A stretch of 64,000 nucleotides of DNA from Methylosinus trichosporium OB3b (GTDB taxonomy: Bacteria > Pseudomonadota > Alphaproteobacteria > Rhizobiales > Beijerinckiaceae), in contig NZ_CP023737.1 in assembly GCF_002752655.1 (NCBI RefSeq), forward strand, positions 1,054,001 to 1,118,000. The letters are read 5' to 3'. Below are positions 1-64,000 of the stretch, in pieces (positions within the stretch are counted from its first letter, which is position 1; each line of letters begins with the position of its first letter). The translations under genes and the position numbers were made by a program. The notes under the pieces were generated by a model that saw only the letters and a list, made by a program, of their open reading frames with translations, was not told the origin of the DNA and searched no databases.

Positions 1-540
1 GCCGGCGAGGCGCGGCGGATAGAGCGAGACGGCGCCCTGCGGCGCCGGCGGGCGGTCGCTCCAAACCGCGTCGAGCGGATTGCCGTCGAGCGGGACGAGC
101 TCGACCGTCTTGCCGTCCAGCGCCTTGGCGTAACGCTCGATCTGCGCTGGCGTATGCACCCAGGGGTCATAGCCGACGCGCGCGCCGGCCGGCGCATGAT
201 CGGCGAGCCAGCGCGCCGGCGTCGTGACGCCGATGTCGATGACGGCGAAACTCTTCGCGTCGACCTGCTCGGGCGCCTGCAGCGTGTAGCGCCCGTCCAC
301 GAACAGCGCCGCCTCCTTCTCCAGCACCACGGCGACGCCGGCCGAGCCGGTGAAGCCGGTGAGCCAAGCGAGGCGCTCGGCCGATTTCGGCACATATTCG
401 TTCTGGTGCTCGTCCGCGCGCGGAACGATCAGCCCATCGACGCCGAGCCGCGACAATTCGGCGCGCAGCCGCATGAGGCGCAAGGCGCCGTCCTCGGAGG
501 CGGCGTCGTCGGCGAAGCTCTGGAATCTGCTCTCGAACAT
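1..540 (-). CDS. Xaa-Pro aminopeptidase (aminopeptidase P), N-terminal part
   Basis: This gene runs off the left edge, so only its first 180 codons are visible. It starts at the ATG at 540 and reads MFESRFQSFADDAASEDGAL, then LRAELSRLGVDGLIVPRADE, ending in a stretch typical of the creatinase N-terminal domain of the M24B (aminopeptidase P) family, which removes N-terminal residues preceding proline. The phrases RLAWLTGFTGSAG and FVDGRYTLQA are family hallmarks of this non-catalytic domain. The metal-binding pita-bread domain would lie outside the window. Naming follows family resemblance. Confidence 0.85.
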   Translation of the reverse strand, partial: MFESRFQSFADDAASEDGALRLMRLRAELSRLGVDGLIVPRADEHQNEYVPKSAERLAWLTGFTGSAGVAVVLEKEAALFVDGRYTLQAPEQVDAKSFAVIDIGVTTPARWLADHAPAGARVGYDPWVHTPAQIERYAKALDGKTVELVPLDGNPLDAVWSDRPPAPQGAVSLYPPRLAG

Positions 541-820
541 TTTTGCAGCCTATGCCTTCCCCACCGCGGCGGCAATATCGCGCCCGGTTTCGAGGCCTTC
601 ACAGCTCGTTTAGCAACTCCCGTGCAAGCGCCGCCGTAACGCTGAAATAGAGTCTGGTCATTACCCCGAACTCGAAGCTTTGGGGCCTCAGCGGCCGCGC
701 TCTGGCCAGATGGGGCGTTCTGCGTTAGAAGGTTATTGGGAATTTCGGGTCCAGTGTCGTCACAGGGTCTTGCGAGAGGTGATTCGCGTCGCGGGATCGG
801 GTCGGAAAAGCGGGGCGAGA

Positions 821-2323
821 ATGACTCTCATCCGGAAGATCGGGCGCTTCGCCCCCTACGGCGTCGCCGCTGGCGGCGCGCTCGCCTTGAGCGCCTGCAA
901 CGACTCGGGGCTTTCGCAGCGCTCTCTGCAGCCGATCCCGCCCGAGACGCTGGCGCTGATGGAGCAGGCCGGGGTCACCAAGGAATCGCCGACGCTCATC
1001 CGCAGCTACAAGAAGGAATCCGAGTTTCAGATTTGGAAGCAGCGGCCCGACGGCCGCTATGTCTATCTGAAGACTTTTCCGATGTGCCGCTGGTCCGGCC
1101 AGCTCGGCCCCAAGGTGCGCGAGGGCGACCGTCAGGCGCCGGAGGGTTTCTACTCGATCACGCCGGGGCAGATGAACCCTAATTCGTCCTATTACCTCTC
1201 CTTCAACGTCGGCTATCCCAACGCCTATGACCGCGCGCTCGGCCATGGCGGCGGCTCCATCATGGTGCATGGCGCCTGCTCCTCGGCCGGCTGCTTCTCG
1301 ATGACCGACCATCAGATCTCCGAGATCTATGCGATCCTGCGCACATCCTTCAACAATGGCCAGCGCGCCATTCAGATGCAGTCCTATCCATTCAAGATGA
1401 CGGCGGAAAATCTCGCCAAGCATCGCCTCGATCCGCATATCGGCTTCTGGAAGCAGCTCAAGAACGGCTCGGATCATTTCGAGACCGCCTGGCGCGAGCC
1501 GACGGTCGGCGTGTGCGGACATCATTATGTGTTCGACGCCGCGCCCACGGCCGGCCATTCGCTCGACGCCGGCGCGCCCTGCCCCGCGCTGCGGCAGGAC
1601 CCGCAGATCGAATCGCTGGTCGCCGAAAAAGCGGCCAAGGACGACGCCAAGATCGCCGAGCTGGTCGCCGCCGGCGTGAAGCCGGTGCGCGTCGTCTATC
1701 AGGACGGCGGGCAACATCCGGACTTCACCGCCCGCATCGCCGAGGTCAGCCGGCCCGACGCGTTGACCGCGCCGCCGACCGAGATCCTCATAGAGGAAAA
1801 GCCCATCAAGGCGCCGATCCGGATCGCCGCCGCCAAATCTCCTGTCGTCGCCTTGGCCGCGGCCAAGGCCGCGCGCGTCCAGGCGGCGGAAGCCTCGCCG
1901 GCGACGACCGTCGCCATCGCTCCTGCCGCCGCAGCTCCTGCGCCCACAGCCCCTGCCGCGGTCGCGGAGACGGAGCTCGAATCGACCAAGCTCGCGGCCC
2001 TCGCCGCAGGCGCCGGCGCGATCGGCGGGTTGTTCGGCCTGCGCAGGGAGGCCGAGGCGCCCGCCGCTACGACCGTCAGCGACGTCGCGAAGTCCGAGCC
2101 GGCGCCCGCACAGCCTGCCGCCGTCAAGCCGCCAGCGCCCCCTCGCCGCGCCGAGCTGAAGAAGCCGCAGGCGTCCATCGCGACGAAAAAGCCCGAGGCG
2201 TCGATCGAAAAGGCGAAGACGCCGAGAGCGGAAGCCGCGCCGGCTCACATCCTCCCCGCGATCGCCACAGCGAGCCTGCGCGACGCCGCTCCGGCGACGC
2301 CGCTGGCGTCCCAGCGGCCCTGA
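821..2323 (+). CDS. L,D-transpeptidase (YkuD domain) lipoprotein with long Ala/Pro-rich tail
   Basis: A 500-residue envelope protein predicted to cross-link or anchor peptidoglycan. The N-terminus has a short positive stretch, a hydrophobic segment and a lipobox-like LSAC with Cys26, so it is probably a lipoprotein. The YkuD signature is intact: His150 followed by GACSSAGC, with Cys158 the expected nucleophile, in a domain that also contains EFQIWKQRPDGRY and PRGFY-like core sequence. Residues from about 270 onward are low-complexity Ala/Pro/Lys-rich and may be a periplasmic spacer. An in-frame start exists at 680, but the ATG at 821 is preferred because it places the signal peptide at the N-terminus. 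A long antisense frame here is only a GC artefact. Confidence 0.85.
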   Translation: MTLIRKIGRFAPYGVAAGGALALSACNDSGLSQRSLQPIPPETLALMEQAGVTKESPTLIRSYKKESEFQIWKQRPDGRYVYLKTFPMCRWSGQLGPKVREGDRQAPEGFYSITPGQMNPNSSYYLSFNVGYPNAYDRALGHGGGSIMVHGACSSAGCFSMTDHQISEIYAILRTSFNNGQRAIQMQSYPFKMTAENLAKHRLDPHIGFWKQLKNGSDHFETAWREPTVGVCGHHYVFDAAPTAGHSLDAGAPCPALRQDPQIESLVAEKAAKDDAKIAELVAAGVKPVRVVYQDGGQHPDFTARIAEVSRPDALTAPPTEILIEEKPIKAPIRIAAAKSPVVALAAAKAARVQAAEASPATTVAIAPAAAAPAPTAPAAVAETELESTKLAALAAGAGAIGGLFGLRREAEAPAATTVSDVAKSEPAPAQPAAVKPPAPPRRAELKKPQASIATKKPEASIEKAKTPRAEAAPAHILPAIATASLRDAAPATPLASQRP

Positions 2324-2445
2324 GCCGCGGCGCGCTAATCCGAAAGGGCGCGTGAGCGGAGTGCTGCGGCATCCCCCATTCGGGGGATACGCGCTCGTCC
2401 TGCGGGTGCTACGGATAGGCTGCACGCCGAACCCGAGCCCGCGAC

Positions 2446-2880
2446 ATGGACCATTCCGTCCCCATCAGCCTCGCAGCGCAACGCTCTTGCGCGCAGACAC
2501 AGCCGTCATGGGCGCCTCGCGACCCTGAGCGATCCACGCAAGTCGACGCCGAAGCCGGCCTCGATGATCGTGAATGGGCGCTGCTCGCGCCTTTCTTGAT
2601 CGAGAGAGGACCGAAGCGGGGGCGTTCGCCGCGAGACCATCGGCGCGTCCTCGACGGCGTCTTGTGGACCGCGCTGAGCGGCGCGCCCTGGCGCGACCTG
2701 CCCGAGCGCTATGGCAATTGGAGCTCCGTCTATCGCCAATTCCTGCGCTGGAGCCGGCTCGGCCTGCTGGAGCGGATGCTGGAGGCCGCGACGAACGAGC
2801 CCCCGATGGCCGAACGTCTCGCGGCCGTCCGCGCGCTCGCCGCCCGCCGCCGGTCGGACAGACGCGGCGGCCGGCGCTGA
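2446..2880 (+). pseudogene. IS5-family transposase fragment (N-terminal DUF4096 domain only)
   Basis: The middle of this frame matches the N-terminal helix-turn-helix-like domain of IS5-type transposases (DDREWALLAPFL, then VLDGVLWTALSGAPWRDLPE, then YGNWSSVYRQF). The DDE catalytic domain that should follow is absent; the frame degenerates into an Arg/Ala-rich tail that stops seven bases before the end of accC. The first about 40 codons are also unlike a transposase start. This is therefore a remnant and not an active insertion sequence. No terminal inverted repeats were recognised. Confidence 0.75.
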
Positions 2881-2886
2881 GCGAGG

Positions 2887-4245
2887 TCAGAAGGTCGGCT
2901 CTATGCCGCCCGTCGCCAGAAAATGCTCGAGCCAGTGGATGTCATAGACTCCGTTCTGCACATCGGCGTTGCGCACCAGCGTGCGGAACAACGGCAAGGT
3001 CGTGTCGATGCCGTCGACGATGAATTCGTCGAGCGCGCGCCGCAGGCGCATCAGCGCCTCGGTGCGATTGCGGCCATGCACGATCAGCTTGCCGATCAGC
3101 GAGTCATAGTTCGGCGGGATCGTGTAGCCCTGATAGGCCGATGAATCGACGCGCACGCCGACGCCGCCCGGCGGGTGATAATAGGCGATGCGCCCGGGCG
3201 AGGGCCGAAAGCTCGACGGGTGCTCGGCGTTGACGCGGCACTCGATCGCATGGCCCCAGAACCAGATGTCTTCCTGCCGCATCGACAGCGGCGAGCCGGC
3301 CGCGACCCGGATTTGCTCGCTGACGAGATCGACGCCGGTCACCGCCTCGGTCACCGGATGCTCGACCTGGATGCGCGTGTTCATCTCGATGAAATAGAAG
3401 GCGCCATTCTCATAGAGGAATTCGATCGTGCCGGCGCCGGCATATTTCAATTCGCGCATCGCCGCGGCGCAGACCTCGCCGATCTCGGCGCGCTGCTCGT
3501 CGTTGAGCGCGGGCGACGGGCTTTCCTCCCACACTTTTTGGTGGCGACGCTGAAGCGAGCAATCGCGCTCGCCGAGATGGATGGCTGCGCCCTTGCCGTC
3601 GCCGAACACCTGGATTTCGATGTGGCGCGGCTTCTCGAGATATTTCTCGAGATAGACCGTGTCGTCGCCGAAGGCGGCCTTTGCCTCGGTGCGCGCAGTG
3701 GGAATGGCGATGGCGAGCTCGGTGTCGTTGCGCGCGACCTTCATGCCGCGTCCGCCGCCGCCCGAGGCCGCTTTCACCAGCACCGGATAGCCGATCTTCG
3801 CGGCGACGCGCGCGCCTTCGATCTCGTCGGCGATCGGGCCGTCCGAGCCCGGCACGCACGGAATGCCGAGGCGCCGCGCCGTCGCCTTGGCCTCGATCTT
3901 GTCGCCCATCAGCCGGATGTGCTCGGCCTTCGGCCCGATGAAGGTCAGCCCGTGCTCGGCCACGATCTCGGCGAAACGGGCGTTCTCCGAGAGGAAGCCA
4001 TAGCCCGGATGCACGGCGTCGGCGCCGGTGATCTCGCAGGCCGAGAGCAGCGAGGGAATGTTGAGATAGGAGTCGCGCGCCGCCGGCGGTCCGATGCAGA
4101 CGGATTCGTCGGCGAGCTTCACATGCATCGCATCCGCGTCCGCCGTCGAATGCACGGCGACCGTGGCGATGCCGAGCTCCTTGGCGGCGCGCAGGATGCG
4201 AAGCGCGATCTCGCCGCGATTGGCGATGAGGATCTTGTCGAACAT
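2887..4245 (-). CDS. accC: Acetyl-CoA carboxylase, biotin carboxylase subunit
   Basis: AccC carboxylates the biotin carried on AccB using bicarbonate and ATP, the first half reaction of malonyl-CoA synthesis. The 452-residue product starts [18 protein letters not shown], the canonical N-terminus, and contains the ATP-grasp glycine-rich loop [12 protein letters not shown], the [13 protein letters not shown] strand and the [16 protein letters not shown] signature. A GTG twelve bases upstream (4257) could also serve, but the ATG at 4245 matches the family start and has GTGGGG upstream. It follows accB by 13 bases, so the two are cotranscribed. Length agrees with the family (about 450). Confidence 0.96.
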
Positions 4246-4258
4246 CGGCGGCCCCACC

Positions 4259-4798
4259 CTATTCGATCACGATGAGGGGCTCGCCATATTCGACCGGCTG
4301 TCCGTCCTCCACCAGAATGGCGGTGACGACGCCGCCCTTGGGCGCGACGATGTCGTTGAATGTCTTCATCGCCTCGATGAGCAGCAGCTTATCGCCCGCG
4401 GTGACGCGCGAGCCGACCTCTATGAAGGGCCGCGCGTCCGGGCTCGGGCGCAGATAGGCGGTGCCGACCATCGGCGATTTCAGCGCGTCGGCATGGCTCG
4501 CCGGCGCGGGCGCGGCGGGCTTGGCCGGCGGCGGCGGCGCAGCATAGGGCGGCGCATAAGGCTGCGCGGCATAGGGCGGCAGCGCGATCGCGCCATGGGC
4601 GATCGCCGGCGCCGGCGCCGGCATGCGCGCCGCCCTTATGCGCAGATCGCCTTTCTGGACCTCGATTTCGGTGAGATCGCTCTCGCCGAGCAGCTTGGCG
4701 ATCTCGCGCAGCAGCGCGGCGTCGACGCCCGTCTCGGCGGCGGCGGCGACTCTCGGTTTGGCTGGGGGGGTGCGTCGCGTCGGAGCTTTGCGCGCCAT
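4259..4798 (-). CDS. accB: Biotin carboxyl carrier protein of acetyl-CoA carboxylase
   Basis: AccB carries the biotin that shuttles carboxyl groups between biotin carboxylase and carboxyltransferase. The 179-residue product has an N-terminal helical region, an Ala/Pro-rich linker at about 58-105, and a C-terminal biotinyl domain with the [10 protein letters not shown] motif, in which Lys145 is the biotinylation site. The domain's second half, [14 protein letters not shown], is complete. The gene lies directly upstream of accC on the same strand. The ligase expected to modify it is the birA gene at 55.4-56.2 kb in this window. Confidence 0.96.
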
Positions 4799-4819
4799 GA
4801 TTGCTCAGGTCTTTCTTTC

Positions 4820-5248
4820 TTACTTTTCGAACAGGGCTGCGAAGGCGAGAACATAAGAGGCGGGGCCGAAGCCCGCGATCACGCCGCGCGCCGCCGGCGA
4901 GATGAAGGAGTGCTGCCGAAAGCTCTCGCGCGCGTGGACATTGGAGAGGTGAACCTCGACAACGGTCACGCCCGCGCCTTTGATGGCGTCATAGAGAGCG
5001 ATGGACGTATGCGTATAGGCCCCGGCGTTGAGTATGACCGGAGCCCCGGCGCGGCCCGCCTCTTGAATCCAGTCGACGAGGTCGCCCTCGTGATTGGACT
5101 GGCGGAAGACGAGATCGACGCCGCGCGCGGCGCAGAGCTCGGCGAGCCGCGTCTTGATGTCGTCGAGCGTCGCGGTTCCGTAGATGGACGGCTCACGCAC
5201 GCCGAGCAGATTGAGATTGGGACCGTTGATGACGTGGACGGCGGGCAT
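4820..5248 (-). CDS. aroQ: 3-dehydroquinate dehydratase, type II
   Basis: A 142-residue type II dehydroquinase of the shikimate pathway. The sequence shows INGPNLNLLGVREPSIYG with Tyr23 as the expected catalytic base, RQSNHEGDLVDWIQ, ILNAGAYTHTSIALYDA, and VEVHLSNVHARESFR holding the catalytic histidine region. An AGGA lies about ten bases before the ATG. It sits 21 bases upstream of accB on the same strand, an order common in Hyphomicrobiales (dsbA-aroQ-accB-accC). Confidence 0.96.
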   Translation of the reverse strand: MPAVHVINGPNLNLLGVREPSIYGTATLDDIKTRLAELCAARGVDLVFRQSNHEGDLVDWIQEAGRAGAPVILNAGAYTHTSIALYDAIKGAGVTVVEVHLSNVHARESFRQHSFISPAARGVIAGFGPASYVLAFAALFEK

Positions 5249-5349
5249 GGATATCCTGAACGAAGGGCGCGCGCCGCGCGAGCGAGCCCCCTTTTAGCCG
5301 CATTGCCCTCACGAAGGAAGCCCCGCGCTCGGCCGTCCTCTTCGCCGCG

Positions 5350-6138
5350 TCAGCAGACGGTCTTGCCGCATTTGCGCGTGTTGTCGATCTTGGTCTTGAG
5401 CTGCTGATAGCCGACGGCGCCGACGATCACTTCCTTGCCGACCACCCAGCTCGGCGTGCCGGTCAGATTGAGGCTGTCGGCGAGCTCCGCCGTTTCCTTC
5501 AGCGCCGCATGCGTCTGGTCGCTCTTCATATCCTTCTCGAGCCGGGCCGTGTCGGCGCCGAGCTCCTTGGCGACCGCGAGCGCCTGCGCCTTGCCGATCG
5601 AGCCACGCGTCGTCAGCAGCTTGCGGTGGAAGGCATAGAATTTGTCCGGCTTCAATTGCAGCCGCAGAGCGGTGGCGATCTCGGCCGCCTCGGTCGAGCC
5701 CGGTCCGAGCACCGGGAAATCCTTCAGCACGACGCGCAGCTTGGGATCGCTGTCGACGAGCTTGGCGAGATCCTCGAGCGCGCGTTTGCAGTAGCCGCAA
5801 TTATAGTCGAAGAACTCGACCAGGGTCACATCGCCAGCAGGATTGCCGACCACGGCCTGAGCCGCGGAATTGAACAGCTTATCGGAGCTCTGGTCGACGG
5901 CGCGGCTGCGCGTGTCGGCCTCGGCGACCTTCTGGCGCCGCTCGAGCTCCTCGATCGCGTCGCGGATCACTTCCGGATTGGCGATGAGATAATCATGGAC
6001 GATCTTCTCGATCTCGGCCTTCTGCGCGGGCGCCTCGGCGCGCGACGGGGCGGCGGCCAGCAGCGCGCCGCCGATCGCGGCGATGGCCGAGGCGGCGTGG
6101 AGAAGACGTCGAAAATCGGCGACGAGCCGGAAGGCCAT
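5350..6138 (-). CDS. DsbA-family thiol:disulfide interchange protein
   Basis: A 262-residue periplasmic thioredoxin-fold protein. It has a cleavable-looking signal peptide ending near AAPSRAEA, a helical N-terminal extension (residues about 38-90), then the thioredoxin core with VEFFDYNCGYC, where Cys114 and Cys117 form the redox pair, and a TGTPSW cis-proline loop. The type resembles the Com1/BdbD-like DsbA group of alphaproteobacteria. The ATG at 6138 is preferred because GGAGACTCCC precedes it and it places the signal sequence correctly. Two further Cys at the C-terminus (KCGKTVC) are unusual and could form a structural disulfide. Confidence 0.9.
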   Translation of the reverse strand: MAFRLVADFRRLLHAASAIAAIGGALLAAAPSRAEAPAQKAEIEKIVHDYLIANPEVIRDAIEELERRQKVAEADTRSRAVDQSSDKLFNSAAQAVVGNPAGDVTLVEFFDYNCGYCKRALEDLAKLVDSDPKLRVVLKDFPVLGPGSTEAAEIATALRLQLKPDKFYAFHRKLLTTRGSIGKAQALAVAKELGADTARLEKDMKSDQTHAALKETAELADSLNLTGTPSWVVGKEVIVGAVGYQQLKTKIDNTRKCGKTVC

Positions 6139-6161
6139 GGGAGTCTCCTTGCAGGTTTCAA

Positions 6162-6195
6162 AGCGCTTTCCGCGCGAACGGACCCGTTCGAGCGG
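6162..6195. repeat. Degenerate copy of an AGCGCTTTCCG...CGAACGGA intergenic repeat
   Basis: The lptD-dsbA gap contains AGCGCTTTCCGCGCGAACGG followed by a CCGTTCGA arm. It resembles the better conserved copies at 9968-10005 and 62285-62322 but is diverged. It lies just upstream of the dsbA-like start. Confidence 0.5.
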
Positions 6196-6211
6196 CCGCC
6201 GCCGCGCCAAA

Positions 6212-8869
6212 TCAAGGTTGCGAGCGGACGCCGTCCTTGAGCAGTATCGAGCCTAATCCGTAGTTGAACTTTGCGTCGCCCAGCGTGCGCAATTGCAGCG
6301 AGACCATGATCGTCTGATTGCGCGCCGGCAGGCCGGTGGACGCCTGGGCCTGATAGACCGAGGAATAGTTGATCGCCACTGTCGTGCATTCGTCCTTATA
6401 TCCGGCCCCGAGGCCGAGCGCGGCGAGCGAGAACAGCGGCGCCGAGCCGGTGACATTGGCGCCGGTCAGGGTCGTAGTGACTGCCGGCGCGCGGGTCAAG
6501 GAGTTGTAGAGATAGCGGCTCATATCGAATGTGACAGAGCCGTTCAGAAAGTAATTCTCAGTGAGATCATAGCGTCCCGTGGCCGCGAGGCCCTGGCGGC
6601 GCTGGTCGAAGCCGATGACCGGCTGCGACGCGTAATTGGCGTATTGGAACGTCAAGTTGAGCGGATCGAGATTGAGCGAGCCGATGAGATCGATCCGGCG
6701 TCCGCGCAGTCCGTCCGGATCGAAACGGCCCTTGGCGACGAAGCTCAGCATCGACGACGGCGCGAAAGCGAAGCGTCCGACCCAGTCCGAGGTGCGGGTG
6801 TCGAGCCCCGAGGAGAGGCCCACATTGGCCGCGTCGGCGGTCGAATAGCCGTTCTTGCCGGCGATCTGGCGCGACTGGCCGACGAGGGCGTTGACGAAGC
6901 CGCCATTGCCGAAGGTCAGAGTCGCCTGCCCGCCGTAATTGGCGCGCGTGCCGGTCTCGAAACGGTCGTAGCCCGAATATTTGCTCCATTCGAACAGGTT
7001 CGAATCGTCGAACACGAGGCTCTGGGCGTCCATGTTCACGAGCGAAGGAATGGAGGACTGATTGGGCCGCGCGACGATCTGCGCGATCGGCTCCACCACG
7101 AGATCGCCGAGCGCGCCGCGGGCGAGGATCGGATAGCGCCATTCGACGCCCCCGCCCGGCGTCGCCTGGCCGCGGAACGCATTGTCGGCGCCATAGAAGA
7201 ACAGCGACTGCGCCGAGTTGGGGATCGGCTGCGACGCGGCGTTGTAGGCCGCATAATAGTTAGAGGTGTCATAGTCGAGATAGGAGCCCGAGAAGCGCGC
7301 GAAGACGAAGGGCGTCCACACGCCGCCGACCGGATCGATCGCCTTACGCTTCCACGAGCCCATCACCGTCGCATGCTCGTAATTGCCGCCGACGCCGCGC
7401 AGCAGGCAGCGGCTCTGATAGGGGTCGGCCGAGGGCGCGTAATTTTGGCAGACATTGTAGAGGCCGTAGACACTGTCGAGCGTGCGCGGCTGGATCGATT
7501 CATAATTGGCGATGGACGCCGAGGTGCTGGTGAAATTGGCGTCGACGTCGAGCTGGCCGCCGATGCCGAAGCTGCGCTCCGGATCGACGTCGAAGGCGCG
7601 ATTATAGTCGACGAGCGGATGCACGACGGGCTGCTGCGCCTGCACGTCATTGGGCGAGAGGCCCTGGAAGTAGAAGCCGCGAAGGTCGAAGAAGCTGCGC
7701 GGCCCCTGCCCGGTCAGATAGATCGTGGACGAGGATTCGCGGAAGAAATAATTTTGATACAGACTGTTGTACTGTTTGTAGTCCTGCAGGAAATAGCGGT
7801 CGCTGAGCGCGGTCACGTCCCAGCCGAAGCGCCATTGGTCGTTGATCTGAAACTCGCCATTGCTCTGCACGGCGCCGCGCCAGCGCTTGTCCCGCGCGCC
7901 ATAAGGCGCTGTGGCGAAAGCGCTCGGATCGCCGACATGCGTGCCCTCGACATTGATCGAATAGCCGCCGTTCTCGACCCGATGGCGGAACTGCGCCGAC
8001 AGGAACGGCCCCTGCCGCGTGAAGCCGGTGGGCGTGACCGTGAGATCGTAATTGGGTGCGAGCGCCCAATAATAGGGCATGGCGACGCTGTAGCCGATCT
8101 GCGAGCGATAGGTCAGCTGCGGATTGAGAAAGCCGGACTTTCGCTTCACGCTCGGATCGGGCGACGAGAAATAGGGCATGTAGGCGATCGGAACGCCGAG
8201 CAGCTCGAGCGAGGCGTCCTCGTAATAGATGACTTTCTCGTCATTGTCGTGGATGATGCGCTTGGCGCGCACCGACCAGAGGCGCGGCTTGCTCGGATCG
8301 TCGCGGCAGGCGTCGCAGGCGGTGTAAGTGCCGAGATCGAAGGTCGTCGTCTCGCCAGAGCGCTCCGCCCGCGGCGCGCTGAAATGGGCGTTGTCGGCCC
8401 CTTCGACGCGCAGGCTGTCCATGAAGCCGGCCTTGAAGTCGTCGGTCAGATCGAAACGGTCGGCGTAGACCACCGTCCCGTCGGTCTCGGTGAGCCGCGC
8501 GTGGCCTTCGGCATAGACCCGCTGCGAGCCGCGGTCATAGACGACGCGGTCGGCCTCGAGCGTGCGGCCCTTGTAGAAAATCTTCACATTGCCGGTCGCC
8601 GAGACGCTGTTGCGCGTCTCGTCATAGGCGAGCTCCTTGGCTTCGACCACCATTTTGGCGGGGGGCGCCGACGGCGGCTCGGCGACGCGCGGCTTGGCGT
8701 CGACGAGCAGGACTCCGGCCAGAACGAAGGCGTTGCCGATCACCACGGCGAGCGCCAGCCGCATCGCGATCGGCATGCGTCGCGACGGCCAATAGTCGAG
8801 CGCGGCCGCCAGCAGGCCGAGCCGCTCGGACGTGCGCTCGTGATGACGGTGACGACGGCGGCGCCCCAT
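6212..8869 (-). CDS. lptD: LPS-assembly protein LptD
   Basis: LptD is the outer-membrane beta-barrel that inserts lipopolysaccharide into the outer leaflet. The 885-residue product has an N-terminal membrane/signal segment (LALAVVIGNAFVLAGVLLV), an OstA/LptA-like jellyroll domain (VVEAKELAYDETRNSVSATG, then KIFYKGRTLEADRVVYDRG), and a long barrel beginning near YMPYFSSPDPSVKRKSGFL, a strongly conserved LptD phrase. The start at 8869 is well supported by GGAGGA upstream and by a TGATG overlap with lptG. The frame extends upstream into lptG, but that part is out of frame with the true gene. It is longer than many LptD proteins, with variable barrel loops. Confidence 0.93.
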   Translation of the reverse strand: MGRRRRHRHHERTSERLGLLAAALDYWPSRRMPIAMRLALAVVIGNAFVLAGVLLVDAKPRVAEPPSAPPAKMVVEAKELAYDETRNSVSATGNVKIFYKGRTLEADRVVYDRGSQRVYAEGHARLTETDGTVVYADRFDLTDDFKAGFMDSLRVEGADNAHFSAPRAERSGETTTFDLGTYTACDACRDDPSKPRLWSVRAKRIIHDNDEKVIYYEDASLELLGVPIAYMPYFSSPDPSVKRKSGFLNPQLTYRSQIGYSVAMPYYWALAPNYDLTVTPTGFTRQGPFLSAQFRHRVENGGYSINVEGTHVGDPSAFATAPYGARDKRWRGAVQSNGEFQINDQWRFGWDVTALSDRYFLQDYKQYNSLYQNYFFRESSSTIYLTGQGPRSFFDLRGFYFQGLSPNDVQAQQPVVHPLVDYNRAFDVDPERSFGIGGQLDVDANFTSTSASIANYESIQPRTLDSVYGLYNVCQNYAPSADPYQSRCLLRGVGGNYEHATVMGSWKRKAIDPVGGVWTPFVFARFSGSYLDYDTSNYYAAYNAASQPIPNSAQSLFFYGADNAFRGQATPGGGVEWRYPILARGALGDLVVEPIAQIVARPNQSSIPSLVNMDAQSLVFDDSNLFEWSKYSGYDRFETGTRANYGGQATLTFGNGGFVNALVGQSRQIAGKNGYSTADAANVGLSSGLDTRTSDWVGRFAFAPSSMLSFVAKGRFDPDGLRGRRIDLIGSLNLDPLNLTFQYANYASQPVIGFDQRRQGLAATGRYDLTENYFLNGSVTFDMSRYLYNSLTRAPAVTTTLTGANVTGSAPLFSLAALGLGAGYKDECTTVAINYSSVYQAQASTGLPARNQTIMVSLQLRTLGDAKFNYGLGSILLKDGVRSQP

Positions 8870-9954
8870 CAGCCGTCCTCCGAATACAACAAACTGACTG
8901 CGCCCAGCATGCTTCCGACAAGAGCAGGCGACCACGCAGCGACGAGCGGGCTGATGACCCCGGCTCCGCCCAGGTCGGAAAAGAGTTTCGTAACGATATA
9001 AAGCACGAAGCCGGCCACGACGCCACCCGAAACGGTCCGCGCGATTCCCCCCATTCGAAAGAACCTTAACGAAAAGGAAGCGGCCACCAGAACCATCGCC
9101 ACCAGCAGCAGAGGCCGCGCCAGAAGAGTTTGAAATTGCAAAATATAGCCGGTCGGATCGAGGCCGGCGTCGGCGGTCTTCTCGCCGAGCTCGAGCAGGC
9201 TCCAGAACGGCGCGCCCTGGGGCGGCGTCGTCGCCGTGACGAGCTGCTCCGGCGTCAGATCGGTCGCCAACAGATAGGAGCCGACCGTGCGCGATTCCTC
9301 CCCCGGCGCATTGACCCGCGCTTCCTCGAGCACGAAGACGCCGGCGAGCAACCGCGCGCGCGCCGCCTCGACACGCTCGAGGAACAGGCCCTCCTTGGAA
9401 TAGACATTGACGCTGACCTCGGTCAGCCGCGCCCCGCCGGCCTGATAATCGGTCGCATGCAGGATGGCCGTGCCGTCGACGCCGGTGAGGCGCAGCCATT
9501 TGCTGTGATCGACGCGCACGCTGCCCTGCACGCCGAACAGCTCGAGCTCCATCTGGTCGGAGCGCTGCTTCATCACCGCCGACACCGGATTATAGAGCGT
9601 CACCGACACGACGCCGATCACGAGCGCGACGAAGGCCGGCGGAAACAGGAACTGCCAGACCGAGACTCCGGAGGCGCGCGCGACGACGAGCTCGAGCTTG
9701 CGCGTCAGATCGACGAAGGTCGTCATGGCGCCGAACAGGACCGCGAAAGGCAGAATCGTCTCGGCCGTCGCGGGCACGCGCAGGATCGTCATCAGCGCCA
9801 CCGTGTCCGCCCCGGCCTGGGGAATATCGCCGGCGCGGCGCAGCAGCTCGACGAAATAGACGACGAACATCAGGCAGAACATGGTCGCGAAAATCGCCAA
9901 TATGGTCTTGGCGAAGCGCGCGGCGAGATAGCGGGACAAAGTGAGCCCGATCAT
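8869..9954 (-). CDS. lptG: LPS export ABC transporter permease LptG
   Basis: LptG and LptF form the inner-membrane permease of the Lpt machine that extracts LPS. The 361-residue product starts MIGLTLSRYLAARFAKTIL, has TM segments at the N-terminus and three near the C-terminus, and a periplasmic beta-jellyroll between (about 110-270). The PATAETILPFAVLFG and LELVVARASGVS phrases are family hallmarks. It overlaps lptD by one base. Its usual partner gene lptF, normally immediately upstream, is not present in this window. Confidence 0.93.
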   Translation of the reverse strand: MIGLTLSRYLAARFAKTILAIFATMFCLMFVVYFVELLRRAGDIPQAGADTVALMTILRVPATAETILPFAVLFGAMTTFVDLTRKLELVVARASGVSVWQFLFPPAFVALVIGVVSVTLYNPVSAVMKQRSDQMELELFGVQGSVRVDHSKWLRLTGVDGTAILHATDYQAGGARLTEVSVNVYSKEGLFLERVEAARARLLAGVFVLEEARVNAPGEESRTVGSYLLATDLTPEQLVTATTPPQGAPFWSLLELGEKTADAGLDPTGYILQFQTLLARPLLLVAMVLVAASFSLRFFRMGGIARTVSGGVVAGFVLYIVTKLFSDLGGAGVISPLVAAWSPALVGSMLGAVSLLYSEDG

Positions 9955-9967
9955 TCCGCGCGCTCTG

Positions 9968-10005
9968 GAGCGCTTTCCGATCGAACGGAAGCGTTCGATC
10001 GATCA
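9968..10005. repeat. Intergenic palindromic repeat, copy 1
   Basis: A 38-base element beginning GAGCGCTTTCCGATCGAACG. Its reverse complement recurs at 62285-62322 with 36 of 38 positions identical. The internal part CGATCGAACGGAA/CGTTCGATCG is palindromic. It sits directly upstream of lptG. Confidence 0.75.
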
Positions 10006-10030
10006 GAATTCGCTCGAACGAAAGAATGGT

Positions 10031-10068
10031 GGAGCCTTATCCGATCCAATCGGATCGGATAAGGCTCC
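10031..10068. repeat. Perfect 17-bp inverted repeat with 4-base loop
   Basis: GGAGCCTTATCCGATCC is followed by AATC and then its exact reverse complement. It lies between lptG and the unknown two-gene module. It could be a terminator-like hairpin or a mobile palindromic unit; there is no U-tract after it on either strand. Confidence 0.7.
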
Positions 10069-10597
10069 AGGCGCGCCGCCCGCTCCGCAATCGCAACGCT
10101 GTCCGGCATCGCTTCGGCCGCTGTCCCTTTGCAAAAACCGCGACGCTGCGGCCGCCTCCGAAGCGCGGTCGCTAAACCGTCCCCGCGCTCCGCGCAAGTC
10201 GGGCGATCGGCGGAGGGACCGCGCCAACTGGGAAGCTGATCCGCGCTCGAGGCTTTTCCGGGGCGAAGACGCAGGGCAAGCAGGTGGGAAGACTATATCC
10301 CGACCCTCGTCCTGAGAGCTCATCAAAGTGTCGGACCTCGACGCTTGGATTGACGGCCTACCGAACGACAGAAAGCCGTCGTGACCATCTATCATGCAAT
10401 CGAAGACGCCGAACATGCGCTCGAGCAGAAGCGCCACTCCTATCTTGGAACGTGAGGATGTCTCTGACTTGCGACTTCCCCGGCTCTTATTGGCTTTGGC
10501 CCGCCTGCCAGATCAGTTATACCTGCCCCCAATTGCGGGGGTCGTAAGGGGCGGGGAATAGTTGCGGGCGGCGTGCCTCGCAGGTATCTTATATCAA

Positions 10598-11140
10598 ATG
10601 GCTTGGCGGGGTGACGGCATTGTGGGCAACGATTCGATTATAGGCTGGATTGGAGAAAATCACGTTGGTGATTTGGCTAGCATCGCCGGTGTCGGGATTT
10701 CGGTCATTGGCTTCATGGTCACGGTTTACGACGTTCGCCGTTCGCGGAAGGCTGCCGAACTGGCCCAACAAGCAGCGCAAGACGCCAAGAACAGCATCCA
10801 GATTTTCGAGACCGTAGTTGACCTGAGCGCGGCGATACAAATGCTAGAGGAGGTCAAGCGGGCTCATAGAAACCGACAATGGGAGGCTCTCCCGGATCGC
10901 TATGCAAATCTCCGAAAAACGCTTATCAGCATTAGGAGATCGAGTGATCTTTCGGACGAACATGCCTCAGTATTTCAGGCGGCGATAGCGAACCTCCGGG
11001 ACATGGAACAAGCAGTGGAAAAGTCTCTGCCGAACATGCCACAGGGCTCCCATCATAGGTTCAATGAGCTTCTGTCGAAGGACGTCGATGAACTAGCGGG
11101 AGTGCTGGCAGAACTAAAGTTCTCCGAGATAGGGGCCTAA
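10598..11140 (+). CDS. Unknown membrane-anchored coiled-coil protein (first gene of a pair)
   Basis: I do not recognise the family. The 180-residue product has one predicted membrane helix at about residues 25-46 (LASIAGVGISVIGFMVTVY), then a basic DVRRSRK stop-transfer and an Ala/Gln-rich coiled-coil (AAELAQQAAQDAKNSIQIFE), then a helical C-terminal half. Starts at TTG 10562 or GTG 10622 are possible; ATG 10598 is chosen with AGG about 14 bases upstream. The base composition is visibly richer in A/T than the surrounding core genes, and an integrase remnant lies just downstream, so it was probably acquired by transfer. It is one base from the next gene and surely cotranscribed with it. Confidence 0.75.
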   Translation: MAWRGDGIVGNDSIIGWIGENHVGDLASIAGVGISVIGFMVTVYDVRRSRKAAELAQQAAQDAKNSIQIFETVVDLSAAIQMLEEVKRAHRNRQWEALPDRYANLRKTLISIRRSSDLSDEHASVFQAAIANLRDMEQAVEKSLPNMPQGSHHRFNELLSKDVDELAGVLAELKFSEIGA

Positions 11141-11141
11141 G

Positions 11142-11516
11142 ATGAAATACGCGAAGCAAATGCGTCTAGTAAAGAAGCTGGCGGATTCGACAAGAGCTGG
11201 CGTAATAAATTGGCAGCCATCAGTTCATCCTGATATGTTTCAGGTCTCCTTCCGCGACAACACCGTGCGGGTGACCGAAAAAGAAAATGATATAGGCGCG
11301 CCGATATATGAAATTGAGTTGCTCAACGGCAGTGGAGAGGTTGTCGAAAGCTTTGACGACGAACTTCTTGATAAAGATGACGGGACAAATGGGTCAATAG
11401 AGTCGTGGTATTCCATAATACATGAGCTATACAACACCGCACGGAGGACCGCTTTGGGAGCTGAAAAGGTTCTCGACGAGATAATCGCAGACCTTGATGA
11501 TATCATGCCATTCTAG
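11142..11516 (+). CDS. Unknown small acidic protein (second gene of a pair)
   Basis: A 124-residue soluble protein with no family that I can name. It begins MKYAKQMRLVKKLADSTRAG, then VINWQPSVHPDMFQVSFRDN, suggesting an alpha/beta domain, and ends in a helix with an acidic tail (DEIIADLDDIMPF). The overall pattern (an N-terminal helix, W-containing strand, then SWYSIIHELYNTARRTALGA) recalls small proteins seen in accessory and defence islands, but that is memory of a pattern and not an identification. It starts one base after the stop of the membrane-anchored gene, with GGGGCCTAAG before the ATG. Its base composition is as A/T-rich as its partner's. Confidence 0.75.
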   Translation: MKYAKQMRLVKKLADSTRAGVINWQPSVHPDMFQVSFRDNTVRVTEKENDIGAPIYEIELLNGSGEVVESFDDELLDKDDGTNGSIESWYSIIHELYNTARRTALGAEKVLDEIIADLDDIMPF

Positions 11517-11610
11517 GCCCTATGGACTTGTTCGCGTTCTCGAAACCATGACGATCAGCATCACGCTCTCGGACCTCCACGACTAGTCGGAACCCGGGGA
11601 ATAGGAATAA

Positions 11611-12060
11611 TCATTCGGCTTCCACTTCGCTCGGCTGCGTTTCCACAGATCCCAGGGCGTCGCCGGACCGAATGGCGTCGATCTTGTCAGCCCACCATAG
11701 CATGAGCCGGCGACCCTCTTCGAAATAATCGGCGCGATGATAGGCGCGCCGCACTTCCGAGCCGTCTTGATGCGCCAGCGCCCGTTCGACCGCGTCGAAG
11801 GCGAAGAGTCCCGATTCGTTCGCCATGGTCGAGAACGTCGACCGGAAGCCGTGGGCCGAGATATCTTCCTTGCCGAAGCCCATGGCGCGCAGCGCGACGT
11901 TGAAGGCGTTTTCGGATAGGGAACGGCCAGGCCTCGGGCTCAGGAAGAGGAAGGGCGAGGCGGAACGGGCGAGCCCGTCTTGCCTTTTCAGCCGGCGCAG
12001 CCTTCGAGACGCCGCCTGCGGCGGCTCCTCAGGGCGAGGGTCGGGGATCTTATCCTTCAC
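11611..12060 (-). pseudogene. P4-type tyrosine integrase, C-terminal remnant
   Basis: Only the last part of a P4-type integrase survives. Visible are SLSENAFNVALRAMGFGKED, the catalytic HGFRSTFSTMANESG (HxxR), LAHQDGSEVRRAYHR with the nucleophile Tyr, and RRLMLWWADKIDAI at the C-terminus. The sequence before about 11955 does not read as an integrase: it corresponds to a palindromic intergenic repeat at 12001-12040 read through by chance. So the N-terminal and core-binding domains are lost and the breakpoint carries a repeat element. It marks the right end of the island between lptG and pepA. Confidence 0.85.
12001..12040. repeat. REP-like palindromic element at the integrase breakpoint
   Basis: CCTTCGAGACGCCGCCTGCG followed by GCGGCTCCTCAGGG-type sequence. 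Elements of this form are abundant between genes in Hyphomicrobiales (from memory). It contains the palindrome CCGCCTGCGGCGG. Only one copy is in the window, and it interrupts an integrase remnant. Confidence 0.65.
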
Positions 12061-12202
12061 CCGATTCGCCTAAGCGAAGACGGCGCCGGTTTCACGGGCG
12101 CGCGGCGCGGGAACGAATTGACCCTCGCGCGTCGCGGGAGGATATTCGGCCGAAATTCGACTCGGCCGCGCCGAGCCTCAGTCTCCCCGCGAGAGGTTGG
12201 AA

Positions 12203-13762
12203 ATGTCCGTGAATGTGAAGTTCGACGCCGTGTCTTTCGGGGAGGCCGAGCGGCGCCTCGCAGCCGCTCCGACCGAAGGGGAGAGGCCGCTCGTGTTGAT
12301 CGCCTTCGCCGGCGCCAAGCTGGCGCTCGGCGGCGAGACGAGAACGATTCTGCGCGACGCCGAGCCGCAGATCGCGCGCGCCGCGGCCGCCGCCAAATTC
12401 ACCGGCAAGCGCGGCAGCGCGCTCGATCTCTATGCGCCGGCCGGCCTTCCCTCGGTCGGGAGGCTGATTCTCGTCGGCGTCGGAGCTGCGGGCGACGGCG
12501 AGAACGCCGACAAGAGCGCCGAGCGCTTCGACGATTACCTCGGCCTCGGCGGCCAGACGGCGGCCAAGCTCGGCCAGGGCGCGAGCGCCCTCGTCCTGTT
12601 CGACCTCCCCGAGGCGCCGGCCGATGCGGCCGCCGCCGGCCAGTTCGCGCTCGGCGCGACGCTGCGCTCCTATAAGTTCGACCTCTACCGCACCAAGAAG
12701 AAGAAGGACGAGTCCGAGCGCGACGGCGTCAGCGACATCGCCCTCGCCGTCGCCGCCCCGGAGGCGGCGCAGACGAGCGTCGCCGCCGCGCTCGACCTCG
12801 CCGACGGCGTCATCATCGCGCGCGATCTCGTCAACGAGCCGGCCAATGTCCTCTACCCTGAGGAATTCGCCCGGCGCGCCGCCAAGCTCGCCGATCTCGG
12901 CGTCGAGGTGGAGATTCTCGACGTTCCGGCGCTGCAGGCGCTCGGCTTTCGCGCTCTGCTCGGCGTCGGCCAGGGCTCGGCGCATGCGAGCCGCGTCGTC
13001 GTGCTGCGCTGGAACGGCGGCGCCAAGGATGCGCAGCCGATCGCCTTCGTCGGCAAGGGCGTGTGCTTCGACACCGGCGGCATATCGATCAAGCCCGCCG
13101 CCAGCATGGAGGATATGAAGGGCGACATGGCCGGCGCCGCGGCGGTCACCGGCCTCATGCACGCGCTCGCCGCGCGCAAGGCCAAGGCCAATGTGATCGG
13201 CGTGCTCGGCCTCGTCGAGAACATGCCTTCGGGCGAGGCGCAGCGTCCGGGCGACATCGTCGCCTCGCTCTCGGGCCAGACCATCGAGATCATCAACACC
13301 GACGCCGAAGGCCGGCTCGTGCTGGCCGACGCGCTCTGGCATGTGAAGGACAAATACAAGCCCGCTTTCATCATCGATCTCGCGACTCTGACCGGAGCCA
13401 TTCTGGTGGCGCTCGGCCAGGAGCACGCCGGGCTGTTCTCCAACAATGACGAATTGGCCGGCCGCATTCTCGAGGCCGGCAAGGCGACCGGCGAGAAGCT
13501 GTGGCGTCTGCCGATGGGCCCGGCCTATGACAAGCTGATCGAGTCGAAATTCGCCGATATGAAGAACACCGGCGGGCGTCACGCCGGCTCGATCACGGCG
13601 GCGCAATTTCTGGAGCGCTTCGTCGATAAGACGCCCTGGGCGCATCTCGACATCGCCGGCACCGGCATGGGCTCGCCGGCCTCCGACACCAACCAGAGCT
13701 GGGCCTCCGGCTGGGGCGTGCGCCTGCTCGACCGTCTGGTGAAGGATTATTACGAGAGCTGA
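12203..13762 (+). CDS. pepA: Leucyl aminopeptidase (cytosol aminopeptidase, M17)
   Basis: A 519-residue M17 metallopeptidase that removes N-terminal residues from peptides in the cytoplasm. The C-terminal catalytic domain is complete: [32 protein letters not shown], the family signature [14 protein letters not shown] with its metal-binding Asp/Glu, and [12 protein letters not shown]. The N-terminal macro-like domain covers about the first 180 residues. The ATG at 12203 follows GAGAGGTTGGAA; a TTG six bases earlier is less likely. In related genomes lptF-lptG lies divergently upstream; here an island separates them. Confidence 0.95.
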
Positions 13763-13781
13763 TCGAAGGGCGCGGCGCCTG

Positions 13782-13815
13782 CCGCCCCTCCCCGCGCTCG
13801 CGGGGTGAGGGGCGG
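13782..13815. terminator. Bidirectional hairpin between convergent pepA and bioB (1)
   Basis: CCGCCCCTC and GAGGGGCGG pair around a GC-rich core, about twenty bases after the pepA stop. It could serve as a terminator for pepA, but it also resembles a mobile palindromic unit, and no U-tract follows. Confidence 0.5.
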
Positions 13816-13870
13816 TGGGCGAGTGCGAGAGATCGAGACGCCGCGTGAGCCCTCCTGGCCCCTCACCTCA

Positions 13871-13893
13871 CCTCTCCCCGCGGCGGGGAGAGG
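13871..13893. terminator. Bidirectional hairpin between convergent pepA and bioB (2)
   Basis: CCTCTCCCCG, a CGG loop and CGGGGAGAGG form a perfect 10-bp stem. It lies about 60 bases beyond the bioB stop and 110 bases beyond pepA, so it may terminate either transcript. Confidence 0.5.
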
Positions 13894-13953
13894 AAGCGGC
13901 CAGCGCCGCTGGAAGTCTCGATTGCTTCGGAAAGACGCCCCTACAGACGCGGC

Positions 13954-14916
13954 CTACGCCCGCGCCGCCAGCGCCGCGAACAGCGCCGCGTCGGTATCGA
14001 CGCCCGGATTGCCCGTCGTCAGTAGCTTCTCGCCATAGAAAATCGAATTGGCTCCGGCGACGAGGCACAGAACCTGCGCCTCGCGGGACAGCGACGAGCG
14101 GCCGGCCGAGAGGCGCACGCGCGATTTCGGCATCACGATGCGCGTCGTCGCGATCATGCGCACCAGCTCCAAGGGCTCGATCGGCGGCCGGCCGTCGAGG
14201 GGCGTGCCCTCCACCGCGACCAGCGCATTGATCGGCACGCTCTCGGGATGCGGATCGAAGGACGCCAGCACCTGCAGCATCTCAGCGCGGTCGCGCACGC
14301 TCTCGCCCATGCCGATAATGCCGCCGCAGCACATTTCGAGCCCGGCGCGGCGCACCGCGGCCAGCGTCCCCAGCCGGTCCTCATAGCTGCGCGTGGTGAT
14401 GATCTCGCCGTAGAACTCCGGCCCGGTGTCGAGATTATGATTGTAGGCGGTGAGCCCCGCCTCGACGAGCCGCTCGGCCTGTCCCTCGTTCAGCATGCCG
14501 AGCGTGACGCAGGCCTCCATGCCGAGGGCGCGCACGCCGCGCACCATCTCGAGCACGGCGTCGAAGCGCTTACCCTCCGGCGCCTGCCGCCACGCCGCGC
14601 CCATGCAGAAGCGATCCGCCCCGGCTTCGCGCGCGCGCCGCGCCGCGCCCAGCACCTCGTCCACCTCCATCAGCTCGACGCGGTCGAGCTTCACCTCGCG
14701 ATGATGCGCCGATTGCGGGCAATAGGAGCAATCCTCCGGACAGCCGCCGGTCTTGATGCTGAGCAGCGCCGCCTTCTGCACCTCATTGGGATCGAACCAG
14801 CGGCGATGCTCGGCGCTCGCGCGCGCGACCAGCTCGAGCAGCGGCGCGTCGTGGATGGCGACGATCTCCTCCGTCGTCCAATCGTGACGGAGCGCGAAAT
14901 CGGCGGGAGCGTTCAT
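13954..14916 (-). CDS. bioB: Biotin synthase
   Basis: A radical-SAM enzyme converting dethiobiotin to biotin. The 320-residue product has the cluster motif [38 protein letters not shown] with the conserved Asn-His, and [15 protein letters not shown]. The ATG at 14916 gives [14 protein letters not shown]; an upstream in-frame start at 14970 would overlap the preceding gene. It starts 25 bases after the stop of a membrane protein gene on the same strand, suggesting one transcript. Biotin made here would load AccB through BirA, both encoded in this window. Confidence 0.96.
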
Positions 14917-14941
14917 GTCTGGCCCTTCGTCGGGAGGGATA

Positions 14942-15451
14942 TCAGGATTTCTTGGACAACCGGCGCTCATTGCGGGTCAGCTTCTCCTGCTGCGGGGCGG
15001 CCGGCGCCTTGCGCTGCAGGGAGGCGTCGAGCCCGCCGAGAATGGCGACGAGAAGATAGAGCGCGACGGCGGCGTCGAAGCCGGAGAGGCCGAGCGCGAA
15101 CCAGTCCGGCGTGAACACCGCGCCGGTGCCGAGATAATGGAACTGCACATGCCAGAGCGGATGCAGCGCGAAGCCGACGACGAGCCACCACGGCGAGCCG
15201 ACGAGGCCGAGCAGGCCGAAGGAGCCGAAAATGGCGAAGCCGGTCATCTCTATGCCGAACCAGGCCTTGACATTCTCCGAGGCGAAGGCGAGCCCGACAT
15301 AGAGCGCGGCCGTGGCGACGAGCGCATAGCCGAGCATGCGCCGCGAGCCGAGCTGCGGCCAGCGCGCGGAGAGCCGCGCGAGCACGACAAAGCCGGCGCC
15401 GAGGAGAGCGCCGACGGCGGCGGGGATGAGAATCGGAGTCAGCTCGTCCAT
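14942..15451 (-). CDS. Integral membrane protein, DUF6010-like
   Basis: A 169-residue protein with about five membrane helices. The core ([20 protein letters not shown], then WHVQFHYLG) resembles the HxxWDxxHH-type core of DUF6010 proteins, whose function is unknown; this assignment is from memory and modest. The C-terminus is Lys/Arg-rich and probably cytoplasmic. It is immediately upstream of bioB, but a role in biotin uptake or synthesis cannot be inferred from sequence alone. Confidence 0.7.
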
Positions 15452-15711
15452 TTTTGAAGCTCTTTGTCGGTTTTGCGCCGCTGGCGAGGTCTATAAGACG
15501 GCCGGGCGACGGGAACAAGCCGCGGCGCAGAGCGGCCATGGAGCTTCCGCAGCGTCGTACGCCCGAGCAGGCGATCGCGATCGCCAAAATCCGCCCGAGC
15601 GCTCTGACGCAGTCTCTGTTTCTCGAGCCTTCCGAGCCGGGCGCCGGTGAAATATCATCTTCGCGGCGGCGCGTCAGCGCGACGCTCGGCGACCGGGGAG
15701 AAGACGCTCAC

Positions 15712-16074
15712 ATGGCATGGCTCATCCTGTTTCTCGGCGGCATGTTCGAGGTCGGCTGGCTGATCACGATGAAATATACGGATGGCTTCACGCGGCTCGC
15801 GCCATCGGCCGCGACATTGGCGCTGATGGGCGCGAGCGTCGGCTGCCTCGGCATAGCGGTCAAGACCATTCCGATGGGCACGGCCTATGCGGTCTGGACC
15901 GGCACGAGCATCGCCGGCGCCGCGGTGGTCGGCATCTGCGTCTTCGGCGAATCGACGACGCCGCTGCGCCTCGTCTCGATCGCGCTCATTCTCGCCGGCG
16001 TGGTCGGGCTGCGGGTGCAGCCCAATCACGCGGGCGACCCCTCCCCCCGCGCCGGCGAAACGCGTCAAAAATAG
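15712..16074 (+). CDS. gdx: SMR-family transporter, guanidinium exporter (Gdx/SugE) type
   Basis: A 120-residue small multidrug resistance protein with four membrane helices. MAWLILFLGGMFEVGWLITM carries the essential Glu14 of the family, and TAYAVWTGTSIAGA and ICVFGESTTPLRLVSIALIL are of the Gdx/SugE rather than the EmrE kind (the E-x-W and K-T-I-P-M-G-T context). Members of this group export guanidinium in exchange for protons. The ATG at 15712 is chosen by homology. I looked for a guanidine riboswitch in the 260 bases upstream and saw none convincing. Its 3' end overlaps by ten bases the 3' end of the convergent amidinotransferase gene. Confidence 0.85.
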   Translation: MAWLILFLGGMFEVGWLITMKYTDGFTRLAPSAATLALMGASVGCLGIAVKTIPMGTAYAVWTGTSIAGAAVVGICVFGESTTPLRLVSIALILAGVVGLRVQPNHAGDPSPRAGETRQK

Positions 16075-17186
16075 CTCTGCAACCCGCCGCGGCGGCGCAC
16101 ATCCAGCGTCGCGCAATGGAAGGAGCCGCCGAAGGCCGCATAATGCATGAACGAGCAGGGAATGGGCTCCAGTCCCCATTGCTCCATCGCGCGCATGGTC
16201 TTCTTGTGATGCGGATCGACGATCACGCGCTTCTCGTCCAGCATCAGCACATTCATATTGAGCCATTTGCCGCACAGCGAAATCTTCTTCAGCAACGGAT
16301 CCTCGATCGGATCGGGCTGCGGCGCGGTCAAGATCTCCCAGGATTTGAAGATCGGCGGCAGACGGTCCTTGTCGATATATTCGGGATTGACGAGCAGCTT
16401 GCCGGGACCGAGCGGCGTCGCGGTCGTGTCGATATGCATCGGCGTCGGGCAGAGGCTCTCGATCTCGTGAATGCGGTATGTCTCGCCGAGGTGGCGGCGC
16501 AGCCAATCGATGCCGAAAGCATTGGTCACATTGCTGCGCGTGACGAAGAGATCGCGCCCGCAGCGGAAGAAATCGGCGGCGTCGAACACCGGCTCGAACT
16601 CGGTCACGACATAGGAGATCGGCTCGCCCTTCTCGGGGATGCGATAATCGCGATCATAGAGCGCGTCGACGAGCTGCGGCTTCGGCGCGGAGGTCCAGCG
16701 CGCGCCGCGACGAAAATAGTCCTTGAGCAGCGGCCGATAGGAGAAGGTCTCGAAATAGCGGCACGGCCAGGCCATGGGCGTCTCGATGATCTCGTCGCCG
16801 ACGACGAGCAGGCTGTCGCGCGGGCAGGAGTTGCAGAAGCCGCGCGAGGACCAGTCGGGCGTCCCGAATTTTTTGCGATAATCGACCGCCTCCGGCCGCG
16901 TCACCGCGACGCCGAGCGAAGTGAGCAGCGCGACGAAGCCATCGAGCTCGGCTCGCGCCTTCTCGATCATGAAGCGAGGATAGCGAAAGCCGCCGACGAG
17001 CGGCATGAGCCGCGCGGTGAAGCCGGGAATGACGCTGGTGACGACCGGATGGCCGGAGGGCATGACGGCGCCCTCGAGCCGCCCGACGATGATCTCCTCC
17101 AGCGGATCCCATTCATTGTGGGAATTGACGGGCGATGCGAGCGCGGCGGGGACATGCGGGCGGGCGGTCGGAACATTCACATTCAT
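16065..17186 (-). CDS. L-arginine amidinotransferase (glycine amidinotransferase-like)
   Basis: A 374-residue enzyme of the AGAT/StrB family, which moves the amidino group from arginine to an amine. The three catalytic regions match human AGAT: EPVFDAADFFRCGRDLFVTR (Asp), PMHIDTTATPLGPGKLL (His) and GGSFHCATLDVRRRG with the nucleophile Cys at about 359. NSHNEWDPLEEIIVGR is the typical N-terminus. GGGGAGCTTCGAC precedes the ATG at 17186, supporting this start over an upstream one. The acceptor amine is unknown: glycine, lysine or an inosamine are all possible. The neighbouring guanidinium exporter is suggestive. Confidence 0.88.
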   Translation of the reverse strand: MNVNVPTARPHVPAALASPVNSHNEWDPLEEIIVGRLEGAVMPSGHPVVTSVIPGFTARLMPLVGGFRYPRFMIEKARAELDGFVALLTSLGVAVTRPEAVDYRKKFGTPDWSSRGFCNSCPRDSLLVVGDEIIETPMAWPCRYFETFSYRPLLKDYFRRGARWTSAPKPQLVDALYDRDYRIPEKGEPISYVVTEFEPVFDAADFFRCGRDLFVTRSNVTNAFGIDWLRRHLGETYRIHEIESLCPTPMHIDTTATPLGPGKLLVNPEYIDKDRLPPIFKSWEILTAPQPDPIEDPLLKKISLCGKWLNMNVLMLDEKRVIVDPHHKKTMRAMEQWGLEPIPCSFMHYAAFGGSFHCATLDVRRRGGLQSYF

Positions 17187-17419
17187 GTCGAAGCTCCCCT
17201 GCTCACGCCGCACGACGCCTGCGCCCGCCGTGCGAGGTCGCGCGCGGCGATCCGACGGATGGGATTTATATTTGATCGCGGCGGTTGGGGGTCAATGCGG
17301 GGCTGTGACGCGGGTGGTCGCCGGTCCGCGCTCTCACAGATCGGCGGCCTTCAGGACGGAAACCCAATCCTGCCGTCCTCCCAGCAGGCGATTGATCGAA
17401 ACCTCGGCATTGTCCGGCC

Positions 17420-17626
17420 TCACCGGACGCCATGCCGCTCCCTCATGCGCAGCTTAAATGTTTCCGCGTCGAAAGGCTGCGGCGCGCCCCTCTCGATCCC
17501 CTCGGCGACAGCCGCCTGCAGCAGAGCGAGCGACGGCTCGCGCTCCTGATCCTTGCGGGTCAGATCGCGAATATAATCGCCCGCATTGCCATAGCCCGCG
17601 GCCTGACGCTCGACCCATGCCTTCAT
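17420..17626 (-). CDS. ParD-like antitoxin, N-terminally short and without a toxin
   Basis: A 68-residue protein whose core (KAWVERQAAGYGNAGDYIRD, then LTRKDQERE) matches the ribbon-helix-helix region of ParD antitoxins, followed by the usual C-terminal ALLQAAVAEG and FDAETFKLRM toxin-binding segment. The first beta strand that should precede MKAWVE is missing: upstream codons in frame run only a few residues before a TAG. No ParE toxin follows downstream. It is therefore probably a decaying antitoxin. A start inside a frameshifted upstream region cannot be excluded. Confidence 0.65.
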   Translation of the reverse strand: MKAWVERQAAGYGNAGDYIRDLTRKDQEREPSLALLQAAVAEGIERGAPQPFDAETFKLRMRERHGVR

Positions 17627-17653
17627 CGCATTCCTCTTGCGGCCACGCTGTCG

Positions 17654-18127
17654 CTACGGATCCATGAAATCCCGTCGATAATCGATAACGCTGCAACCCA
17701 GGGCGAGCGCTCTGTTTGCCAGATCGCGGTCTGCAGTGACTAAAGTCGGCGCCAAACCGCCCAGGGACAAATTACACAAATGTAAAATGATCGCATCCGT
17801 GAGACCGAGATCGGCGAATTCAGACCGGGCCGTCCCCCGAACGCTCGGAACGTGAAGTTCGCGCGTCACTTCGATGAAGTGCCTGAGCTTCCTCATAATT
17901 TCGAGTCGAGAGCGTTCGTCGATTCCCTTCACCAGATTTGACACTTCTGAGAGGACATGCGGGATGCAGACGATCTCTGCAAATTCTGAAATTATCAGCT
18001 GCAACAGATGGAGATCGTCAGCGGAATACTCGGAAAGACGCTTGTGCTTTGCAATGTAAGCGGGTGATGCTGCGCCTACAATAAGCAGCAATAAGAGATT
18101 TGTGTCAACAACAACAATGCCTCGCAT
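17654..18127 (-). CDS. PIN-domain protein (putative ribonuclease toxin)
   Basis: A 157-residue PIN-fold protein. Acidic residues expected in the active site are present: Asp8 in VVVDTN, Glu61 in LSEVSNLV, Asp111 in LGLTDAII, and Asp133/Asp135 in TADRDLA. This pattern is that of VapC-like nucleases, though the protein is longer than a typical VapC and its middle differs. It begins seven bases after the stop of the small gene at 18134-18421, so the two form an operon. Base composition is A/T-rich compared with flanking core genes. Whether it is a toxin is inferred from fold and arrangement. Confidence 0.75.
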   Translation of the reverse strand: MRGIVVVDTNLLLLLIVGAASPAYIAKHKRLSEYSADDLHLLQLIISEFAEIVCIPHVLSEVSNLVKGIDERSRLEIMRKLRHFIEVTRELHVPSVRGTARSEFADLGLTDAIILHLCNLSLGGLAPTLVTADRDLANRALALGCSVIDYRRDFMDP

Positions 18128-18133
18128 GAAAAC

Positions 18134-18421
18134 TCATTCCCTTACCGCATGGCTTTTCATCGACAAGACCGTTCCATCTTCTGCAATCGTGAGCACTTTG
18201 AAGGATCGTTTTAACGGAGAAAACGTACCCATGCTTTCTAAAACCTCTTGCGCCCGGGTTCGAGGGGTATTCCACGGGCGAGAAAATCCTAACGTTACAA
18301 CCCAGTTCCCCGCAGACTGGGCATGCTCCACTTCCTCAAGCCCGAGGTTCGTTACACCCTCGTCAGCATATACATCGGAAATATATTTTTTAGCTACAGC
18401 TATCGCTTCCTTCGTGTCCAT
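18134..18421 (-). CDS. Unknown small protein paired with a PIN-domain gene
   Basis: A 95-residue protein of no named family. It reads MDTKEAIAVAKKYISDVYAD, then LGLEEVEHAQSAGNWVVTLG, FSRPWNTP and RSFKVLTIAEDGTVLSMKSH, which looks like a compact alpha-plus-beta domain resembling the 'LGLEEVE...W.VTLGFSRPW' type of hypothetical proteins that sit next to PIN genes. It has no obvious ribbon-helix-helix or AbrB DNA-binding motif, unlike most VapB antitoxins. It is the upstream gene of the pair. A role as antitoxin is plausible from position only. Confidence 0.72.
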   Translation of the reverse strand: MDTKEAIAVAKKYISDVYADEGVTNLGLEEVEHAQSAGNWVVTLGFSRPWNTPRTRAQEVLESMGTFSPLKRSFKVLTIAEDGTVLSMKSHAVRE

Positions 18422-18515
18422 AATATCTACCCCTTTTTTCGACGCCGAGCGATGTGACGCCAACCGGCCGCCGTTAAGCAGGTACAACTTGCGCGCCGCG
18501 AAACGAAATGCCCCC

Positions 18516-21272
18516 TCACCCCGTATTCCGCAACCCCGCCGCGACGCCATTGATCGACATCAAAATCCCCTGGCGAATATCATCCCCCGTCTGCCCGCCG
18601 CGCCAGCGACGGATCAGTTCCACCTGGAGATAGTTCAGCGGCGCTATATAGGGGAAGCGGTGGTGCAGCGAGCGGGCCAGCGACGGGTTGTCGGCGAGGC
18701 GCTGGCTCGAGCCGGTGATGTCGGCGAGGGCGCGATTGGCCCGGCCCCATTCCGCCTCGATCTCCCCATAGATGCGCGCCGCCAGCGCCTGATCCGGCGC
18801 GAGGCCGGCGTAATGGTGGGCGATCGACAGATCGGTCTTGGACAGGATCATGTCGATATTGGAGAGCAGCGTGCGGAAGAACGGCCATTCCTGATACATG
18901 CGCCGCAGCAGCGCCAGACGCGCGCCGTCGTCGCCGTCGAGAAAGCGCGTGATCGACGAGCCGAATCCATACCAGCCCGGCAGCGCGAGACGCGCCTGAC
19001 CCCAGGAGAAGCTCCACGGAATGGCGCGCAAATCTTCGATTTTCCGCGACGGCTTGCGCGACGCGGGACGCGAGCCGATGTTGAGCGCGGCGATCTCCGC
19101 GATCGGCGTCGAGGCGAAGAAATAATCGACGAAGCTCGGCGTCTCGTAGACGAGGCCGCGATAGGCGTCCATGCCCCATTGCGCGAGATCGGCCGCCGCG
19201 TCGAGAAACTCCTGCGGCGGCGTCTTGCCATGCGAGAGCAGCGTCGCCTCGAGCGTCGCGGCGACCAACAGCTCGAGATTGATGCGGCCGATCTGCGGAT
19301 TGGCGTATTTCGCCGCGATCACCTCGCCCTGCTCGGTGAGGCGAATCTGCCCGTTCACCGTGCCCGGCGGCTGCGCCAGAATGGCGTCATAGCTCGGCCC
19401 GCCGCCGCGCCCCACCGTGCCGCCGCGCCCGTGGAAGAGGCGCATGACGATCGACGGCAGCTGAGAGAAGAATTCCGCGAGCGCGGTGGAGGCGCGATAG
19501 AGCTCCCAGATGCTGGCGAGAATGCCGCCGTCCTTGTTGCTGTCGGAATAGCCCAGCATGATGTCCTGCTGCGCGCCGGAATTGGTGACGAGCTTGACGA
19601 TCCCGGGCAGAGCGTAGAAATCGCGCATGATGCCGGCGGCGTTGCGCAGATCGCCGATGGTCTCGAACAAAGGCACGATGATGAGATCGGCGGCGACGCT
19701 CGCCGCGTCGCAGGGCGCGAGCGTGCCGCGCATCAGGCCGCATTCCTTCTGCAGCAGCAGCACTTCCAGAAGATCGCTCACCGTCTCCGTATGGCTCACG
19801 ATGTAATGGCGGATCGATTCGCGGCCGTATTTTCTGCGCATGACCGCGGCGGTCTCGAAGATCGCCAATTCGCTCGCGGCGTTGTCCGAATAGCTCGCGT
19901 CGACGAGCCGCACCGGGCGCGGATCGGAAAGGAGGCGCATCAGCAGCTCGCGCTTCTCCTCTTCCGAGAGCGCGGCGTAAGTCTCCGTCACCCGCGCGGC
20001 GGCGAGCAGCTCGGCAATGGTCTCCTCATGGCGGTCGGAGCTCTGGCGCAGATCGACGGTGGCGAGGTGGAAGCCGAACACTTCCGCGGCGCGGATGAGC
20101 GGCTCCAGGCGCTGCGAGGCGATCACCTCGCTGTGATGGCAGCGCAGCGAATCGTCGATGATCTCGAGATCGGCGAGAAAGGCGCGCGCGTCGGCGTAAG
20201 GATTGGCCGGCGCCACCGCATGGCGCTGCGCCTGCTGGCCGGTCAGCTCCTCGAGCGTCGCCGCGAGGCGCGAATAGACGCCGATCAGCGCGCGGCGATA
20301 GGGCTCGTCGTCGCGATGCGGATTATCGTCGCCCGAGCGCGCGGCGAGCTCGCCCAGCGCCTCACTGCAGCCGGCGTAGCGGCGCGAGATCGACAGCTCG
20401 GCGCCGAGCTCGTGCACCTCGGTGAGATAGAAGCGCAGCGCCGTCTCGCTCTGCAGGCGCAGCGCGGTGGCGAGCGATTCGGCGCGCACATTGGGATTGC
20501 CGTCGCGGTCGCCGCCGACCCAGGTGCCCATGCGCAGGAAGGGCGGGATGCGCAGCCCGTCGAGCCGCTCCTCGATCTCGGCGTAGAGGAGCGGAATCTG
20601 CCGCAGGAAAGTGGTGCGGTAATAGGAGAGCGTGTTGGCGATCTCGTCGCGCACGGTGAGCCGCGCCTCGCGCAGCAGCTCCGTCTGCCAGAGCTGCGAG
20701 ACGCGCGCGCGCAATTGCAGCTCGTTGCGGGCGAGCTCGGATTTGGTCTTCGCATGCTGGCGCGCGAGCAGCAGCGCCGATATGGCGTGCTCGGCGTCGA
20801 GCAGGCTCTTGCGGCGCACCTCGGTCGGATGCGCGGTGAGCACCGGCGACACCCAGCCGTTGGAGAGCACCTTGGCGACGCGGCCGGCGCCGATCGAAGC
20901 CTTGCGCAAATGCGCGAAGGTGTTGGCGAGGCCGGGCTCCCTGCCGTTCTCCTGCTGCAGCGGATGGAGATCTTCGGCGATATTGGCGAGATGCGAGAAA
21001 TAGCTGAAGGCGCGGATGACGGTCAGCGCCTCGGCGGCCGAGAGCGAGCGCAGCAGCGCGTCGAGCTTCTGATCGGCCTCCATGTCGCCATTGCGGCTGA
21101 CGGCGACGGAGAGCCGGCGAATGGTCTCGATCCGCTCGAAGGCGGCGGCCCCCTCCTGCTCGCGCACAGTGTCGCCGAGCAGGCGGCCGAGCAGGCGGAT
21201 GTCGGCGAGCAGCGACTGATCGCTGAGCACGGCGGGGGAGCTGAAATCGGCGGAGTCGTTTTCGACCTGCAT
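18516..21272 (-). CDS. ppc: Phosphoenolpyruvate carboxylase
   Basis: PEPC makes oxaloacetate from phosphoenolpyruvate and bicarbonate, an anaplerotic step and, in serine-cycle methylotrophs, part of C1 assimilation. The 918-residue product contains [16 protein letters not shown] (catalytic His), [30 protein letters not shown], the phosphate-binding [15 protein letters not shown], and [10 protein letters not shown] at the C-terminus, the typical end of the enzyme. The ATG at 21272 gives [10 protein letters not shown]; an in-frame GTG at 21326 is possible. It is monocistronic in appearance. A very long antisense frame across it is a GC-codon artefact. Confidence 0.96.
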
Positions 21273-21403
21273 GTCGGATGCTGTTCCCAAAGCGGGGCCC
21301 GGAGGCCGCGGAATTTCCCGCACCATATCAGCACATCGCGGCGGAATAGACGAGAGGGCGAGCCATTTCCTTCCCCTGCCGACTTCGGCTATGCTGTGCG
21401 CCG

Positions 21404-21769
21404 ATGGCGGCTCTCTCCTCGCGCTTCTGGCTCCGCTCGCGCCGCCCGGTCGCGACGCTGACGGCCGTCCTGCTCATCGTTCTGCAGGCGTTCGCGGTCG
21501 CGCCCGCCCATGCGCACGCCGGCTCTGGCCTGTCCGCTGCGGCCGCGATCTGCGGCGACGGAGATGCGGACGCGCCGGCGACGCCCTGCGCCGATCCCTG
21601 CCTGCTCTGCGCCGCGAGCGTCGCCTTGCCCGCGCCGGCGCGAGCGCGCCCTGAGCCGGCTCGGCGGGTCGAGGTCGCGCCCGCGGCGCAAGCGCCGGCG
21701 CGCCTCAGCCGCGCGCCGCCCGGCTGGGCGAGCAGCTGGTCCTCCCAGGCGCCGCCCGGCGTCCGCTGA
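21404..21769 (+). CDS. Small exported His/Cys-containing protein (DUF2946-like)
   Basis: A 121-residue protein with an N-terminal membrane/signal segment ([20 protein letters not shown]), a HAHAGSG stretch, and a CADPCLLC cysteine cluster followed by an Ala/Pro/Arg-rich tail. This arrangement resembles DUF2946 proteins, often found near metal-uptake genes, but the match is only a likeness. It precedes the ECF sigma gene by 82 bases on the same strand and may be part of the same iron locus. A metal-binding role is inference. Confidence 0.6.
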
Positions 21770-21851
21770 TCGACGGCCGCCCGGGGCCGTCCCTTTCGCG
21801 CGCCCTGTTGTCGCCGCCCGCGAGGCGGCAGTCCGATCGCGAAGCTCTCCC

Positions 21852-22352
21852 ATGTTCGACCGAGACGATGATTCGCTTCGTGCGGCGCTCGCGCGCCACT
21901 CGCGCGACCTCCTGCGCTTTCTCACCCGCCGCGTCGGCGCGCGCGACGCCCCCGATCTCGCGCAGGAGGCGATCGCCCGCGTTTTGAGCTACGCCGAGCG
22001 GGAGGAGGTGCGCGAGGCCGGCTCGCTGTTGCGCTCGACCGCCGCCAATCTGGCCAAGGACCACGCCCGCAGGCTGCGCTCGGAAGGCGCGGCCATCGTG
22101 GGCGGGCTCGACGTCGACGCCCTCCTCGCTCCCTCGCTCTCGCCCGAGGCCCGGCTCGACGCCGAGGAAACGCTGGCGCGGTTCCGGGCGGCGCTCGACG
22201 CGCTGCCGCCGCGCTGCCGGCAGGTATTCGTGATGCGCCGCTTCGAGAATCTGCACCAGGAGGAGATCGCCCGCCGGCTGGGCATCTCCCGCAATATGGT
22301 GGAGAAGCATCTGCGCACCGCGTTCCGCCAGCTGCGCGGGGCGCTGAAATGA
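21852..22352 (+). CDS. ECF RNA polymerase sigma factor, FecI type
   Basis: A 166-residue sigma-70-family protein with region 2 (LLRFLTRRVGARDAPDLAQE, IARVLSY) and region 4 (ALDALPPRCRQVFVMRRFEN, HQEEIARRLGISRNMVEKHL) helix-turn-helix. There is no sigma 1 or 3 region. The RRFENLHQEEIA form is characteristic of FecI-like factors that switch on siderophore receptor genes. The next gene is the cognate FecR regulator, and a TonB receptor with a signalling domain follows, giving a complete cell-surface signalling set. Confidence 0.92.
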   Translation: MFDRDDDSLRAALARHSRDLLRFLTRRVGARDAPDLAQEAIARVLSYAEREEVREAGSLLRSTAANLAKDHARRLRSEGAAIVGGLDVDALLAPSLSPEARLDAEETLARFRAALDALPPRCRQVFVMRRFENLHQEEIARRLGISRNMVEKHLRTAFRQLRGALK

Positions 22353-22449
22353 GCGCGCCGACCTCCTGTTTTCGCCGCCTCGCGCGTCTTATGCTGGACG
22401 GCCGCATGCTGGACGGCCGCGCCTGGCCGCAGGGAGACGAAGCCGCGAG

Positions 22450-23412
22450 ATGACGACCGCCGAGCCGGAGGACGCCGAGAAGCAGGACGCCGAGCGTTTC
22501 GACGCCGCCGCCGCATGGTGGGCGCGGCTCGACGCCGGGGCGCTGCCACGCTCCGAGCTCGAGGCCTTTCGCGCCTGGCTCGCCGCCGATCCGCGCAATG
22601 AGGCGGCGTTCGAGGAAGCCTGCGACCTCTGGGGCGATTGGGAGCGCGCGCCCAAGGCCCTCGCCAGCGCCTATGTCGCGGCTCTCTCCCCCGCCCCGCG
22701 GCGGCGGCGGCTGCGTCCTGTGGCGGCGCTCGCCGCGCTCGGCCTCGCGCTCTTTCTCGGCTTCGATCCGCTGTGGCTGTGGCTCCGCGCCGACGCGCGC
22801 ACCGGGACCGGCGAATTGCGCAGCATCGCTCTTCCCGACGGCTCGCGCGCGCATCTTGGGGCCGGCTCCGCCATCGCCCTTCATTATGGCGGCGACCGTC
22901 GGCGCGTCGCGCTGCTCGCCGGCGAAGCTTTGTTCGAGGTGGAGCCCGACCCGAGCCGCCCCTTCGTGGTCGAGGCCGCCGGCGGCGAAATTTTGGCGCG
23001 AGGCACGGCCTTCGACGTTTCCACGAACGAGTCGCGCACCGAGGTCACGGTGACCGAGCACGCCGTCGAAGTGACCGGCGCCGGCGCGCCCATTCGCGTC
23101 GAGGCCGGCCGCCAGACCGCCTATGGCCCCGGCCTGCCGGCGCTCGATGCTTATGCGGTCGATCCCGACAGGGTGACCGCCTGGCGGCGCGGCCGCCTCT
23201 ATTTCAACGACAAACCGCTCGGCGAGGTGATCGCGGCGCTCGCCCGCTATTATCGCGGCTATGTGCTGGTCGCCGGAAGCGCGCTGCGCGACCGCCGCGT
23301 CACCGGCGTGTTCCGCACCGATCAGCCGCTCGAGGCGCTGCGCGCCATCGAGAAATCGCTGGGGCTGAAATCGACGCGGCTCTCCGATTATCTGATCCTG
23401 CTGCATTCGTAG
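22450..23412 (+). CDS. fecR: FecR-type transmembrane sigma regulator
   Basis: A 320-residue inner-membrane protein that relays the receptor signal to the sigma factor. The cytoplasmic N-terminus has the DUF4880 pattern (AAAWWARLDAGALPRSELEA, FRAWLAADPRNEAAFEEACD), one membrane helix lies at about residues 88-105 (VAALAALGLALFLGF), and the periplasmic FecR domain follows (SIALPDGSRAHLGAGSAIAL, EALFEVEPDPSRPFVVEA, GTAFDVST). The C-terminal STN-like region (KPLGEVIAALARYYRG) would contact the receptor. It lies 97 bases after the sigma gene. Confidence 0.93.
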   Translation: MTTAEPEDAEKQDAERFDAAAAWWARLDAGALPRSELEAFRAWLAADPRNEAAFEEACDLWGDWERAPKALASAYVAALSPAPRRRRLRPVAALAALGLALFLGFDPLWLWLRADARTGTGELRSIALPDGSRAHLGAGSAIALHYGGDRRRVALLAGEALFEVEPDPSRPFVVEAAGGEILARGTAFDVSTNESRTEVTVTEHAVEVTGAGAPIRVEAGRQTAYGPGLPALDAYAVDPDRVTAWRRGRLYFNDKPLGEVIAALARYYRGYVLVAGSALRDRRVTGVFRTDQPLEALRAIEKSLGLKSTRLSDYLILLHS

Positions 23413-23431
23413 CGACGAAAAAGCACAGGGA

Positions 23432-23476
23432 GTCGCCCCGCGGCCCTGGATTGCTTCGCTTCGCTCGCAATGACGG
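23432..23476. repeat. 45-bp dispersed repeat (GGATTGCTTCGC...CGCAATGACGG), copy 1
   Basis: The element starts GTCGCCCCG and ends CTCGCAATGACGG. A same-orientation copy of equal length is at 30529-30573 with about four differences. Sequences of this type are widespread between genes of proteobacteria (from memory). This copy fills most of the gap between fecR and the TonB receptor gene. Confidence 0.75.
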
Positions 23477-23613
23477 CCCTCGCTCGATGAAGACTTGGCG
23501 CATCCTTCTCCCGCTCACGGGAGAAAGTGGTCCCTTATGGCGTCCGTTCGACACGCCCGTCGCGAGCGACGGGCTATGGCCGGGTCGGACGAGGGCCCGA
23601 ACAGATACGCCGA

Positions 23614-23629
23614 GTGACATAAAAGTCAC
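23614..23629. promoter_or_regulatory. Short inverted repeat upstream of the TonB receptor gene
   Basis: GTGACATAAAAGTCAC is a 5-bp-arm dyad about 100 bases before the receptor start, in an A/T-rich patch suited to a promoter. It may be a regulator site. It does not resemble a Fur box closely enough to say so. Confidence 0.3.
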
Positions 23630-23731
23630 AGTGAGACAAATCTCTTTCGACCCGACTCCTGTTTTTCGAATCCTCACGTCTTGGGAGGCGGCGGAGGCGA
23701 GGCGCTCCGTCGATCGAATGAGGAGGCCGGG

Positions 23732-26316
23732 ATGCGGACGAAGACGGTGAACAGGAAGCGAGACAGAGCGGGCGCGGCGACAGCGATCGGCCTCATCATT
23801 CTCGGTCCCTCGGCGCTCGCCATCGACGCCGGCCCCGCGCTCGCCCGCCTCGCCCCGCAGCCTTACGAGATCGCCGCCGGCCCGATGGCCGACGCGCTGA
23901 GCCGCCTCGCCGACGAGAGCGGCGCCCATCTCGTCTTCGACGCCGCCATCGCCCGCCATGTCGTCACGCGCGGCGTGCATGGCAAGCGCACGCTGGAAGA
24001 GGCGCTGGACGAATTGCTGACGGGGACGAGCCTCGCCTATCGGGTCGATCCGGAAGGACGCGCGGTGACGATCGTTGTCGCGCAGAACGGCGTGACCGTC
24101 AGCGACGCCGGCGCGGAGACGCTGCCGACGATCGACATCGGGGCCGAAAGCGCTCGAGCGACGAATGCGACGCGCGGCGCGCGGTCGAGCGAGCCGCGGA
24201 CGCCGAGCGAAGGATATGTCGTCACCAACTCGGCGACGGCGACGAAGACCGATGTTCCGCTGAAGCAGACGCCGGCCTCGGTGCAGGTGGTGCCAAAGCA
24301 GCTCATTCGCGATCAGGCGGTGACCAATCTGTCGGGCGCGCTGGAGAATGTCTCGGGCGTGCGGTCCAACAATGACGCGATCGGCGGCTATCTGTTCAAG
24401 ATCCGCGGCTTCGACAGCTATGACGTCTATCGCAATCTGCTCAACTCCGGCTCCGCTTATTTCAGCGGCTCCGACATGGCGAATGTCGAGCGCATCGAAG
24501 TGCTCAAAGGTCCGGCCTCGGTGCTGTTCGGGCGCGGAGAGCCCGGCGGCCTCATCAATCTCGTCACCAAGACGCCCTTGTCCGAGCCGCGCTTCGTCGT
24601 CGAGCAGCAAATCGGCAATTACGATCATTATCGCACGCAATGGGATTTCTCGGCGCCTGTCGCAGAGGTTCCGGGCCTCGCTTGGCGCCTCTCGGGCGCC
24701 TATCAGGAGAACAGGGTCTTCCGTCAGTTCGATCATGCGAGCCGCGTGATGGTCGCGCCTGTCGTGACCTACAAGCCGAGCGACTGGACCGAGCTGACCG
24801 TCGATCTGCAATATTACGGCAATCAGCCGCGCGTTCTCTCCGGCATTCCGGTCGTCGGCTCCGCTCCGGCGAATGTTCCGCTGTGGCGGTCCTATCAGGA
24901 GCCGAACGACCCGCGCGACCGCACGGATTCCTTCGTCGGCAGCTATGTGTTCCGGCAGAATCTCGACGAAAATTGGAAAGTCACCAACCGCTTTCTCTAT
25001 TCGAGCCTGTGGTATTCGCAGAGCCTCGTCGCCCACTCCGGCCTGAGCGACGATCTGACCAAGCTCGATCGCTACGCCCAGGCGCAGAACACGGCGGTCG
25101 AGACCTATTCGACCAACTTCGATGTGCAAGGCAAGTTCGAGACCTTCGGCGCGCGTCACATATTTCTGTTCGGTCTCGATATTTGAACAAGCTCAATGAT
25201 TATTATTGGGCCTCGGACGGCGGCTCCTATCCGATCGACATCTATTCCCCCGTCTACGGAACGGTTCCCTCCTCGGCATTTTATAATGCGCTGCTCGGCA
25301 TGGGCTCGAAATTCCATTCGTCGACGCTCAATCGGCAGAAAGGGCTCTACGTCCAGGATCACGTCACCTTTCTCGATGAGCGCGCCCATGTCCTGCTCGG
25401 CGTTCGCTATGACGTCGCCGACGTCACCTCGGCCGGCGTCTTCACCTTCGGCGGCGACACCAGCGCGAGCAAGGAGCTCACGACGGCGCGCCGCCTCGCC
25501 TCGCCGTCGCGCACCGACACCGGCTGGAGCCCGCGCTTCGGCCTCGTCTACGACCTCACGCCGGAAGTGAGCGTCTACGGCTCGTTCACCCGCTCCTTCG
25601 GCGCCAATAATTCCTCCACTGGTCAGGCGCTCCCACCGCAACGCGGCACGCAATGGGAGGTCGGCGTGAAGGCGCAGATCTTCCCCGAGCTTACCGCCAC
25701 GCTCGCCTTCTTCCAGCTGACGAAATCCAATCTGACGACGCTGAACTACGCCACGCCCGACCCCTCCGACACCAATCTCGCGGGTCTCCAGCGCAGCCGC
25801 GGCATAGAGCTCGACATTCTCGGCCGCGTCACCGAGCGGCTGACGCTCTCGGCCAATTACGCCCATATCGACGCCAAGGTGATCGCGGACAATCCGATGA
25901 ATCGCCTCAATCCGTATGGCCTGCTCGATGCGACAGTCTATGGCGAGCAGGGCGGACTTCTCGGCGCCCATCTCGACAATGTGCCGCGTCATTCGGGCAA
26001 GGTTTTCGCGACCTATGATTTCGGCGACAACGGGCTCGGCTGGCGCGTCGGCGGCGGCGTCACCGCGGCGAGCCAGGCATGGGGCGACATTCAGAACACT
26101 TTCATCGTTCCCGCATGGGCGCGGCTCGATGCTTTCGCCAGCTATGCGACAATGTTCGAAGGACATCGCGTGACGGCGCAGCTCAATCTCAACAACATCA
26201 CCAATGCCCGCTATTTCTACGGCGCGGATATTTTGTTCAATGTCCCCATGCCGCGGTTGAGCGCCTATCCGGCGCAGCCCTTGACGGTCGTCGGCACGCT
26301 CAAATTCGAGTGGTGA
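23732..26316 (+). pseudogene. TonB-dependent siderophore receptor with STN domain, frameshifted
   Basis: The 5' part (23732-25186) encodes a signal peptide, an STN signalling domain (residues about 45-115, PYEIAAGPMADALSRLADES, LLTGTSLAYRVDPEG), the plug (TPASVQVVPKQLIRDQAVTN, VEVLKGPASVLFGRGEPGG-like) and part of the barrel, and ends prematurely at FLFGLDI-stop. The 3' part continues in another frame from about 25180 (YLNKLNDYYWASDGG) to a proper TonB receptor C-terminus ending LTVVGTLKFEW. Adding one T within GATATTTG would restore DYLNKL and the whole barrel, so a single-base deletion or a sequencing error is the likely cause. The start has AGGAGG eight bases ahead. Sigma and FecR genes upstream complete a FecIRA-like system. 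Confidence 0.88.
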
Positions 26317-26359
26317 CGAATGACGCCGGGGGGACGACGCACCATCGTCCCCCGCTCGC

Positions 26360-26755
26360 TCATCTCTCTCGATCGGAGTCAGCGCCGATCGTGTAGGGGA
26401 TCAGCGCGAAGGGATGCTTCAACGGATCGAAATCCTTGCTGTTGCGCGTCACCAGCCGATGATGTCGGTTGAGGGCGATTGCGGCCTGCAAGGCGTCGGG
26501 AAGCTTCCAGCGATTCTGGCGGCGCAGACGCGCGGCGAGGTCGGCGTCCTCTGCGGTGACGGGAAAATGGCGGAGCTCCGCCAACACCGCCTTCACCAAT
26601 ACCTCCTGCTCGCCGTCACAGCCGGTCAGCACCTCGGCGCGCGTGATGACGGAAATAGCGATCTCCTCGCGGTGGTCGCGCAAAAATCGGGTCGCCGCCG
26701 CGATGGAGTTGAAATGATCGATGACGATAACCGAATCGAGAAGTAGACTCGTCAC
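26360..26755 (-). CDS. vapC: VapC-type PIN-domain ribonuclease toxin
   Basis: A 131-residue PIN protein with the expected acidic set: Asp7/Asp13 in LLLDSVIVIDHF, Glu41 in ITRAEVLTG, Asp87 in KLPDALQAA and Asp108/Asp110 in NSKDFD. VapC toxins cleave RNA, often tRNA or rRNA. It starts with GTG at 26755, sharing GTGA with the stop of the antitoxin gene, a four-base overlap typical of translational coupling in toxin-antitoxin pairs. Confidence 0.88.
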   Translation of the reverse strand: MTSLLLDSVIVIDHFNSIAAATRFLRDHREEIAISVITRAEVLTGCDGEQEVLVKAVLAELRHFPVTAEDADLAARLRRQNRWKLPDALQAAIALNRHHRLVTRNSKDFDPLKHPFALIPYTIGADSDRER

Positions 26756-26988
26756 GACGTCTCCCACTCGTCCCGAATGCTCCTTTGATAGGCGAGACCG
26801 TCTCCCTCGCGCCAAAGTCCGTGGCTGCGGTCGAGCAGCTCGTCGAAGCTCGGAGGCTCGCCGCTCTGGCGGCGATACAACGCCAGGGCGCGGCGGACGA
26901 TTTCCGTCACGGGCACGCGCTCTGTCTCGGCGAGTCGGGTCAGCCACTCCTTTTCGGAGTCGCTCAGGCTGACGATGGTTCGCGGCAT
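26752..26988 (-). CDS. vapB: Ribbon-helix-helix antitoxin paired with VapC
   Basis: A 78-residue protein starting MPRTIVSLSDSEKEWLTRLA, followed by VPVTEIVRRALALYRRQ, which is a CopG/Arc-like ribbon-helix-helix DNA-binding pattern, and a C-terminal tail rich in acidic and aromatic residues (LWREGDGLAYQRSIRDEWE) that would wrap the toxin. A frame extends further upstream to 27180, but the ATG at 26988 fits the fold. It probably represses its own promoter. Confidence 0.85.
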   Translation of the reverse strand: MPRTIVSLSDSEKEWLTRLAETERVPVTEIVRRALALYRRQSGEPPSFDELLDRSHGLWREGDGLAYQRSIRDEWETS

Positions 26989-27154
26989 GAAGCGACACTC
27001 CGGCATCAGTGAAGCAATATGATATATGCTGGCTTCGCTGGGTTCAATGACGACGGCGCAAGATTCTGATTTTATTCCTACCTCTCTCTCACGCGCCGGC
27101 CCGGCTTCTCCTACGTGGCTGAGGCGTCGGCCGGCGGCGGGGCGCTCCGCGCCC

Positions 27155-29407
27155 TCACCAGAAACTCTGCGGATCGACATCCACCGCGACGCGCACGCCG
27201 CCGCGCTCCTTGGGCGCGGCGACGAGCAGCGCGCGGAGAAACGCCTGCAGATCTGCGCTGCGCGGAGCCTTGATGAGCAGGCGGAAGCGATAGCGGCCGC
27301 GGATCAGCGCGATCGGGGCCTCGGCCGGGCCGAGCACCACGATCTCGCCCTCCTCCGGCAATCCGCCCGCCGGCGCAACGCGATAGCGCTCGCTCGCCGG
27401 CAGGGAGTGGGCGGCGCGGGCCAGCGCCCGCGCATGAGTCTCGGCGGCGCCGGCGTCCTTGGCCGAGACGATCAGCGCCGCGAGCCGGCCGAAGGGCGGC
27501 AGGCCGGCGCGCTCGCGCAGCGCCGTCTCCTCCTCATAGAATCGCTCGGCTTCTCCCGAAAGCAGCGCGCGAATGACCGGATGATCGGCCTGCCAGCTCT
27601 GGATCAGCGCCCTGCCCGGTCTGTCGCCGCGGCCGGCGCGGCCGGTCACCTGCGCGAGCAGCTGAAAGGTGCGCTCGGCGGCGCGCGGATCGGAGCTGCC
27701 GAGCCCGGAATCGGCGTCGATGACGCCGACCAGGGTGAGGAGCGGAAAATTATGGCCCTTGGCGACGAGCTGCGTGCCGATAACGATATCGAAGGCGCCG
27801 GCGGCGATCTCGGCCAGCTCGCGCCGCAGCCGCTCCTGCCCGCCGGGGAAATCCGAGGACAAGACCAGCACCCGCGCATCCGGGAAGAGAATCGCCGCCT
27901 CCTCGGCGAGGCGCTCGACGCCCGGCCCGCAGGCGGCGAGCGAGTCCTCCGCCTCGCATTCCGGGCAATTGCTCGGGCGGCGCTCGACATGGCCGCAATG
28001 ATGGCAGACCAGCGCGCGGCGGAAGCGATGCTCGACCAGCCAGGCGTCGCAATTGGGACAGCGGAAGCGATGGCCGCAGCTGCGGCAAAGGGTCAAGGGC
28101 GCATAGCCGCGCCGATTGAGAAAGAACAGAACCTGCTCGCCGCGCGCGATGGTCTCGGCCGCTTCCGCCGCCAGACGCGGCGCGATCCAGCGGCCGCGCT
28201 CCGGCCCTTCGTTGCGCATGTCGATCGCCTCTATGCGCGGCATCGGCCGGGCGCCGGCGCGGGCGGCGAGGCGCAGATGCTCATAGCGCCCGCTCGCGGC
28301 GTTGACGCGCGTCTCGATCGAGGGCGTCGCCGAGGCGAGCGCGATGGTCGCGCCCTCGAGCCGCGCCCGCACCACCGCCATGTCGCGGGCGTGATAGGAA
28401 ACACCGTCCTCCTGCTTATAGGCCGCCTCATGCTCCTCATCGACGACGATGAGCCGAAGATCGACGAAGGGCAGGAACAGCGCCGAGCGCGCGCCGGCGA
28501 CCACGAGCGCCTCGCCGAGCGCGACGCCGCGCCAGAGCCGCGCGCGCTTGCGCTCGGAGATTCCGGAATGCCATTCGGCGGGCTTGGCCCCGAAGCGCGC
28601 GGCGAAGCGCTCGAGGAATTGCGCGGTGAGCGCAATCTCCGGCATCAGCACCAGCGCCTGCCCGCCGGCGCGCAGGGCGGCGGCGACGGCCTCGAAATAG
28701 ACCTCGGTCTTGCCGGAGCCGGTGACGCCCTCGAGCAGGAACGGCCGATAGCCGCCCGCCGTCACCGCCGCGGCCAGCGCATCGGCGGCAGCGCGCTGCG
28801 CGCTCTCCAGCGCGAAGGGCGCGTAATCGGGATCGAGCGGCGCCGCGACCGGCTCGGGCGGCAGCGCCGAGGCCTCCAGCGTCCCCTCGTCGACCAGCGC
28901 GTCGACGACGCCCGAGGAGCAGGCGGCGGCGCGGGCGAGCTCGCCCTTGGCGAAGACGAGCCCGCCCTCGGCCGCGGCGATCACCCGCGCCCGCGCCGGC
29001 GTCATACGCTCGGGCGGCGGGCCTTTGAGCCGATAGCCGACGCGCGGCGTTTCGGGCGCCGCCTCCTCCACGGCGCGGGTGGCGAGGCGCAGCGCCATGC
29101 CGCGCGGCGCCAGCGTCCAGCGCGCCACCCAATCGACGAAATCGCGCAGCTCCTGGCGCAGCGGCGGCCGGTCGAGCCGCTGCGTCACGGTCTTCAGCCC
29201 GGCGCGCGCCGGCTCGGCGAAGCGCCAGACGACGCCGAAGGCCTTGCGCGTCGACAGCGGAACCTCGACGCAATCGCCCGGCGCGAGCCGCAGCGCCGCC
29301 GGCGCGCGATAGGAATAAGCGATGTCGACGGCGACCGGCAGCAGCACCTCGACGATCCGCTGTTCCTCGGCCAGTTCCTGCTCGTCCATGTCCGCCGCGC
29401 CGCTCAT
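27155..29407 (-). CDS. priA: Primosomal protein N' (replication restart helicase PriA)
   Basis: PriA reloads the replicative helicase at stalled forks. The product of about 750 residues has an N-terminal DNA-binding domain (VLLPVAVDIAYSYRAPAALR, LSTRKAFGVVWRF), Walker A GVTGSGKTEVYFEA, Walker B VVDEEHEAAYKQEDG, a zinc-binding insert with paired CxxC motifs (CRSCGHRFRCPNC, CHHCGHVERRPSNCPEC) and helicase motifs TQLVAKGHNFP and QVTGRAGRGDRPG. Starts at 29407 or 29389 are both plausible; I chose 29407. The length fits the family. Confidence 0.95.
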   Translation of the reverse strand: MSGAADMDEQELAEEQRIVEVLLPVAVDIAYSYRAPAALRLAPGDCVEVPLSTRKAFGVVWRFAEPARAGLKTVTQRLDRPPLRQELRDFVDWVARWTLAPRGMALRLATRAVEEAAPETPRVGYRLKGPPPERMTPARARVIAAAEGGLVFAKGELARAAACSSGVVDALVDEGTLEASALPPEPVAAPLDPDYAPFALESAQRAAADALAAAVTAGGYRPFLLEGVTGSGKTEVYFEAVAAALRAGGQALVLMPEIALTAQFLERFAARFGAKPAEWHSGISERKRARLWRGVALGEALVVAGARSALFLPFVDLRLIVVDEEHEAAYKQEDGVSYHARDMAVVRARLEGATIALASATPSIETRVNAASGRYEHLRLAARAGARPMPRIEAIDMRNEGPERGRWIAPRLAAEAAETIARGEQVLFFLNRRGYAPLTLCRSCGHRFRCPNCDAWLVEHRFRRALVCHHCGHVERRPSNCPECEAEDSLAACGPGVERLAEEAAILFPDARVLVLSSDFPGGQERLRRELAEIAAGAFDIVIGTQLVAKGHNFPLLTLVGVIDADSGLGSSDPRAAERTFQLLAQVTGRAGRGDRPGRALIQSWQADHPVIRALLSGEAERFYEEETALRERAGLPPFGRLAALIVSAKDAGAAETHARALARAAHSLPASERYRVAPAGGLPEEGEIVVLGPAEAPIALIRGRYRFRLLIKAPRSADLQAFLRALLVAAPKERGGVRVAVDVDPQSFW

Positions 29408-29600
29408 GCCCGCCGTCTTAGCGCGCTTATCCCCGCAGCGGAAAGAGCGCGCGAAGCCGCTCCCGCGCGTCGAGGACGGCGGGGCGAAAGGGAGGCCGGG
29501 ACGCTGCGGCCGCCGTTTCGGCCGGTGCGCATAAAAATTCGTCTCGGGGCCGAAGCGTCCCGACCGCGGTTGACCTGTCGCCGACATCCCGAGGCCGACC

Positions 29601-30290
29601 TCACCGCGCCGCGACGCGCTCGCCCTTGCCCGCGCGGGCGGCCTTTTCGCGCGGCCTTTCGGCGGCGGCGGATTTGGCGCCTTCGCGCGGCGCGCCCTTC
29701 TCGAACTCGCCCTCGAAGCCGCCGTGGAAGAAGCGCGTCATCTCCGAGACGATCAGCGATTTCACGTCATAGCCGTCGTCGGTCAGCTCCATCTGATAGC
29801 AGGTGAGCGCGCGGCCGAGGCTCGGCGTCGGCGGCGTCTTGGTCGCGAGATCGGCGCGCGGCGCGATCTTGACCAGCGCGCGCTCGGCGAGGCCGTGATC
29901 GACCGCCGTAAAATAGCGCATCTGCGCCGTGGAGCGCTCGAACTCGCAATGGAGATAGCGATCGCCCTGGCTCGCCTGCTCGACCTCGGGAAGATGCAGC
30001 AGGCGGTCGACCTCGCGCGGGCCGAGATCGGCGGCGAGCTTCGCCAGCTTGGCCTGCGCATCCGCGGTGAGATGCTTGGCCTGCAGCGCGGAATTGATCT
30101 TGAACGCCTGCTCGCCGAGCGCGATCTTCAGATCGCCGAGCTCGACGGTCTGCACGCGCGCGAGCAGCGTCCCCACCACATCCGGATTGTTGCAGACGAA
30201 CACGCCGGCGGAGACGACCGCGGCGAGCATTGTGAGCGGCAGAAAAGCGCTTTTGGCGGCGGTGAACGCATCTTTGAGAGAATCGGCCAT
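29601..30290 (-). CDS. Unknown protein with one N-terminal membrane anchor
   Basis: A 229-residue product starting MADSLKDAFTAAKSAFLPLT, with one hydrophobic segment (LTMLAAVVSAGVFVC) followed by an extracytoplasmic domain that I do not recognise. The C-terminal about 30 residues are Lys/Arg/Ala-rich. The domain contains VEQASQGDRYLHCEFERSTA and RALTCYQMELTDDGYDVKSL. The ATG at 30290 is chosen because the frame upstream reads into repeat-containing sequence. It lies between priA and the nrdJ promoter region with no evident operon partner. Confidence 0.75.
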   Translation of the reverse strand: MADSLKDAFTAAKSAFLPLTMLAAVVSAGVFVCNNPDVVGTLLARVQTVELGDLKIALGEQAFKINSALQAKHLTADAQAKLAKLAADLGPREVDRLLHLPEVEQASQGDRYLHCEFERSTAQMRYFTAVDHGLAERALVKIAPRADLATKTPPTPSLGRALTCYQMELTDDGYDVKSLIVSEMTRFFHGGFEGEFEKGAPREGAKSAAAERPREKAARAGKGERVAAR

Positions 30291-30717
30291 TGGAATGATC
30301 CTTTTTTCAATATCGGCTCGGCGATGAGAATCGGTTGTAACGCTGGCAGATTGCGCGGATTTCGTGCGCACGTCTGTGCGGGGGCGCACATAGTGAATAA
30401 GAAGTAAAGGGCTTTCGCCGCGGCCGGCGGGGCGATCGGGCGAGGGAGAATCGGCGCCGAAACGGGCGGTCCGGCGGCGAGGCTCCGAGCCTCGCTCATT
30501 CGAGAAGCCCGGGATCGGGGCGAGAGGGGTCGCCCCGCCGCTCTGGATTGCTTCGCTCCGCTCGCAATGACGGAGTTGTCTCGCGTCGAGCCGCCGAGGA
30601 GCGTCCCGCGCGCCGACCGGTCCAAGCGCGCGATTCGGCCCCCCCTTGCCCAATCTCCCGGCCGCGTCGAGCCATCCGGCAGAGCCAGAGCCGGTTTTCC
30701 CCCGCAATCCACGATTT
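30291..30717. other. Gene-free stretch with a dispersed repeat
   Basis: No gene is supportable. It contains the upstream region of the anchored protein gene, the 45-bp repeat at 30529-30573, and short G/C-rich hairpins near 30395 (GTGCGCAC...GTGCGGGGGCGCAC). Nothing else is recognised. Confidence 0.6.
30529..30573. repeat. 45-bp dispersed repeat, copy 2
   Basis: Same-length, same-orientation relative of 23432-23476, again beginning GTCGCCCCG and ending CTCGCAATGACGG, with about four substitutions. It lies in the intergenic region upstream of nrdJ. Confidence 0.75.
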
Positions 30718-30764
30718 TTTCAACATGTTGTCCGGCTGTTAATTAGGCACACTATATATTGATA
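30718..30764 (+). promoter_or_regulatory. Tandem NrdR boxes upstream of nrdJ
   Basis: Two sites fit the NrdR consensus core C-W-A-T-A-T-A-T-W-G: CAACATGTTG at 30721-30730 (two mismatches at weakly conserved positions) and CTATATATTG at 30752-30761 (perfect). Their starts are exactly 31 bases apart, about three helical turns, which is the known spacing for cooperative NrdR binding. NrdR represses ribonucleotide reductase genes according to nucleotide levels. The sites lie about 265 bases before the nrdJ start. Confidence 0.85.
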
Positions 30765-31025
30765 GCGTCTTGACGCGCTTCGCGGAGTGACGCACTGTGC
30801 GGTGGTCCTGATGACGCAGCGGCGGATGATCGAAGCGGTTTGCACGGGCGCCCGGAAGGGCGGCGCGCGCCTCCTTGCTCGCCGACCCTGCGCCCGCCGC
30901 TCCTGCGGCCGGGCAGTATCTGCGTTTCCTCCAGACGTAGAGTCCCCCACAGAACCAGATTCAGCGCGGCCGGCATTGCGGCCGAGCGCGGAAACGCGCG
31001 CGCCTATTGCGAGGATGACGAGACG

Positions 31026-34000
31026 ATGAAGATCGAGCGACGCTACACGAGAGCCGGACAGTCTCCCTATGCGGATATTGAATTTCGCGCCGCGCGCAGC
31101 GAGATTCGCAATCCCGACGGCTCCGTCGTGTTCCAGCTCGACGACATCGACGCCCCCGCCGATTGGAGCCAGGTGGCGATCGACGTGCTGGCGCAGAAAT
31201 ATTTCCGCAAGGCCGGCGTGCCGGCGCGGCTGAAGCGCATCGAGGAACATGCGGTCCCGAGCTTCCTGTGGCGCTCGGCGCCCGATTCGGAGGCGCTCGC
31301 GGCTGTGCCGCAGGACGAGCGCAACGGCTCCGAAATCTCGGCGCGGCAGGTGTTCGACCGGCTCGCCGGCGCCTGGGCCTATTGGGGCTGGAAGGGCGGC
31401 TATTTCGATGCGGAGGAGGACGCCTCCGCCTTCCAGGACGAATTGCGCTTCATGCTGGCGCGCCAGATGGCCGCGCCCAATTCGCCGCAATGGTTCAACA
31501 CCGGCCTTCACTGGGCCTATGGCATAGACGGGCCGAGCCAGGGCCATTTCTATGTCGATCACAATACCGGCGAGCTGACCAAGTCCAAGACCGCCTATGA
31601 GCATCCGCAGCCGCACGCCTGCTTCATCCAGTCGGTCGAGGACGATCTCGTCAACGATGGCGGCATCATGGATCTGTGGGTGCGCGAGGCGCGCCTGTTC
31701 AAATATGGTTCCGGCACCGGCTCCAATTTCTCGCGGCTGCGCGGCGAGAAGGAGAAGCTCTCGGGCGGCGGCTCCTCCTCCGGCCTCATGTCCTTCCTGA
31801 AGATCGGGGACCGCGCCGCCGGCGCCATCAAGTCGGGCGGCACCACGCGTCGCGCCGCGAAGATGGTCGTCGTCGACGTCGATCATCCCGATGTCGAGGC
31901 CTTCATCGAATGGAAGGTGAAGGAGGAGGAGAAGGTCGCCGCGCTCGTCGCCGGCTCGAAGATCGTGAAGAAGCATTTGAAGGCGGTGATGCGCGCCTGC
32001 GTCAATTGCGAGGGGCCGGGCTTCGACTGTTTCGAGCCGGAGAAGAATCCGGCGCTGAAGCGCGAGATCCGCGCCGCGCGCCGCGCCGAAGTGCCGGAGA
32101 ATTACATCAAGCGCGTCATTCAATTCGCGCGTCAGGGCTATAAGGACATCTCCTTCGAGACCTATGACACGGATTGGGACAGCGAGGCCTATCTCACCGT
32201 CTCCGGCCAGAACTCCAACAACACCGTGCGCGTGACCGACGAATTTTTGCGCGCGGTGGAGAGCGACGGCGATTGGAATTTGACGCGCCGTCTCGACGGC
32301 AAAGTGTCGAAGACGCTGAAGGCGCGCGAATTATGGGAGAGGATCGGCTACGCCGCCTGGGCCTCGGCCGATCCCGGCATTCAGTTCCACACCACCATCA
32401 ACGACTGGCACACCTGCCCGGCGGGCGGGCCGATCCGGGCCTCGAACCCGTGCTCGGAATATATGTTTTTGGACGACACCGCCTGCAATCTCGCCTCGCT
32501 GAACCTGCTGCAGTTCCGCAATGACGAGACCAAGCGCTTCGATGTCGATTCTTATGAGCATGCGGCGCGTCTGTGGACCGTCGTGCTCGAGGTCTCGGTG
32601 CTGATGGCGCAATTCCCGTCGCGCGAGATCGCGCAGCTCTCTTATGATTATCGCACGCTCGGATTGGGCTACGCCAATGTCGGCGGCCTGCTCATGTCCT
32701 GCGGCATCGCCTATGACAGCGAGGCCGGACGCGCGCTCTGCGGCGCGCTGTCGGCGATCATGACCGGCGTCGCCTATCGCGCCTCGGCGGAAATGGCCAA
32801 GGAGCGCGGCGCCTTCGACTGCTTCCCGCAAAATCGCGAGGCGATGCTGCGCGTCATCCGCAATCATCGCCGCGCCGCCCATGGCCAGCGCGCCGGCTAT
32901 GAGGGCCTGTCGATGACGCCCGTGCCGCTCGATCACGCCGCCTGCCCCGATCAGACGCTGATCGCCCGCGCCATGCGCGCCTGGGACGAGGCGCTGTCGC
33001 TCGGCGAGCAATATGGCTATCGCAATGCGCAAGTGTCGGTGGTCGCGCCGACCGGCACCATCGGCCTCGTCATGGATTGCGACACCACCGGCATCGAGCC
33101 GGATTTCGCGCTGGTGAAATTCAAGAAGCTCGCCGGCGGCGGCTATCTGAAGATCGTCAATCGCGCCGTGCCCGAGGCGCTGCGCGCGCTCGGCTATCGC
33201 GAGGCCGAGATCGCCGAGATCGAGGCCTATGCGGTCGGCCACGCCTCGCTCTCCAATGCGCCGGCGGTCAATACGACGAGCCTGCGCGCGCGCGGCTTCA
33301 CCGAGGAGAAGATCGAGGTGGTGGAGAAGGCGCTGGCCTCCGCCTTCGACATCAAATTCGTCTTCAACAAATGGACGCTCGGCGCCGACTTCCTCGTCTC
33401 CGCGCTGAAGGTTCCGCAGAGCGCGCTCGACGACGCGAGCTTCGATCTCTTGACGCATCTCGGCTTCTCGCGCCAGGAGATCGAGGCGGCCAATATCCAC
33501 ATCTGCGGCGCCATGACGCTCGAAGGCGCGCCGCATCTTCTTCCCGAGCATTATCCGGTGTTCGATTGCGCCAATCCCTGCGGGCGCCTCGGCAAGCGCT
33601 ATCTCTCGGTCGAGAGCCACATTCGCATGATGGCGGCGGCGCAGCCCTTCATCTCGGGCGCGATCTCCAAGACCATCAACATGCCCAATGATGCGACCAT
33701 CGAGGATTGCGAAGCCTCCTATCTCCTCTCCTGGAAGCTGGCGCTGAAAGCCAATGCGCTCTATCGCGACGGCTCGAAGCTGTCGCAGCCGCTCTCCACT
33801 CATCTCGTCGCCGATGCGGAGGACGAGGCCGAGGAGATCGCCGATGAGATCGTCGCGGCGAACGCGCCCGCGCGCGCCGCCGCGGTCGCCGAGCGCATCG
33901 TCGAGCGCGTGGTGCATCAAGTGGTGCGCGAGCGCGAGAAGCTGCCCAACCGCCGCAAGAGCTATATTCAGAAAGCGACGGTCGGCGGGCACAAGGTCTA

Positions 34001-34649
34001 TCTGCACACGGGCGAATATGCCGACGGACGCTTGGGCGAGATCTTCATCGACATGCACAAGGAGGGCGCCGCCTTCCGCAGCCTGATGAATAATTTCGCC
34101 ATCGCCATCTCGCTCGGCCTGCAATATGGCGTGCCGCTCGAGGAATATGTCGACGCCTTCACCTTCACACGCTTCGAGCCCGCGGGCCCGGTGCAGGGCA
34201 ATGACGCGATCAAGAATGCGACGTCGATCCTCGATTATGTGTTCCGCGAGCTGGCGATCTCCTATCTCGGCCGCACCGATCTCGCCCATGTGACGCCCGA
34301 GGACATGGGCCATGACGCGCTCGGCAAGGGCGAGCATGAGGGCAAGGCGCCGGAGAGCGCCTCGTCGGTGGTGTCGAAAGGGCTGCTGCGCTCCAAGACC
34401 GACCGGCTGATGCTGGTGCATGGCGGCGCGACGGCGCTGCGCGAGAGCGTGGAGGAGCCGGAGCCTTTGTCGCAGCTCGGCTGGACGGCGCCGACCAAGC
34501 AAGTGGACAGCGCCGCCGAGAAGCGCGCCGAAGCGCGGATGAAGGGATATGTGGGCGAGGCCTGTCCCGAATGCGCGAATTTTACCTTGGTGCGCAATGG
34601 GACTTGTTTGAAGTGCGAGACGTGCGGGGCGACGACGGGGTGTAGTTAA
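31026..34649 (+). CDS. nrdJ: Adenosylcobalamin-dependent ribonucleotide reductase (class II)
   Basis: NrdJ reduces ribonucleotides to deoxyribonucleotides with B12 as radical source. The product of 1207 residues starts [20 protein letters not shown]. Family phrases include [83 protein letters not shown] and the C-terminal zinc-ribbon-like [20 protein letters not shown]. The size is that of the long alphaproteobacterial form. The ATG at 31026 is chosen because upstream in-frame sequence is not family-like. The transcript would have a leader of over 200 bases; I saw no cobalamin riboswitch in it. Confidence 0.96.
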
Positions 34650-34664
34650 GCGTTTCGCCGCCCG

Positions 34665-34856
34665 CTACCCACCCCTCATGACCCCGTCGATCGTCGCGCC
34701 GATGGCGACGATCATCGCGGCGGCCAGAAGCGCAATGGCGGCGCGGCGGCAGAAGCGGCGCGCTTTCGCCGAGAAGCCGAGCGCGCCGACCGGCGTCAGG
34801 AACAGCGCCAGAGCGGCGAGAGCCAAGGCGCGAATGGCGAATTCGAGATCGAACAT
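34665..34856 (-). CDS. Small two-helix membrane protein of unknown function
   Basis: A 63-residue protein, MFDLEFAIRALALAALALFL, with a first membrane helix, a basic loop (FSAKARRFCRRA) and a second helix (IALLAAAMIVAIGATIDGVM). AAGGCTCGCC lies just before the ATG at 34856. It is convergent with nrdJ, its stop only 15 bases from the nrdJ stop. No family is recognised. Confidence 0.6.
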   Translation of the reverse strand: MFDLEFAIRALALAALALFLTPVGALGFSAKARRFCRRAAIALLAAAMIVAIGATIDGVMRGG

Positions 34857-34930
34857 GGCGAGCCTTAGATGGCGGGCGTCCAATCGGGTTCGAATGATGA
34901 GCCTTCTCGGCCGATTTTGACGGGGCTGAA

Positions 34931-34994
34931 AGAGCGAGCCTGAAGGCTCGCGGTCCAGGGCCGCGCTCGGACCGCGAGCCTTCAGGCTCGCTCT
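34931..34994. repeat. Perfect 26-bp inverted repeat around a 12-base loop
   Basis: The left arm (34931-34956) starts AGAGCGAGCCTGAAGGCTCG and the right arm (34969-34994) is its exact reverse complement; each arm is itself partly palindromic (GCGAGCCTGAAGGCTCGC). It lies next to the shortened 3' end of hicA. It may be a mobile palindromic unit or a strong hairpin; no U-tract follows. Confidence 0.8.
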
Positions 34995-35022
34995 CGAGGC
35001 GCCAGTTTCGATGGATCGCCCC

Positions 35023-35184
35023 CTACCCGGGCTTTATGTCGTCGCTCATGCGATGCGCGGCGACAGTGACGAGCCGAACCTCGCCATTCGCTTCGCCGCG
35101 ATAGATCGCATGCGATCCTTTCCCTTGCCGATGCAATCTGAAGCCGTTCGATTCGAGAATCCGAACGAAGGCGTCGAAAGTCAC
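35023..35184 (-). CDS. hicA: HicA-type toxin, C-terminally shortened
   Basis: A 53-residue double-stranded-RNA-binding-like toxin fold: TFDAFVRILESNGFRLHRQG, KGSHAIYRG with the catalytic His, then VTVAAHRMSDDIKPG and a stop. Family members normally continue after KPG for another ten or more residues (TLxSIxRQ...). In the same frame after the TAG the sequence still reads GAIHRN, hinting that the end was lost by mutation. It starts at GTG 35184 and overlaps the antitoxin stop by four bases (GTGA). The toxin may be inactive. Confidence 0.72.
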   Translation of the reverse strand: MTFDAFVRILESNGFRLHRQGKGSHAIYRGEANGEVRLVTVAAHRMSDDIKPG

Positions 35185-35486
35185 GCTGGGCAGGCCACGG
35201 GGAAGGTCGCGGACGTGTCGCCGTCGCTCGCATCGCGTCGCCATGCGGACCAGAGGACACGCGCCGTCCAAGCAAAGGCGACCCACGCCGGGGCTCGCCG
35301 GCTCAGCAGCCTGTCGCGCGTGGCGTCGTCCTCGTCTCGCGCGGCGGCGACATAATCGGCGACGGCGTCCTCCAAGGCTCGGCGAATATCGTCGAACGAC
35401 CGCCCCTGCACGGCAAGGTCGAAATCGAGGCAAATCCCCTCCCATTCGCCGGCATGGCCGCGAGCGAAACAAAGGAGATCGCGCAT
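35181..35486 (-). CDS. hicB: HicB-like antitoxin of the pair
   Basis: A 101-residue protein with the partial RNase H-like HicB fold at its N-terminus: RDLLCFARGHAGEWEGICLD, then FDLAVQGRSFDDIRRALEDA, typical of DUF1902/HicB proteins. The C-terminal half (APAWVAFAWTARVLWSAWRR) is not an obvious DNA-binding domain and is hydrophobic. GGAGAAGCTCGA precedes the ATG at 35486. Gene order antitoxin then toxin is the reverse of the classical hicAB order. It lies 73 bases left of the prophage attachment repeat. Confidence 0.72.
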   Translation of the reverse strand: MRDLLCFARGHAGEWEGICLDFDLAVQGRSFDDIRRALEDAVADYVAAARDEDDATRDRLLSRRAPAWVAFAWTARVLWSAWRRDASDGDTSATFPVACPA

Positions 35487-35558
35487 TCGAGCTTCTCCGC
35501 TGGCCGTCGACTCTCGTGGCGGAGAATCGGCGCCGCCGCTATCTTGCACACCTATGTC

Positions 35559-35611
35559 TTTGCTTGGTGAGCGCGATGGGACTCGAACCCATGACCCTCT
35601 GATTAAAAGTC
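35559..35611. other. Attachment site, left end (att direct repeat)
   Basis: A 53-base exact copy of 52906-52958, containing the 3' half of tRNA-Lys from the anticodon loop to CCA on the minus strand. Beyond 35611 the sequence diverges, so this is only a partial tRNA and marks the displaced end left by integration. Confidence 0.92.
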
Positions 35612-35727
35612 CCATTTTGGGACATTTCCCACGTTTTCCGCTTGTGGACGACGTTTACCGAACCCATTGCGAAATCGTGCTTTTCGTTCGATCATGATTT
35701 CCGACCTTTTCCCGGCATACCCCGCAC

Positions 35728-35773
35728 GGTGGCGACACGGTGGCGACTTTCTGGGGGCGCTGATGTGGCGACA
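35728..35773. promoter_or_regulatory. Putative integrase arm-type sites, left end
   Basis: GGTGGCGAC occurs at 35728-35736 and 35739-35747, and TGTGGCGACA near 35764-35773. The same 9-mer, in the same orientation and with the same 11-base spacing, occurs at the right end (52833-52852). Placement just inside both att repeats suggests integrase arm sites. Confidence 0.55.
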
Positions 35774-35799
35774 CGGGAAAGAATGTCGGGGGTTTGGGG

Positions 35800-37104
35800 A
35801 TGATCGTCAAGCTCACAAAGCGCGCCGTCGACACGCTGGCGCCGATCGCCAAGCCGTTCGTCGCCTATGACGCCGACCTTCCCGGCTTCGGCCTGCGCGT
35901 CATGCCGTCCGGAGTGAAATCCTTCGTCGTCGAATATCGCCCGAACGGCGGCGGGCGCGGCGTCGCCAAGCGGCGCGTCACCATCGGCAAGGTGGGAACG
36001 CTCACGCCAGAGCAGGCGCGGAAGTCCGCCGGCGAGCTGCTGGCGCGGGCGCGGCTCGGCGCCGATCCGGCGCAGGAGATCGCCGACCGGCGCAAGGCGC
36101 AGACGGTCGCGGCGCTCTGCGACGCCTTCGAGGTCGAGCATGTCGACGGCAAGCTCAAGCCTTCGACGCGAGCCTCCTACAAGGCGGCGCTCGCGCGGCT
36201 GAAGGATGCGCACGGCTCGGCGAAGGCCGAGTCCGTCACGCGCGCGCAAATCGCGACGCTGCATGCGAAGCTGGCGACGAGCCCCTACGTCGCCAATCGC
36301 GCGCTCTCGACCTGGGCGAAGCTGTTCGCCTGGGGCATGACGCGCAGCTTCGTTCCCAAGGGCGACAATCCGGCGCGCGAGATCGATCGCTATCGTGAGA
36401 GCAAGCGCGAGCGCTTCCTCACGGGCGACGAGCTCGGCCGGCTCGGCGCGGCGCTCGCCGAGGGCGAGACGGCCGGCCTGCCCTATGCGGTCGATGCGAC
36501 CAAGGCGAAGGCGAAGCACGCGCCGAAGCCGGAGAACCGGCTCGTCAAGCTCGACCCTTTCGCGGTCGCGGCGATTCGGCTGCTCATTCTCACCGGCGCG
36601 CGGCTTCGCGAGATCATGGACGCGCAATGGTCGCAGGTCGATTTCCAGCGTGGCATGTTGTTCCTGGCGGACAGCAAGACCGGCCGCAAGCCGATCTATC
36701 TCGGCGCCGCCGCCCTCGCCGTGCTGGCGGACCTGCCGCGCATAGAAGGCAATCCACATATCATCGCCGGCGCGAAGGACGGCGCGCCGCGCGCCGATTT
36801 GCAACGCCCATGGGCGGCGGTTCGGCAGGCCGCGGGCCTCGAGGGCGTGCGGCTCCACGATCTGCGCCACAGCTTCGCCAGCGTCGGCGCCGGCGCGTCG
36901 CTCGGCCTGCCGATCATCGGCAAGCTGCTCGGGCATATGCAGGCGGCGACCACAGAGCGCTATGCGCATCTGGACGCGGACCCGCTGCGCCGCGCCGCCG
37001 ACACGATCGGCGCGACGATCGCCGCGGCGCTGGACGGGAAGAAGGCGGGCGGCGCTGTCGTCGAGCCATTGAAGAAACGCCGATCGCGCGGCAAGACCGC
37101 GTGA
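35800..37104 (+). CDS. int: Tyrosine site-specific integrase of the element
   Basis: A 434-residue P4-like integrase. The N-terminal DUF4102-type domain reads FVAYDADLPGFGLRVMPSGV, a SAM-like core-binding domain follows at about 100-190, and the catalytic domain has Arg268 (TGARLREI), His353 and Arg356 (LHDLRHSFAS), His379 (LLGHMQ) and the nucleophile Tyr388 (TERYAHL). All five residues are present, so it should be functional. The ATG at 35800 is preferred over TTG 35794. It recombines at the tRNA-Lys gene, judged from the flanking 53-base repeats. Confidence 0.94.
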   Translation: MIVKLTKRAVDTLAPIAKPFVAYDADLPGFGLRVMPSGVKSFVVEYRPNGGGRGVAKRRVTIGKVGTLTPEQARKSAGELLARARLGADPAQEIADRRKAQTVAALCDAFEVEHVDGKLKPSTRASYKAALARLKDAHGSAKAESVTRAQIATLHAKLATSPYVANRALSTWAKLFAWGMTRSFVPKGDNPAREIDRYRESKRERFLTGDELGRLGAALAEGETAGLPYAVDATKAKAKHAPKPENRLVKLDPFAVAAIRLLILTGARLREIMDAQWSQVDFQRGMLFLADSKTGRKPIYLGAAALAVLADLPRIEGNPHIIAGAKDGAPRADLQRPWAAVRQAAGLEGVRLHDLRHSFASVGAGASLGLPIIGKLLGHMQAATTERYAHLDADPLRRAADTIGATIAAALDGKKAGGAVVEPLKKRRSRGKTA

Positions 37105-37140
37105 CGAGATTTCGCGACCACAATCAGTGTGAGAAGAACA

Positions 37141-38283
37141 ATGGACCCGAGGGACGCATGGGCGAAGTATGTCATGCTCGGCCTAAATAGCGACTCCTAT
37201 CCGACGCGCGAGGAATTCGAAGACTATCTCGCCATCAATGGTCCGGTGAGCTACTTCCTAGCCGAATGGATCGAAAAGACCGGCTGTCCTGATGAAGCGA
37301 TGCTGGCCTATCAGGACTGCCAATTCTGGGGACGTCGCGGCGCGGAGCCCTCTGTCGTTCAATTCGTAGAATACGGCGAATGGTTATATTTCGCACGCTA
37401 TGAATTTTTCGACAAATCGAGGAGATTCCAGATCCTCGATGTCGAAAGCTCGACGATCGTCGAGCGCGCGACGGGAGAGCGCTGGCGCGACGTGAGAGTC
37501 GTTCCGCTCCTCGAGGCTCCGGACATTGGAAGCATCGCGGCCGATAAGTCGCTCAAAGAGGCGTTCTATCGGTTCGTTCTTCATGAACCAATCGCGCTGT
37601 TTCATCTGCGGCAATATAGCCTGTTCTCTGACGATGGCGCGTTCGGCGATTTCGATATTTTGAAGCTGTTCGATGCGGACCGCACGATTTCATTCGAGAA
37701 TTGGCATATCGCCGAGCGCTGCATTGGACGGGCGCGCGACCTCGCGCATAATTTCGACTCGAGAAAAGGCTGCGTCTACAAGCGTATTTCCGCAGTGGTG
37801 TCGAATGCGAGTCTGTTCGTCAATCGATTGGCTCGGGGCATAATACTTTCTGACGGCTTTTGGCGTGGCGACACACGCGAGCGCTTGCCGATCGATCCGC
37901 AGCTCTGGACGCGCGCCGACGTGAAGCTCGACCTCCACAACGGCGATCTCGTGAACGCGGAATCGGGCGCGGTGGAATGGGCTTCGATCGTGCTGAGAGC
38001 GCCGCGAGATAGAGATGGTCCTACACCTCGCGCGAATGGCGCAACTGGTAATCGATCATCTGAGCTGCGCGAAGATCGAGCGCCCGCCGTCGAGATTACG
38101 TCGGAACACAATGGAAAAATCGCAACTATTGCAGAATGGCTTCGACAACGCTATCGGACCCGTCCCCCGATGAAGGCCAAAGAGCTGATGGCGCTCGTAA
38201 GCCATGAAATCCCCGAACTCGGAGAATTTCAAGACAGCTCGATGTATGCGGCGCTGAGTAAAGCCTTTCCGCGGCATAAATAG
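37141..38283 (+). CDS. Unknown cargo protein next to the integrase
   Basis: A 380-residue soluble protein of no recognised family. It starts MDPRDAWAKYVMLGLNSDSY. The N-terminal 300 residues show mixed alpha/beta character with many aromatic residues (FVEYGEWLYFARYEFFDKSR). After a Pro/Arg/Gly-rich linker (about 295-330) the last 50 residues (IAEWLRQRYRTRPPMKAKEL, SMYAALSKAF) resemble a winged-helix DNA- or protein-binding domain. Base composition is visibly more A/T-rich than the integrase. Genes in this position of integrase-bearing elements are often accessory or defence cargo; that is inference. Confidence 0.75.
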   Translation: MDPRDAWAKYVMLGLNSDSYPTREEFEDYLAINGPVSYFLAEWIEKTGCPDEAMLAYQDCQFWGRRGAEPSVVQFVEYGEWLYFARYEFFDKSRRFQILDVESSTIVERATGERWRDVRVVPLLEAPDIGSIAADKSLKEAFYRFVLHEPIALFHLRQYSLFSDDGAFGDFDILKLFDADRTISFENWHIAERCIGRARDLAHNFDSRKGCVYKRISAVVSNASLFVNRLARGIILSDGFWRGDTRERLPIDPQLWTRADVKLDLHNGDLVNAESGAVEWASIVLRAPRDRDGPTPRANGATGNRSSELREDRAPAVEITSEHNGKIATIAEWLRQRYRTRPPMKAKELMALVSHEIPELGEFQDSSMYAALSKAFPRHK

Positions 38284-38293
38284 CGTCGCAAAA

Positions 38294-38324
38294 TTCGCAA
38301 AATTTGCATTGTGAACATTGCGAA
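38294..38324. promoter_or_regulatory. Inverted repeat upstream of the AlpA-like gene
   Basis: TTCGCAA at 38294-38300 and TTGCGAA at 38318-38324 face each other across 17 bases in an A/T-rich stretch before the AlpA-like gene. This could be an operator or promoter region for the early genes. Confidence 0.4.
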
Positions 38325-38385
38325 GCGTAAAAGCGAAAGTCCATGCGATTGATAGCGTCATTCCCGCGTTTTCGAGGAATGACAC

Positions 38386-38646
38386 ATGCATCCTACGCAA
38401 TATCTCCGCCGCAAGCAGGCCGGCGAATACCTCAAGACCCGTTACGGCTTCGGCTCCGAAAAGAGCCTCGCGAAGCTCGCGACAGTCGGCGGCGGTCCCG
38501 CCTTCCACAAGGCGGGCGTGGCCTGCCTCTATGAGCCTGCGGCGCTCGACGATTGGGCGCGATCGAAGATCGGCCCGGCGCATCGCTCGACCTCGGAATT
38601 CCCCTACCCGAAGACGGGCCGTCCCGCGCGCTCGGCGGCGGAGTGA
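38386..38646 (+). CDS. AlpA-like helix-turn-helix regulator / excisionase
   Basis: An 86-residue protein with a winged-HTH MerR/AlpA-type pattern: YLRRKQAGEYLKTRYGFGSE, then LATVGGGPAFHKAGVACLYE and a final helix LDDWARSKIG. Such proteins recruit or regulate integrases and act as excisionases. GAGGAATGACAC precedes the ATG. It is the first gene of a plus-strand run continuing through ssb and the replication gene. Confidence 0.75.
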   Translation: MHPTQYLRRKQAGEYLKTRYGFGSEKSLAKLATVGGGPAFHKAGVACLYEPAALDDWARSKIGPAHRSTSEFPYPKTGRPARSAAE

Positions 38647-38650
38647 GCCG

Positions 38651-39180
38651 ATGCACGATCTCCCGCAACCTCACGCCGACGAAAAAGCAGCGCGCCTCGC
38701 CGCGGCCAATGCGAAGCGTTCCGCGTCATTGCGCACGCGCTATGAAAAAATCCCGAGCTGCGCGAGGCGGTTCGCGCGCGAGCGCGGTCGATAAATTCGA
38801 CGCAGGAAATGCGCAAGAAGATTTCCGACGCAACGCGCCAGGCGATGGCGCGGCCGGACGTGCAAGACAAGCTTCGCGAGAACAGCTCGCCGGAGCGCAA
38901 GTCGCTGATCTCGCGCCGGACGCGGGAGGCGTTGGCGGCGCCCGAAATTCGGCAACGCATTAGCGACCGCACGCGCGAGGCGATGGCCCGGCCGGACGTG
39001 CAAGCGCGGATCGCGCAAGGCAAGGCCGCAGCGGCGCAGAAAAAGCAGGCCGACGGGGAGAAGCTCTCGGGCGAGCTGGTTGCGCTGCGCGCGGTGTGGG
39101 CAGCATCGGGCGCGCAGGCGCGGAACGCGTTCCTCGGCGAGATCAGCGCGGCGCTCCCGCCGAAATTCGAGATGACCTGA
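38651..39180 (+). pseudogene. Repeat-containing phage protein split by a frameshift in an A6 run
   Basis: Read from the ATG at 38651 the frame gives MHDLPQPHADEKAARLAAAN ... RTRYEK and then goes off into ICPSC-like nonsense, stopping at 38794. Shifting by minus one at the AAAAAA run near 38744 gives KNPELREAVRARARSINSTQ, which continues smoothly into the frame at 38809-39180. That part contains repeated units of the form ISxxTRxAMxRPDVQxK (NUMOD3-like), a helical C-terminus and a stop four bases before ssb. Either an A was lost or translation slips at the homopolymer. Function is unknown; a DNA-binding role is plausible. Confidence 0.7.
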
Positions 39181-39181
39181 G

Positions 39182-39574
39182 ATGTCCGCGCTTGCTCTCA
39201 TTTCCGGAACGATCGGGCGGCGGCCAGAGCGCCGCACGGCGCGGACGGGCAAGCCGTTCGTCACCGCGTCGTTGCGTGCGGTCGGCGGCGGCAGCGTCAT
39301 GTGGTGGAGCGTAGTCGCCTTCGACGACGGGGCCGCGGCCGAGCTGCTGGCGCTCGTCGAAGGCGACGCCGTCGCGATTGGCGGCCCGATGAAAGCCGAG
39401 ATTTGGGCGCCGGCCGACGGCAAGGCGCGCGTCAATCTCTCCATTGTCGCGACGACGGTCGCGAGCCTGAAAGCCGCGCAACGGAAGTCGAAGGCGACGC
39501 CACGGGCGGCCGAGCGGAAGTCCGGAGAAGATCGAGGAACGCATAACGACCTCAACGACGATATGCCGTTCTGA
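39182..39574 (+). CDS. ssb: Single-stranded DNA-binding protein
   Basis: A 130-residue OB-fold protein: LALISGTIGRRPERRTARTG, then FVTASLRAVGGGSVMWWSVV, and the acidic tail LNDDMPF that SSBs use to bind partner proteins. The body is short and diverged from chromosomal SSB, as usual for phage versions. It starts one base after the previous gene's stop and precedes the replication gene by ten bases. Confidence 0.85.
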   Translation: MSALALISGTIGRRPERRTARTGKPFVTASLRAVGGGSVMWWSVVAFDDGAAAELLALVEGDAVAIGGPMKAEIWAPADGKARVNLSIVATTVASLKAAQRKSKATPRAAERKSGEDRGTHNDLNDDMPF

Positions 39575-39584
39575 GCGTGCGCTG

Positions 39585-40481
39585 ATGTCGTTCCACGTCA
39601 CCAAGGCGAAATGGCTGGAACAGATTGCGGAGGACGTCTGGCTTCTCGACAGCGCATGCCGCATTGCGATCGTGCTCGCGAAACACCTCAATTCACAAAG
39701 CGAGACCGCGTGGCCGAGCGTGGAACGACTTGCGAAAATAACCGGACAATCAGACAGAAACATTCGCAGAGTATTGAAAATGCTACATGATCGTGGACAC
39801 GTAAATGTGTCTATCGGCGGCGGACGTGCGCGTCCGAACGTCTATAGCATCGTCTTGAAGGGCCAGGGCGCCGCCCCCGTTCCAAGCTCGCCCGAACGCG
39901 GCTCGCGGCGCAAAAAACTCGGACAGACGTGTCCTATTAAAAACCCTGACACGTCTGTCCGCAAAACCCTGACACGTCTGTCAGGGGAACCTTTAGATAG
40001 GAACCTTCCCCCAAACGCCCCCGCAAAATCGGGCAGCGATCCTGCGCCCTCGGAGCCTGCTTTCGACGCATTCGAAGCCGTCTGGCCATGGGAGGCCAAC
40101 GAGTCGAGATCGGCCGGGAGGAAGGCATTCGATCTTCTTCCATCCGCAGCGGACAAGCGCCAAGCTATCGACGCCGCGCGCGCTGCGGCGAAGAAGGGCT
40201 TGGCGAGGGAGAAGCTCGGCCGCGCCTCGCGCTGGTTGCGTGGCCGCTGCTTCCAGAACATCGCGCCCTCGCCCCCGCCGACGCCGCGTCGAGATGCGCC
40301 AATCGTGACCGATCGGGGCGTCTTCATCGCCCTCAGCTCGCCGGAGTGGCAGGCATGGCGAGCGAAGGCGGGCGAGCATCTCGAAACGGTCAACACAGCT
40401 CATGGCATAGGTTGCTATCGGCCGTCGCAGTGGCCTCCCGACGTGGGCGGCGAAGCGCCCCACGAAGGAGGCGCACGATGA
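39585..40481 (+). CDS. Phage replication protein with winged-helix N-terminus (O-like)
   Basis: A 298-residue protein. The N-terminus is a helix_turn_helix_36-type winged helix (LLDSACRIAIVLAKHLNSQS, AWPSVERLAKITGQSDRNIR, RVLKMLHDRGHV). A linker contains NPDTSVRKTLTRLSGE, which is the translation of DNA repeats (see 39921-39986). The C-terminal part (FDAFEAVWPW, then FIALSSPEWQAWRAK) resembles lambda O/DnaT-like replication proteins. By analogy with lambda O, it may bind an origin lying in its own coding sequence. Its stop overlaps the next start (ATGA). Confidence 0.8.
   Translation: MSFHVTKAKWLEQIAEDVWLLDSACRIAIVLAKHLNSQSETAWPSVERLAKITGQSDRNIRRVLKMLHDRGHVNVSIGGGRARPNVYSIVLKGQGAAPVPSSPERGSRRKKLGQTCPIKNPDTSVRKTLTRLSGEPLDRNLPPNAPAKSGSDPAPSEPAFDAFEAVWPWEANESRSAGRKAFDLLPSAADKRQAIDAARAAAKKGLAREKLGRASRWLRGRCFQNIAPSPPPTPRRDAPIVTDRGVFIALSSPEWQAWRAKAGEHLETVNTAHGIGCYRPSQWPPDVGGEAPHEGGAR
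39921..39986. repeat. Iteron-like repeats inside the replication gene (possible origin)
   Basis: The 13-mer GACACGTCTGTCC or its close variant occurs three times: inverted at 39921-39933, direct at 39948-39960 and direct at 39971-39983 (last base differs). The last two lie within CCCTGACACGTCTGTC units 23 bases apart, and the third forms a palindrome with TGTCAGGG. An A/T-richer patch (CCTTTAGATAGG) follows. Arrays like this inside an initiator gene serve as origins in lambdoid phages. Confidence 0.65.
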
Positions 40482-40853
40482 GCTGGCGCAGGGAAGCCCG
40501 TCCGAAGCGGCGCGCGCAGCCGGTCGCGCAGGCGGCGCGCGCAGCCGGTCGCGCAGGCGGCGAAGCCATCGGCGTGGATCGCGCGCGGATCGCCGGAACA
40601 TGCCGCATGGCTCGCCTACGTCGCCGAGCGCGGCGCGACGCCGCTCGTCGAATATTTCTCCGCTCTCGACGGCAGCATCGGTTTCCGCCGCCGAAGCAAA
40701 TGGCCGCCGGGCGTCACTCCGCCGGCCGGCGATGAGGGGGGCGAGCCGATGACGCCCGCTGAATTGCGACCGCCGACCCGCCGGCCTCGCCCTCGGGTCC
40801 TCCCGGCGCCGGAACGCAATACGGGCAAACGGGGCGCGATTTTTCGCCAGTAG
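40478..40853 (+). pseudogene. Replication-associated protein frameshifted by a 25-bp tandem duplication
   Basis: From ATG 40478 the frame reads MSWRREARPKRRAQPVAQAA and then shifts because a 25-base unit is present twice (40511-40535 and 40536-40560). Removing one copy gives an uninterrupted product continuing AKPSAWIARGSPEHAAWLAY, VAERGATPLVEYFSALDG, FRRRSKWPPGV and ending NTGKRGAIFRQ at the TAG 40851-40853. The restored protein shares a C-terminal motif with the replication proteins at 39585 and 51846. Because tandem copies can recombine, the defect may be reversible. Confidence 0.8.
40511..40560. repeat. Perfect 25-bp tandem duplication
   Basis: Two adjacent identical 25-base units beginning CGCGCGCAGCCGG. 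The length is not a multiple of three, so it shifts the reading frame of the gene that contains it. Confidence 0.95.
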
Positions 40854-40869
40854 GGGTGTCGGGAAATAC

Positions 40870-40904
40870 GGTTGACTGGGTTTACTCGGTTGACCGCGGT
40901 TGAC
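40870..40904. promoter_or_regulatory. Array of four GGTTKAC heptamers
   Basis: GGTTGAC at 40870, GGTTTAC at 40879, GGTTGAC at 40888 and GGTTGAC at 40898, at intervals of 9, 9 and 10 bases, directly before the gene at 40917. This could be a regulator-binding array or tandem minus-35 elements (TTGACA-like, TTGACAAG at 40900). Confidence 0.5.
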
Positions 40905-40916
40905 AAGTGATTGGTG

Positions 40917-41285
40917 ATGAAAGGGAAAAGCCGGATGAGGCGCCATGATATGATCGGGGCGGCGGTCTGCGCGATCTATGCCGCGCTTGATCGCCATCAG
41001 GCCGAAATCAGGGGGCTCGTCGCTCATCTCGCCGAGGTCACGGGAGAACCGAGCGCCAACGGCGGCGCTGCGCAGTCGAGCCTCATACCTCTGAAGGATG
41101 CGGCGCAAGTCCTCGGTCAGCCCTATGACACCGTGCGGCAACGTGCGACGCGAGGCGGAGAGCTTGTTCGCTTTGGCCAACGCGCTTTCGTGCGATCCGC
41201 CTGGTTGGAGGCCGAAGTCGAAAATGTTCGGTCTGTTCGTTCGCTTGCCGAACAGCCGCCTGCTCGCGCAAAGTCCAGAAAGTGA
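40917..41285 (+). CDS. Small phage protein with helix-turn-helix-like C-terminal half
   Basis: A protein of about 122 residues. The second half (SLIPLKDAAQVLGQPYDTVR, QRATRGGELVRFGQRAFVR) has the shape of a MerR/AlpA-type DNA-binding domain that chooses between sites; the N-terminal half is helical. An internal ATG at 40935 with AAGGG ahead is an alternative start. It follows the GGTTKAC array, which may be its operator. Confidence 0.65.
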   Translation: MKGKSRMRRHDMIGAAVCAIYAALDRHQAEIRGLVAHLAEVTGEPSANGGAAQSSLIPLKDAAQVLGQPYDTVRQRATRGGELVRFGQRAFVRSAWLEAEVENVRSVRSLAEQPPARAKSRK

Positions 41286-41355
41286 TGAGTCTGTATCGCG
41301 TCGCGAGCCGCCGGCGGCGGCTCGCACTCGCCCTCTTGGAAAGCGCAAGACGAAG

Positions 41356-42441
41356 ATGCTCGAAAAATTCTTTCCGAAGAAATCCACCGTCGAGGCGCTC
41401 GAGGGGGAGCTGGCGCAGATCGTTCAGCGTCAGGTTGGCTTGCGAACTCGGAGTGCAGCCGCGGTCGATGAGGCTAAGGCCGCTCGGAACACGCTACGTG
41501 AGCTGTTGATTGGAAGCGACAACGGTGAAGACCACGCTCTTGCCGACAACCGAGTTCTCAGGGCCGAGCGCAACGAAGCCGCCATCTGCGACGCCCTCGC
41601 CGCGTTGGACGCTCGCGAGCGGGAAATGCGCCGCCGCCTCGATGAAGCCCGAGCGGCCGAATGTCGCGAGAAGCGCGCGGATGAGATGGACGCGGCGGGA
41701 AGGGCGATCGAATTTGCGGCGCTTCGTCTCGAAAAGAGCGTCACCGCTCTTGCTGGCGAATTCTCCGAGATCATCGAGGCCATTCCGCCGGACTCACTGA
41801 CGCCGCGCCGCTACATCCCCCTTATCGGATTTCGCGACATCACGCCGACGACAGCCGCCGCCGCGGCGCTGATCGAGACGCTCTACGCGGCGATACCCGA
41901 GGCATTCGAGGCCGTGCTCGACGAGATTTCCGGCGCGGTCACGATTCGGGCGACGTTGATGATGCGGACGAAAGCGGGCGCGCTGTGCTCGGAGCTGCCG
42001 ATCAATGACGAAGGCGGGAATGCGCTGGTGGCGAGCGGCGCATTCCACGCGAACATCGTGGCGCCACTGCGCAAGCTCGCCGCCGATCTGCGCGACCCGC
42101 CTGCGCCGCCGAAGGCAACCATCGAGCCTGCGCCATTCCCCGAGGTCGATGTCGTCTTCACGAGCAACGTGGCTTGGCGCGACGATTTTGCACAAGAGAG
42201 GGTCGCCACAGCCTGGCTCGCGAAGGTTCCGAAGCCTGTCGCGGAGAAGGCTTTCGAGCTGGGGGTCGCATTGCGCGCAGGCACGCCCGAAGCGAGCGAA
42301 GCGCTGACGCGCGCGGCGATGCGCCCGAGCGGCGACCCGCGCTATCTCGCCACGCTCCCGACGCCGAAGACTGTCGACCTCGGCGTAAATCTCAAATCGC
42401 TCTACGACGCCGAGCGGGCCCGTCTGAACGGAGGCGTGTGA
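41356..42441 (+). CDS. Unknown coiled-coil phage protein
   Basis: A 361-residue protein starting MLEKFFPKKSTVEALEGELA. The first about 150 residues are predicted coiled-coil (QIVQRQVGLRTRSAAAVDEA, AREREMRRRLDEARAAECRE); the remainder has TAAAAALIETLYAAIPEAFE and a C-terminal segment I do not recognise. Gene position between early genes and the prohead protease gives no clear role. Its stop overlaps the next start by one base (TGATG), so the two are coupled. Confidence 0.7.
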   Translation: MLEKFFPKKSTVEALEGELAQIVQRQVGLRTRSAAAVDEAKAARNTLRELLIGSDNGEDHALADNRVLRAERNEAAICDALAALDAREREMRRRLDEARAAECREKRADEMDAAGRAIEFAALRLEKSVTALAGEFSEIIEAIPPDSLTPRRYIPLIGFRDITPTTAAAAALIETLYAAIPEAFEAVLDEISGAVTIRATLMMRTKAGALCSELPINDEGGNALVASGAFHANIVAPLRKLAADLRDPPAPPKATIEPAPFPEVDVVFTSNVAWRDDFAQERVATAWLAKVPKPVAEKAFELGVALRAGTPEASEALTRAAMRPSGDPRYLATLPTPKTVDLGVNLKSLYDAERARLNGGV

Positions 42442-43121
42442 TGGCCTCCTCGCCCTGCGCCTGCATCGGCCGCCGGTGGTTGCCCGTGACTCCGCGTCAG
42501 CACGCGCCGCACCACATGGGCGAGCCTGCATCGAACCATCGAGCGCCGCCGACATATCCCGAAATGGGCGGCGATCAGCAGAACGCCGCCGCGCATGAGG
42601 CCGGGCATGCAATCGCCGCGGTCGCATTCGGCCGCACCGTGCGAGCGCTGCGCATAGGCGACTATCCGCTCTGCGTCTCAATCCGCGCCGACGGCGCCAA
42701 GACACCGCGGCTCGGCCGATTGGTCGAGCTGATTTCGGGCTCGACCTGCGAAGGGATCGAAGGCCGACGCATGTTCCTCATGAGCGAAGGAACCATGCGA
42801 CAGAAGCTTGCGCAAGTCCGGGACGACGACCGCGGCTCTTGTGACCGCTGCCAGGAAGCGGCCCTCTTGGTCGCCGCCTTCGCCGGCGCAGCCGACGACG
42901 ACCTTGTGACGCTGTGGTCAGACGCGGCGTTCCTCGCCTTCCTACTTTTTCGACATCCGACGTTTCGCGCGTCGGCACGCGCGTTGTCGGTCATGCTCCG
43001 GCGACGGAAGGTGCTCTTCGGTGACGATGTTGCCGCGCTCATCGATGGACGCGCTCTTTTCATGGCCCGCGAGGACGTTGTGAGAAATTTCCCCCTTGGT
43101 AGGTTGGAGACCCTGCTATGA
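42441..43121 (+). CDS. Phage protein with a HEAGH zinc-protease-like motif
   Basis: A 226-residue protein whose NAAAHEAGHAIAAVAFGRTV segment (about residues 48-67) matches the HExxH zinc site of M41/FtsH-like peptidases, including the following hydrophobic residues. A second half with acidic residues that could supply the third ligand is less clear. Such free-standing HEAGH proteins occur in phage and plasmid regions and are of unknown role. It overlaps the prohead protease gene by four bases. Confidence 0.7.
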   Translation: MASSPCACIGRRWLPVTPRQHAPHHMGEPASNHRAPPTYPEMGGDQQNAAAHEAGHAIAAVAFGRTVRALRIGDYPLCVSIRADGAKTPRLGRLVELISGSTCEGIEGRRMFLMSEGTMRQKLAQVRDDDRGSCDRCQEAALLVAAFAGAADDDLVTLWSDAAFLAFLLFRHPTFRASARALSVMLRRRKVLFGDDVAALIDGRALFMAREDVVRNFPLGRLETLL

Positions 43122-43840
43122 CGGCAAACCAGAAACGCGACCTCCCCATGCCCATGCAGTTCTGCGATGCGAGCTTGCGCGCGCAGAGCTTCGACAAATC
43201 GACCAACACAATCGAGGTTATTTGGACGACAGGCGCGACTGTCACGAAGCGGGGCCGGGATGGCTATTACGACGAGGAACTGATCGTATCGGCGAACGCC
43301 GTGCGCCTCGCGCGTCTCAATGCTGGCGCGTCTTTTCTCGATACGCATCGCGACGGAAGCGTCTCCTCAATCATTGGGAGTGTAATTCCCGGATCGGCGC
43401 GCATAGCGGACGGGCGCGGGCTCGCGAAGATCGCTCTTTCCCCGGCGCCCAGCGACGCGGACACAGTGCTGAAGATCAAGGAAGGCGTCATCCGCAACAT
43501 TAGTGTCGGCTACGCCATTCATCGCGTCGAGATCGTCGAGCGCGATGGCGCTATGCCAATTTACAGCGTCGTCGATTGGGAGCCCTTCGAACTTTCAGCC
43601 GTGGCCGTGCCGGCCGATCCTGGAGCGCAAGTTCGCGGCGTCCGCTCGTCGGGCGCGAGCGAAACGTCGCTGGTGCCCTGCCGCGCGATGGTGCTGACGC
43701 ACGACTCGATGGAATGGAGGCGGATCAATGTTCGCGCCATCCGGCGACAAATGATGGACAATCTTCGCCGCGCCATGCCGCCTCATGAACGACTCGCCAA
43801 TCCAGGAGACGTGAGCGGTCACGACTTCGGGACATGCTGA
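43118..43840 (+). CDS. HK97-family prohead protease
   Basis: A 240-residue serine protease that matures capsids in HK97-like phages. The catalytic pattern is visible: FLDTHRDGSVSSIIG with His77 and GVIRNISVGYAIHR with Ser129; VDWEPFELSAVAVPADPGAQ is the family C-terminal strand. The last about 60 residues are extra. No major capsid protein or portal gene is adjacent, which is unusual since the protease normally sits between them. Confidence 0.85.
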   Translation: MTANQKRDLPMPMQFCDASLRAQSFDKSTNTIEVIWTTGATVTKRGRDGYYDEELIVSANAVRLARLNAGASFLDTHRDGSVSSIIGSVIPGSARIADGRGLAKIALSPAPSDADTVLKIKEGVIRNISVGYAIHRVEIVERDGAMPIYSVVDWEPFELSAVAVPADPGAQVRGVRSSGASETSLVPCRAMVLTHDSMEWRRINVRAIRRQMMDNLRRAMPPHERLANPGDVSGHDFGTC

Positions 43841-43965
43841 CGGCCCCGCGGCGGGTCCTCCCGGGACCCGAAACCAATACGGGCAAGCGGGGCGCGTGGT
43901 GGGGCCAGCAAGGCGCGAGATTGGATAGGCTGAAATTTCAGCGGGAGGCTGAAGTTCAGGGCTGA
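43834..43965 (+). CDS. Tiny protein sharing a motif with the frameshifted replication gene
   Basis: A 43-residue frame from ATG 43834: RRVLPGPETNTGKRGAWWGQ and a charged tail. Its first half is similar to PRVLPAPERNTGKRGAIFRQ, the end of the gene at 40478-40853, and the DNA is similar over about 45 bases (40793 and 43852). It overlaps the prohead protease end by seven bases. It may be a real small gene or a duplicated fragment. Confidence 0.4.
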   Translation: MLTAPRRVLPGPETNTGKRGAWWGQQGARLDRLKFQREAEVQG

Positions 43966-43983
43966 AGTTCGGAGGGCGGGGCG

Positions 43984-46900
43984 ATGGCAGCGAGCGTTGG
44001 GATTCGTCTTCAGACGACGGGCGGCGAAGAGGTCGTGCGCGTGCTCGAGAAGATCAGCTCGGCCGCGGAGACGCAGTTCAAGAAAAGCGCGGCCGAGGCG
44101 CGCGCTTTCGGCCGGGCCGTGACCGACGTCGCCGCCGAGCTGCAGCCCGATCGGCTCGTCTCCGGCCTGTCGCAAGCCGCTGCGCCGCGCTGGTCGCAAA
44201 TGACGAGCAGAATGTCCCTGCTGCGTCCCGATACGGCGGCGACAAACGATGGTCGGGCGCAGATCGGAGGCTTTGCGCAACACCAATGGCTCAATCTCAA
44301 TCGCCAGGGGCAAGATGCGATCACTATGCTCGCGTCGGGCTCGTCGATGATGCAGGTTTTTTCGACACAGGCGGCCCAAGTCTATGACGTCTTCGCTTCG
44401 TCGAAGGGCGGCGCCGCCTCTGGCGTGAAGGCGTTCTCCTCTGCGGTCGCCGGCGCCGTCACTCCGACGCGCTTGCTCGGCGCGACCATCGTCGGGACGG
44501 CTGCGACTTCTGTCATCGCGCTCACCCGCTTCAAGTCGACGACGGATGAATTGCAGGCTTCGCTCGACGGCCTCGGCCGTTTCAGCGGCGTATCGCTGAC
44601 CGACGCGCGCGGCCTCGCCGAGAACGCATCGGCGGCGTCGGGCATGTCCCTGCGCTCGTCGTCGCATATCGTCGCCGGCGCGCTCGGCGCGGGGCTCGAC
44701 GCCAACACGGCGGGCGGCGTGGCGGCGCTGTCGAAACAATTCTCGATCAAGCTCGGCATGGGGCTCGACGATGCGGCGAAGGAGCTGACGGACGCTCTTG
44801 CCGATCCCGCGAAGGGCGCGGACGAGCTGGCGAAGCGCTATGGGCTCGTCACACTCGCGCAGGGGCGCCACATCGACGAGCTGACCAAGGTCGGCGATCG
44901 CAGCGGCGCGGCGGCGGAGCTGCTGCGCGATCTTCGCGGGGCGCTCGATCGGATCGCCGACCGGCGCTCGCCTTTCTCGCGCCTGATCGATCGCGTCGAG
45001 ACGGGCGCTAGCGACGTGCTCACCTCCTACGGCGAAGCGCTCGCGAATAATCCCGCGAACCGGACCGTCAATCGCCTGTTCGGCGTCCAGGGCAATGAAT
45101 CTGCTTCGACCGTCTTCGCGCGCATGCGCAGCGGCGAGCTGCAACGGCAGCAGGCCGCGAGGCAAGCCGACCTCGCCGGACAGGACGTTTACAGCATCGT
45201 GCGCGAGACGGCGCCGGACCTCTTCGCGCGACGCGATCTCGAGCAGCAGGTCGAGCGCTTCCAGCGCGCGCTCGGCCGCGAAGGCGTCGGCAAAGTGCTC
45301 GACGACCTCGGCGTCTCGGGCGACATGACGCGCGAAGCCGTCGAGCGGCTGAAGACGAGCCTCGAGATGTTGAAGACGCCGATGCAGCGCGTCGGCGAAG
45401 AGAATGCGCTGCGCATGCGCTCTATCGAGGCTGAAACGATCGGCCAGAAAGCGCAGCTCGCGGCCGAGCAGGCCTATCGCGCGGAACTCGACAATTCCAA
45501 GGATAAGCTCGCCGCGGCAATGGCGGCCGAAGGCGCGCGCAATGCGACCATCGCCGAAAGCACGCGGGTCATGCGCGAGCAGGCGAAGCAAGCCGAGCAG
45601 CGCGTCGAGCTCGCGGGACTGAAGCCCTATGAGCGCGCGAAGCGCGAGGCGGAGTTGACGCTGCGTGAGGACCTGCGAAAGGCGAACCTCGCGCCCGGCG
45701 CCGGCGCGCGGACGGACATCTACACCAAGCCCGCGATCGATGGCTTTGCGAGCGTTGGAACGGCGGCGACGCGGCTCGCCGATGTGCTGACGGGTTCCGC
45801 CGATCGCATCGGCCGGCTGATCTCGGCGCCCGAACAGCGAGCGGCGACGGCGAGCCCGACGCTACTTTTCGCGCGCAACGGCGGCGACTTCTATTCCGCT
45901 ATTCAGCGCGCCGAGGGAACCGACCGGTTCGGCGACCCCTACAACACGTCGCTGGGTTACATGCGCTCGCCGAAACCGCTCGTCGATATGACGATGAGCG
46001 AAAGTCTTGCCTGGGGCGATCAGGTCCGCCGTGCGCAAGGGCTCAACAGTTCCGCGAAGGGCGCGTTTCAAATCACCAACACGACGCAGCGCGACGCGAT
46101 GCGCGCGCTCGGCCTCGGCGCGAACGATATGTTCAACGCCGAAAATCAGAACCGCATGGCGGACTGGATTTTCAAGACGCAGGGCGTCGGCGCATGGGAG
46201 GGCTTCAAATCGCATCCTGCCGAGCGCGCGACCGCGCAGACGGCCGGGCTCGGCGCGCAATCGCGCCAGCTCGACGAGGCCGGCGAGGCGTGGCGGAAGT
46301 ATGATGCGACGGTCAAGGCGATCAATATCGAGCAGGTCGACACATGGCTGAAGGGCGAGAATGAATCGCTCGACATGCAGCGGCATGCGATCGATCTCTC
46401 TTCGAACTCCTGGGGGCTGAATGTCCAGCAGCTCGCTGCGGCCGAGGAGCGGCAGCGACTATTAAACGAAGCGCAGCAGCGCGGCATTCCGCTCACGGAG
46501 GAATTGACGCGCCGCGTCGGCGAGCTGTCGCAGAAGGCTGCGGAGAGTGCGCGCATCAATGAGCAGACGCGCAAGCAGATCGCCGAATTGGACTTCGCCC
46601 GGGACGCGACGACGAATGTCGCCAGCAGCGCCGCCATCGCCGCCGCGCATGGCGAGAATGTCGGTGATGCGCTGAAGTCGTCGCTGCGGCAGGTCGAAGA
46701 CGACCTCATTCGCAAGAGCGTCGGCAACATCGTCGGCGGGCTGCTCGGCGAGCGCGGCTCGTCGAATATGGGCCTCTTCGGCGATGTGCTCGGACTGAAC
46801 GGCAAGACCGGCCGTGACGTGCAAATGACGGCGAATAACGTCACGATCGGCGGCGCCGGCTCCGGCGGGCTCCTCGGCGGAGCGCTCAACAATGGGCGCT

Positions 46901-47901
46901 CCGGCGGCGGTTTGTTCGGGAACTTGCTCGACAGCGGCGGAAGCGGCGGCGGCTTGCTCAGCGGGCTGTTCGGCCCGGACCGAAACGCCAATTTCGCTGG
47001 GCAAGCCGCTGGCGCGATCGGGCCGTTTCAGCAGACGAATAGCGGAGGCGACCTGCTTCCAGGCCTAACCTCTGTTTTCGAGAAGGGCTTTGGAAGCCTG
47101 CTCGGCGGGTCGGGAAGCGGGGCCGGAACGATCACGATCAAGGGGAATGTCGTCAATGTCTCTGGCGGGAGTCTCAGCGGCCTCGGCGGCGGAGGCTCGG
47201 GCGGCTTCCTGTCCAACATCTTCGGCGGAAGCGGCGGCGGCTCCAGCGGCGGCGGCGATGTCCTGGGCGATGTCTTTTCCATCTTCAGCACGATCGGGGG
47301 CTTCTTTGGCTTCGCGAACGGCGGCGTCATGTCCGGCCGCGGCGTCGTGTCGCTGCAGCGCTATGAGAAGGGCGGCGTCGCCGATCGGCCGCAGCTCGCG
47401 CTCTTTGGCGAGGGCCGGCACAGGGAAGCCTATATCCCGATGCCCGATCCGCGCGGCCTGCATGTGGCTGTCGCCGCCGACGGGCGCGCGCATGTGACGC
47501 TGCCGGATGGGCGCGGCATTCCTGCGGTTCTCGAAGGCCGCGAGCGGCTGACGACGCCGGGGGGCAGCGGCGAAGGCCGCGCGACGCCGCTGCGGCTCAA
47601 TGCCTTCGCCGGCGGCGGCGTGATGACGAGCGCGGGCCCGGCGCCGCTCTCCTATGCCTCGGCAGCCGCGCCCTCCTCGCTGCCGCCGCTGCGCATGTCG
47701 TCTCCGGCGGCCGTCGCTGTGGCGAGCGGTGGCGGCGCGGGCGGCGAGCGCCGACCGGTCGAGGTCAAGATCATGGACGCGCGCGGCGGCAATCAGGTCG
47801 AGAAGGTCTATGCGACTCATGACGAGGTGATGCTGATGATCTCGGCGCGCGAGTCGCAGGTCGCCAAGGGGCAAGCCAATGCGGGCTTGAAGGGTTGGTG
47901 A
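43984..47901 (+). CDS. Phage tail tape-measure protein with lysozyme-like domain
   Basis: A 1305-residue protein. Residues 1-130 are helical (GIRLQTTGGEEVVRVLEKIS), about 130-260 hydrophobic and Gly/Ala-rich, about 260-600 helical with KSAAEARAFG-type repeats. Residues about 634-745 (FYSAIQRAEGTDRFGDPYNT, SSAKGAFQITNTTQRDAMRA, ADWIFKTQGVGAWEGF) resemble a lysozyme/transglycosylase domain used to pierce peptidoglycan. A Gly/Ser-rich region (about 945-1110) precedes the C-terminal FANGGVMSGRGVVSLQRYEK and ADRPQLALFGEGRHREAYIP, typical of tape measures. GGGGCG precedes the ATG. It is intact, whereas other tail genes are missing. Confidence 0.88.
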   Translation: MAASVGIRLQTTGGEEVVRVLEKISSAAETQFKKSAAEARAFGRAVTDVAAELQPDRLVSGLSQAAAPRWSQMTSRMSLLRPDTAATNDGRAQIGGFAQHQWLNLNRQGQDAITMLASGSSMMQVFSTQAAQVYDVFASSKGGAASGVKAFSSAVAGAVTPTRLLGATIVGTAATSVIALTRFKSTTDELQASLDGLGRFSGVSLTDARGLAENASAASGMSLRSSSHIVAGALGAGLDANTAGGVAALSKQFSIKLGMGLDDAAKELTDALADPAKGADELAKRYGLVTLAQGRHIDELTKVGDRSGAAAELLRDLRGALDRIADRRSPFSRLIDRVETGASDVLTSYGEALANNPANRTVNRLFGVQGNESASTVFARMRSGELQRQQAARQADLAGQDVYSIVRETAPDLFARRDLEQQVERFQRALGREGVGKVLDDLGVSGDMTREAVERLKTSLEMLKTPMQRVGEENALRMRSIEAETIGQKAQLAAEQAYRAELDNSKDKLAAAMAAEGARNATIAESTRVMREQAKQAEQRVELAGLKPYERAKREAELTLREDLRKANLAPGAGARTDIYTKPAIDGFASVGTAATRLADVLTGSADRIGRLISAPEQRAATASPTLLFARNGGDFYSAIQRAEGTDRFGDPYNTSLGYMRSPKPLVDMTMSESLAWGDQVRRAQGLNSSAKGAFQITNTTQRDAMRALGLGANDMFNAENQNRMADWIFKTQGVGAWEGFKSHPAERATAQTAGLGAQSRQLDEAGEAWRKYDATVKAINIEQVDTWLKGENESLDMQRHAIDLSSNSWGLNVQQLAAAEERQRLLNEAQQRGIPLTEELTRRVGELSQKAAESARINEQTRKQIAELDFARDATTNVASSAAIAAAHGENVGDALKSSLRQVEDDLIRKSVGNIVGGLLGERGSSNMGLFGDVLGLNGKTGRDVQMTANNVTIGGAGSGGLLGGALNNGRSGGGLFGNLLDSGGSGGGLLSGLFGPDRNANFAGQAAGAIGPFQQTNSGGDLLPGLTSVFEKGFGSLLGGSGSGAGTITIKGNVVNVSGGSLSGLGGGGSGGFLSNIFGGSGGGSSGGGDVLGDVFSIFSTIGGFFGFANGGVMSGRGVVSLQRYEKGGVADRPQLALFGEGRHREAYIPMPDPRGLHVAVAADGRAHVTLPDGRGIPAVLEGRERLTTPGGSGEGRATPLRLNAFAGGGVMTSAGPAPLSYASAAAPSSLPPLRMSSPAAVAVASGGGAGGERRPVEVKIMDARGGNQVEKVYATHDEVMLMISARESQVAKGQANAGLKGW

Positions 47902-47925
47902 CGGCGGAGCTCGCCGAGAAAGGCA

Positions 47926-48204
47926 ATGACGATGGACAATGACGACGATGAACGCTTCGCGTCTCTCTGGCTCATTTATGAGCGGGCCTTCCGCGCGGGC
48001 CATCTCGCCGCCGGCGCGACGCTGGACGCGGCCGAGGAGACGCTCGCCATCGCGCGGCCGTCGATGCTGCGCCTTTATCGCGGCGAGGATCCCGGAATTG
48101 TCATTTTCGATCTCGCGGCGGCGCTGCGAAAGGAAGTCGCCGCCGCCCGCGCCGATCGGATGCGCTTGCTCGAAAGCGCGTCCATGGGCGCCATCGCAAA
48201 CTGA
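47926..48204 (+). CDS. Small acidic phage protein of unknown function
   Basis: A 92-residue, mostly helical protein (DDDERFASLWLIYERAFRAG, LEESASMG end). It follows the tape measure by 24 bases with GAGAAAGGCA before the ATG. It could be a tail assembly partner, judged from position only. Confidence 0.6.
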   Translation: MTMDNDDDERFASLWLIYERAFRAGHLAAGATLDAAEETLAIARPSMLRLYRGEDPGIVIFDLAAALRKEVAAARADRMRLLESASMGAIAN

Positions 48205-48249
48205 TCGCCGCCGCCCGGCCGGCGCGCCAGGCGCCCGGCCGCGCGTCAA

Positions 48250-48933
48250 ATGGAACGAGGTTCGTCCGTGGAGATAAAATTCGAGGAAGACCCCAAGGCG
48301 TCCATGAAAGGCACGTTGGACGCAATCCAGCTCGAGCTGGCGCGCGCCACGCGCCGCGCGACAGAGCGCTCGGGCCACGCTCTGAAGCTGCGTCTGCGCG
48401 AAAGAACGGACGCGGCGTTTCCGCCCAAGACGCGGCTCGCGCAAACATGGCGCGGCGACGTCTATCCGGACGCCTCGTCGACGACGCTCGAGCCAGCCTA
48501 TTACGTCTACACGAAAGCGCCGAAGATCATTCACGCGTTTGACAAAGGCGCGACGATCCGCGCCCGCAACGGCGTGTATCTCGCCATTCCCGCGCCTGCT
48601 GCGGGCGTCAGGCAATGGAATCGGGCGCTCACGCCCCGCGAATGGCAAGCGGCAACCGGAATCGAGCTGACCTTCGTTCCGCTCGCCGGCGGGCAACATG
48701 CGCTGCTCGTCGCTCACGCCTATTGGCAGAGGCAGGCGCCGAAATACCGGCACAGGCGAAAATTTTCGCCGATCCTCGCTCGCATCATGTCGCGCGGCCA
48801 GCGCTTCGTTCCCATTTTCTACTTGTCGAAGCAGACGACGCTGCGCAAGCGGCTCGACATCGAAGCCATCGCCCGCGAATTCGGCGGCTCGTTCCGCGAC
48901 AGCCTCGAGCGCGAGCTGGCGAAGATGGAATGA
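48250..48933 (+). CDS. DUF6441-like phage protein
   Basis: A 227-residue basic protein with LAQTWRGDVYPDASSTTLEP, YYVYTKAPKIIHAFDKGATI and FVPIFYLSKQTTLRKRLDIE, phrases that I associate with the DUF6441 family found in siphovirus-like tail regions (HK97 gp10-like fold is possible). The start may be ATG 48250 or GTG 48268. It is the last plus-strand gene of the structural part of the element. Confidence 0.7.
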   Translation: MERGSSVEIKFEEDPKASMKGTLDAIQLELARATRRATERSGHALKLRLRERTDAAFPPKTRLAQTWRGDVYPDASSTTLEPAYYVYTKAPKIIHAFDKGATIRARNGVYLAIPAPAAGVRQWNRALTPREWQAATGIELTFVPLAGGQHALLVAHAYWQRQAPKYRHRRKFSPILARIMSRGQRFVPIFYLSKQTTLRKRLDIEAIAREFGGSFRDSLERELAKME

Positions 48934-48972
48934 CGGCGCTTCGCGATCGCCGAGGCGCGCGGCGGGCGCGCA

Positions 48973-48999
48973 AACTTCGTTCCGTTCGGGAACGAAGTT
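48973..48999. terminator. Perfect 11-bp hairpin after the DUF6441 gene
   Basis: AACTTCGTTCC, loop GTTCG, GGAACGAAGTT, 40 bases after the DUF6441 stop. It is suited to terminate the plus-strand transcript, though no U-tract follows. Confidence 0.55.
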
Positions 49000-49129
49000 G
49001 CAGCAAGGTCGCTTCAGTGTCCGGCGGGCAGATAGCGGATGGCGGCGAGAATGATTCCCGTTGCGGCGCTCATGATCGAGCCGAGCCAAATTTTCAGATC
49101 GCGAGTCGATGTCTCGTTGAGGCGTTAAC

Positions 49130-49233
49130 AAACGACAAATTGTCGCTTGCTAAACCGGCGGAGCCCCGCGCGCGCGGCCGAGGCAAACGAGCGACAATTT
49201 TCGTTCGTTTCGTCTAGGCGGAGCCTCGCGCGC
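49130..49233. repeat. Cluster of related direct and inverted repeats
   Basis: CGACAAATTGTCG (49133-49145) is palindromic; GCGACAATTTTCGTTCGTTT near 49191-49210 is an imperfect inverted copy of the ACAAACGACAAATTGTCGC arm. Between and after them GGCGGAGCC-CGCGCGCG-GG-CGAGGC occurs twice (about 49157 and 49217). Function unknown. Confidence 0.5.
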
Positions 49234-49289
49234 GCCGGCGAGGCGTGACCGCACGGACTTACTGCCGAAAACGGAGGAAGTTGAAAAGG

Positions 49290-49520
49290 TCAGCCCGCGC
49301 GCGCGAGGCGGCGCGAGGGCGCCGGGACCGGGTGGCCGAGTTCTTCCGCCGCTTCGATCCAGGCGGCGACCGCATCGCGCGCATTGACGACCGCTTCCTC
49401 TGGCGTCTCCCCGTCCGACATGCAGCCGGGCAAGTCGGGGGCCGTCGCGACGAAACCGCCGCCATGTTCTGCGGACAGCGGCTCGACGATCAGGGGATAA
49501 TCCGTTGGCTGCAACGTCAT
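49290..49520 (-). CDS. hicB: HicB-family antitoxin without a HicA partner
   Basis: A 76-residue protein: YPLIVEPLSAEHGGGFVATA, PDLPGCMSDGETPEEAVVNA, RDAVAAWIEAAEELGHPVPA, which is the classic HicB N-terminal RNase H-like fold. The C-terminal DNA-binding domain is absent (a short form). No HicA-like frame lies next to it. It is the last gene of the minus-strand XRE operon. A protein of this type can act alone as a regulator. Confidence 0.85.
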   Translation of the reverse strand: MTLQPTDYPLIVEPLSAEHGGGFVATAPDLPGCMSDGETPEEAVVNARDAVAAWIEAAEELGHPVPAPSRRLARAG

Positions 49521-49561
49521 GGAGAGCCTTTCCGCCGTCGACCCGCGACGCGTCGGGGCCG

Positions 49562-49666
49562 TCAATGATTGTGGCTGCGCCGCTCTGCGGCGAGCGCGAC
49601 AATCCAGCCGAGAGCCGCGACGACGAGCGGCAGGATCACGAAAGCGAAAAGCTGTGTCCCGGTCAT
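49562..49666 (-). CDS. 34-residue single-helix membrane protein
   Basis: MTGTQLFAFVILPLVVAALG, then WIVALAAERRSHNH: a short N-terminus, one membrane helix and a basic, His-containing tail. The ATG (49666) overlaps the stop of the upstream membrane gene by four bases (ATGA), which argues that it is translated. Proteins of this shape (MTGxQxFxFxILP...) recur after XRE genes in alphaproteobacteria, to my memory. Function unknown. Confidence 0.6.
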   Translation of the reverse strand: MTGTQLFAFVILPLVVAALGWIVALAAERRSHNH

Positions 49667-49896
49667 TCTTTCAATCCCCCGAGAACGCGTCTCGCGGCCA
49701 AATGTAGCGCCGCCGCGGCGAAAAGCCAAATGGCGGCGCCGGCGACGATTGTCGGAAGAGGGACGCCCGAGGCTGCATTGACGTTGTAGAAAGCGGCGGC
49801 GACCGGCGCGAGCACGCCGACGGTGAACGACGAGCCCGCCGCTGTGTTCAGCGCCGCCGCCAAGAGCTTCACGCGCTCGTTGTGAACGAGGCTCAT
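49663..49896 (-). CDS. Small two-helix membrane protein in the repressor operon
   Basis: A 77-residue protein: MSLVHNERVKLLAAALNTAA, a first helix (SFTVGVLAPVAAAFYNV), a short loop and a second helix (TIVAGAAIWLFAAAALHLAA) with basic C-terminus. It overlaps the XRE gene by four bases upstream and the 34-residue gene by four bases downstream. A role in superinfection exclusion or holin-like activity is conceivable but unproven. Confidence 0.7.
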   Translation of the reverse strand: MSLVHNERVKLLAAALNTAAGSSFTVGVLAPVAAAFYNVNAASGVPLPTIVAGAAIWLFAAAALHLAARRVLGGLKE

Positions 49897-50129
49897 GGGT
49901 TCTTCCGCAGTCTCACGCCCGGACCTTCCCCATTCGCTTCGACAAAAATCACGCCGGCCCCCTCTAGCGCGGCGCGGATCGCCGATTGTGTGGATTGATA
50001 GGGCTCCCGCTTTCCCGACTCGAAATCAGCGATCGTCGCGCGACCGACCTTCGATTGCTTGGCGAGTTCGTCTTGTGACCACCCGATCAGGCCACGGGCG
50101 GCTCTAAGCTGTCCGGCCGTGATGCTCAT
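49893..50129 (-). CDS. XRE-family helix-turn-helix repressor
   Basis: A 78-residue protein: TAGQLRAARGLIGWSQDELA, KQSKVGRATIADFESGKREP, the Cro/CI-type helix-turn-helix, followed by a short C-terminal strand region (GVIFVEANGEGPGVRLR). It is divergent from a plus-strand run that starts at 50259, with a large palindrome between them, the arrangement of a lysogeny switch. It heads a four-gene operon with two membrane proteins and HicB. Confidence 0.88.
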   Translation of the reverse strand: MSITAGQLRAARGLIGWSQDELAKQSKVGRATIADFESGKREPYQSTQSAIRAALEGAGVIFVEANGEGPGVRLRKNP

Positions 50130-50136
50130 CGAACCT

Positions 50137-50182
50137 CATGCAAATTGTATTGACCTTACCGCAAGGTCATGTATTTTGCATG
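50137..50182. promoter_or_regulatory. 46-bp dyad operator between divergent promoters
   Basis: Nested inverted repeats share one centre at about 50160: TGACCTT (50151-50157) with AAGGTCA (50163-50169), and CATGCAAA (50137-50144) with TTTGCATG (50175-50182). It begins eight bases upstream of the XRE start. TTGACC (50150) could be a minus-35 element for the plus strand. This is the natural binding site for the XRE protein. Confidence 0.7.
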
Positions 50183-50258
50183 AGCTATCACAATCCGCTC
50201 GCACGAGCAACAACGCCGCCGGGAAAGCCCTTCCCTGCGCACGCCGGAGCTTTGTCTA

Positions 50259-50381
50259 ATGCCCTGGAAAATCGCAGCAACCCTCTACTTTCTCATGCCC
50301 TTCGCGCTCGTCGCGATTCCCTTCCTCGTCGTCGAGACGGCCCGCGTCGTCGCCACAATCCGCGCCGAGCGCTGCCGATGA
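50259..50381 (+). CDS. 40-residue single-helix membrane protein
   Basis: MPWKIAATLYFLMPFALVAI, then PFLVVETARVVATIRAERCR: one membrane helix with a basic tail. Its stop overlaps the start of the next gene (ATGA), so translation is likely. It is the first gene of a coupled four-gene set (50259-51812). Confidence 0.55.
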   Translation: MPWKIAATLYFLMPFALVAIPFLVVETARVVATIRAERCR

Positions 50382-51025
50382 CTGGCGCTCCCGAGCCCGC
50401 CGACGACCTAGAGGAGCTTGATATTGTGGAGAAACTCCAGAATATCGACGAGCGCCTGCATGGGCTCTCGCTCGCGTTCGCCGGAGCCGATCTCGCAAGC
50501 GACGCCTTCCTGGCGTTGTCCGCCATCCTCGACGACGCGCGGGATCGCTGCGCCGCGCTGAGCGAGACGCTGCGCTCACAGGACGCGAGAAAGCGCGCCC
50601 GCGGCGAACCGCGCGTCGGACGCGTCTTTTTCGACGAGCAGGGCGCGGCCCTCGCCGAAAGCGTCGCAGCCCTCGCCCAAAGCGTCGCGGCCCTCGACAG
50701 CGCGGCTGATCCGATCTTCGCGGCGATCGAGCGCCACAACGCGCTGCGCAAGGTCTATGTGCGCCTGCTCAACCGCATCGATATCGACGGCGAGGGGCGG
50801 ATCGACGCCGATGAGGATCAGCGGATTTTCGAGCGCGCAGCGCGGCGAGACGCCGAAGCCCTCAACACCGTCGCCAAGACCGCGCCGACCACATTCGCCG
50901 GCCTCGTCGCCGCGCTGCGATACCTCGCCGACTATGACACCGAGACTCGCGCTTTGCCGCGCTTCGTTTTCACCGTCGCCGATGCGTATCCCGATTTGAC
51001 CCGCATCAAAGGAGTTGGAGAATGA
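50378..51025 (+). CDS. Unknown helical phage protein
   Basis: A 215-residue acidic protein with long helices (LDIVEKLQNIDERLHGLSLA, SVAALAQSVAALDSAADPI). No family recognised. The ATG at 50378 overlaps the 40-residue gene; the end overlaps the next gene by four bases. Confidence 0.65.
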   Translation: MTGAPEPADDLEELDIVEKLQNIDERLHGLSLAFAGADLASDAFLALSAILDDARDRCAALSETLRSQDARKRARGEPRVGRVFFDEQGAALAESVAALAQSVAALDSAADPIFAAIERHNALRKVYVRLLNRIDIDGEGRIDADEDQRIFERAARRDAEALNTVAKTAPTTFAGLVAALRYLADYDTETRALPRFVFTVADAYPDLTRIKGVGE

Positions 51026-51654
51026 AAGCGCATTCGACCCGCCGCACGATCCTCGCCGGCCTTGCCGCGACGCCGATCGCCGGGCTCCCCGCGCTCGCCG
51101 CCGGCGGCGAGCTGGCGACGCTGATCGCTCGACATTCCAGCGCCGGGGAAATATTCGGCGCCGCGTATGACGAACTCGATCGCGTGGAGCGAGCATGGTT
51201 CAAATCCGAGCACGGCTTCACCATACCGATTTTCATCGGCGGCTCGGCCGGCTCCGAGAATGGACCGGACGAAGTTCGGGAATTCATAGCGGGCGCCTAC
51301 AGGCATAATCGCGAGGCGCTCGAGCGGCTGGCTTGCATCGAGCCAGAGCTGGCCGAGCAGATGCGCCGCGCGCTCGACGCGAAGGAAGCGGAAAATCTCG
51401 CGATGGCGGGCGCGCTCTTTGCCGAGGAGGACGAGCGCAAGGAAGCCTTCGGCCTCGGGCCCGCCCTACGGCGCTACCACGAAGCGGAGGAGGCTGAAGA
51501 AGAGGCGGCGCTCGCTCTCTGCTCATATCGCTGCCGGAGCTTGGAAGAGGCGCGCATAAAGGCCGCGGCGATCTTGGAATCGGCTATCGCGGACGAGTTC
51601 CGCAACAAATTCTGCGTGGCCTTCCTGGAATCGTTTCTCGAGGCAGGCGCATGA
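51022..51654 (+). CDS. Unknown phage protein with a Tat-like signal sequence
   Basis: A 210-residue protein beginning MKAHSTRRTILAGLAATPIA, with a twin-arginine and hydrophobic stretch, then a predominantly helical acidic region (HEAEEAEEEAALALC). Whether the N-terminus is a real Tat signal is unclear (no strict SRRxFLK). It overlaps its neighbours by four bases on each side. Confidence 0.65.
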   Translation: MKAHSTRRTILAGLAATPIAGLPALAAGGELATLIARHSSAGEIFGAAYDELDRVERAWFKSEHGFTIPIFIGGSAGSENGPDEVREFIAGAYRHNREALERLACIEPELAEQMRRALDAKEAENLAMAGALFAEEDERKEAFGLGPALRRYHEAEEAEEEAALALCSYRCRSLEEARIKAAAILESAIADEFRNKFCVAFLESFLEAGA

Positions 51655-51812
51655 GGTCGGCGCCGCCCTCCGGCGGCCGGCGCGGCGCGCGCCGGCTGCT
51701 TCGCAAGGGCCTCGCTATGGCCCTGCGCGCCGTGGCGGCGGCACTGCGCCGCTTGGTCTATCTCGTCGAAGTGCTCGCTGCCGCCGGCGCTCGGCTCGGC
51801 CGGCGCAAGTGA
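51651..51812 (+). CDS. 53-residue basic amphipathic protein
   Basis: MRSAPPSGGRRGARRLLRKG, then LAMALRAVAAALRRLVYLVE and a basic end GARLGRRK. The frame is exactly bounded by an ATGA overlap with the previous gene and a TGA at 51810-51812. The composition could give an amphipathic membrane-associated helix. It may also be chance in G/C-rich DNA. Confidence 0.45.
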   Translation: MRSAPPSGGRRGARRLLRKGLAMALRAVAAALRRLVYLVEVLAAAGARLGRRK

Positions 51813-51845
51813 GCGCGCCGGCGACGCTATCGGGAGATTTGCCGC

Positions 51846-52697
51846 ATGCAGTTTCATCGCTGGTTCAAAGCGCAGGGCGCGGACTTCCTGGACATGCGTC
51901 TTCGGAAGCTCCCAGCAGGGCTGTTCAAGCATCTCTACTTCCTGCGCTGCCTCGCCGCCTGCAACGGTGGCGCGCTGCCGCCGGTCGCGGAAATCGCCTT
52001 TCTGCTCGGCTCGAGCACTGCCGCCGTCGAGCGCCGACTCGCGGCCCTGCGCGAGGCGGGCTTGATCGCCGAGGCCGGCGGCGAGCTGCGGATCGCCGGC
52101 GACGAGGGCGCGGCCGAGGCTCCCGAGGTCCTGTCCGGAGCCGAGCGAACGCGCCGCTGGCGCGACCGGCGCGGCGCCAGCGGTGACGGGCCGCGTGACG
52201 AGGCCGTGACGCTTGGTGACGGCATAGAGAAAGATCAAGAGGGAGAGACAGACTCCCCGCGCGTTCCGCGCGGTGCGGCGGTCTATGAGCGTTTTGACGA
52301 ATTCTTCGAAACCTTCCCGGCTCGCGACGAGGAAAGCCCGAGAGAGCCGGCGCTCGCGGCATGGCGCCGGGCCGTGGTCGACGACGGCGCCGACCAAGCG
52401 CAGCTCATTCGCGCGGCGAAGGCCTATGCGGCGGCGATCGCGAGCCGTGAGCGGCGTTTCATCTGCTCGCCGGCGCGATGGCTGTCCGAGGCCCGCTGGC
52501 GCGCCAGCGGGCCGCCGCAGGCCGCGGAAGCCGCGCCAGAGCCGGCGGGCGTGTGGATCGAGGTCGGCAAGCCAGGGTGGGAAGAATGGTCGGCATGGTG
52601 GCGCGCGACCAAGAGACGAAGCCCGCCGATCGACAAGCTCGGCGGCTGGCGGTTCCCCTCCGCACTCCCTCCCGAGGCGCCGCAGCTCGCTGCATGA
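51846..52697 (+). CDS. Second replication-like protein with winged-helix N-terminus
   Basis: A 283-residue protein. The N-terminus (MQFHRWFKAQGADFLDMRLR, LPPVAEIAFLLGSSTAAVER, RLAALREAGLIAE) resembles a DUF1376/winged-helix domain of phage replication proteins. The C-terminus (PAGVWIEVGKPGWEEWSAWW, KRRSPPIDKLGGWRFPSALP) shares the WI-x-x-GxPxW-x-x-W motif with the replication protein at 39585 and the broken gene at 40478. It is the last gene before the right attachment site. Confidence 0.75.
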   Translation: MQFHRWFKAQGADFLDMRLRKLPAGLFKHLYFLRCLAACNGGALPPVAEIAFLLGSSTAAVERRLAALREAGLIAEAGGELRIAGDEGAAEAPEVLSGAERTRRWRDRRGASGDGPRDEAVTLGDGIEKDQEGETDSPRVPRGAAVYERFDEFFETFPARDEESPREPALAAWRRAVVDDGADQAQLIRAAKAYAAAIASRERRFICSPARWLSEARWRASGPPQAAEAAPEPAGVWIEVGKPGWEEWSAWWRATKRRSPPIDKLGGWRFPSALPPEAPQLAA

Positions 52698-52712
52698 CGG
52701 CGAGCCTCGCGC

Positions 52713-52809
52713 GACAAAAGTCGCACGCTGCGACTTTTGTCCGGTCAAAATGGTCGCACCCTGCGACCATTTCCGAACGTGCTTCACGGTCCCGCCGCGG
52801 GACCGTGAA
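52713..52809. repeat. Three consecutive perfect hairpins next to the right att site
   Basis: Hairpin 1: GACAAAAGTCGCA, CGC, TGCGACTTTTGTC (13 bp). Hairpin 2: AAATGGTCGCA, CCC, TGCGACCATTT (11 bp). Hairpin 3: TTCACGGTCCC, GCCGC, GGGACCGTGAA (11 bp). The first two share the GTCGCA-NNN-TGCGAC centre. They fill the gap after the last gene and before the arm sites. They could act as terminators, a structured RNA, or a single-strand replication or protein-binding site. Confidence 0.8.
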
Positions 52810-52832
52810 AGCCTGTCCGACGCGCGTCCACC

Positions 52833-52852
52833 GGTGGCGACATGGTGGCGAT
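52833..52852. promoter_or_regulatory. Putative integrase arm-type sites, right end
   Basis: GGTGGCGAC at 52833-52841 and GGTGGCGAT at 52844-52852, 11 bases apart, as at the left end (35728-35747). They lie about 54 bases inside the right att repeat. Confidence 0.55.
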
Positions 52853-52905
52853 TTTTAGCTTTCAGAAGGTCGGCTAGACTGGGAAAATCGCCTCTAAGCC
52901 TTTGT

Positions 52906-52958
52906 TTTGCTTGGTGAGCGCGATGGGACTCGAACCCATGACCCTCTGATTAAAAGTC
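52906..52958. other. Attachment site, right end (att direct repeat)
   Basis: A 53-base exact copy of 35559-35611, overlapping the tRNA-Lys gene from the anticodon loop to its 3' end plus a few downstream bases. Integration here leaves the tRNA gene whole. Confidence 0.92.
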
Positions 52959-52987
52959 AGATGCTCTACCGACTGAGCTACGCGCTC
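52912..52987 (-). tRNA. tRNA-Lys (UUU anticodon)
   Basis: The minus strand reads GAGCGCG-TAGCTCAGTCGGTAGAGC for acceptor and D arm, an anticodon stem-loop CTGACTTTTAATCAG with TTT anticodon, the T arm GGGTTCGAGTCCC, and CGCGCTC-A-CCA with CCA encoded. It is 76 nt. The 3' half is supplied by the integrated element's attachment sequence, and the partial copy at 35559-35611 is the displaced host end. Confidence 0.96.
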
Positions 52988-53064
52988 GCTCCAAGCCCGC
53001 CCGCGTTCTCGCCTCTCGGCGTCGCGATGGGACCGCCGACCCCTAACCGTTGCGGCGGCGCCGG

Positions 53065-53298
53065 TCAACCCATCCACTTCACATAGAGCGCGAACAGCAC
53101 GAACAGAACAGTCGACGCCACTGTCGTGATCGCCGCCTTCATCCACAGTCTCGGCGCCGCCGGCGCGCCCGGGTCGCCGCCCTCCGGGGTCTCGCCCTCC
53201 TCCTGCGACGAGCGCACGCCGATCGGCAGGATCGCGAACAGTACAATCCACCACATTGTCAGATAGATCGCGATCGCGAGCGGCGTCGAGAACGGCAT
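53065..53298 (-). CDS. DUF1467-family membrane protein
   Basis: A 77-residue two-helix membrane protein: PLAIAIYLTMWWIVLFAILP, a hydrophilic loop with IGVRSSQEEGE-type sequence, and AAITTVASTVLFVLFALYVK. This short protein family sits beside mce and rnj in Hyphomicrobiales; its function is unknown. Confidence 0.88.
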   Translation of the reverse strand: MPFSTPLAIAIYLTMWWIVLFAILPIGVRSSQEEGETPEGGDPGAPAAPRLWMKAAITTVASTVLFVLFALYVKWMG

Positions 53299-53324
53299 GG
53301 TGCGGCCCTCCTCCCCGCGCGGGC

Positions 53325-53729
53325 TCAGGCCTGCTCGAGCTCGACCAGCGCGCCGTTGAAATCCTTCGGGTGCAGGAACAGCACCGGCTTGCCATGGGCG
53401 CCGATCTTCGGCTCGCCGTCGCCCAGCACGCGCGCGCCGGCCGCCTTCAGCGTGTCGCGCGCAGCGAGAATATCCTCGACCTCATAGCACAGGTGATGAA
53501 TGCCGCCGGCCGGATTCTTGGCGACGAAGCCGGCGATGGGCGAGGCTTCGCCGAGCGGCTCCAGCAGCTCGATCTTGGTGTTGGGCAGTTCGACGAACAC
53601 CACCGTCACGCCATGCTCGGCGATCGCCTCGGGCTCGGAGACTTTCGCGCCGAGCGTGTTGCGATAGGTCGCGGCGGCCGCCGCGAGATCGGCGACGGCA
53701 ATGGCGACATGATTGAGGCGTCCGATCAT
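53325..53729 (-). CDS. mce: Methylmalonyl-CoA epimerase
   Basis: A 134-residue vicinal-oxygen-chelate protein that interconverts the epimers of methylmalonyl-CoA (and ethylmalonyl-CoA), feeding the B12-dependent mutase. Metal-binding positions: LNHVAIAVADLAAAAATYRN, GIHHLCYEVEDILAARDTL and the Glu of GALVELEQA. The length is normal. It follows rnj on the same strand after 42 bases. The pathway is used for propionyl-CoA and, in C1 metabolism, glyoxylate regeneration. Confidence 0.94.
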   Translation of the reverse strand: MIGRLNHVAIAVADLAAAAATYRNTLGAKVSEPEAIAEHGVTVVFVELPNTKIELLEPLGEASPIAGFVAKNPAGGIHHLCYEVEDILAARDTLKAAGARVLGDGEPKIGAHGKPVLFLHPKDFNGALVELEQA

Positions 53730-53771
53730 TTCTCGTTCCTGGCGTGAACAGCTTCGCCGTTACATGCGCCA

Positions 53772-55442
53772 TCAGGCTTCGATGATCAATACATGCACCT
53801 GCGGTTTCTTGCCCCAGACCGCATTGACGCTCGCCCGCACCGCGCGCTCGATCGCCGTCGCCGCGGCGTCGAGGTCGCGCCGTTTCTGCCGCGGCAAATT
53901 GTCGAAGGTGCGGAAGATCGCCTCGTCCACCACCTCGCCCATGTCCTCGCCGCTCTGGCCGCGCTTCGGCAGGCCGGCCAGCATCACGTCGGGATCGCCG
54001 ACCATGTCGCCCCGCTTGTCGATGGCGAGAGCCAGCGAGACGACGCCGGAAAAGCCGAGCTTGGCGCGCTCGCGCACCGCGCCGTCATTCTCGCCGACCA
54101 GCACGTCGCCGTCCTTCAGCAGCCGGCCGCTCGGCGTCTTGCCGACGACGCAGAGCTCTCCGGGCATCAGCCGCACGATGTCGCCATTGCGCGCGCCATG
54201 CACCTGGCCGACGCCGCGCGCCTCGGCGAAGGCGCGGTGGACGGTGAGATGATGCCCCTCGCCGTGCACCGGCACAGCGGCGCGCGGGCGCACCCAGTCA
54301 TACATTTGCGCCACCTCGCCGCGTCGCGGATGGCCGGAGCAATGAACGAGATGATCCTGATCGGTGATCACCTCCATGCCCTGATCGCAGAGCTTGTTGA
54401 CGACGCGGTTGACCTCGCGGTTGTTGCCGGGAATGGCGCGCGACGAGAAGATGACGCGATCGCCCGCCGCGAGCTTGATCGCCGGATGCTCCTTATCGGC
54501 GACGCGCGCCATCGCCGCGCGCGGCTCGCCCTGGCTGCCCGTCGCCAGCACCACGATTTTTTCACGCGGCAGCGCGGCGAACATGTCGAGCGACAAGAAC
54601 GGCGGCAGGCCGTCGAGAAAGCCGCATTCGCGCGCCACCTGAACGACGCGCTCCATCGCCCGTCCGGCGATCACCACGCTGCGGCCGGCCGCCTGCGCCG
54701 CCTCCGCCACCGAGCGCAGGCGCGCGACATTGGAGGCGAAGGTCGTCACCATCACGCGATGCTCGGCCTCGCCGATCAGCCGCATCAGCGTCTTGGCCAC
54801 ATCGCTCTCGGAGAAGCTGTCGCCCTCGCGCAGAATATTGGTCGAATCGCAAATGAGCGCGTCGACGCCCTCGTCGCCGAGCGCGGTGAATCGCGCCGCG
54901 TCGATGCGATGGCCGACGCGCGGCTCCGGGTCGATCTTCCAATCGCCGGTGTGGATGGCGAGGCCGAGCGGCGTGCGCAGGGCGAGAGCATTGGCCTCGG
55001 GGATGGAATGGGCGACGGCGATCAGCTCCACATTGAACGGGCCGATGTCGAGCCGGTCGCCGGTGGCGACGGTCACGAGCTTGATATTGGGCGCGCCGGC
55101 CTCGGAGAGGCGCCGCGCCTCCAGCAGTCCGGCGGCGAAGCGCGTCGCATAGACCGTGCAGCGCAGCTTGGGCCACAGGAAGGACAGCGCGCCGATATGG
55201 TCCTCATGCGCATGAGTGATGACGAGCCCGACGAGATCGCGGCCGATCTTCTCGACGAAGGAGACGTCGGGCATCATGAGATCGATGCCGGGAAGCTCGG
55301 GACCCGGAAAAGCGAGGCCGCAATCCACCATCAGCCATTTGCGCGCGCGCGGGGGGCCGAAGCCGTAGAGCGCGGCGTTCATGCCGATCTCGCCCACGCC
55401 GCCGAGCGGCGCGAACACGAACTCGTCTGCTTCCTCGTTCAT
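53772..55442 (-). CDS. rnj: Ribonuclease J
   Basis: A 556-residue metallo-beta-lactamase/beta-CASP ribonuclease with 5'-to-3' exo- and endonuclease activity, acting in rRNA maturation and mRNA decay. The zinc motif THAHEDHIGALSFLWP, the beta-CASP blocks (ALICDSTNIL, VMVTTFASNVARL, VLATGSQGEPRAAMAR) and the late HCSGHPRRGEVAQMYDWVRP are present. It overlaps birA by four bases (ATGA). Confidence 0.95.
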   Translation of the reverse strand: MNEEADEFVFAPLGGVGEIGMNAALYGFGPPRARKWLMVDCGLAFPGPELPGIDLMMPDVSFVEKIGRDLVGLVITHAHEDHIGALSFLWPKLRCTVYATRFAAGLLEARRLSEAGAPNIKLVTVATGDRLDIGPFNVELIAVAHSIPEANALALRTPLGLAIHTGDWKIDPEPRVGHRIDAARFTALGDEGVDALICDSTNILREGDSFSESDVAKTLMRLIGEAEHRVMVTTFASNVARLRSVAEAAQAAGRSVVIAGRAMERVVQVARECGFLDGLPPFLSLDMFAALPREKIVVLATGSQGEPRAAMARVADKEHPAIKLAAGDRVIFSSRAIPGNNREVNRVVNKLCDQGMEVITDQDHLVHCSGHPRRGEVAQMYDWVRPRAAVPVHGEGHHLTVHRAFAEARGVGQVHGARNGDIVRLMPGELCVVGKTPSGRLLKDGDVLVGENDGAVRERAKLGFSGVVSLALAIDKRGDMVGDPDVMLAGLPKRGQSGEDMGEVVDEAIFRTFDNLPRQKRRDLDAAATAIERAVRASVNAVWGKKPQVHVLIIEA

Positions 55443-56242
55443 GGGCGTCGCTCCGGCTCGGGCCGGGCCGCCAGGGCCGGCAAGAAAATGTCACCTGCTT
55501 CGATGGCGCGGCGCCCGCCTTCGGCTGAAATAATGAGGCGCCCGTCTCGGTCTATGGTCTCGAAGCGTCCCCGCAGCGTTTCTCCGGGCAAGCGCGCCTC
55601 GATTTCCTCGCCGAGCCCGGCCGCATAGGTGAGCCAACGCTCGCGCAGAGCCGGAAAGCCGGCGCCGCTCGACCAGAGCTGCAGCGTCTCTTCCATATGG
55701 TCCGAGAGGCAAGCGAAAAGCGCGCCGGCGTTCGTCGGCGCGGAGAGGCGGGAGAGATCGCTCGCGGGATAGGGCAGCCCCTCGGGCGCGGCCGCGCAAT
55801 TGACGCCGACGCCGATGATGCAGGCGAAAGGCGCGGCCGGGTGGGCCGGCTGCGCCCCTTCCAGCAGCACACCGGCGAGCTTGGCGCCGTCGAGCAGCAC
55901 GTCGTTCGGCCATTTGAGCGCGAGGCGATGCGGCGCCCCGGTGATCTCGATCAGCGCGGCGATGGTCGCGAGTCCGGCGACGAAGCCGAGCTGCGGCGCA
56001 ATGGCCGGCGCGCCGAAACCGGACAGCAGCAGGCTCGCATGGAGATTGCCCTCGAGCGAGCTCCAGCTGCGGCCCAGACGCCCGCGGCCCTTGGTCTGCC
56101 GCGCCGCGACAATCCACAATGGGCCGGGATCGCCCGCCTCGGCGCGGCGCCGAGCCTCGTCATTGGTCGAGTCGATGGTCTCGAAAGCCGCGAGGCGCAC
56201 GCCGCGCGCATAGGCGCGGCGGCCGAGCTCGACCTTTTCCAT
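55439..56242 (-). CDS. birA: Biotin-[acetyl-CoA-carboxylase] ligase
   Basis: A 267-residue enzyme that attaches biotin to the carrier domain of AccB. The biotinyl-AMP site GRGRLGRSWSSLEGNLHASL and KWPNDVLLDGAKLAGVLLEG are clear, with a C-terminal domain (GRFETIDRDGRLIISAEGG). It lacks the N-terminal DNA-binding domain of E. coli BirA, so it is probably not the repressor of the biotin genes. It is cotranscribed with rnj and lies six bases after nuoN. Confidence 0.94.
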   Translation of the reverse strand: MEKVELGRRAYARGVRLAAFETIDSTNDEARRRAEAGDPGPLWIVAARQTKGRGRLGRSWSSLEGNLHASLLLSGFGAPAIAPQLGFVAGLATIAALIEITGAPHRLALKWPNDVLLDGAKLAGVLLEGAQPAHPAAPFACIIGVGVNCAAAPEGLPYPASDLSRLSAPTNAGALFACLSDHMEETLQLWSSGAGFPALRERWLTYAAGLGEEIEARLPGETLRGRFETIDRDGRLIISAEGGRRAIEAGDIFLPALAARPEPERRP

Positions 56243-56248
56243 CTTCGG

Positions 56249-57682
56249 TCAGAACAAGGATTTCGCGGCCGCCGTCGCCGCTTCCACCACCGGCGCCGGA
56301 TAGAGCCAGAAGCCGAGCAGAAAGACAGTGGAGACAGCGAGAACGGCGCGCAGCGACAAAGGCGAATGATCGAAAGCCGGAGCCGGCTCGTCGAAATACA
56401 TCACCTTCACGACGCGCAGATAATAATAGGCGGAGATGGCGCTCGCCAGCACGCCGAAGATGGCGAGCGCGTAGAGCCCCGCGTCCACCGCGGCGAGCAG
56501 CACGTAATATTTGGCGAAGAAGCCGGCCAGCGGCGGCACGCCGGCGAGCGAGAACATCAGCATGGCGAGGAAAAAAGCCGCCGCGCCATTGTTGCGCGAA
56601 AGGCCCGAGAGATCGGCGATGTTCTCGACCGCCCGGCCCTCGACGCGCATCTGCAGAATGGCGGCGAAGGCGCCGAGCGTCATCACCAGATAGATGGCGA
56701 GATAGATGGCGACGCCCCTTACGCCGGCCTCGTCGCCCGCCGCGAGGCCGACGAGCGCGAAACCCATATGGCCGATCGAGGAATAGGCCATCAGGCGCTT
56801 GATATTGGTCTGGCCGATCGCCGCGAAGGCGCCGAGCAGCATAGAGGCGACGGCGAGGAAGACGACGATCTGCTGCCATTGCGCGGCGATGCCGGGAAAG
56901 GCGGTGACGGCGATGCGCGCGGTGATGGCGACCGCCGCCATCTTCGGCGCCGAGGCGAAGAAGGCGGTGACCGGAGTCGGCGCGCCCTCATAGACGTCGG
57001 GCGTCCACATATGGAAGGGCGCGGCCGACATTTTAAAGGCGAGGCCGGCGAGCACGAAGACGAGGCCGAAGACGACGCCGAGCGGCGGCGCCCCGGTGAT
57101 CGACTTGGCGATGCCGTCGAAGGAGATGGTCCCGGCGAAGCCGTAGAGCAGCGAGGAGCCGTAGAGCAGCATCCCCGAGGAGAGCGCGCCGAGCACGAAA
57201 TATTTGAGGCCCGCTTCCGAGGCGCGGGCGTCGTCGCGCGCGAAGGCCGCGGCGACATAGAGCGCGAGCGACATCAGCTCGAGCCCGAGATAGAGCGCGA
57301 TGAGATTATCGGCCGAGACGAGCAGCAGCATGCCGATGGTCGACAGAACCACCAGGATCGGAAACTCGAAATTGCCGAGCTTGGCGCGCTGCAGAAAGTC
57401 GCGCGACATGAGGATCGTCACCAGCGAGCCGATGAGCGTGAGGAGCTTCACGAAACGGGCGAAGGCGTCGTCGACGAACGCGCCCTCGAACAACGACGCC
57501 TGCGCGTCGCCGCCGAACAGCAGCGCGAGGATGGCGAGGCCCAAGAGGCCGATCGCCAGCTCATTGACGAGGCCGAAGGCGCGCGATCCACGGAAGGAGC
57601 CGACGAGGATCAACGCCAGCACGCCGAGCGTGAGAATGGTTTCCGGCAGGAAGTGATGCGCGAGAGCGGTTGTGAACGACAT
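56249..57682 (-). CDS. nuoN: NADH-quinone oxidoreductase subunit N
   Basis: A 477-residue antiporter-like membrane subunit of respiratory complex I. Typical phrases: ELMSLALYVAAAFARDDARA, SEAGLKYFVLGALSSGMLLY, AAPFHMWTPDVYEGAPTPVT and LMAYSSIGHMGFALVGL. The start at 57682 gives MSFTTALAHHFLPETILTLG. It follows nuoM by 13 bases at the end of the nuo operon. Confidence 0.97.
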   Translation of the reverse strand: MSFTTALAHHFLPETILTLGVLALILVGSFRGSRAFGLVNELAIGLLGLAILALLFGGDAQASLFEGAFVDDAFARFVKLLTLIGSLVTILMSRDFLQRAKLGNFEFPILVVLSTIGMLLLVSADNLIALYLGLELMSLALYVAAAFARDDARASEAGLKYFVLGALSSGMLLYGSSLLYGFAGTISFDGIAKSITGAPPLGVVFGLVFVLAGLAFKMSAAPFHMWTPDVYEGAPTPVTAFFASAPKMAAVAITARIAVTAFPGIAAQWQQIVVFLAVASMLLGAFAAIGQTNIKRLMAYSSIGHMGFALVGLAAGDEAGVRGVAIYLAIYLVMTLGAFAAILQMRVEGRAVENIADLSGLSRNNGAAAFFLAMLMFSLAGVPPLAGFFAKYYVLLAAVDAGLYALAIFGVLASAISAYYYLRVVKVMYFDEPAPAFDHSPLSLRAVLAVSTVFLLGFWLYPAPVVEAATAAAKSLF

Positions 57683-57695
57683 TGGCGGCGACCGA

Positions 57696-59207
57696 TCAGT
57701 GAGCGGCCTGGGCCGCGACTTTGAGCGCGTCCGCCAGGGCCGTGTGGGATTGCAGGAGATTGGCGACGGAGGCCGCCGACGCATCGATGATCGGCTGCGG
57801 CTGCACGCCGTAATAAATGGTGAGCGCGATCAGCGGCACGAAGAGCACGAGCTCGCGCGCCGAGAGATCGGTGATTGCGGCCAGGCTCGGCTTGTCGAGC
57901 GGACCGAAGATCACGCGGCGGTACAGATAGAGCGCATAGGCCGCGGACAGGACGACGCCGCTGGTCGCGAACAGCGCGACCCAGCTATTGGCGACGAAGG
58001 CGCCGGTGAGTGTGAGAAACTCGCCGACGAAGCCCGAGGTGCCCGGCAGGCCGACATTGGCGAGCGTGAACACCATGAAGGTGAATGCGTAGAGCGGCAT
58101 ACGATTGACGAGGCCGCCATAGGCGGCGATCTCGCGCGTGTGCATGCGGTCGTAGATGACGCCGACGCACAGAAACAATGCGCCGGAAACGAAGCCGTGC
58201 GAGATCATCAGGAACATCGCGCCCTGCAGGCCCTGTGTCGTCATGGTGAACAGGCCCATGGTGACGAAGCCCATATGCGCGATAGAGGAATAGGCGATCA
58301 GCTTCTTGATGTCCTCCTGCACCAGCGCGACCAGCGAGGTGTAGATGACGGCGATCACCGACAGCGCGAACACGAGCGGCGCGAATTGCGCCGAGGCGTC
58401 GGGGAACATGGGCAGCGAGAAGCGGATGAAGCCATAGCCGCCCATCTTCAACAGGATCGCCGCGAGGATCACCGAGCCCGCCGTCGGCGCCTCGACGTGC
58501 GCGTCCGGCAGCCAGGTGTGCACCGGCCACATCGGCATCTTCACCGCGAAAGAGGCGAAGAAGGCGAGCCACAGCCAAGTCTGCATCTCCGGCGGGAACT
58601 GCGTCTCCAACAGAACGGCGATGTCGGTGGTGCCGGTCTTGCCATAGATCGCGAGGATCGCGATCAGCATCAAGAGTGAGCCGGCGAGCGTGTAGAGGAA
58701 GAATTTGAAGCTCGCATAGACGCGCCGCTTGCCGCCCCAGACGCCGATGATGAGGAACATCGGAATGAGGCCGCCCTCGAAGAAGAGGTAGAACAGCACG
58801 AGATCGAGCGCGCAGAACACGCCGATCATCAACGTCTCGAGCACGAGAAAGGCGACGAGATATTCCTTGACGCGGAACTTCACCGATTCCCAGGAGGCGA
58901 GAATGGCGAAAGGCGTCAGGAAGGTCGTCAACAGCACGAAGGGAATGGAGAAGCCGTCCACGCCCATCTTATAGGTGAGGCCGGAGCCGAACCACGCCCT
59001 CTGCTCGACGAGCTGAAAGGCGGCGCTCGCCGTGTCGAAACGTCCCCAGACGACGAGCGACAGCGCGAACACGATGACGGTCGTCAGCAGCGCCGCCCAT
59101 TTGGCGTTGCGCAGCGTCGCTTCATCCTCGCCTTTCAGCGTGAGGATGAAGGCCGCGCCCACCAGCGGCAGGAAGGTGAGGCCCGTGAGAATGCCGAAAC
59201 CGAACAT
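57696..59207 (-). CDS. nuoM: NADH-quinone oxidoreductase subunit M
   Basis: A 503-residue proton-pumping subunit of complex I. It contains [60 protein letters not shown] and the discontinuous-helix residues of the family. The ATG (59207) overlaps the nuoL stop by one base (TGATG). Confidence 0.97.
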
Positions 59208-61258
59208 CAGCGCAGACCTCCCGCGACGAACCAGGTGACGAACGCCGCGACGCCGATCAGCATGGCGAAGGCGTAGTGATAGACATAGCCAGTCTGCAGA
59301 CGCACAGCGAGCCGCGCCCCGTCGACGACGCGCGCCGCGATCCCATCCGGGCCGAGCCCGTCGATGATGCGGCCGTCGCCGCCCTTCCACAGGAGGCGGC
59401 CGAGCGCGAATGCGGGACGCACGAAGATCGCGTCATAGAGCTCGTCGAAATACCATTTGTTGAGCAGGAACCGGTACAGCCTCGGAAAGGCTCCGGCGAT
59501 CTTCTGCGCCGTGCCCGGCGCGAGCTGGTAGACATAGAGCGCGACGAGGAAGCCCAGCGCCATCATCACGGTCGGCACGAAGGAAATCCACTCCGGAATC
59601 TCGTGCATCGCATGCAGGATGTGATTCTCCTGGCCGGTGTAGATCGCGCCTTTCCAGAACTCCTCATAGGCGTGGCCCGAGAAGAAGCCGGCGAAGACGA
59701 GGCCCGCGCCGAGCGCGCCGACCGACAGCACGATCAGCGGGATCAGCATCACGATCGGCGATTCGTGCGGAGCGTGATGGCCATGGTCGCCATGCGCGTG
59801 GTCGTCCTTCGCATGGTCATCATGGGCATGATCATCGTGAGCGTGAGCGTCATGCCCATGCGCAGCAGCGTGCGCAGCCGGGGCATGCGCGTCGCCATGC
59901 GCCTCCTTGGCCTTGCCGAAGAAGGTCATGAACACGAGGCGCCAGGAGTAGAAGGAGGTGAGGCCCGCCGCGATCACGGTGGAGAGGAAGGCGAAGAAGG
60001 CGACGCCATGATGGGCGCTCGCCGCATAGGCCGCCTCGATGATCTGGTCCTTGGAGAAATAGCCGGCCGTGTAGGGAAAGCCGGTCAGCGCCAGAGTGCC
60101 GATCGTCATCATCGCGAAGGTGACGGGGATTTTGTTCCACAGCCCGCCCATGTTGCGCATGTCCTGCTCGTGATGCATCGCATGAATGACCGAGCCGGCG
60201 CCGAGGAACAGCAGCGCCTTGAAGAAGGCGTGGGTGTAGAGATGGAACACGCCGACCGAATAGGCGCCGACGCCTTCGGCGACGAACATATAGCCGAGCT
60301 GCGAGCAGGTCGAATAAGCGATGACGCGCTTGATGTCGTTCTGCACCAGGCCGATCGTCGCCGCGAAGAAGGCGGTGACGCCGCCGATCAGCGTGACGAA
60401 AGCCAGCGTGTCCGGCGCATATTCGAAGATCGGCGACAGGCGCGCGACCATGAAGACGCCAGCGGTGACCATGGTCGCCGCATGGATGAGCGCCGAGACC
60501 GGCGTCGGTCCCTCCATCGCATCCGGAAGCCAGGTGTGCAGCAGGAACTGCGCCGACTTGCCCATGGCGCCGGTGAACAGCAGGAAGGTCGCCAGCGTCA
60601 GCGCGTCGAAATCGGCGCCGAACACATGGATCTTCTGCCCCGCGATGCCCGGCACGGCGGCGAACACCTGCTCGAAGCCGACCGATTGCGTGAGCTGGAA
60701 GACGAGGAAGATGCCGAGCGCGAAGCCGAAATCGCCGACGCGATTGACGACGAAGGCCTTGATCGCCGCGGCGTTGGCCGAGGGCTTCTGATACCAGAAG
60801 CCGATGAGGAGATAAGAGGCGAGTCCGACGCCCTCCCAGCCGAAGAACATCTGCACGAGATTATCGGCGGTCACCAGCGTGAGCATGGCGAAGGTGAACA
60901 GCGACAGATAGGCGAAGAAGCGCGGACGGTGCGGATCCTCGTGCATGTAGCCGATGGAATAAAGATGGACGAGCGCCGAGACGCTGTTGACGACGACGAG
61001 CATCACCGCCGTCAGCGTGTCGACGCGCAGCGCCCAGTCGACGCTGAGCTTGCCCGAGGTGAACCAGTTGGCGAGCACCGGCGCGCTCGCATGGCCATGG
61101 CCGAGCGCGACGTCAAAGAACACCATCCAGGAGAGCCCGGCCGCGATGACGAGCAGCGTCGTCGTCACGAGCTCGGACGGACGCGCGCCGATGCGTCGCC
61201 CGAACAGGCCCGCGATGAGAAAGCCGATGAGCGGCAGGAAGACGATAGCTTGGATCAT
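59207..61258 (-). CDS. nuoL: NADH-quinone oxidoreductase subunit L
   Basis: A 683-residue proton-pumping subunit with the long lateral helix. It contains [59 protein letters not shown] and [20 protein letters not shown]. Between about residues 450 and 497 there is a His/Asp/Ala-rich insert (repeats of [11 protein letters not shown] type). Such inserts are common in alphaproteobacterial NuoL; a metal-binding role is unproven. Confidence 0.97.
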
Positions 61259-61264
61259 CGGCGC

Positions 61265-61573
61265 TCAGCCCTTCAGAGAGTTGATGTCCTCGACCGCGAT
61301 GGTGCCGCGGTTGCGGAAATAGGTGACGAGAATGGCGAGGCCGATCGCCGCCTCCGCCGCCGCCACCGTCAGGATGAACAGAGCGAACACTTGTCCGGTG
61401 AGATCGCCGAGCGCGGCCGAGAAGGCGACGAGATTGATGTTCACCGCGAGCAGGATCAGCTCCACCGACATCAAGATTATGATGATGTTCTTGCGGTTGA
61501 GGATGATGCCGGCGACGCCGAGCGTGAACAGGATCGCCGCGACGACGAGGTAATGGGTGAGACCGACGGCCAT
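61265..61573 (-). CDS. nuoK: NADH-quinone oxidoreductase subunit K
   Basis: A 102-residue three-helix membrane subunit: [20 protein letters not shown] with the two conserved membrane Glu positions (the second in [13 protein letters not shown]). It is spaced six bases from nuoL. Confidence 0.97.
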
Positions 61574-61586
61574 TGCTGCGTTTCCT

Positions 61587-62189
61587 TCAGACGCCCGCCC
61601 GCGAGGGCACTTTTTTGATCTCGATCACATTCTCGCGCGTGCGCGCATTCTGCTCCGCGATCTTCTGCCGCTTGACGCCGGGGCGGTGATGCAGCGTCAG
61701 CACGATCGCGCCGATCATGGCGGTGAGCAGCACCAAGGCGGAGGCTTGGAAGAACACGAAATACTTCGTGTAGAGCACCTGACCGAGCGCCGCGGTGTTG
61801 GAGACGCCGGCGGCGATGGGCGTCTGCGCCGCCTCGAGCGCGCTCGGCGCGCTCTGCCAGCCGACCGCGATCATGCCGAGCTCGATGAGCACCACAGCGC
61901 CGACCCCGGCGCCGAGCGGCAGATGCTTGGAGAAGCCCTGGCGCAGCTCGGCGAAATCGACGTCGAGCATCATCACGACGAAGAGGAACAGCACCGCCAC
62001 CGCGCCGACATAGACGACGACGAGGATCATCGCGAGGAATTCGGCGCCGGCGAGCAGGAAGAGACCCGCGCCATTGACGAAGGCGAGGATGAGAAAGAGC
62101 ACCGAATGGACCGGATTACGCGCGACGATCACCGCGAAAGCCGATGCGATCAGCACCGCCGAGAAAAGATAGAAGAATGCTGCTGCCAC
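61587..62189 (-). CDS. nuoJ: NADH-quinone oxidoreductase subunit J
   Basis: A 200-residue membrane subunit: [52 protein letters not shown]. It follows nuoI after a 140-base gap that holds a palindromic repeat, so nuoJ may have its own promoter or just reduced readthrough. Confidence 0.96.
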
Positions 62190-62284
62190 TTTGGTCGTTC
62201 CTCTTCTCGCAGCCCGATAGCGTCCCGCGGTCTTTTAGAGCGCTACCGATCCGATCGGATCGCGCTCCAGCATTTTCTCGTTTT

Positions 62285-62322
62285 TGATCGACCGAACGAT
62301 TCCGTTCGATCGGAAAGCGCTC
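62285..62322. repeat. Intergenic palindromic repeat, copy 2
   Basis: The reverse complement of the element at 9968-10005 (36 of 38 bases identical). Next to it at 62240-62271 lies GATCCGATCGGATC, another palindrome resembling the 10031-10068 inverted repeat. These sit between nuoJ and nuoI inside the nuo operon. Confidence 0.75.
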
Positions 62323-62329
62323 TCAACCC

Positions 62330-62818
62330 TCAGCGATAGGGCGAGTCCATCGCGATGTTGCGCGCGATCTCGCGCTCCCAGCGCGCGCCGTTCTCGAGCA
62401 GGCGATCCTTGTTGTAGTACAGCTCCTCGCGCGTCTCGACGGCGAACTCCTGGTTCGGCCCCTCGACGATGGCGTCCACCGGGCAAGCCTCCTGGCAGAA
62501 GCCGCAATAGATGCATTTCACCATGTCGATATCATAGCGCGTCGTGCGGCGCGTGCCGTCGTTGCGGCGCGGGCCGGCCTCGATGGTGATGGCCTGCGCC
62601 GGGCAGATCGCCTCGCACAGCTTGCAGGCGATGCAGCGCTCCTCGCCATTGGGATAGCGGCGCAGCGCATGCTCGCCGCGAAAGCGCGGCGAGATCGGAT
62701 TCTTCTCGTGCGGATAGTTCAGCGTCGCCTTCGGCTTGAAGAAATAGTGCATCGACAGGAAGAAGGCGGCGATGAACTCGGTGAGGAAGAGCGATTTCGC
62801 TGCTTGATCGAGCTTCAT
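62330..62818 (-). CDS. nuoI: NADH-quinone oxidoreductase subunit I
   Basis: A 162-residue ferredoxin-like subunit carrying two 4Fe-4S clusters: [20 protein letters not shown] and [20 protein letters not shown]. It transfers electrons within the peripheral arm of complex I. Both CxxCxxCxxxCP motifs are intact. Confidence 0.97.
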
Positions 62819-62830
62819 GACACGGGCCCC

Positions 62831-63850
62831 TTAGTTCGCGCCCGCCGAGCCGGCGAATTGCAGCACGGCGGCGACGAGGATCACCATGACGAGAGAGATG
62901 GGAAGGAACACCTTCCAGCCGAGCCGCATGAGCTGGTCGTAGCGGTAGCGCGGCACGAAAGCCTTCACCATGGCGAACATGAAGAAGAAGAAGGTGACCT
63001 TCAGCACGAACCAGATGACGCCCGGAACCATGTCCAGCGGCGCGATGTGGACGGGCGGCAGCCAGCCGCCGAAGAACAGCAGCGTCAGCAGCGCGCACAT
63101 GGTGAGGATGGCGACATATTCGCCGAGCATGAACAGCATGTAGGGCGTCGCCGAATATTCGATCATGAAGCCGGCGACGAGCTCCGACTCCGCCTCGACG
63201 AGATCGAAGGGCGGGCGGTTTGTCTCGGCCAGCGCCGAGATGAAGAAGATCACGAACATCGGCAGGAGGCGCAGCCAATACCAGCCGAGCATCCCATATT
63301 GCGTGTCCTGCGCGCGCACGACCTCGGTGAGATTGAGCGAGCCGGCGCAGAGCAGAACGGTGATGATGACGAAGCCGATCGAGACCTCGTAGGACACCAT
63401 TTGCGCGGCCGAGCGCAGCGCCGAGAGGAACGGATATTTCGAGTTCGACGCCCAGCCGCCCATGATGATGCCATAGACGCCGAGCGAGGAGATGGCGAAG
63501 ATGTAGAGAATGCCGACATTGAGATCGGCGACCGCCCAGCCGTCATTGACCGGGATCACCGCCCAGGCGGCGACGGCGAGCATGGCGGTGACGAAGGGCG
63601 CCAGCAGGAACACGCCCTTATTGGCCGTGTCCGGAATCACCGGCTCCTTCAGCACGAATTTGAGCATGTCGGCGAAGCTCTGGAGCAGGCCCCAGGGACC
63701 GACGACATTGGGGCCGCGGCGCAATTGCACCGCCGCCCACACCTTGCGGTCGATATAGATCGCATAGGCGAGATAGACGAGCAGCACCACCGTCAGCACG
63801 ACGCTCTTGACGATGATGATGAGGAGATTGAGCAGCCAGCCGTCGATCAC
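62831..63850 (-). CDS. nuoH: NADH-quinone oxidoreductase subunit H
   Basis: A 339-residue membrane subunit at the quinone site: [59 protein letters not shown] with its conserved acidic loop, and [17 protein letters not shown] end ([19 protein letters not shown]). Confidence 0.97.
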
Positions 63851-63861
63851 GTCTTATGCTC

Positions 63862-64000
63862 CTATTCGGCAGCGCGGCTGAGCCGGCCCTGCGCCAGCGC
63901 CGAGCATTCGGCCATGGTGGCCGAGGCGCGGGCGATCGGATTGGTGAGATAGAAATCGGCGATGGCGGCGACGAAATCGTCCTTCCACGCCGTCGCCGGC
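63862..64000 (-). CDS. nuoG: NADH-quinone oxidoreductase subunit G, C-terminal end
   Basis: Only the last 45 codons are in the window (FYLTNPIARASATMAECSAL, AQGRLSRAAE, stop TAG at 63862-63864), matching the end of NuoG just upstream of nuoH, 11 bases away. The rest lies beyond the right edge. Confidence 0.88.
   Translation of the reverse strand, partial: PATAWKDDFVAAIADFYLTNPIARASATMAECSALAQGRLSRAAE

Follow-up and report, generated by a model that had tools for sequence, protein, structure and literature searches.

A probable phage satellite in Methylosinus trichosporium OB3b combining its own tape measure and prohead protease genes with two putative cos sites

A 17.3-kb element inserted in tRNA-Lys of Methylosinus trichosporium OB3b, delimited in a repeat search by exact 53-bp direct repeats (Table 1), is probably a cos-type phage satellite, one that would excise, be packaged by a helper phage, adjust the helper's heads and build chimeric tails. 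It lies within the window analyzed here, a stretch of 64,000 nucleotides of the genome. Mobility, a helper and the remodeling of tails are what we infer for it; it most likely lives as a phage parasite, carried in hybrid particles, and is less likely a dead virus. A satellite is favored over a decaying prophage because the element has two cos-type sites and a gene order that deletion cannot give.

Table 1. Features of the element, with positions numbered from the first nucleotide of the window
Feature	Position	Strand	Basis
att repeat, integrase side	35559..35611		exact 53-bp direct repeat
Tyrosine integrase, 434 aa	35800..37104	+	PF00589, PF13356, phrog_1
Protein of no known family, 379 aa	37144..38283	+	ORF, coding score; no Pfam, PHROG or PADLOC match
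86-aa small protein at alpA position	38386..38646	+	no family match
123-aa protein with internal 69-nt repeat (D2)	38809..39180	+	ORF
SSB	39182..39574	+	PF00436, E 1e-6
Rep-like protein 1	39585..40481	+	phrog_270, E 1.5e-12; PF13730
Gene frame-shifted by perfect 25-bp tandem duplication, 40507-40556 (repeat family D4)	40478..40852	+	repeat search, sequence
Putative cos site A	40790..40856	+	phage cos HMM, E 4.4e-9, 35.8 bits
u124, HTH-like, at phage small-terminase position	40911..41285	+	start 116-140 bp after cos A core
u351, long helices then small C-terminal domain	41356..42441	+	5 proteins in 5.8-billion set; structure model
u227, HEAGH motif (zinc-protease-like, by eye)	42438..43121	+	M50B below cut-off, E 0.003
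Prohead protease (S78), stand-alone	43118..43840	+	phrog_4523, E 2e-54; PF04586
Putative cos site B (HMM match 43849-43912; homology to L020, a phage contig, extends further)	43849..43969	+	HMM, E 2.4e-6, 27.2 bits
Tape measure protein (TMP), 1305 aa	43984..47901	+	PF06791, E 5e-27
92-aa protein beside TMP	47926..48204	+	no match
DUF6441, minor tail type protein	48250..48933	+	PF20039, E 3e-28
HicB-like antitoxin	49290..49565	-	PF15919
XRE repressor	49893..50129	-	PF01381
216-aa protein	50375..51025	+	ORF, coding score; no profile or PADLOC match
210-aa protein	51022..51654	+	short match (47 aa) to G128 element protein
Rep-like protein 2	51846..52697	+	phrog_270, E 5e-15
att repeat overlapping tRNA gene	52906..52958		exact 53-bp direct repeat
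tRNA-Lys (ttt), integration target	52912..52987	-	ARAGORN

The integrase and the att repeats mark a discrete integrated element. Both copies of the repeat that a sequence-only reading had placed at tRNA-Lys were recovered, and ARAGORN called the tRNA-Lys gene there. The intact integrase, the SSB and the repressor that it had described gave the expected family matches, and the genes for integration, replication and repression are intact. The gene on the left flank is present in all ten genomes of the genus, this one included; no empty site was seen, as the flank match reached the right flank within 1.5 kb in none of the other nine. Neither Pfam nor PHROG matched the 86-aa ORF that occupies the alpA position. 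Relatives of the XRE repressor were found by blastp in other elements: those of genomes G061 and G128, both elements of G057, and one of 15 kb elsewhere in the OB3b genome. Some decay is evident, since the 25-bp tandem duplication breaks one gene, the one that overlaps cos A. A 23-bp tandem repeat pair (39940-39985) lies within the first Rep-like gene.

The element lacks a complete set of virion genes. The sequence-only reading had seen no terminase, portal or capsid gene and had held that finding diverged terminase or capsid genes would tell against a satellite. Profile searches of the 20 called proteins brought out no large terminase, portal, capsid or tube, the sole capsid-type matches being the protease's own head-protease profiles. 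Searches by tblastn with hallmark proteins of RcKemmy, G244, G176, G503, G073, G093 and G128, and in a further round with head proteins from four additional OB3b regions, matched only the protease, the lysozyme region of the TMP, DUF6441 and u227, and again no terminase, portal, capsid or tube.

What the element does carry is a prohead protease and a whole tape measure, both as first read, and a third virion gene that had been missed, DUF6441. The protease, whose His and Ser motifs are conserved in an alignment of nine proteases, might have been a truncated protease-capsid fusion; that was ruled out, as full phages also have a stand-alone form of 207-224 aa. In four of seven extra loci (G244, G176, G476, G503), the stand-alone protease lies between the portal gene and a separate capsid gene; of the others, G301 has the protease and a capsid-like gene on a short contig without a portal, and G417 and G268 end at contig ends. 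The TMP is an intact ORF whose residues ~636-751 are lysozyme-like, matching the part of the G128 TMP that matches an endolysin profile. Its relatives stand in phage tail clusters; among IMG/VR contigs, a single-sequence query found none with relatives, and an alignment query found 13. No tail assembly chaperone was recognized beside the TMP, the 92-aa neighbor giving neither a profile nor a PADLOC match. DUF6441 resembles RcKemmy gp12, a "minor tail protein" (36% over 168 aa); its structure model is poor (mean pLDDT 52.8), and a comparison of that model with the PDB gave nothing at E <= 0.001.

The two cos-type sites were overlooked in the earlier reading. An HMM built from phage sites only ranked cos A first and cos B second in 820 kb, and the best of 100 random windows scored 12.5 bits. 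The HMM was trained on 14 sites. Most were chosen for a core resembling GGGTCCTYCC in the vicinity of terminase genes; L202, where the site precedes another gene, and the joined ends of RcKemmy were added, and the core of L021, far from its terminase, was dropped. In leave-one-out runs, four of the 14 training sites fell below 10 bits (5.8-9.9), under the best random window. With a cut-off of 6 bits and a search span of 1.2 kb upstream, a match lies 640-795 bp before the large terminase gene in 17 of 40 phage-type loci, 12 of them training sites and five not: L031 (29.0 bits), L028 (35.7, the same site as that of training locus L027), L085 (14.4), L160 (12.4) and L084 (6.1). In PBb001, a match precedes the gene adjoining its terminase. 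Of the 30 terminase loci whose upstream sequence spans 800 bp or more, 14 showed no match.

That the motif is a cos site is suggested by its position and by the ends of phage records: those of the Rhodobacter phages RcKemmy, RcKvothe and RcBaka fall inside it, in the most conserved core. Cos B also aligns without gaps to L020, a phage contig, along 121 bp (80%, E 1e-24), at a site ~740 bp upstream of the L020 large terminase gene, and the match is evidently non-coding, because its mismatches are spread evenly over codon positions. The distance to the next gene, 116-140 bp at cos A and 131 bp at cos B, compares with 104-163 bp in ten phages. A search of the 5.18-Mb genome with a looser cos pattern gave exactly two matches, each of them in the element. 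The short pattern, by itself, is not enriched, since over 149 genomes it matched 18 times and the reversed control 22 times, and the count of a 12-mer (2 against 0.00 expected) is after the fact, the 12-mer having been derived from the window. The weight of the evidence thus lies with the HMM, the match to L020 and the positions, which together point to a packaging signal probably common to the element and phages. Among the sister elements, only the composite G093 locus had a significant match to the cos HMM; there was none in G061, G057, G128 or other regions of the OB3b genome. G057 does have a very weak match (E 19) where one would expect it, within sequence that is conserved in both of its elements.

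Perhaps the conserved stretch is instead, or besides, a late promoter or regulatory leader under helper control, wiring the satellite to the helper's late expression, much as P4 is wired to the late expression of its helper P2. Each copy directly precedes one late-type gene run (u124-u351-u227-protease after cos A, TMP-u92-DUF6441 after cos B), and the homology of cos B to L020 continues past the core through the GCTGAAATTTCAGC palindrome and GGCTGAAGTT repeats; both points speak for a leader. Phage termini inside the most conserved core, however, are what a cos site predicts and a promoter does not, and we regard the leader as somewhat unlikely.

The order of the genes bears on whether the element is the rearranged remnant of a siphophage prophage whose terminase, portal, capsid and tube genes were lost, with the protease, TMP, DUF6441 and cos left behind. 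In a survey of 28 loci, DUF6441 lay upstream of the tail tube gene in 16 of 16 and upstream of the TMP in all ten that showed both, whereas in the element it lies downstream of the TMP. The element is not collinear with a full phage, deletions apart, and deletion alone cannot explain it, because the position of DUF6441 is reversed relative to the phage loci. A decaying prophage would fit the presence of relatives of all three virion genes in one phage type (protease, DUF6441 and TMP stand together on one 19-kb contig, L198), the gene broken by duplication, and the occurrence in the same genome of a further prophage (1680-1690k) that is clearly decayed, its terminase being broken. Yet neither cos-type site precedes a recognized terminase gene, and the protease, the 1305-codon TMP, the integrase and Rep are all intact. 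Moreover, the u351-u227-protease block is found two more times, in the G057 elements of another genus, with ORFs intact and diverged; dN/dS for four genes of these two elements is 0.22-0.46. We consider decay an unlikely explanation. A prophage remnant, it should be said, could also retain a cos site, and the broken gene, the sisters and terminase loci that gave no significant match to the cos HMM, and a u124 that is not recognized as TerS are points to be set against a satellite.

Elements of similar make-up occur elsewhere. Sister elements with exact att repeats are found in G061 (55 bp, 19.5 kb) and G128 (51 bp, 15.7 kb), of the same family, and in the OB3b genome itself (38 bp, 15.0 kb). 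No capsid gene was found in any of these three by PHROG scan, which covered 18 of 27, 19 of 21 and 15 of 20 genes, respectively, or by tblastn. The sequence-only reading had left undecided whether the element is an unusual satellite that remodels helper tails or a decaying prophage. Cos-type sites without a recognized terminase gene, the gene order and these att-bounded sisters, in which no capsid gene came to light, favor the satellite; that it may remodel tails is suggested by gene content and the precedent of the Vibrio PLEs.

The idea that the element is a defense island that is not transferred, its TMP, protease and DUF6441 serving as decoys that spoil the tail or head assembly of invaders, has a parallel in the satellite- and prophage-borne defenses that target tail assembly, Tai (in the excerpted text of PMC11364771) and Rta of PLE11 (in that of PMC12987554), but a decoy would need less than cos sites and structural proteins that are intact and full-length, and PADLOC found no defense protein among ten element proteins apart from HTH-type matches of the XRE repressor, making the idea very unlikely.

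Between cos A and the protease lie u124, u351 and u227. u124 gave no TerS profile match, only weak PHROG matches to excisionase/MerR. u351 is rare: the 5.8-billion set holds five such proteins, the window's own included, and a search of genome contigs found two, both of one Methylocystaceae MAG. Counting the OB3b genome, it was found in three of 149 family genomes and two of 397 order genomes, but in no IMG/VR contig, and a relative in G093 (25%) came to light only through inspection of the neighborhood of the G093 TMP. Its structure model (mean pLDDT 69.5, pTM 0.34) had no viral structure match at E <= 0.001, and a role as scaffold is a guess. u227 adjoins u351 in the window element, in both G057 elements and in G093.

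According to the model, infection by a helper phage, or its induction, would lead the element to excise and replicate. The helper's terminase would then cut and package it from cos A, cos B or both into helper heads, whose assembly or maturation the u351-u227-protease module may adjust. The element's own TMP and DUF6441 would replace the tail ruler and another tail protein of the helper, giving chimeric tails as in the Vibrio PLEs.

Those PLEs are the closest precedent. They were shown in 2026 to be satellites with their own TMP and chimeric tails, and PLE11 uses phage capsid proteins while building such tails (both from the excerpted text of PMC12987554). Like a Vibrio cholerae PLE (PMC12987554), the element encodes a TMP along with other tail proteins. 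The PLE set described there, however, is TMP, tail assembly chaperone and BhuB, whereas that of the element is TMP, DUF6441 and prohead protease; host and type of helper also differ. With cos-type SaPIs, P4 and proteobacterial PICIs, it shares integration and a putative cos site for a phage terminase, but the part of PMC10690885 used here describes those satellites as redirecting capsids by scaffolds or packaging by TerS or Rpp, in contrast to a set of TMP and protease. Unlike P4, the element has no P4-type alpha primase-helicase among the PHROG matches of its 20 proteins. cf-PICIs likewise carry part of the virion genes, but of the capsid, portal, protease, connectors, terminases and HNH protein that they encode according to the same part of PMC10690885, the element has only the protease. 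Some cf-PICIs have putative tmp genes (excerpted text of PMC12987554), and an element of the cf-PICI kind lies elsewhere in the OB3b genome (C1 1150.4-1162.7k). Phages of the RcKemmy/L198/L020 type have relatives of the protease, DUF6441, TMP and cos; in them, unlike in the element, head, packaging and tail genes stand together, DUF6441 precedes the tube gene, and cos lies before the terminase genes. In RcKemmy the distance to them is ~2 kb, and cos stands before a gene annotated as ParB-like.

Satellites bearing a TMP are thus already known from the PLEs, and the combination of TMP, minor tail protein, protease and two cos-type sites is a new variation. In a search of open-licence literature, no paper among the matches listed dealt with such elements in Alphaproteobacteria or methanotrophs. 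A wider reading, which we offer tentatively, is quite possible: an alphaproteobacterial family of satellites built from chosen parts of their helpers, each with cos and/or a terminase subunit plus some virion proteins (protease, TMP, tail-completion protein, portal), the present member having two cos sites of different phage types that would answer to two kinds of helper, and its own protease and TMP that would make chimeric heads and tails. The cos motif offers a sequence handle by which to find helpers and satellites in Alphaproteobacteria. Should the element prove to be a satellite, it would be a tractable case for asking whether a satellite's protease or TMP alters the size of head or tail, and its combination of genes and cos sites, in a host lineage unrelated to that of the PLEs (the family of an uncultured Methylocystaceae), would suggest that the hijacking of tails by satellites is general.

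The anatomy that the sequence-only reading had proposed for the element was borne out: it is bounded by exact 53-bp repeats, one of which overlaps the 3' part of the tRNA-Lys gene, and it carries intact genes for a tyrosine integrase and SSB, an XRE repressor, a prohead protease and a 1305-aa tape measure protein (TMP). Two Rep-like proteins (phrog_270) and a HicB-like antitoxin are also present; the labels alpA, ParB-like (L202) and, for small proteins, HTH were read by eye. The packaging and head genes said to be missing are indeed not seen. Neither profile searches of the 20 element proteins nor tblastn, run with the hallmark proteins of Rhodobacter phage RcKemmy and six other loci and with head proteins of four other regions of the host genome, turned up a large terminase, portal, capsid or tail tube. 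A third virion gene, encoding DUF6441, is the second gene 3' of TMP, and its relative in RcKemmy carries the annotation 'minor tail protein'. Structure models of DUF6441 and of u351 (genes so named by length in aa) were weak. A perfect 25-bp tandem duplication frame-shifts one gene beside cos A. An empty integration site was not found among nine other genomes of the genus.

Coordinates of the element, its cos-type sites and other regions (C1, host contig; unlabeled positions, window)
Feature	Location	Description
Element	35559-52958	
cos A	40790-40856	HMM match, E 4.4e-9, 35.8 bits, first in 820 kb
cos B	43849-43912	HMM match, E 2.4e-6, 27.2 bits, second in 820 kb
Match to phage contig L020	43849-43969	121 bp, 80%, ungapped, E 1e-24
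Second copy of L020-matching stretch	40782-40855	
Tandem repeat pair	39940-39985	23-bp, inside the gene of the first Rep-like protein; may be origin iterons
Palindrome	34931-34994	Perfect, 26-bp arms, REP-like; repeated dozens of times across host and related genomes
15.0-kb element (L163, L164)	C1:537445-552525	Exact 38-bp att repeats, tRNA-Arg; TerL and portal
cf-PICI-like region (L161)	C1:1150400-1162700	XRE, helicase, SSB, portal (phrog_12), protease-capsid fusion (phrog_10/80), TerS (phrog_83), TerL; no tail gene among called genes; tRNA-Val 3' of region
Decayed prophage (L168, L169)	C1:1680000-1690000	Clearly decayed; portal, protease-capsid fusion, terminase in pieces
Short region (L171)	C1:2760415-2768300	Headed by integrase 74% identical to the element's; tRNA-Lys (ctt) close to its end; blastp recognised no virion gene
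Prophage with inserted module (L095, L096)	G093:C5:386478-405000	Module cos-HTH-HTH-u351-u227 between capsid and TMP genes

The main new finding concerns a motif that the element carries twice. In L020 the motif lies about 740 bp upstream of the large terminase gene, and mismatches to the window fall about equally on the three codon positions (9, 8, 7), so the matching stretch is non-coding. In ten loci (G244, G090, G176, G476, G093, L199, L200, L198, L024 and L027), the gene that takes the place of the small terminase begins 104-163 bp downstream of the core, gene starts being gene-caller predictions. The records of Rhodobacter phages RcKemmy, RcKvothe and RcBaka terminate within the core, and that of phage S1 about 40 nt past the start of a similar one; in RcKemmy and S1 the core is 2-3 kb upstream of the small terminase gene. 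On this comparison of sequences the motif is read as cos. Spacing in the element is near that in phages, cos A lying 116-140 bp upstream of the HTH-like gene u124 (not recognised as TerS by profile search) and cos B 131 bp upstream of TMP. A less likely reading of this conserved leader, as a promoter, would be compatible with a satellite. cos A bears a second box found also in G244, G090 and G476, and cos B is of the L020 type; the pair may come either from two phage types or from one duplication.

The HMM was trained on 14 phage sites and on no site of the window. In 100 random 64-kb sequences generated with the window's dinucleotide frequencies its best score was 12.5 bits; training sites, when left out, scored 5.8-36.5 bits, four of the 14 below 10. 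A match fell 640-795 bp upstream of the large terminase, on the same strand, in 17 of 40 loci (12 of them training sites, five not), and none was found in 14 of the 30 large-terminase loci whose upstream sequence reaches 800 bp or more. A looser cos pattern occurs exactly twice in the 5.18-Mb host genome, both times in the element and on the same strand; over 149 genomes it was not enriched (18 vs 22 for a reversed control).

The main rival, that the element is a rearranged prophage remnant, is unlikely in our judgment. The element's virion genes have phage relatives: full phages also carry stand-alone proteases of the same size, and L198 has protease, DUF6441 and TMP related to the window's, all in one phage. 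On IMG/VR contigs L193 (best segment 56%) and L196 (34%), which are read as siphophages because no sheath gene was seen, relatives of TMP stand in clusters of tail genes. Among 28 loci examined, DUF6441 precedes the tube in all 16 showing both and TMP in all 10 showing both; in the window DUF6441 comes after TMP, and 143 bp separate protease from TMP. Deletion alone cannot account for this gene order. Of the alternatives first offered, an unusual tail-remodelling satellite or a decaying prophage, the cos-type sites and gene order favor the satellite; that it remodels tails we infer.

Similar elements occur elsewhere, and virion parts are mixed among them. One in G061, which spans 19.5 kb at tRNA-Arg between repeats of 55 bp, carries TerS (phrog_57), protease and a TMP-like protein. 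Another, in G128 from the host genus, also lies at tRNA-Arg; its repeats are 51 bp long, it measures 15.7 kb, and it encodes TerL and a TMP-like protein with a tail-completion protein (phrog_222) directly 3' of it. The TerL of the host's own 15.0-kb element is 63% identical to that of G128, and the two sit at the same kind of tRNA. No capsid gene was found in any of the three, and no tail gene in the 15.0-kb element. G057, an uncultured Methylocystaceae MAG of the same family as the window's host, has on its contigs two elements with the block HTH-u351-u227-protease, common to the window, followed by TerS. Four genes compared between these two give dN/dS values of 0.22-0.46; in comparisons with the window, synonymous sites are almost saturated. 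The G093 module bears its own second copy of the surrounding prophage's cos and is possibly a satellite caught within its helper. Relatives of the XRE repressor (35-53% identity) occur in G061, G128, both G057 elements and the 15.0-kb element; none was seen in G093.

A cos satellite is the best reading of the element. Its borders, genes, cos-type sites and gene order are seen in the sequence; beyond these, it would excise, a helper would drive its packaging, u351-u227-protease might adjust the head, and TMP-DUF6441 might make chimeric tails. Cos-based hijacking is known for P4, some SaPIs and proteobacterial PICIs, according to the summary in PMC10690885. A direct precedent is given by Vibrio PLEs, which bring their own TMP together with a chaperone and BhuB and build chimeric tails (PMC12987554); putative tmp genes are described there in other satellites too. 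The IMG/VR contigs L020, L189, L193 and L198, where relatives of cos B and of the window's protease, DUF6441 and TMP occur, share metagenome number 3300035168, and that metagenome is a place to look for helpers.
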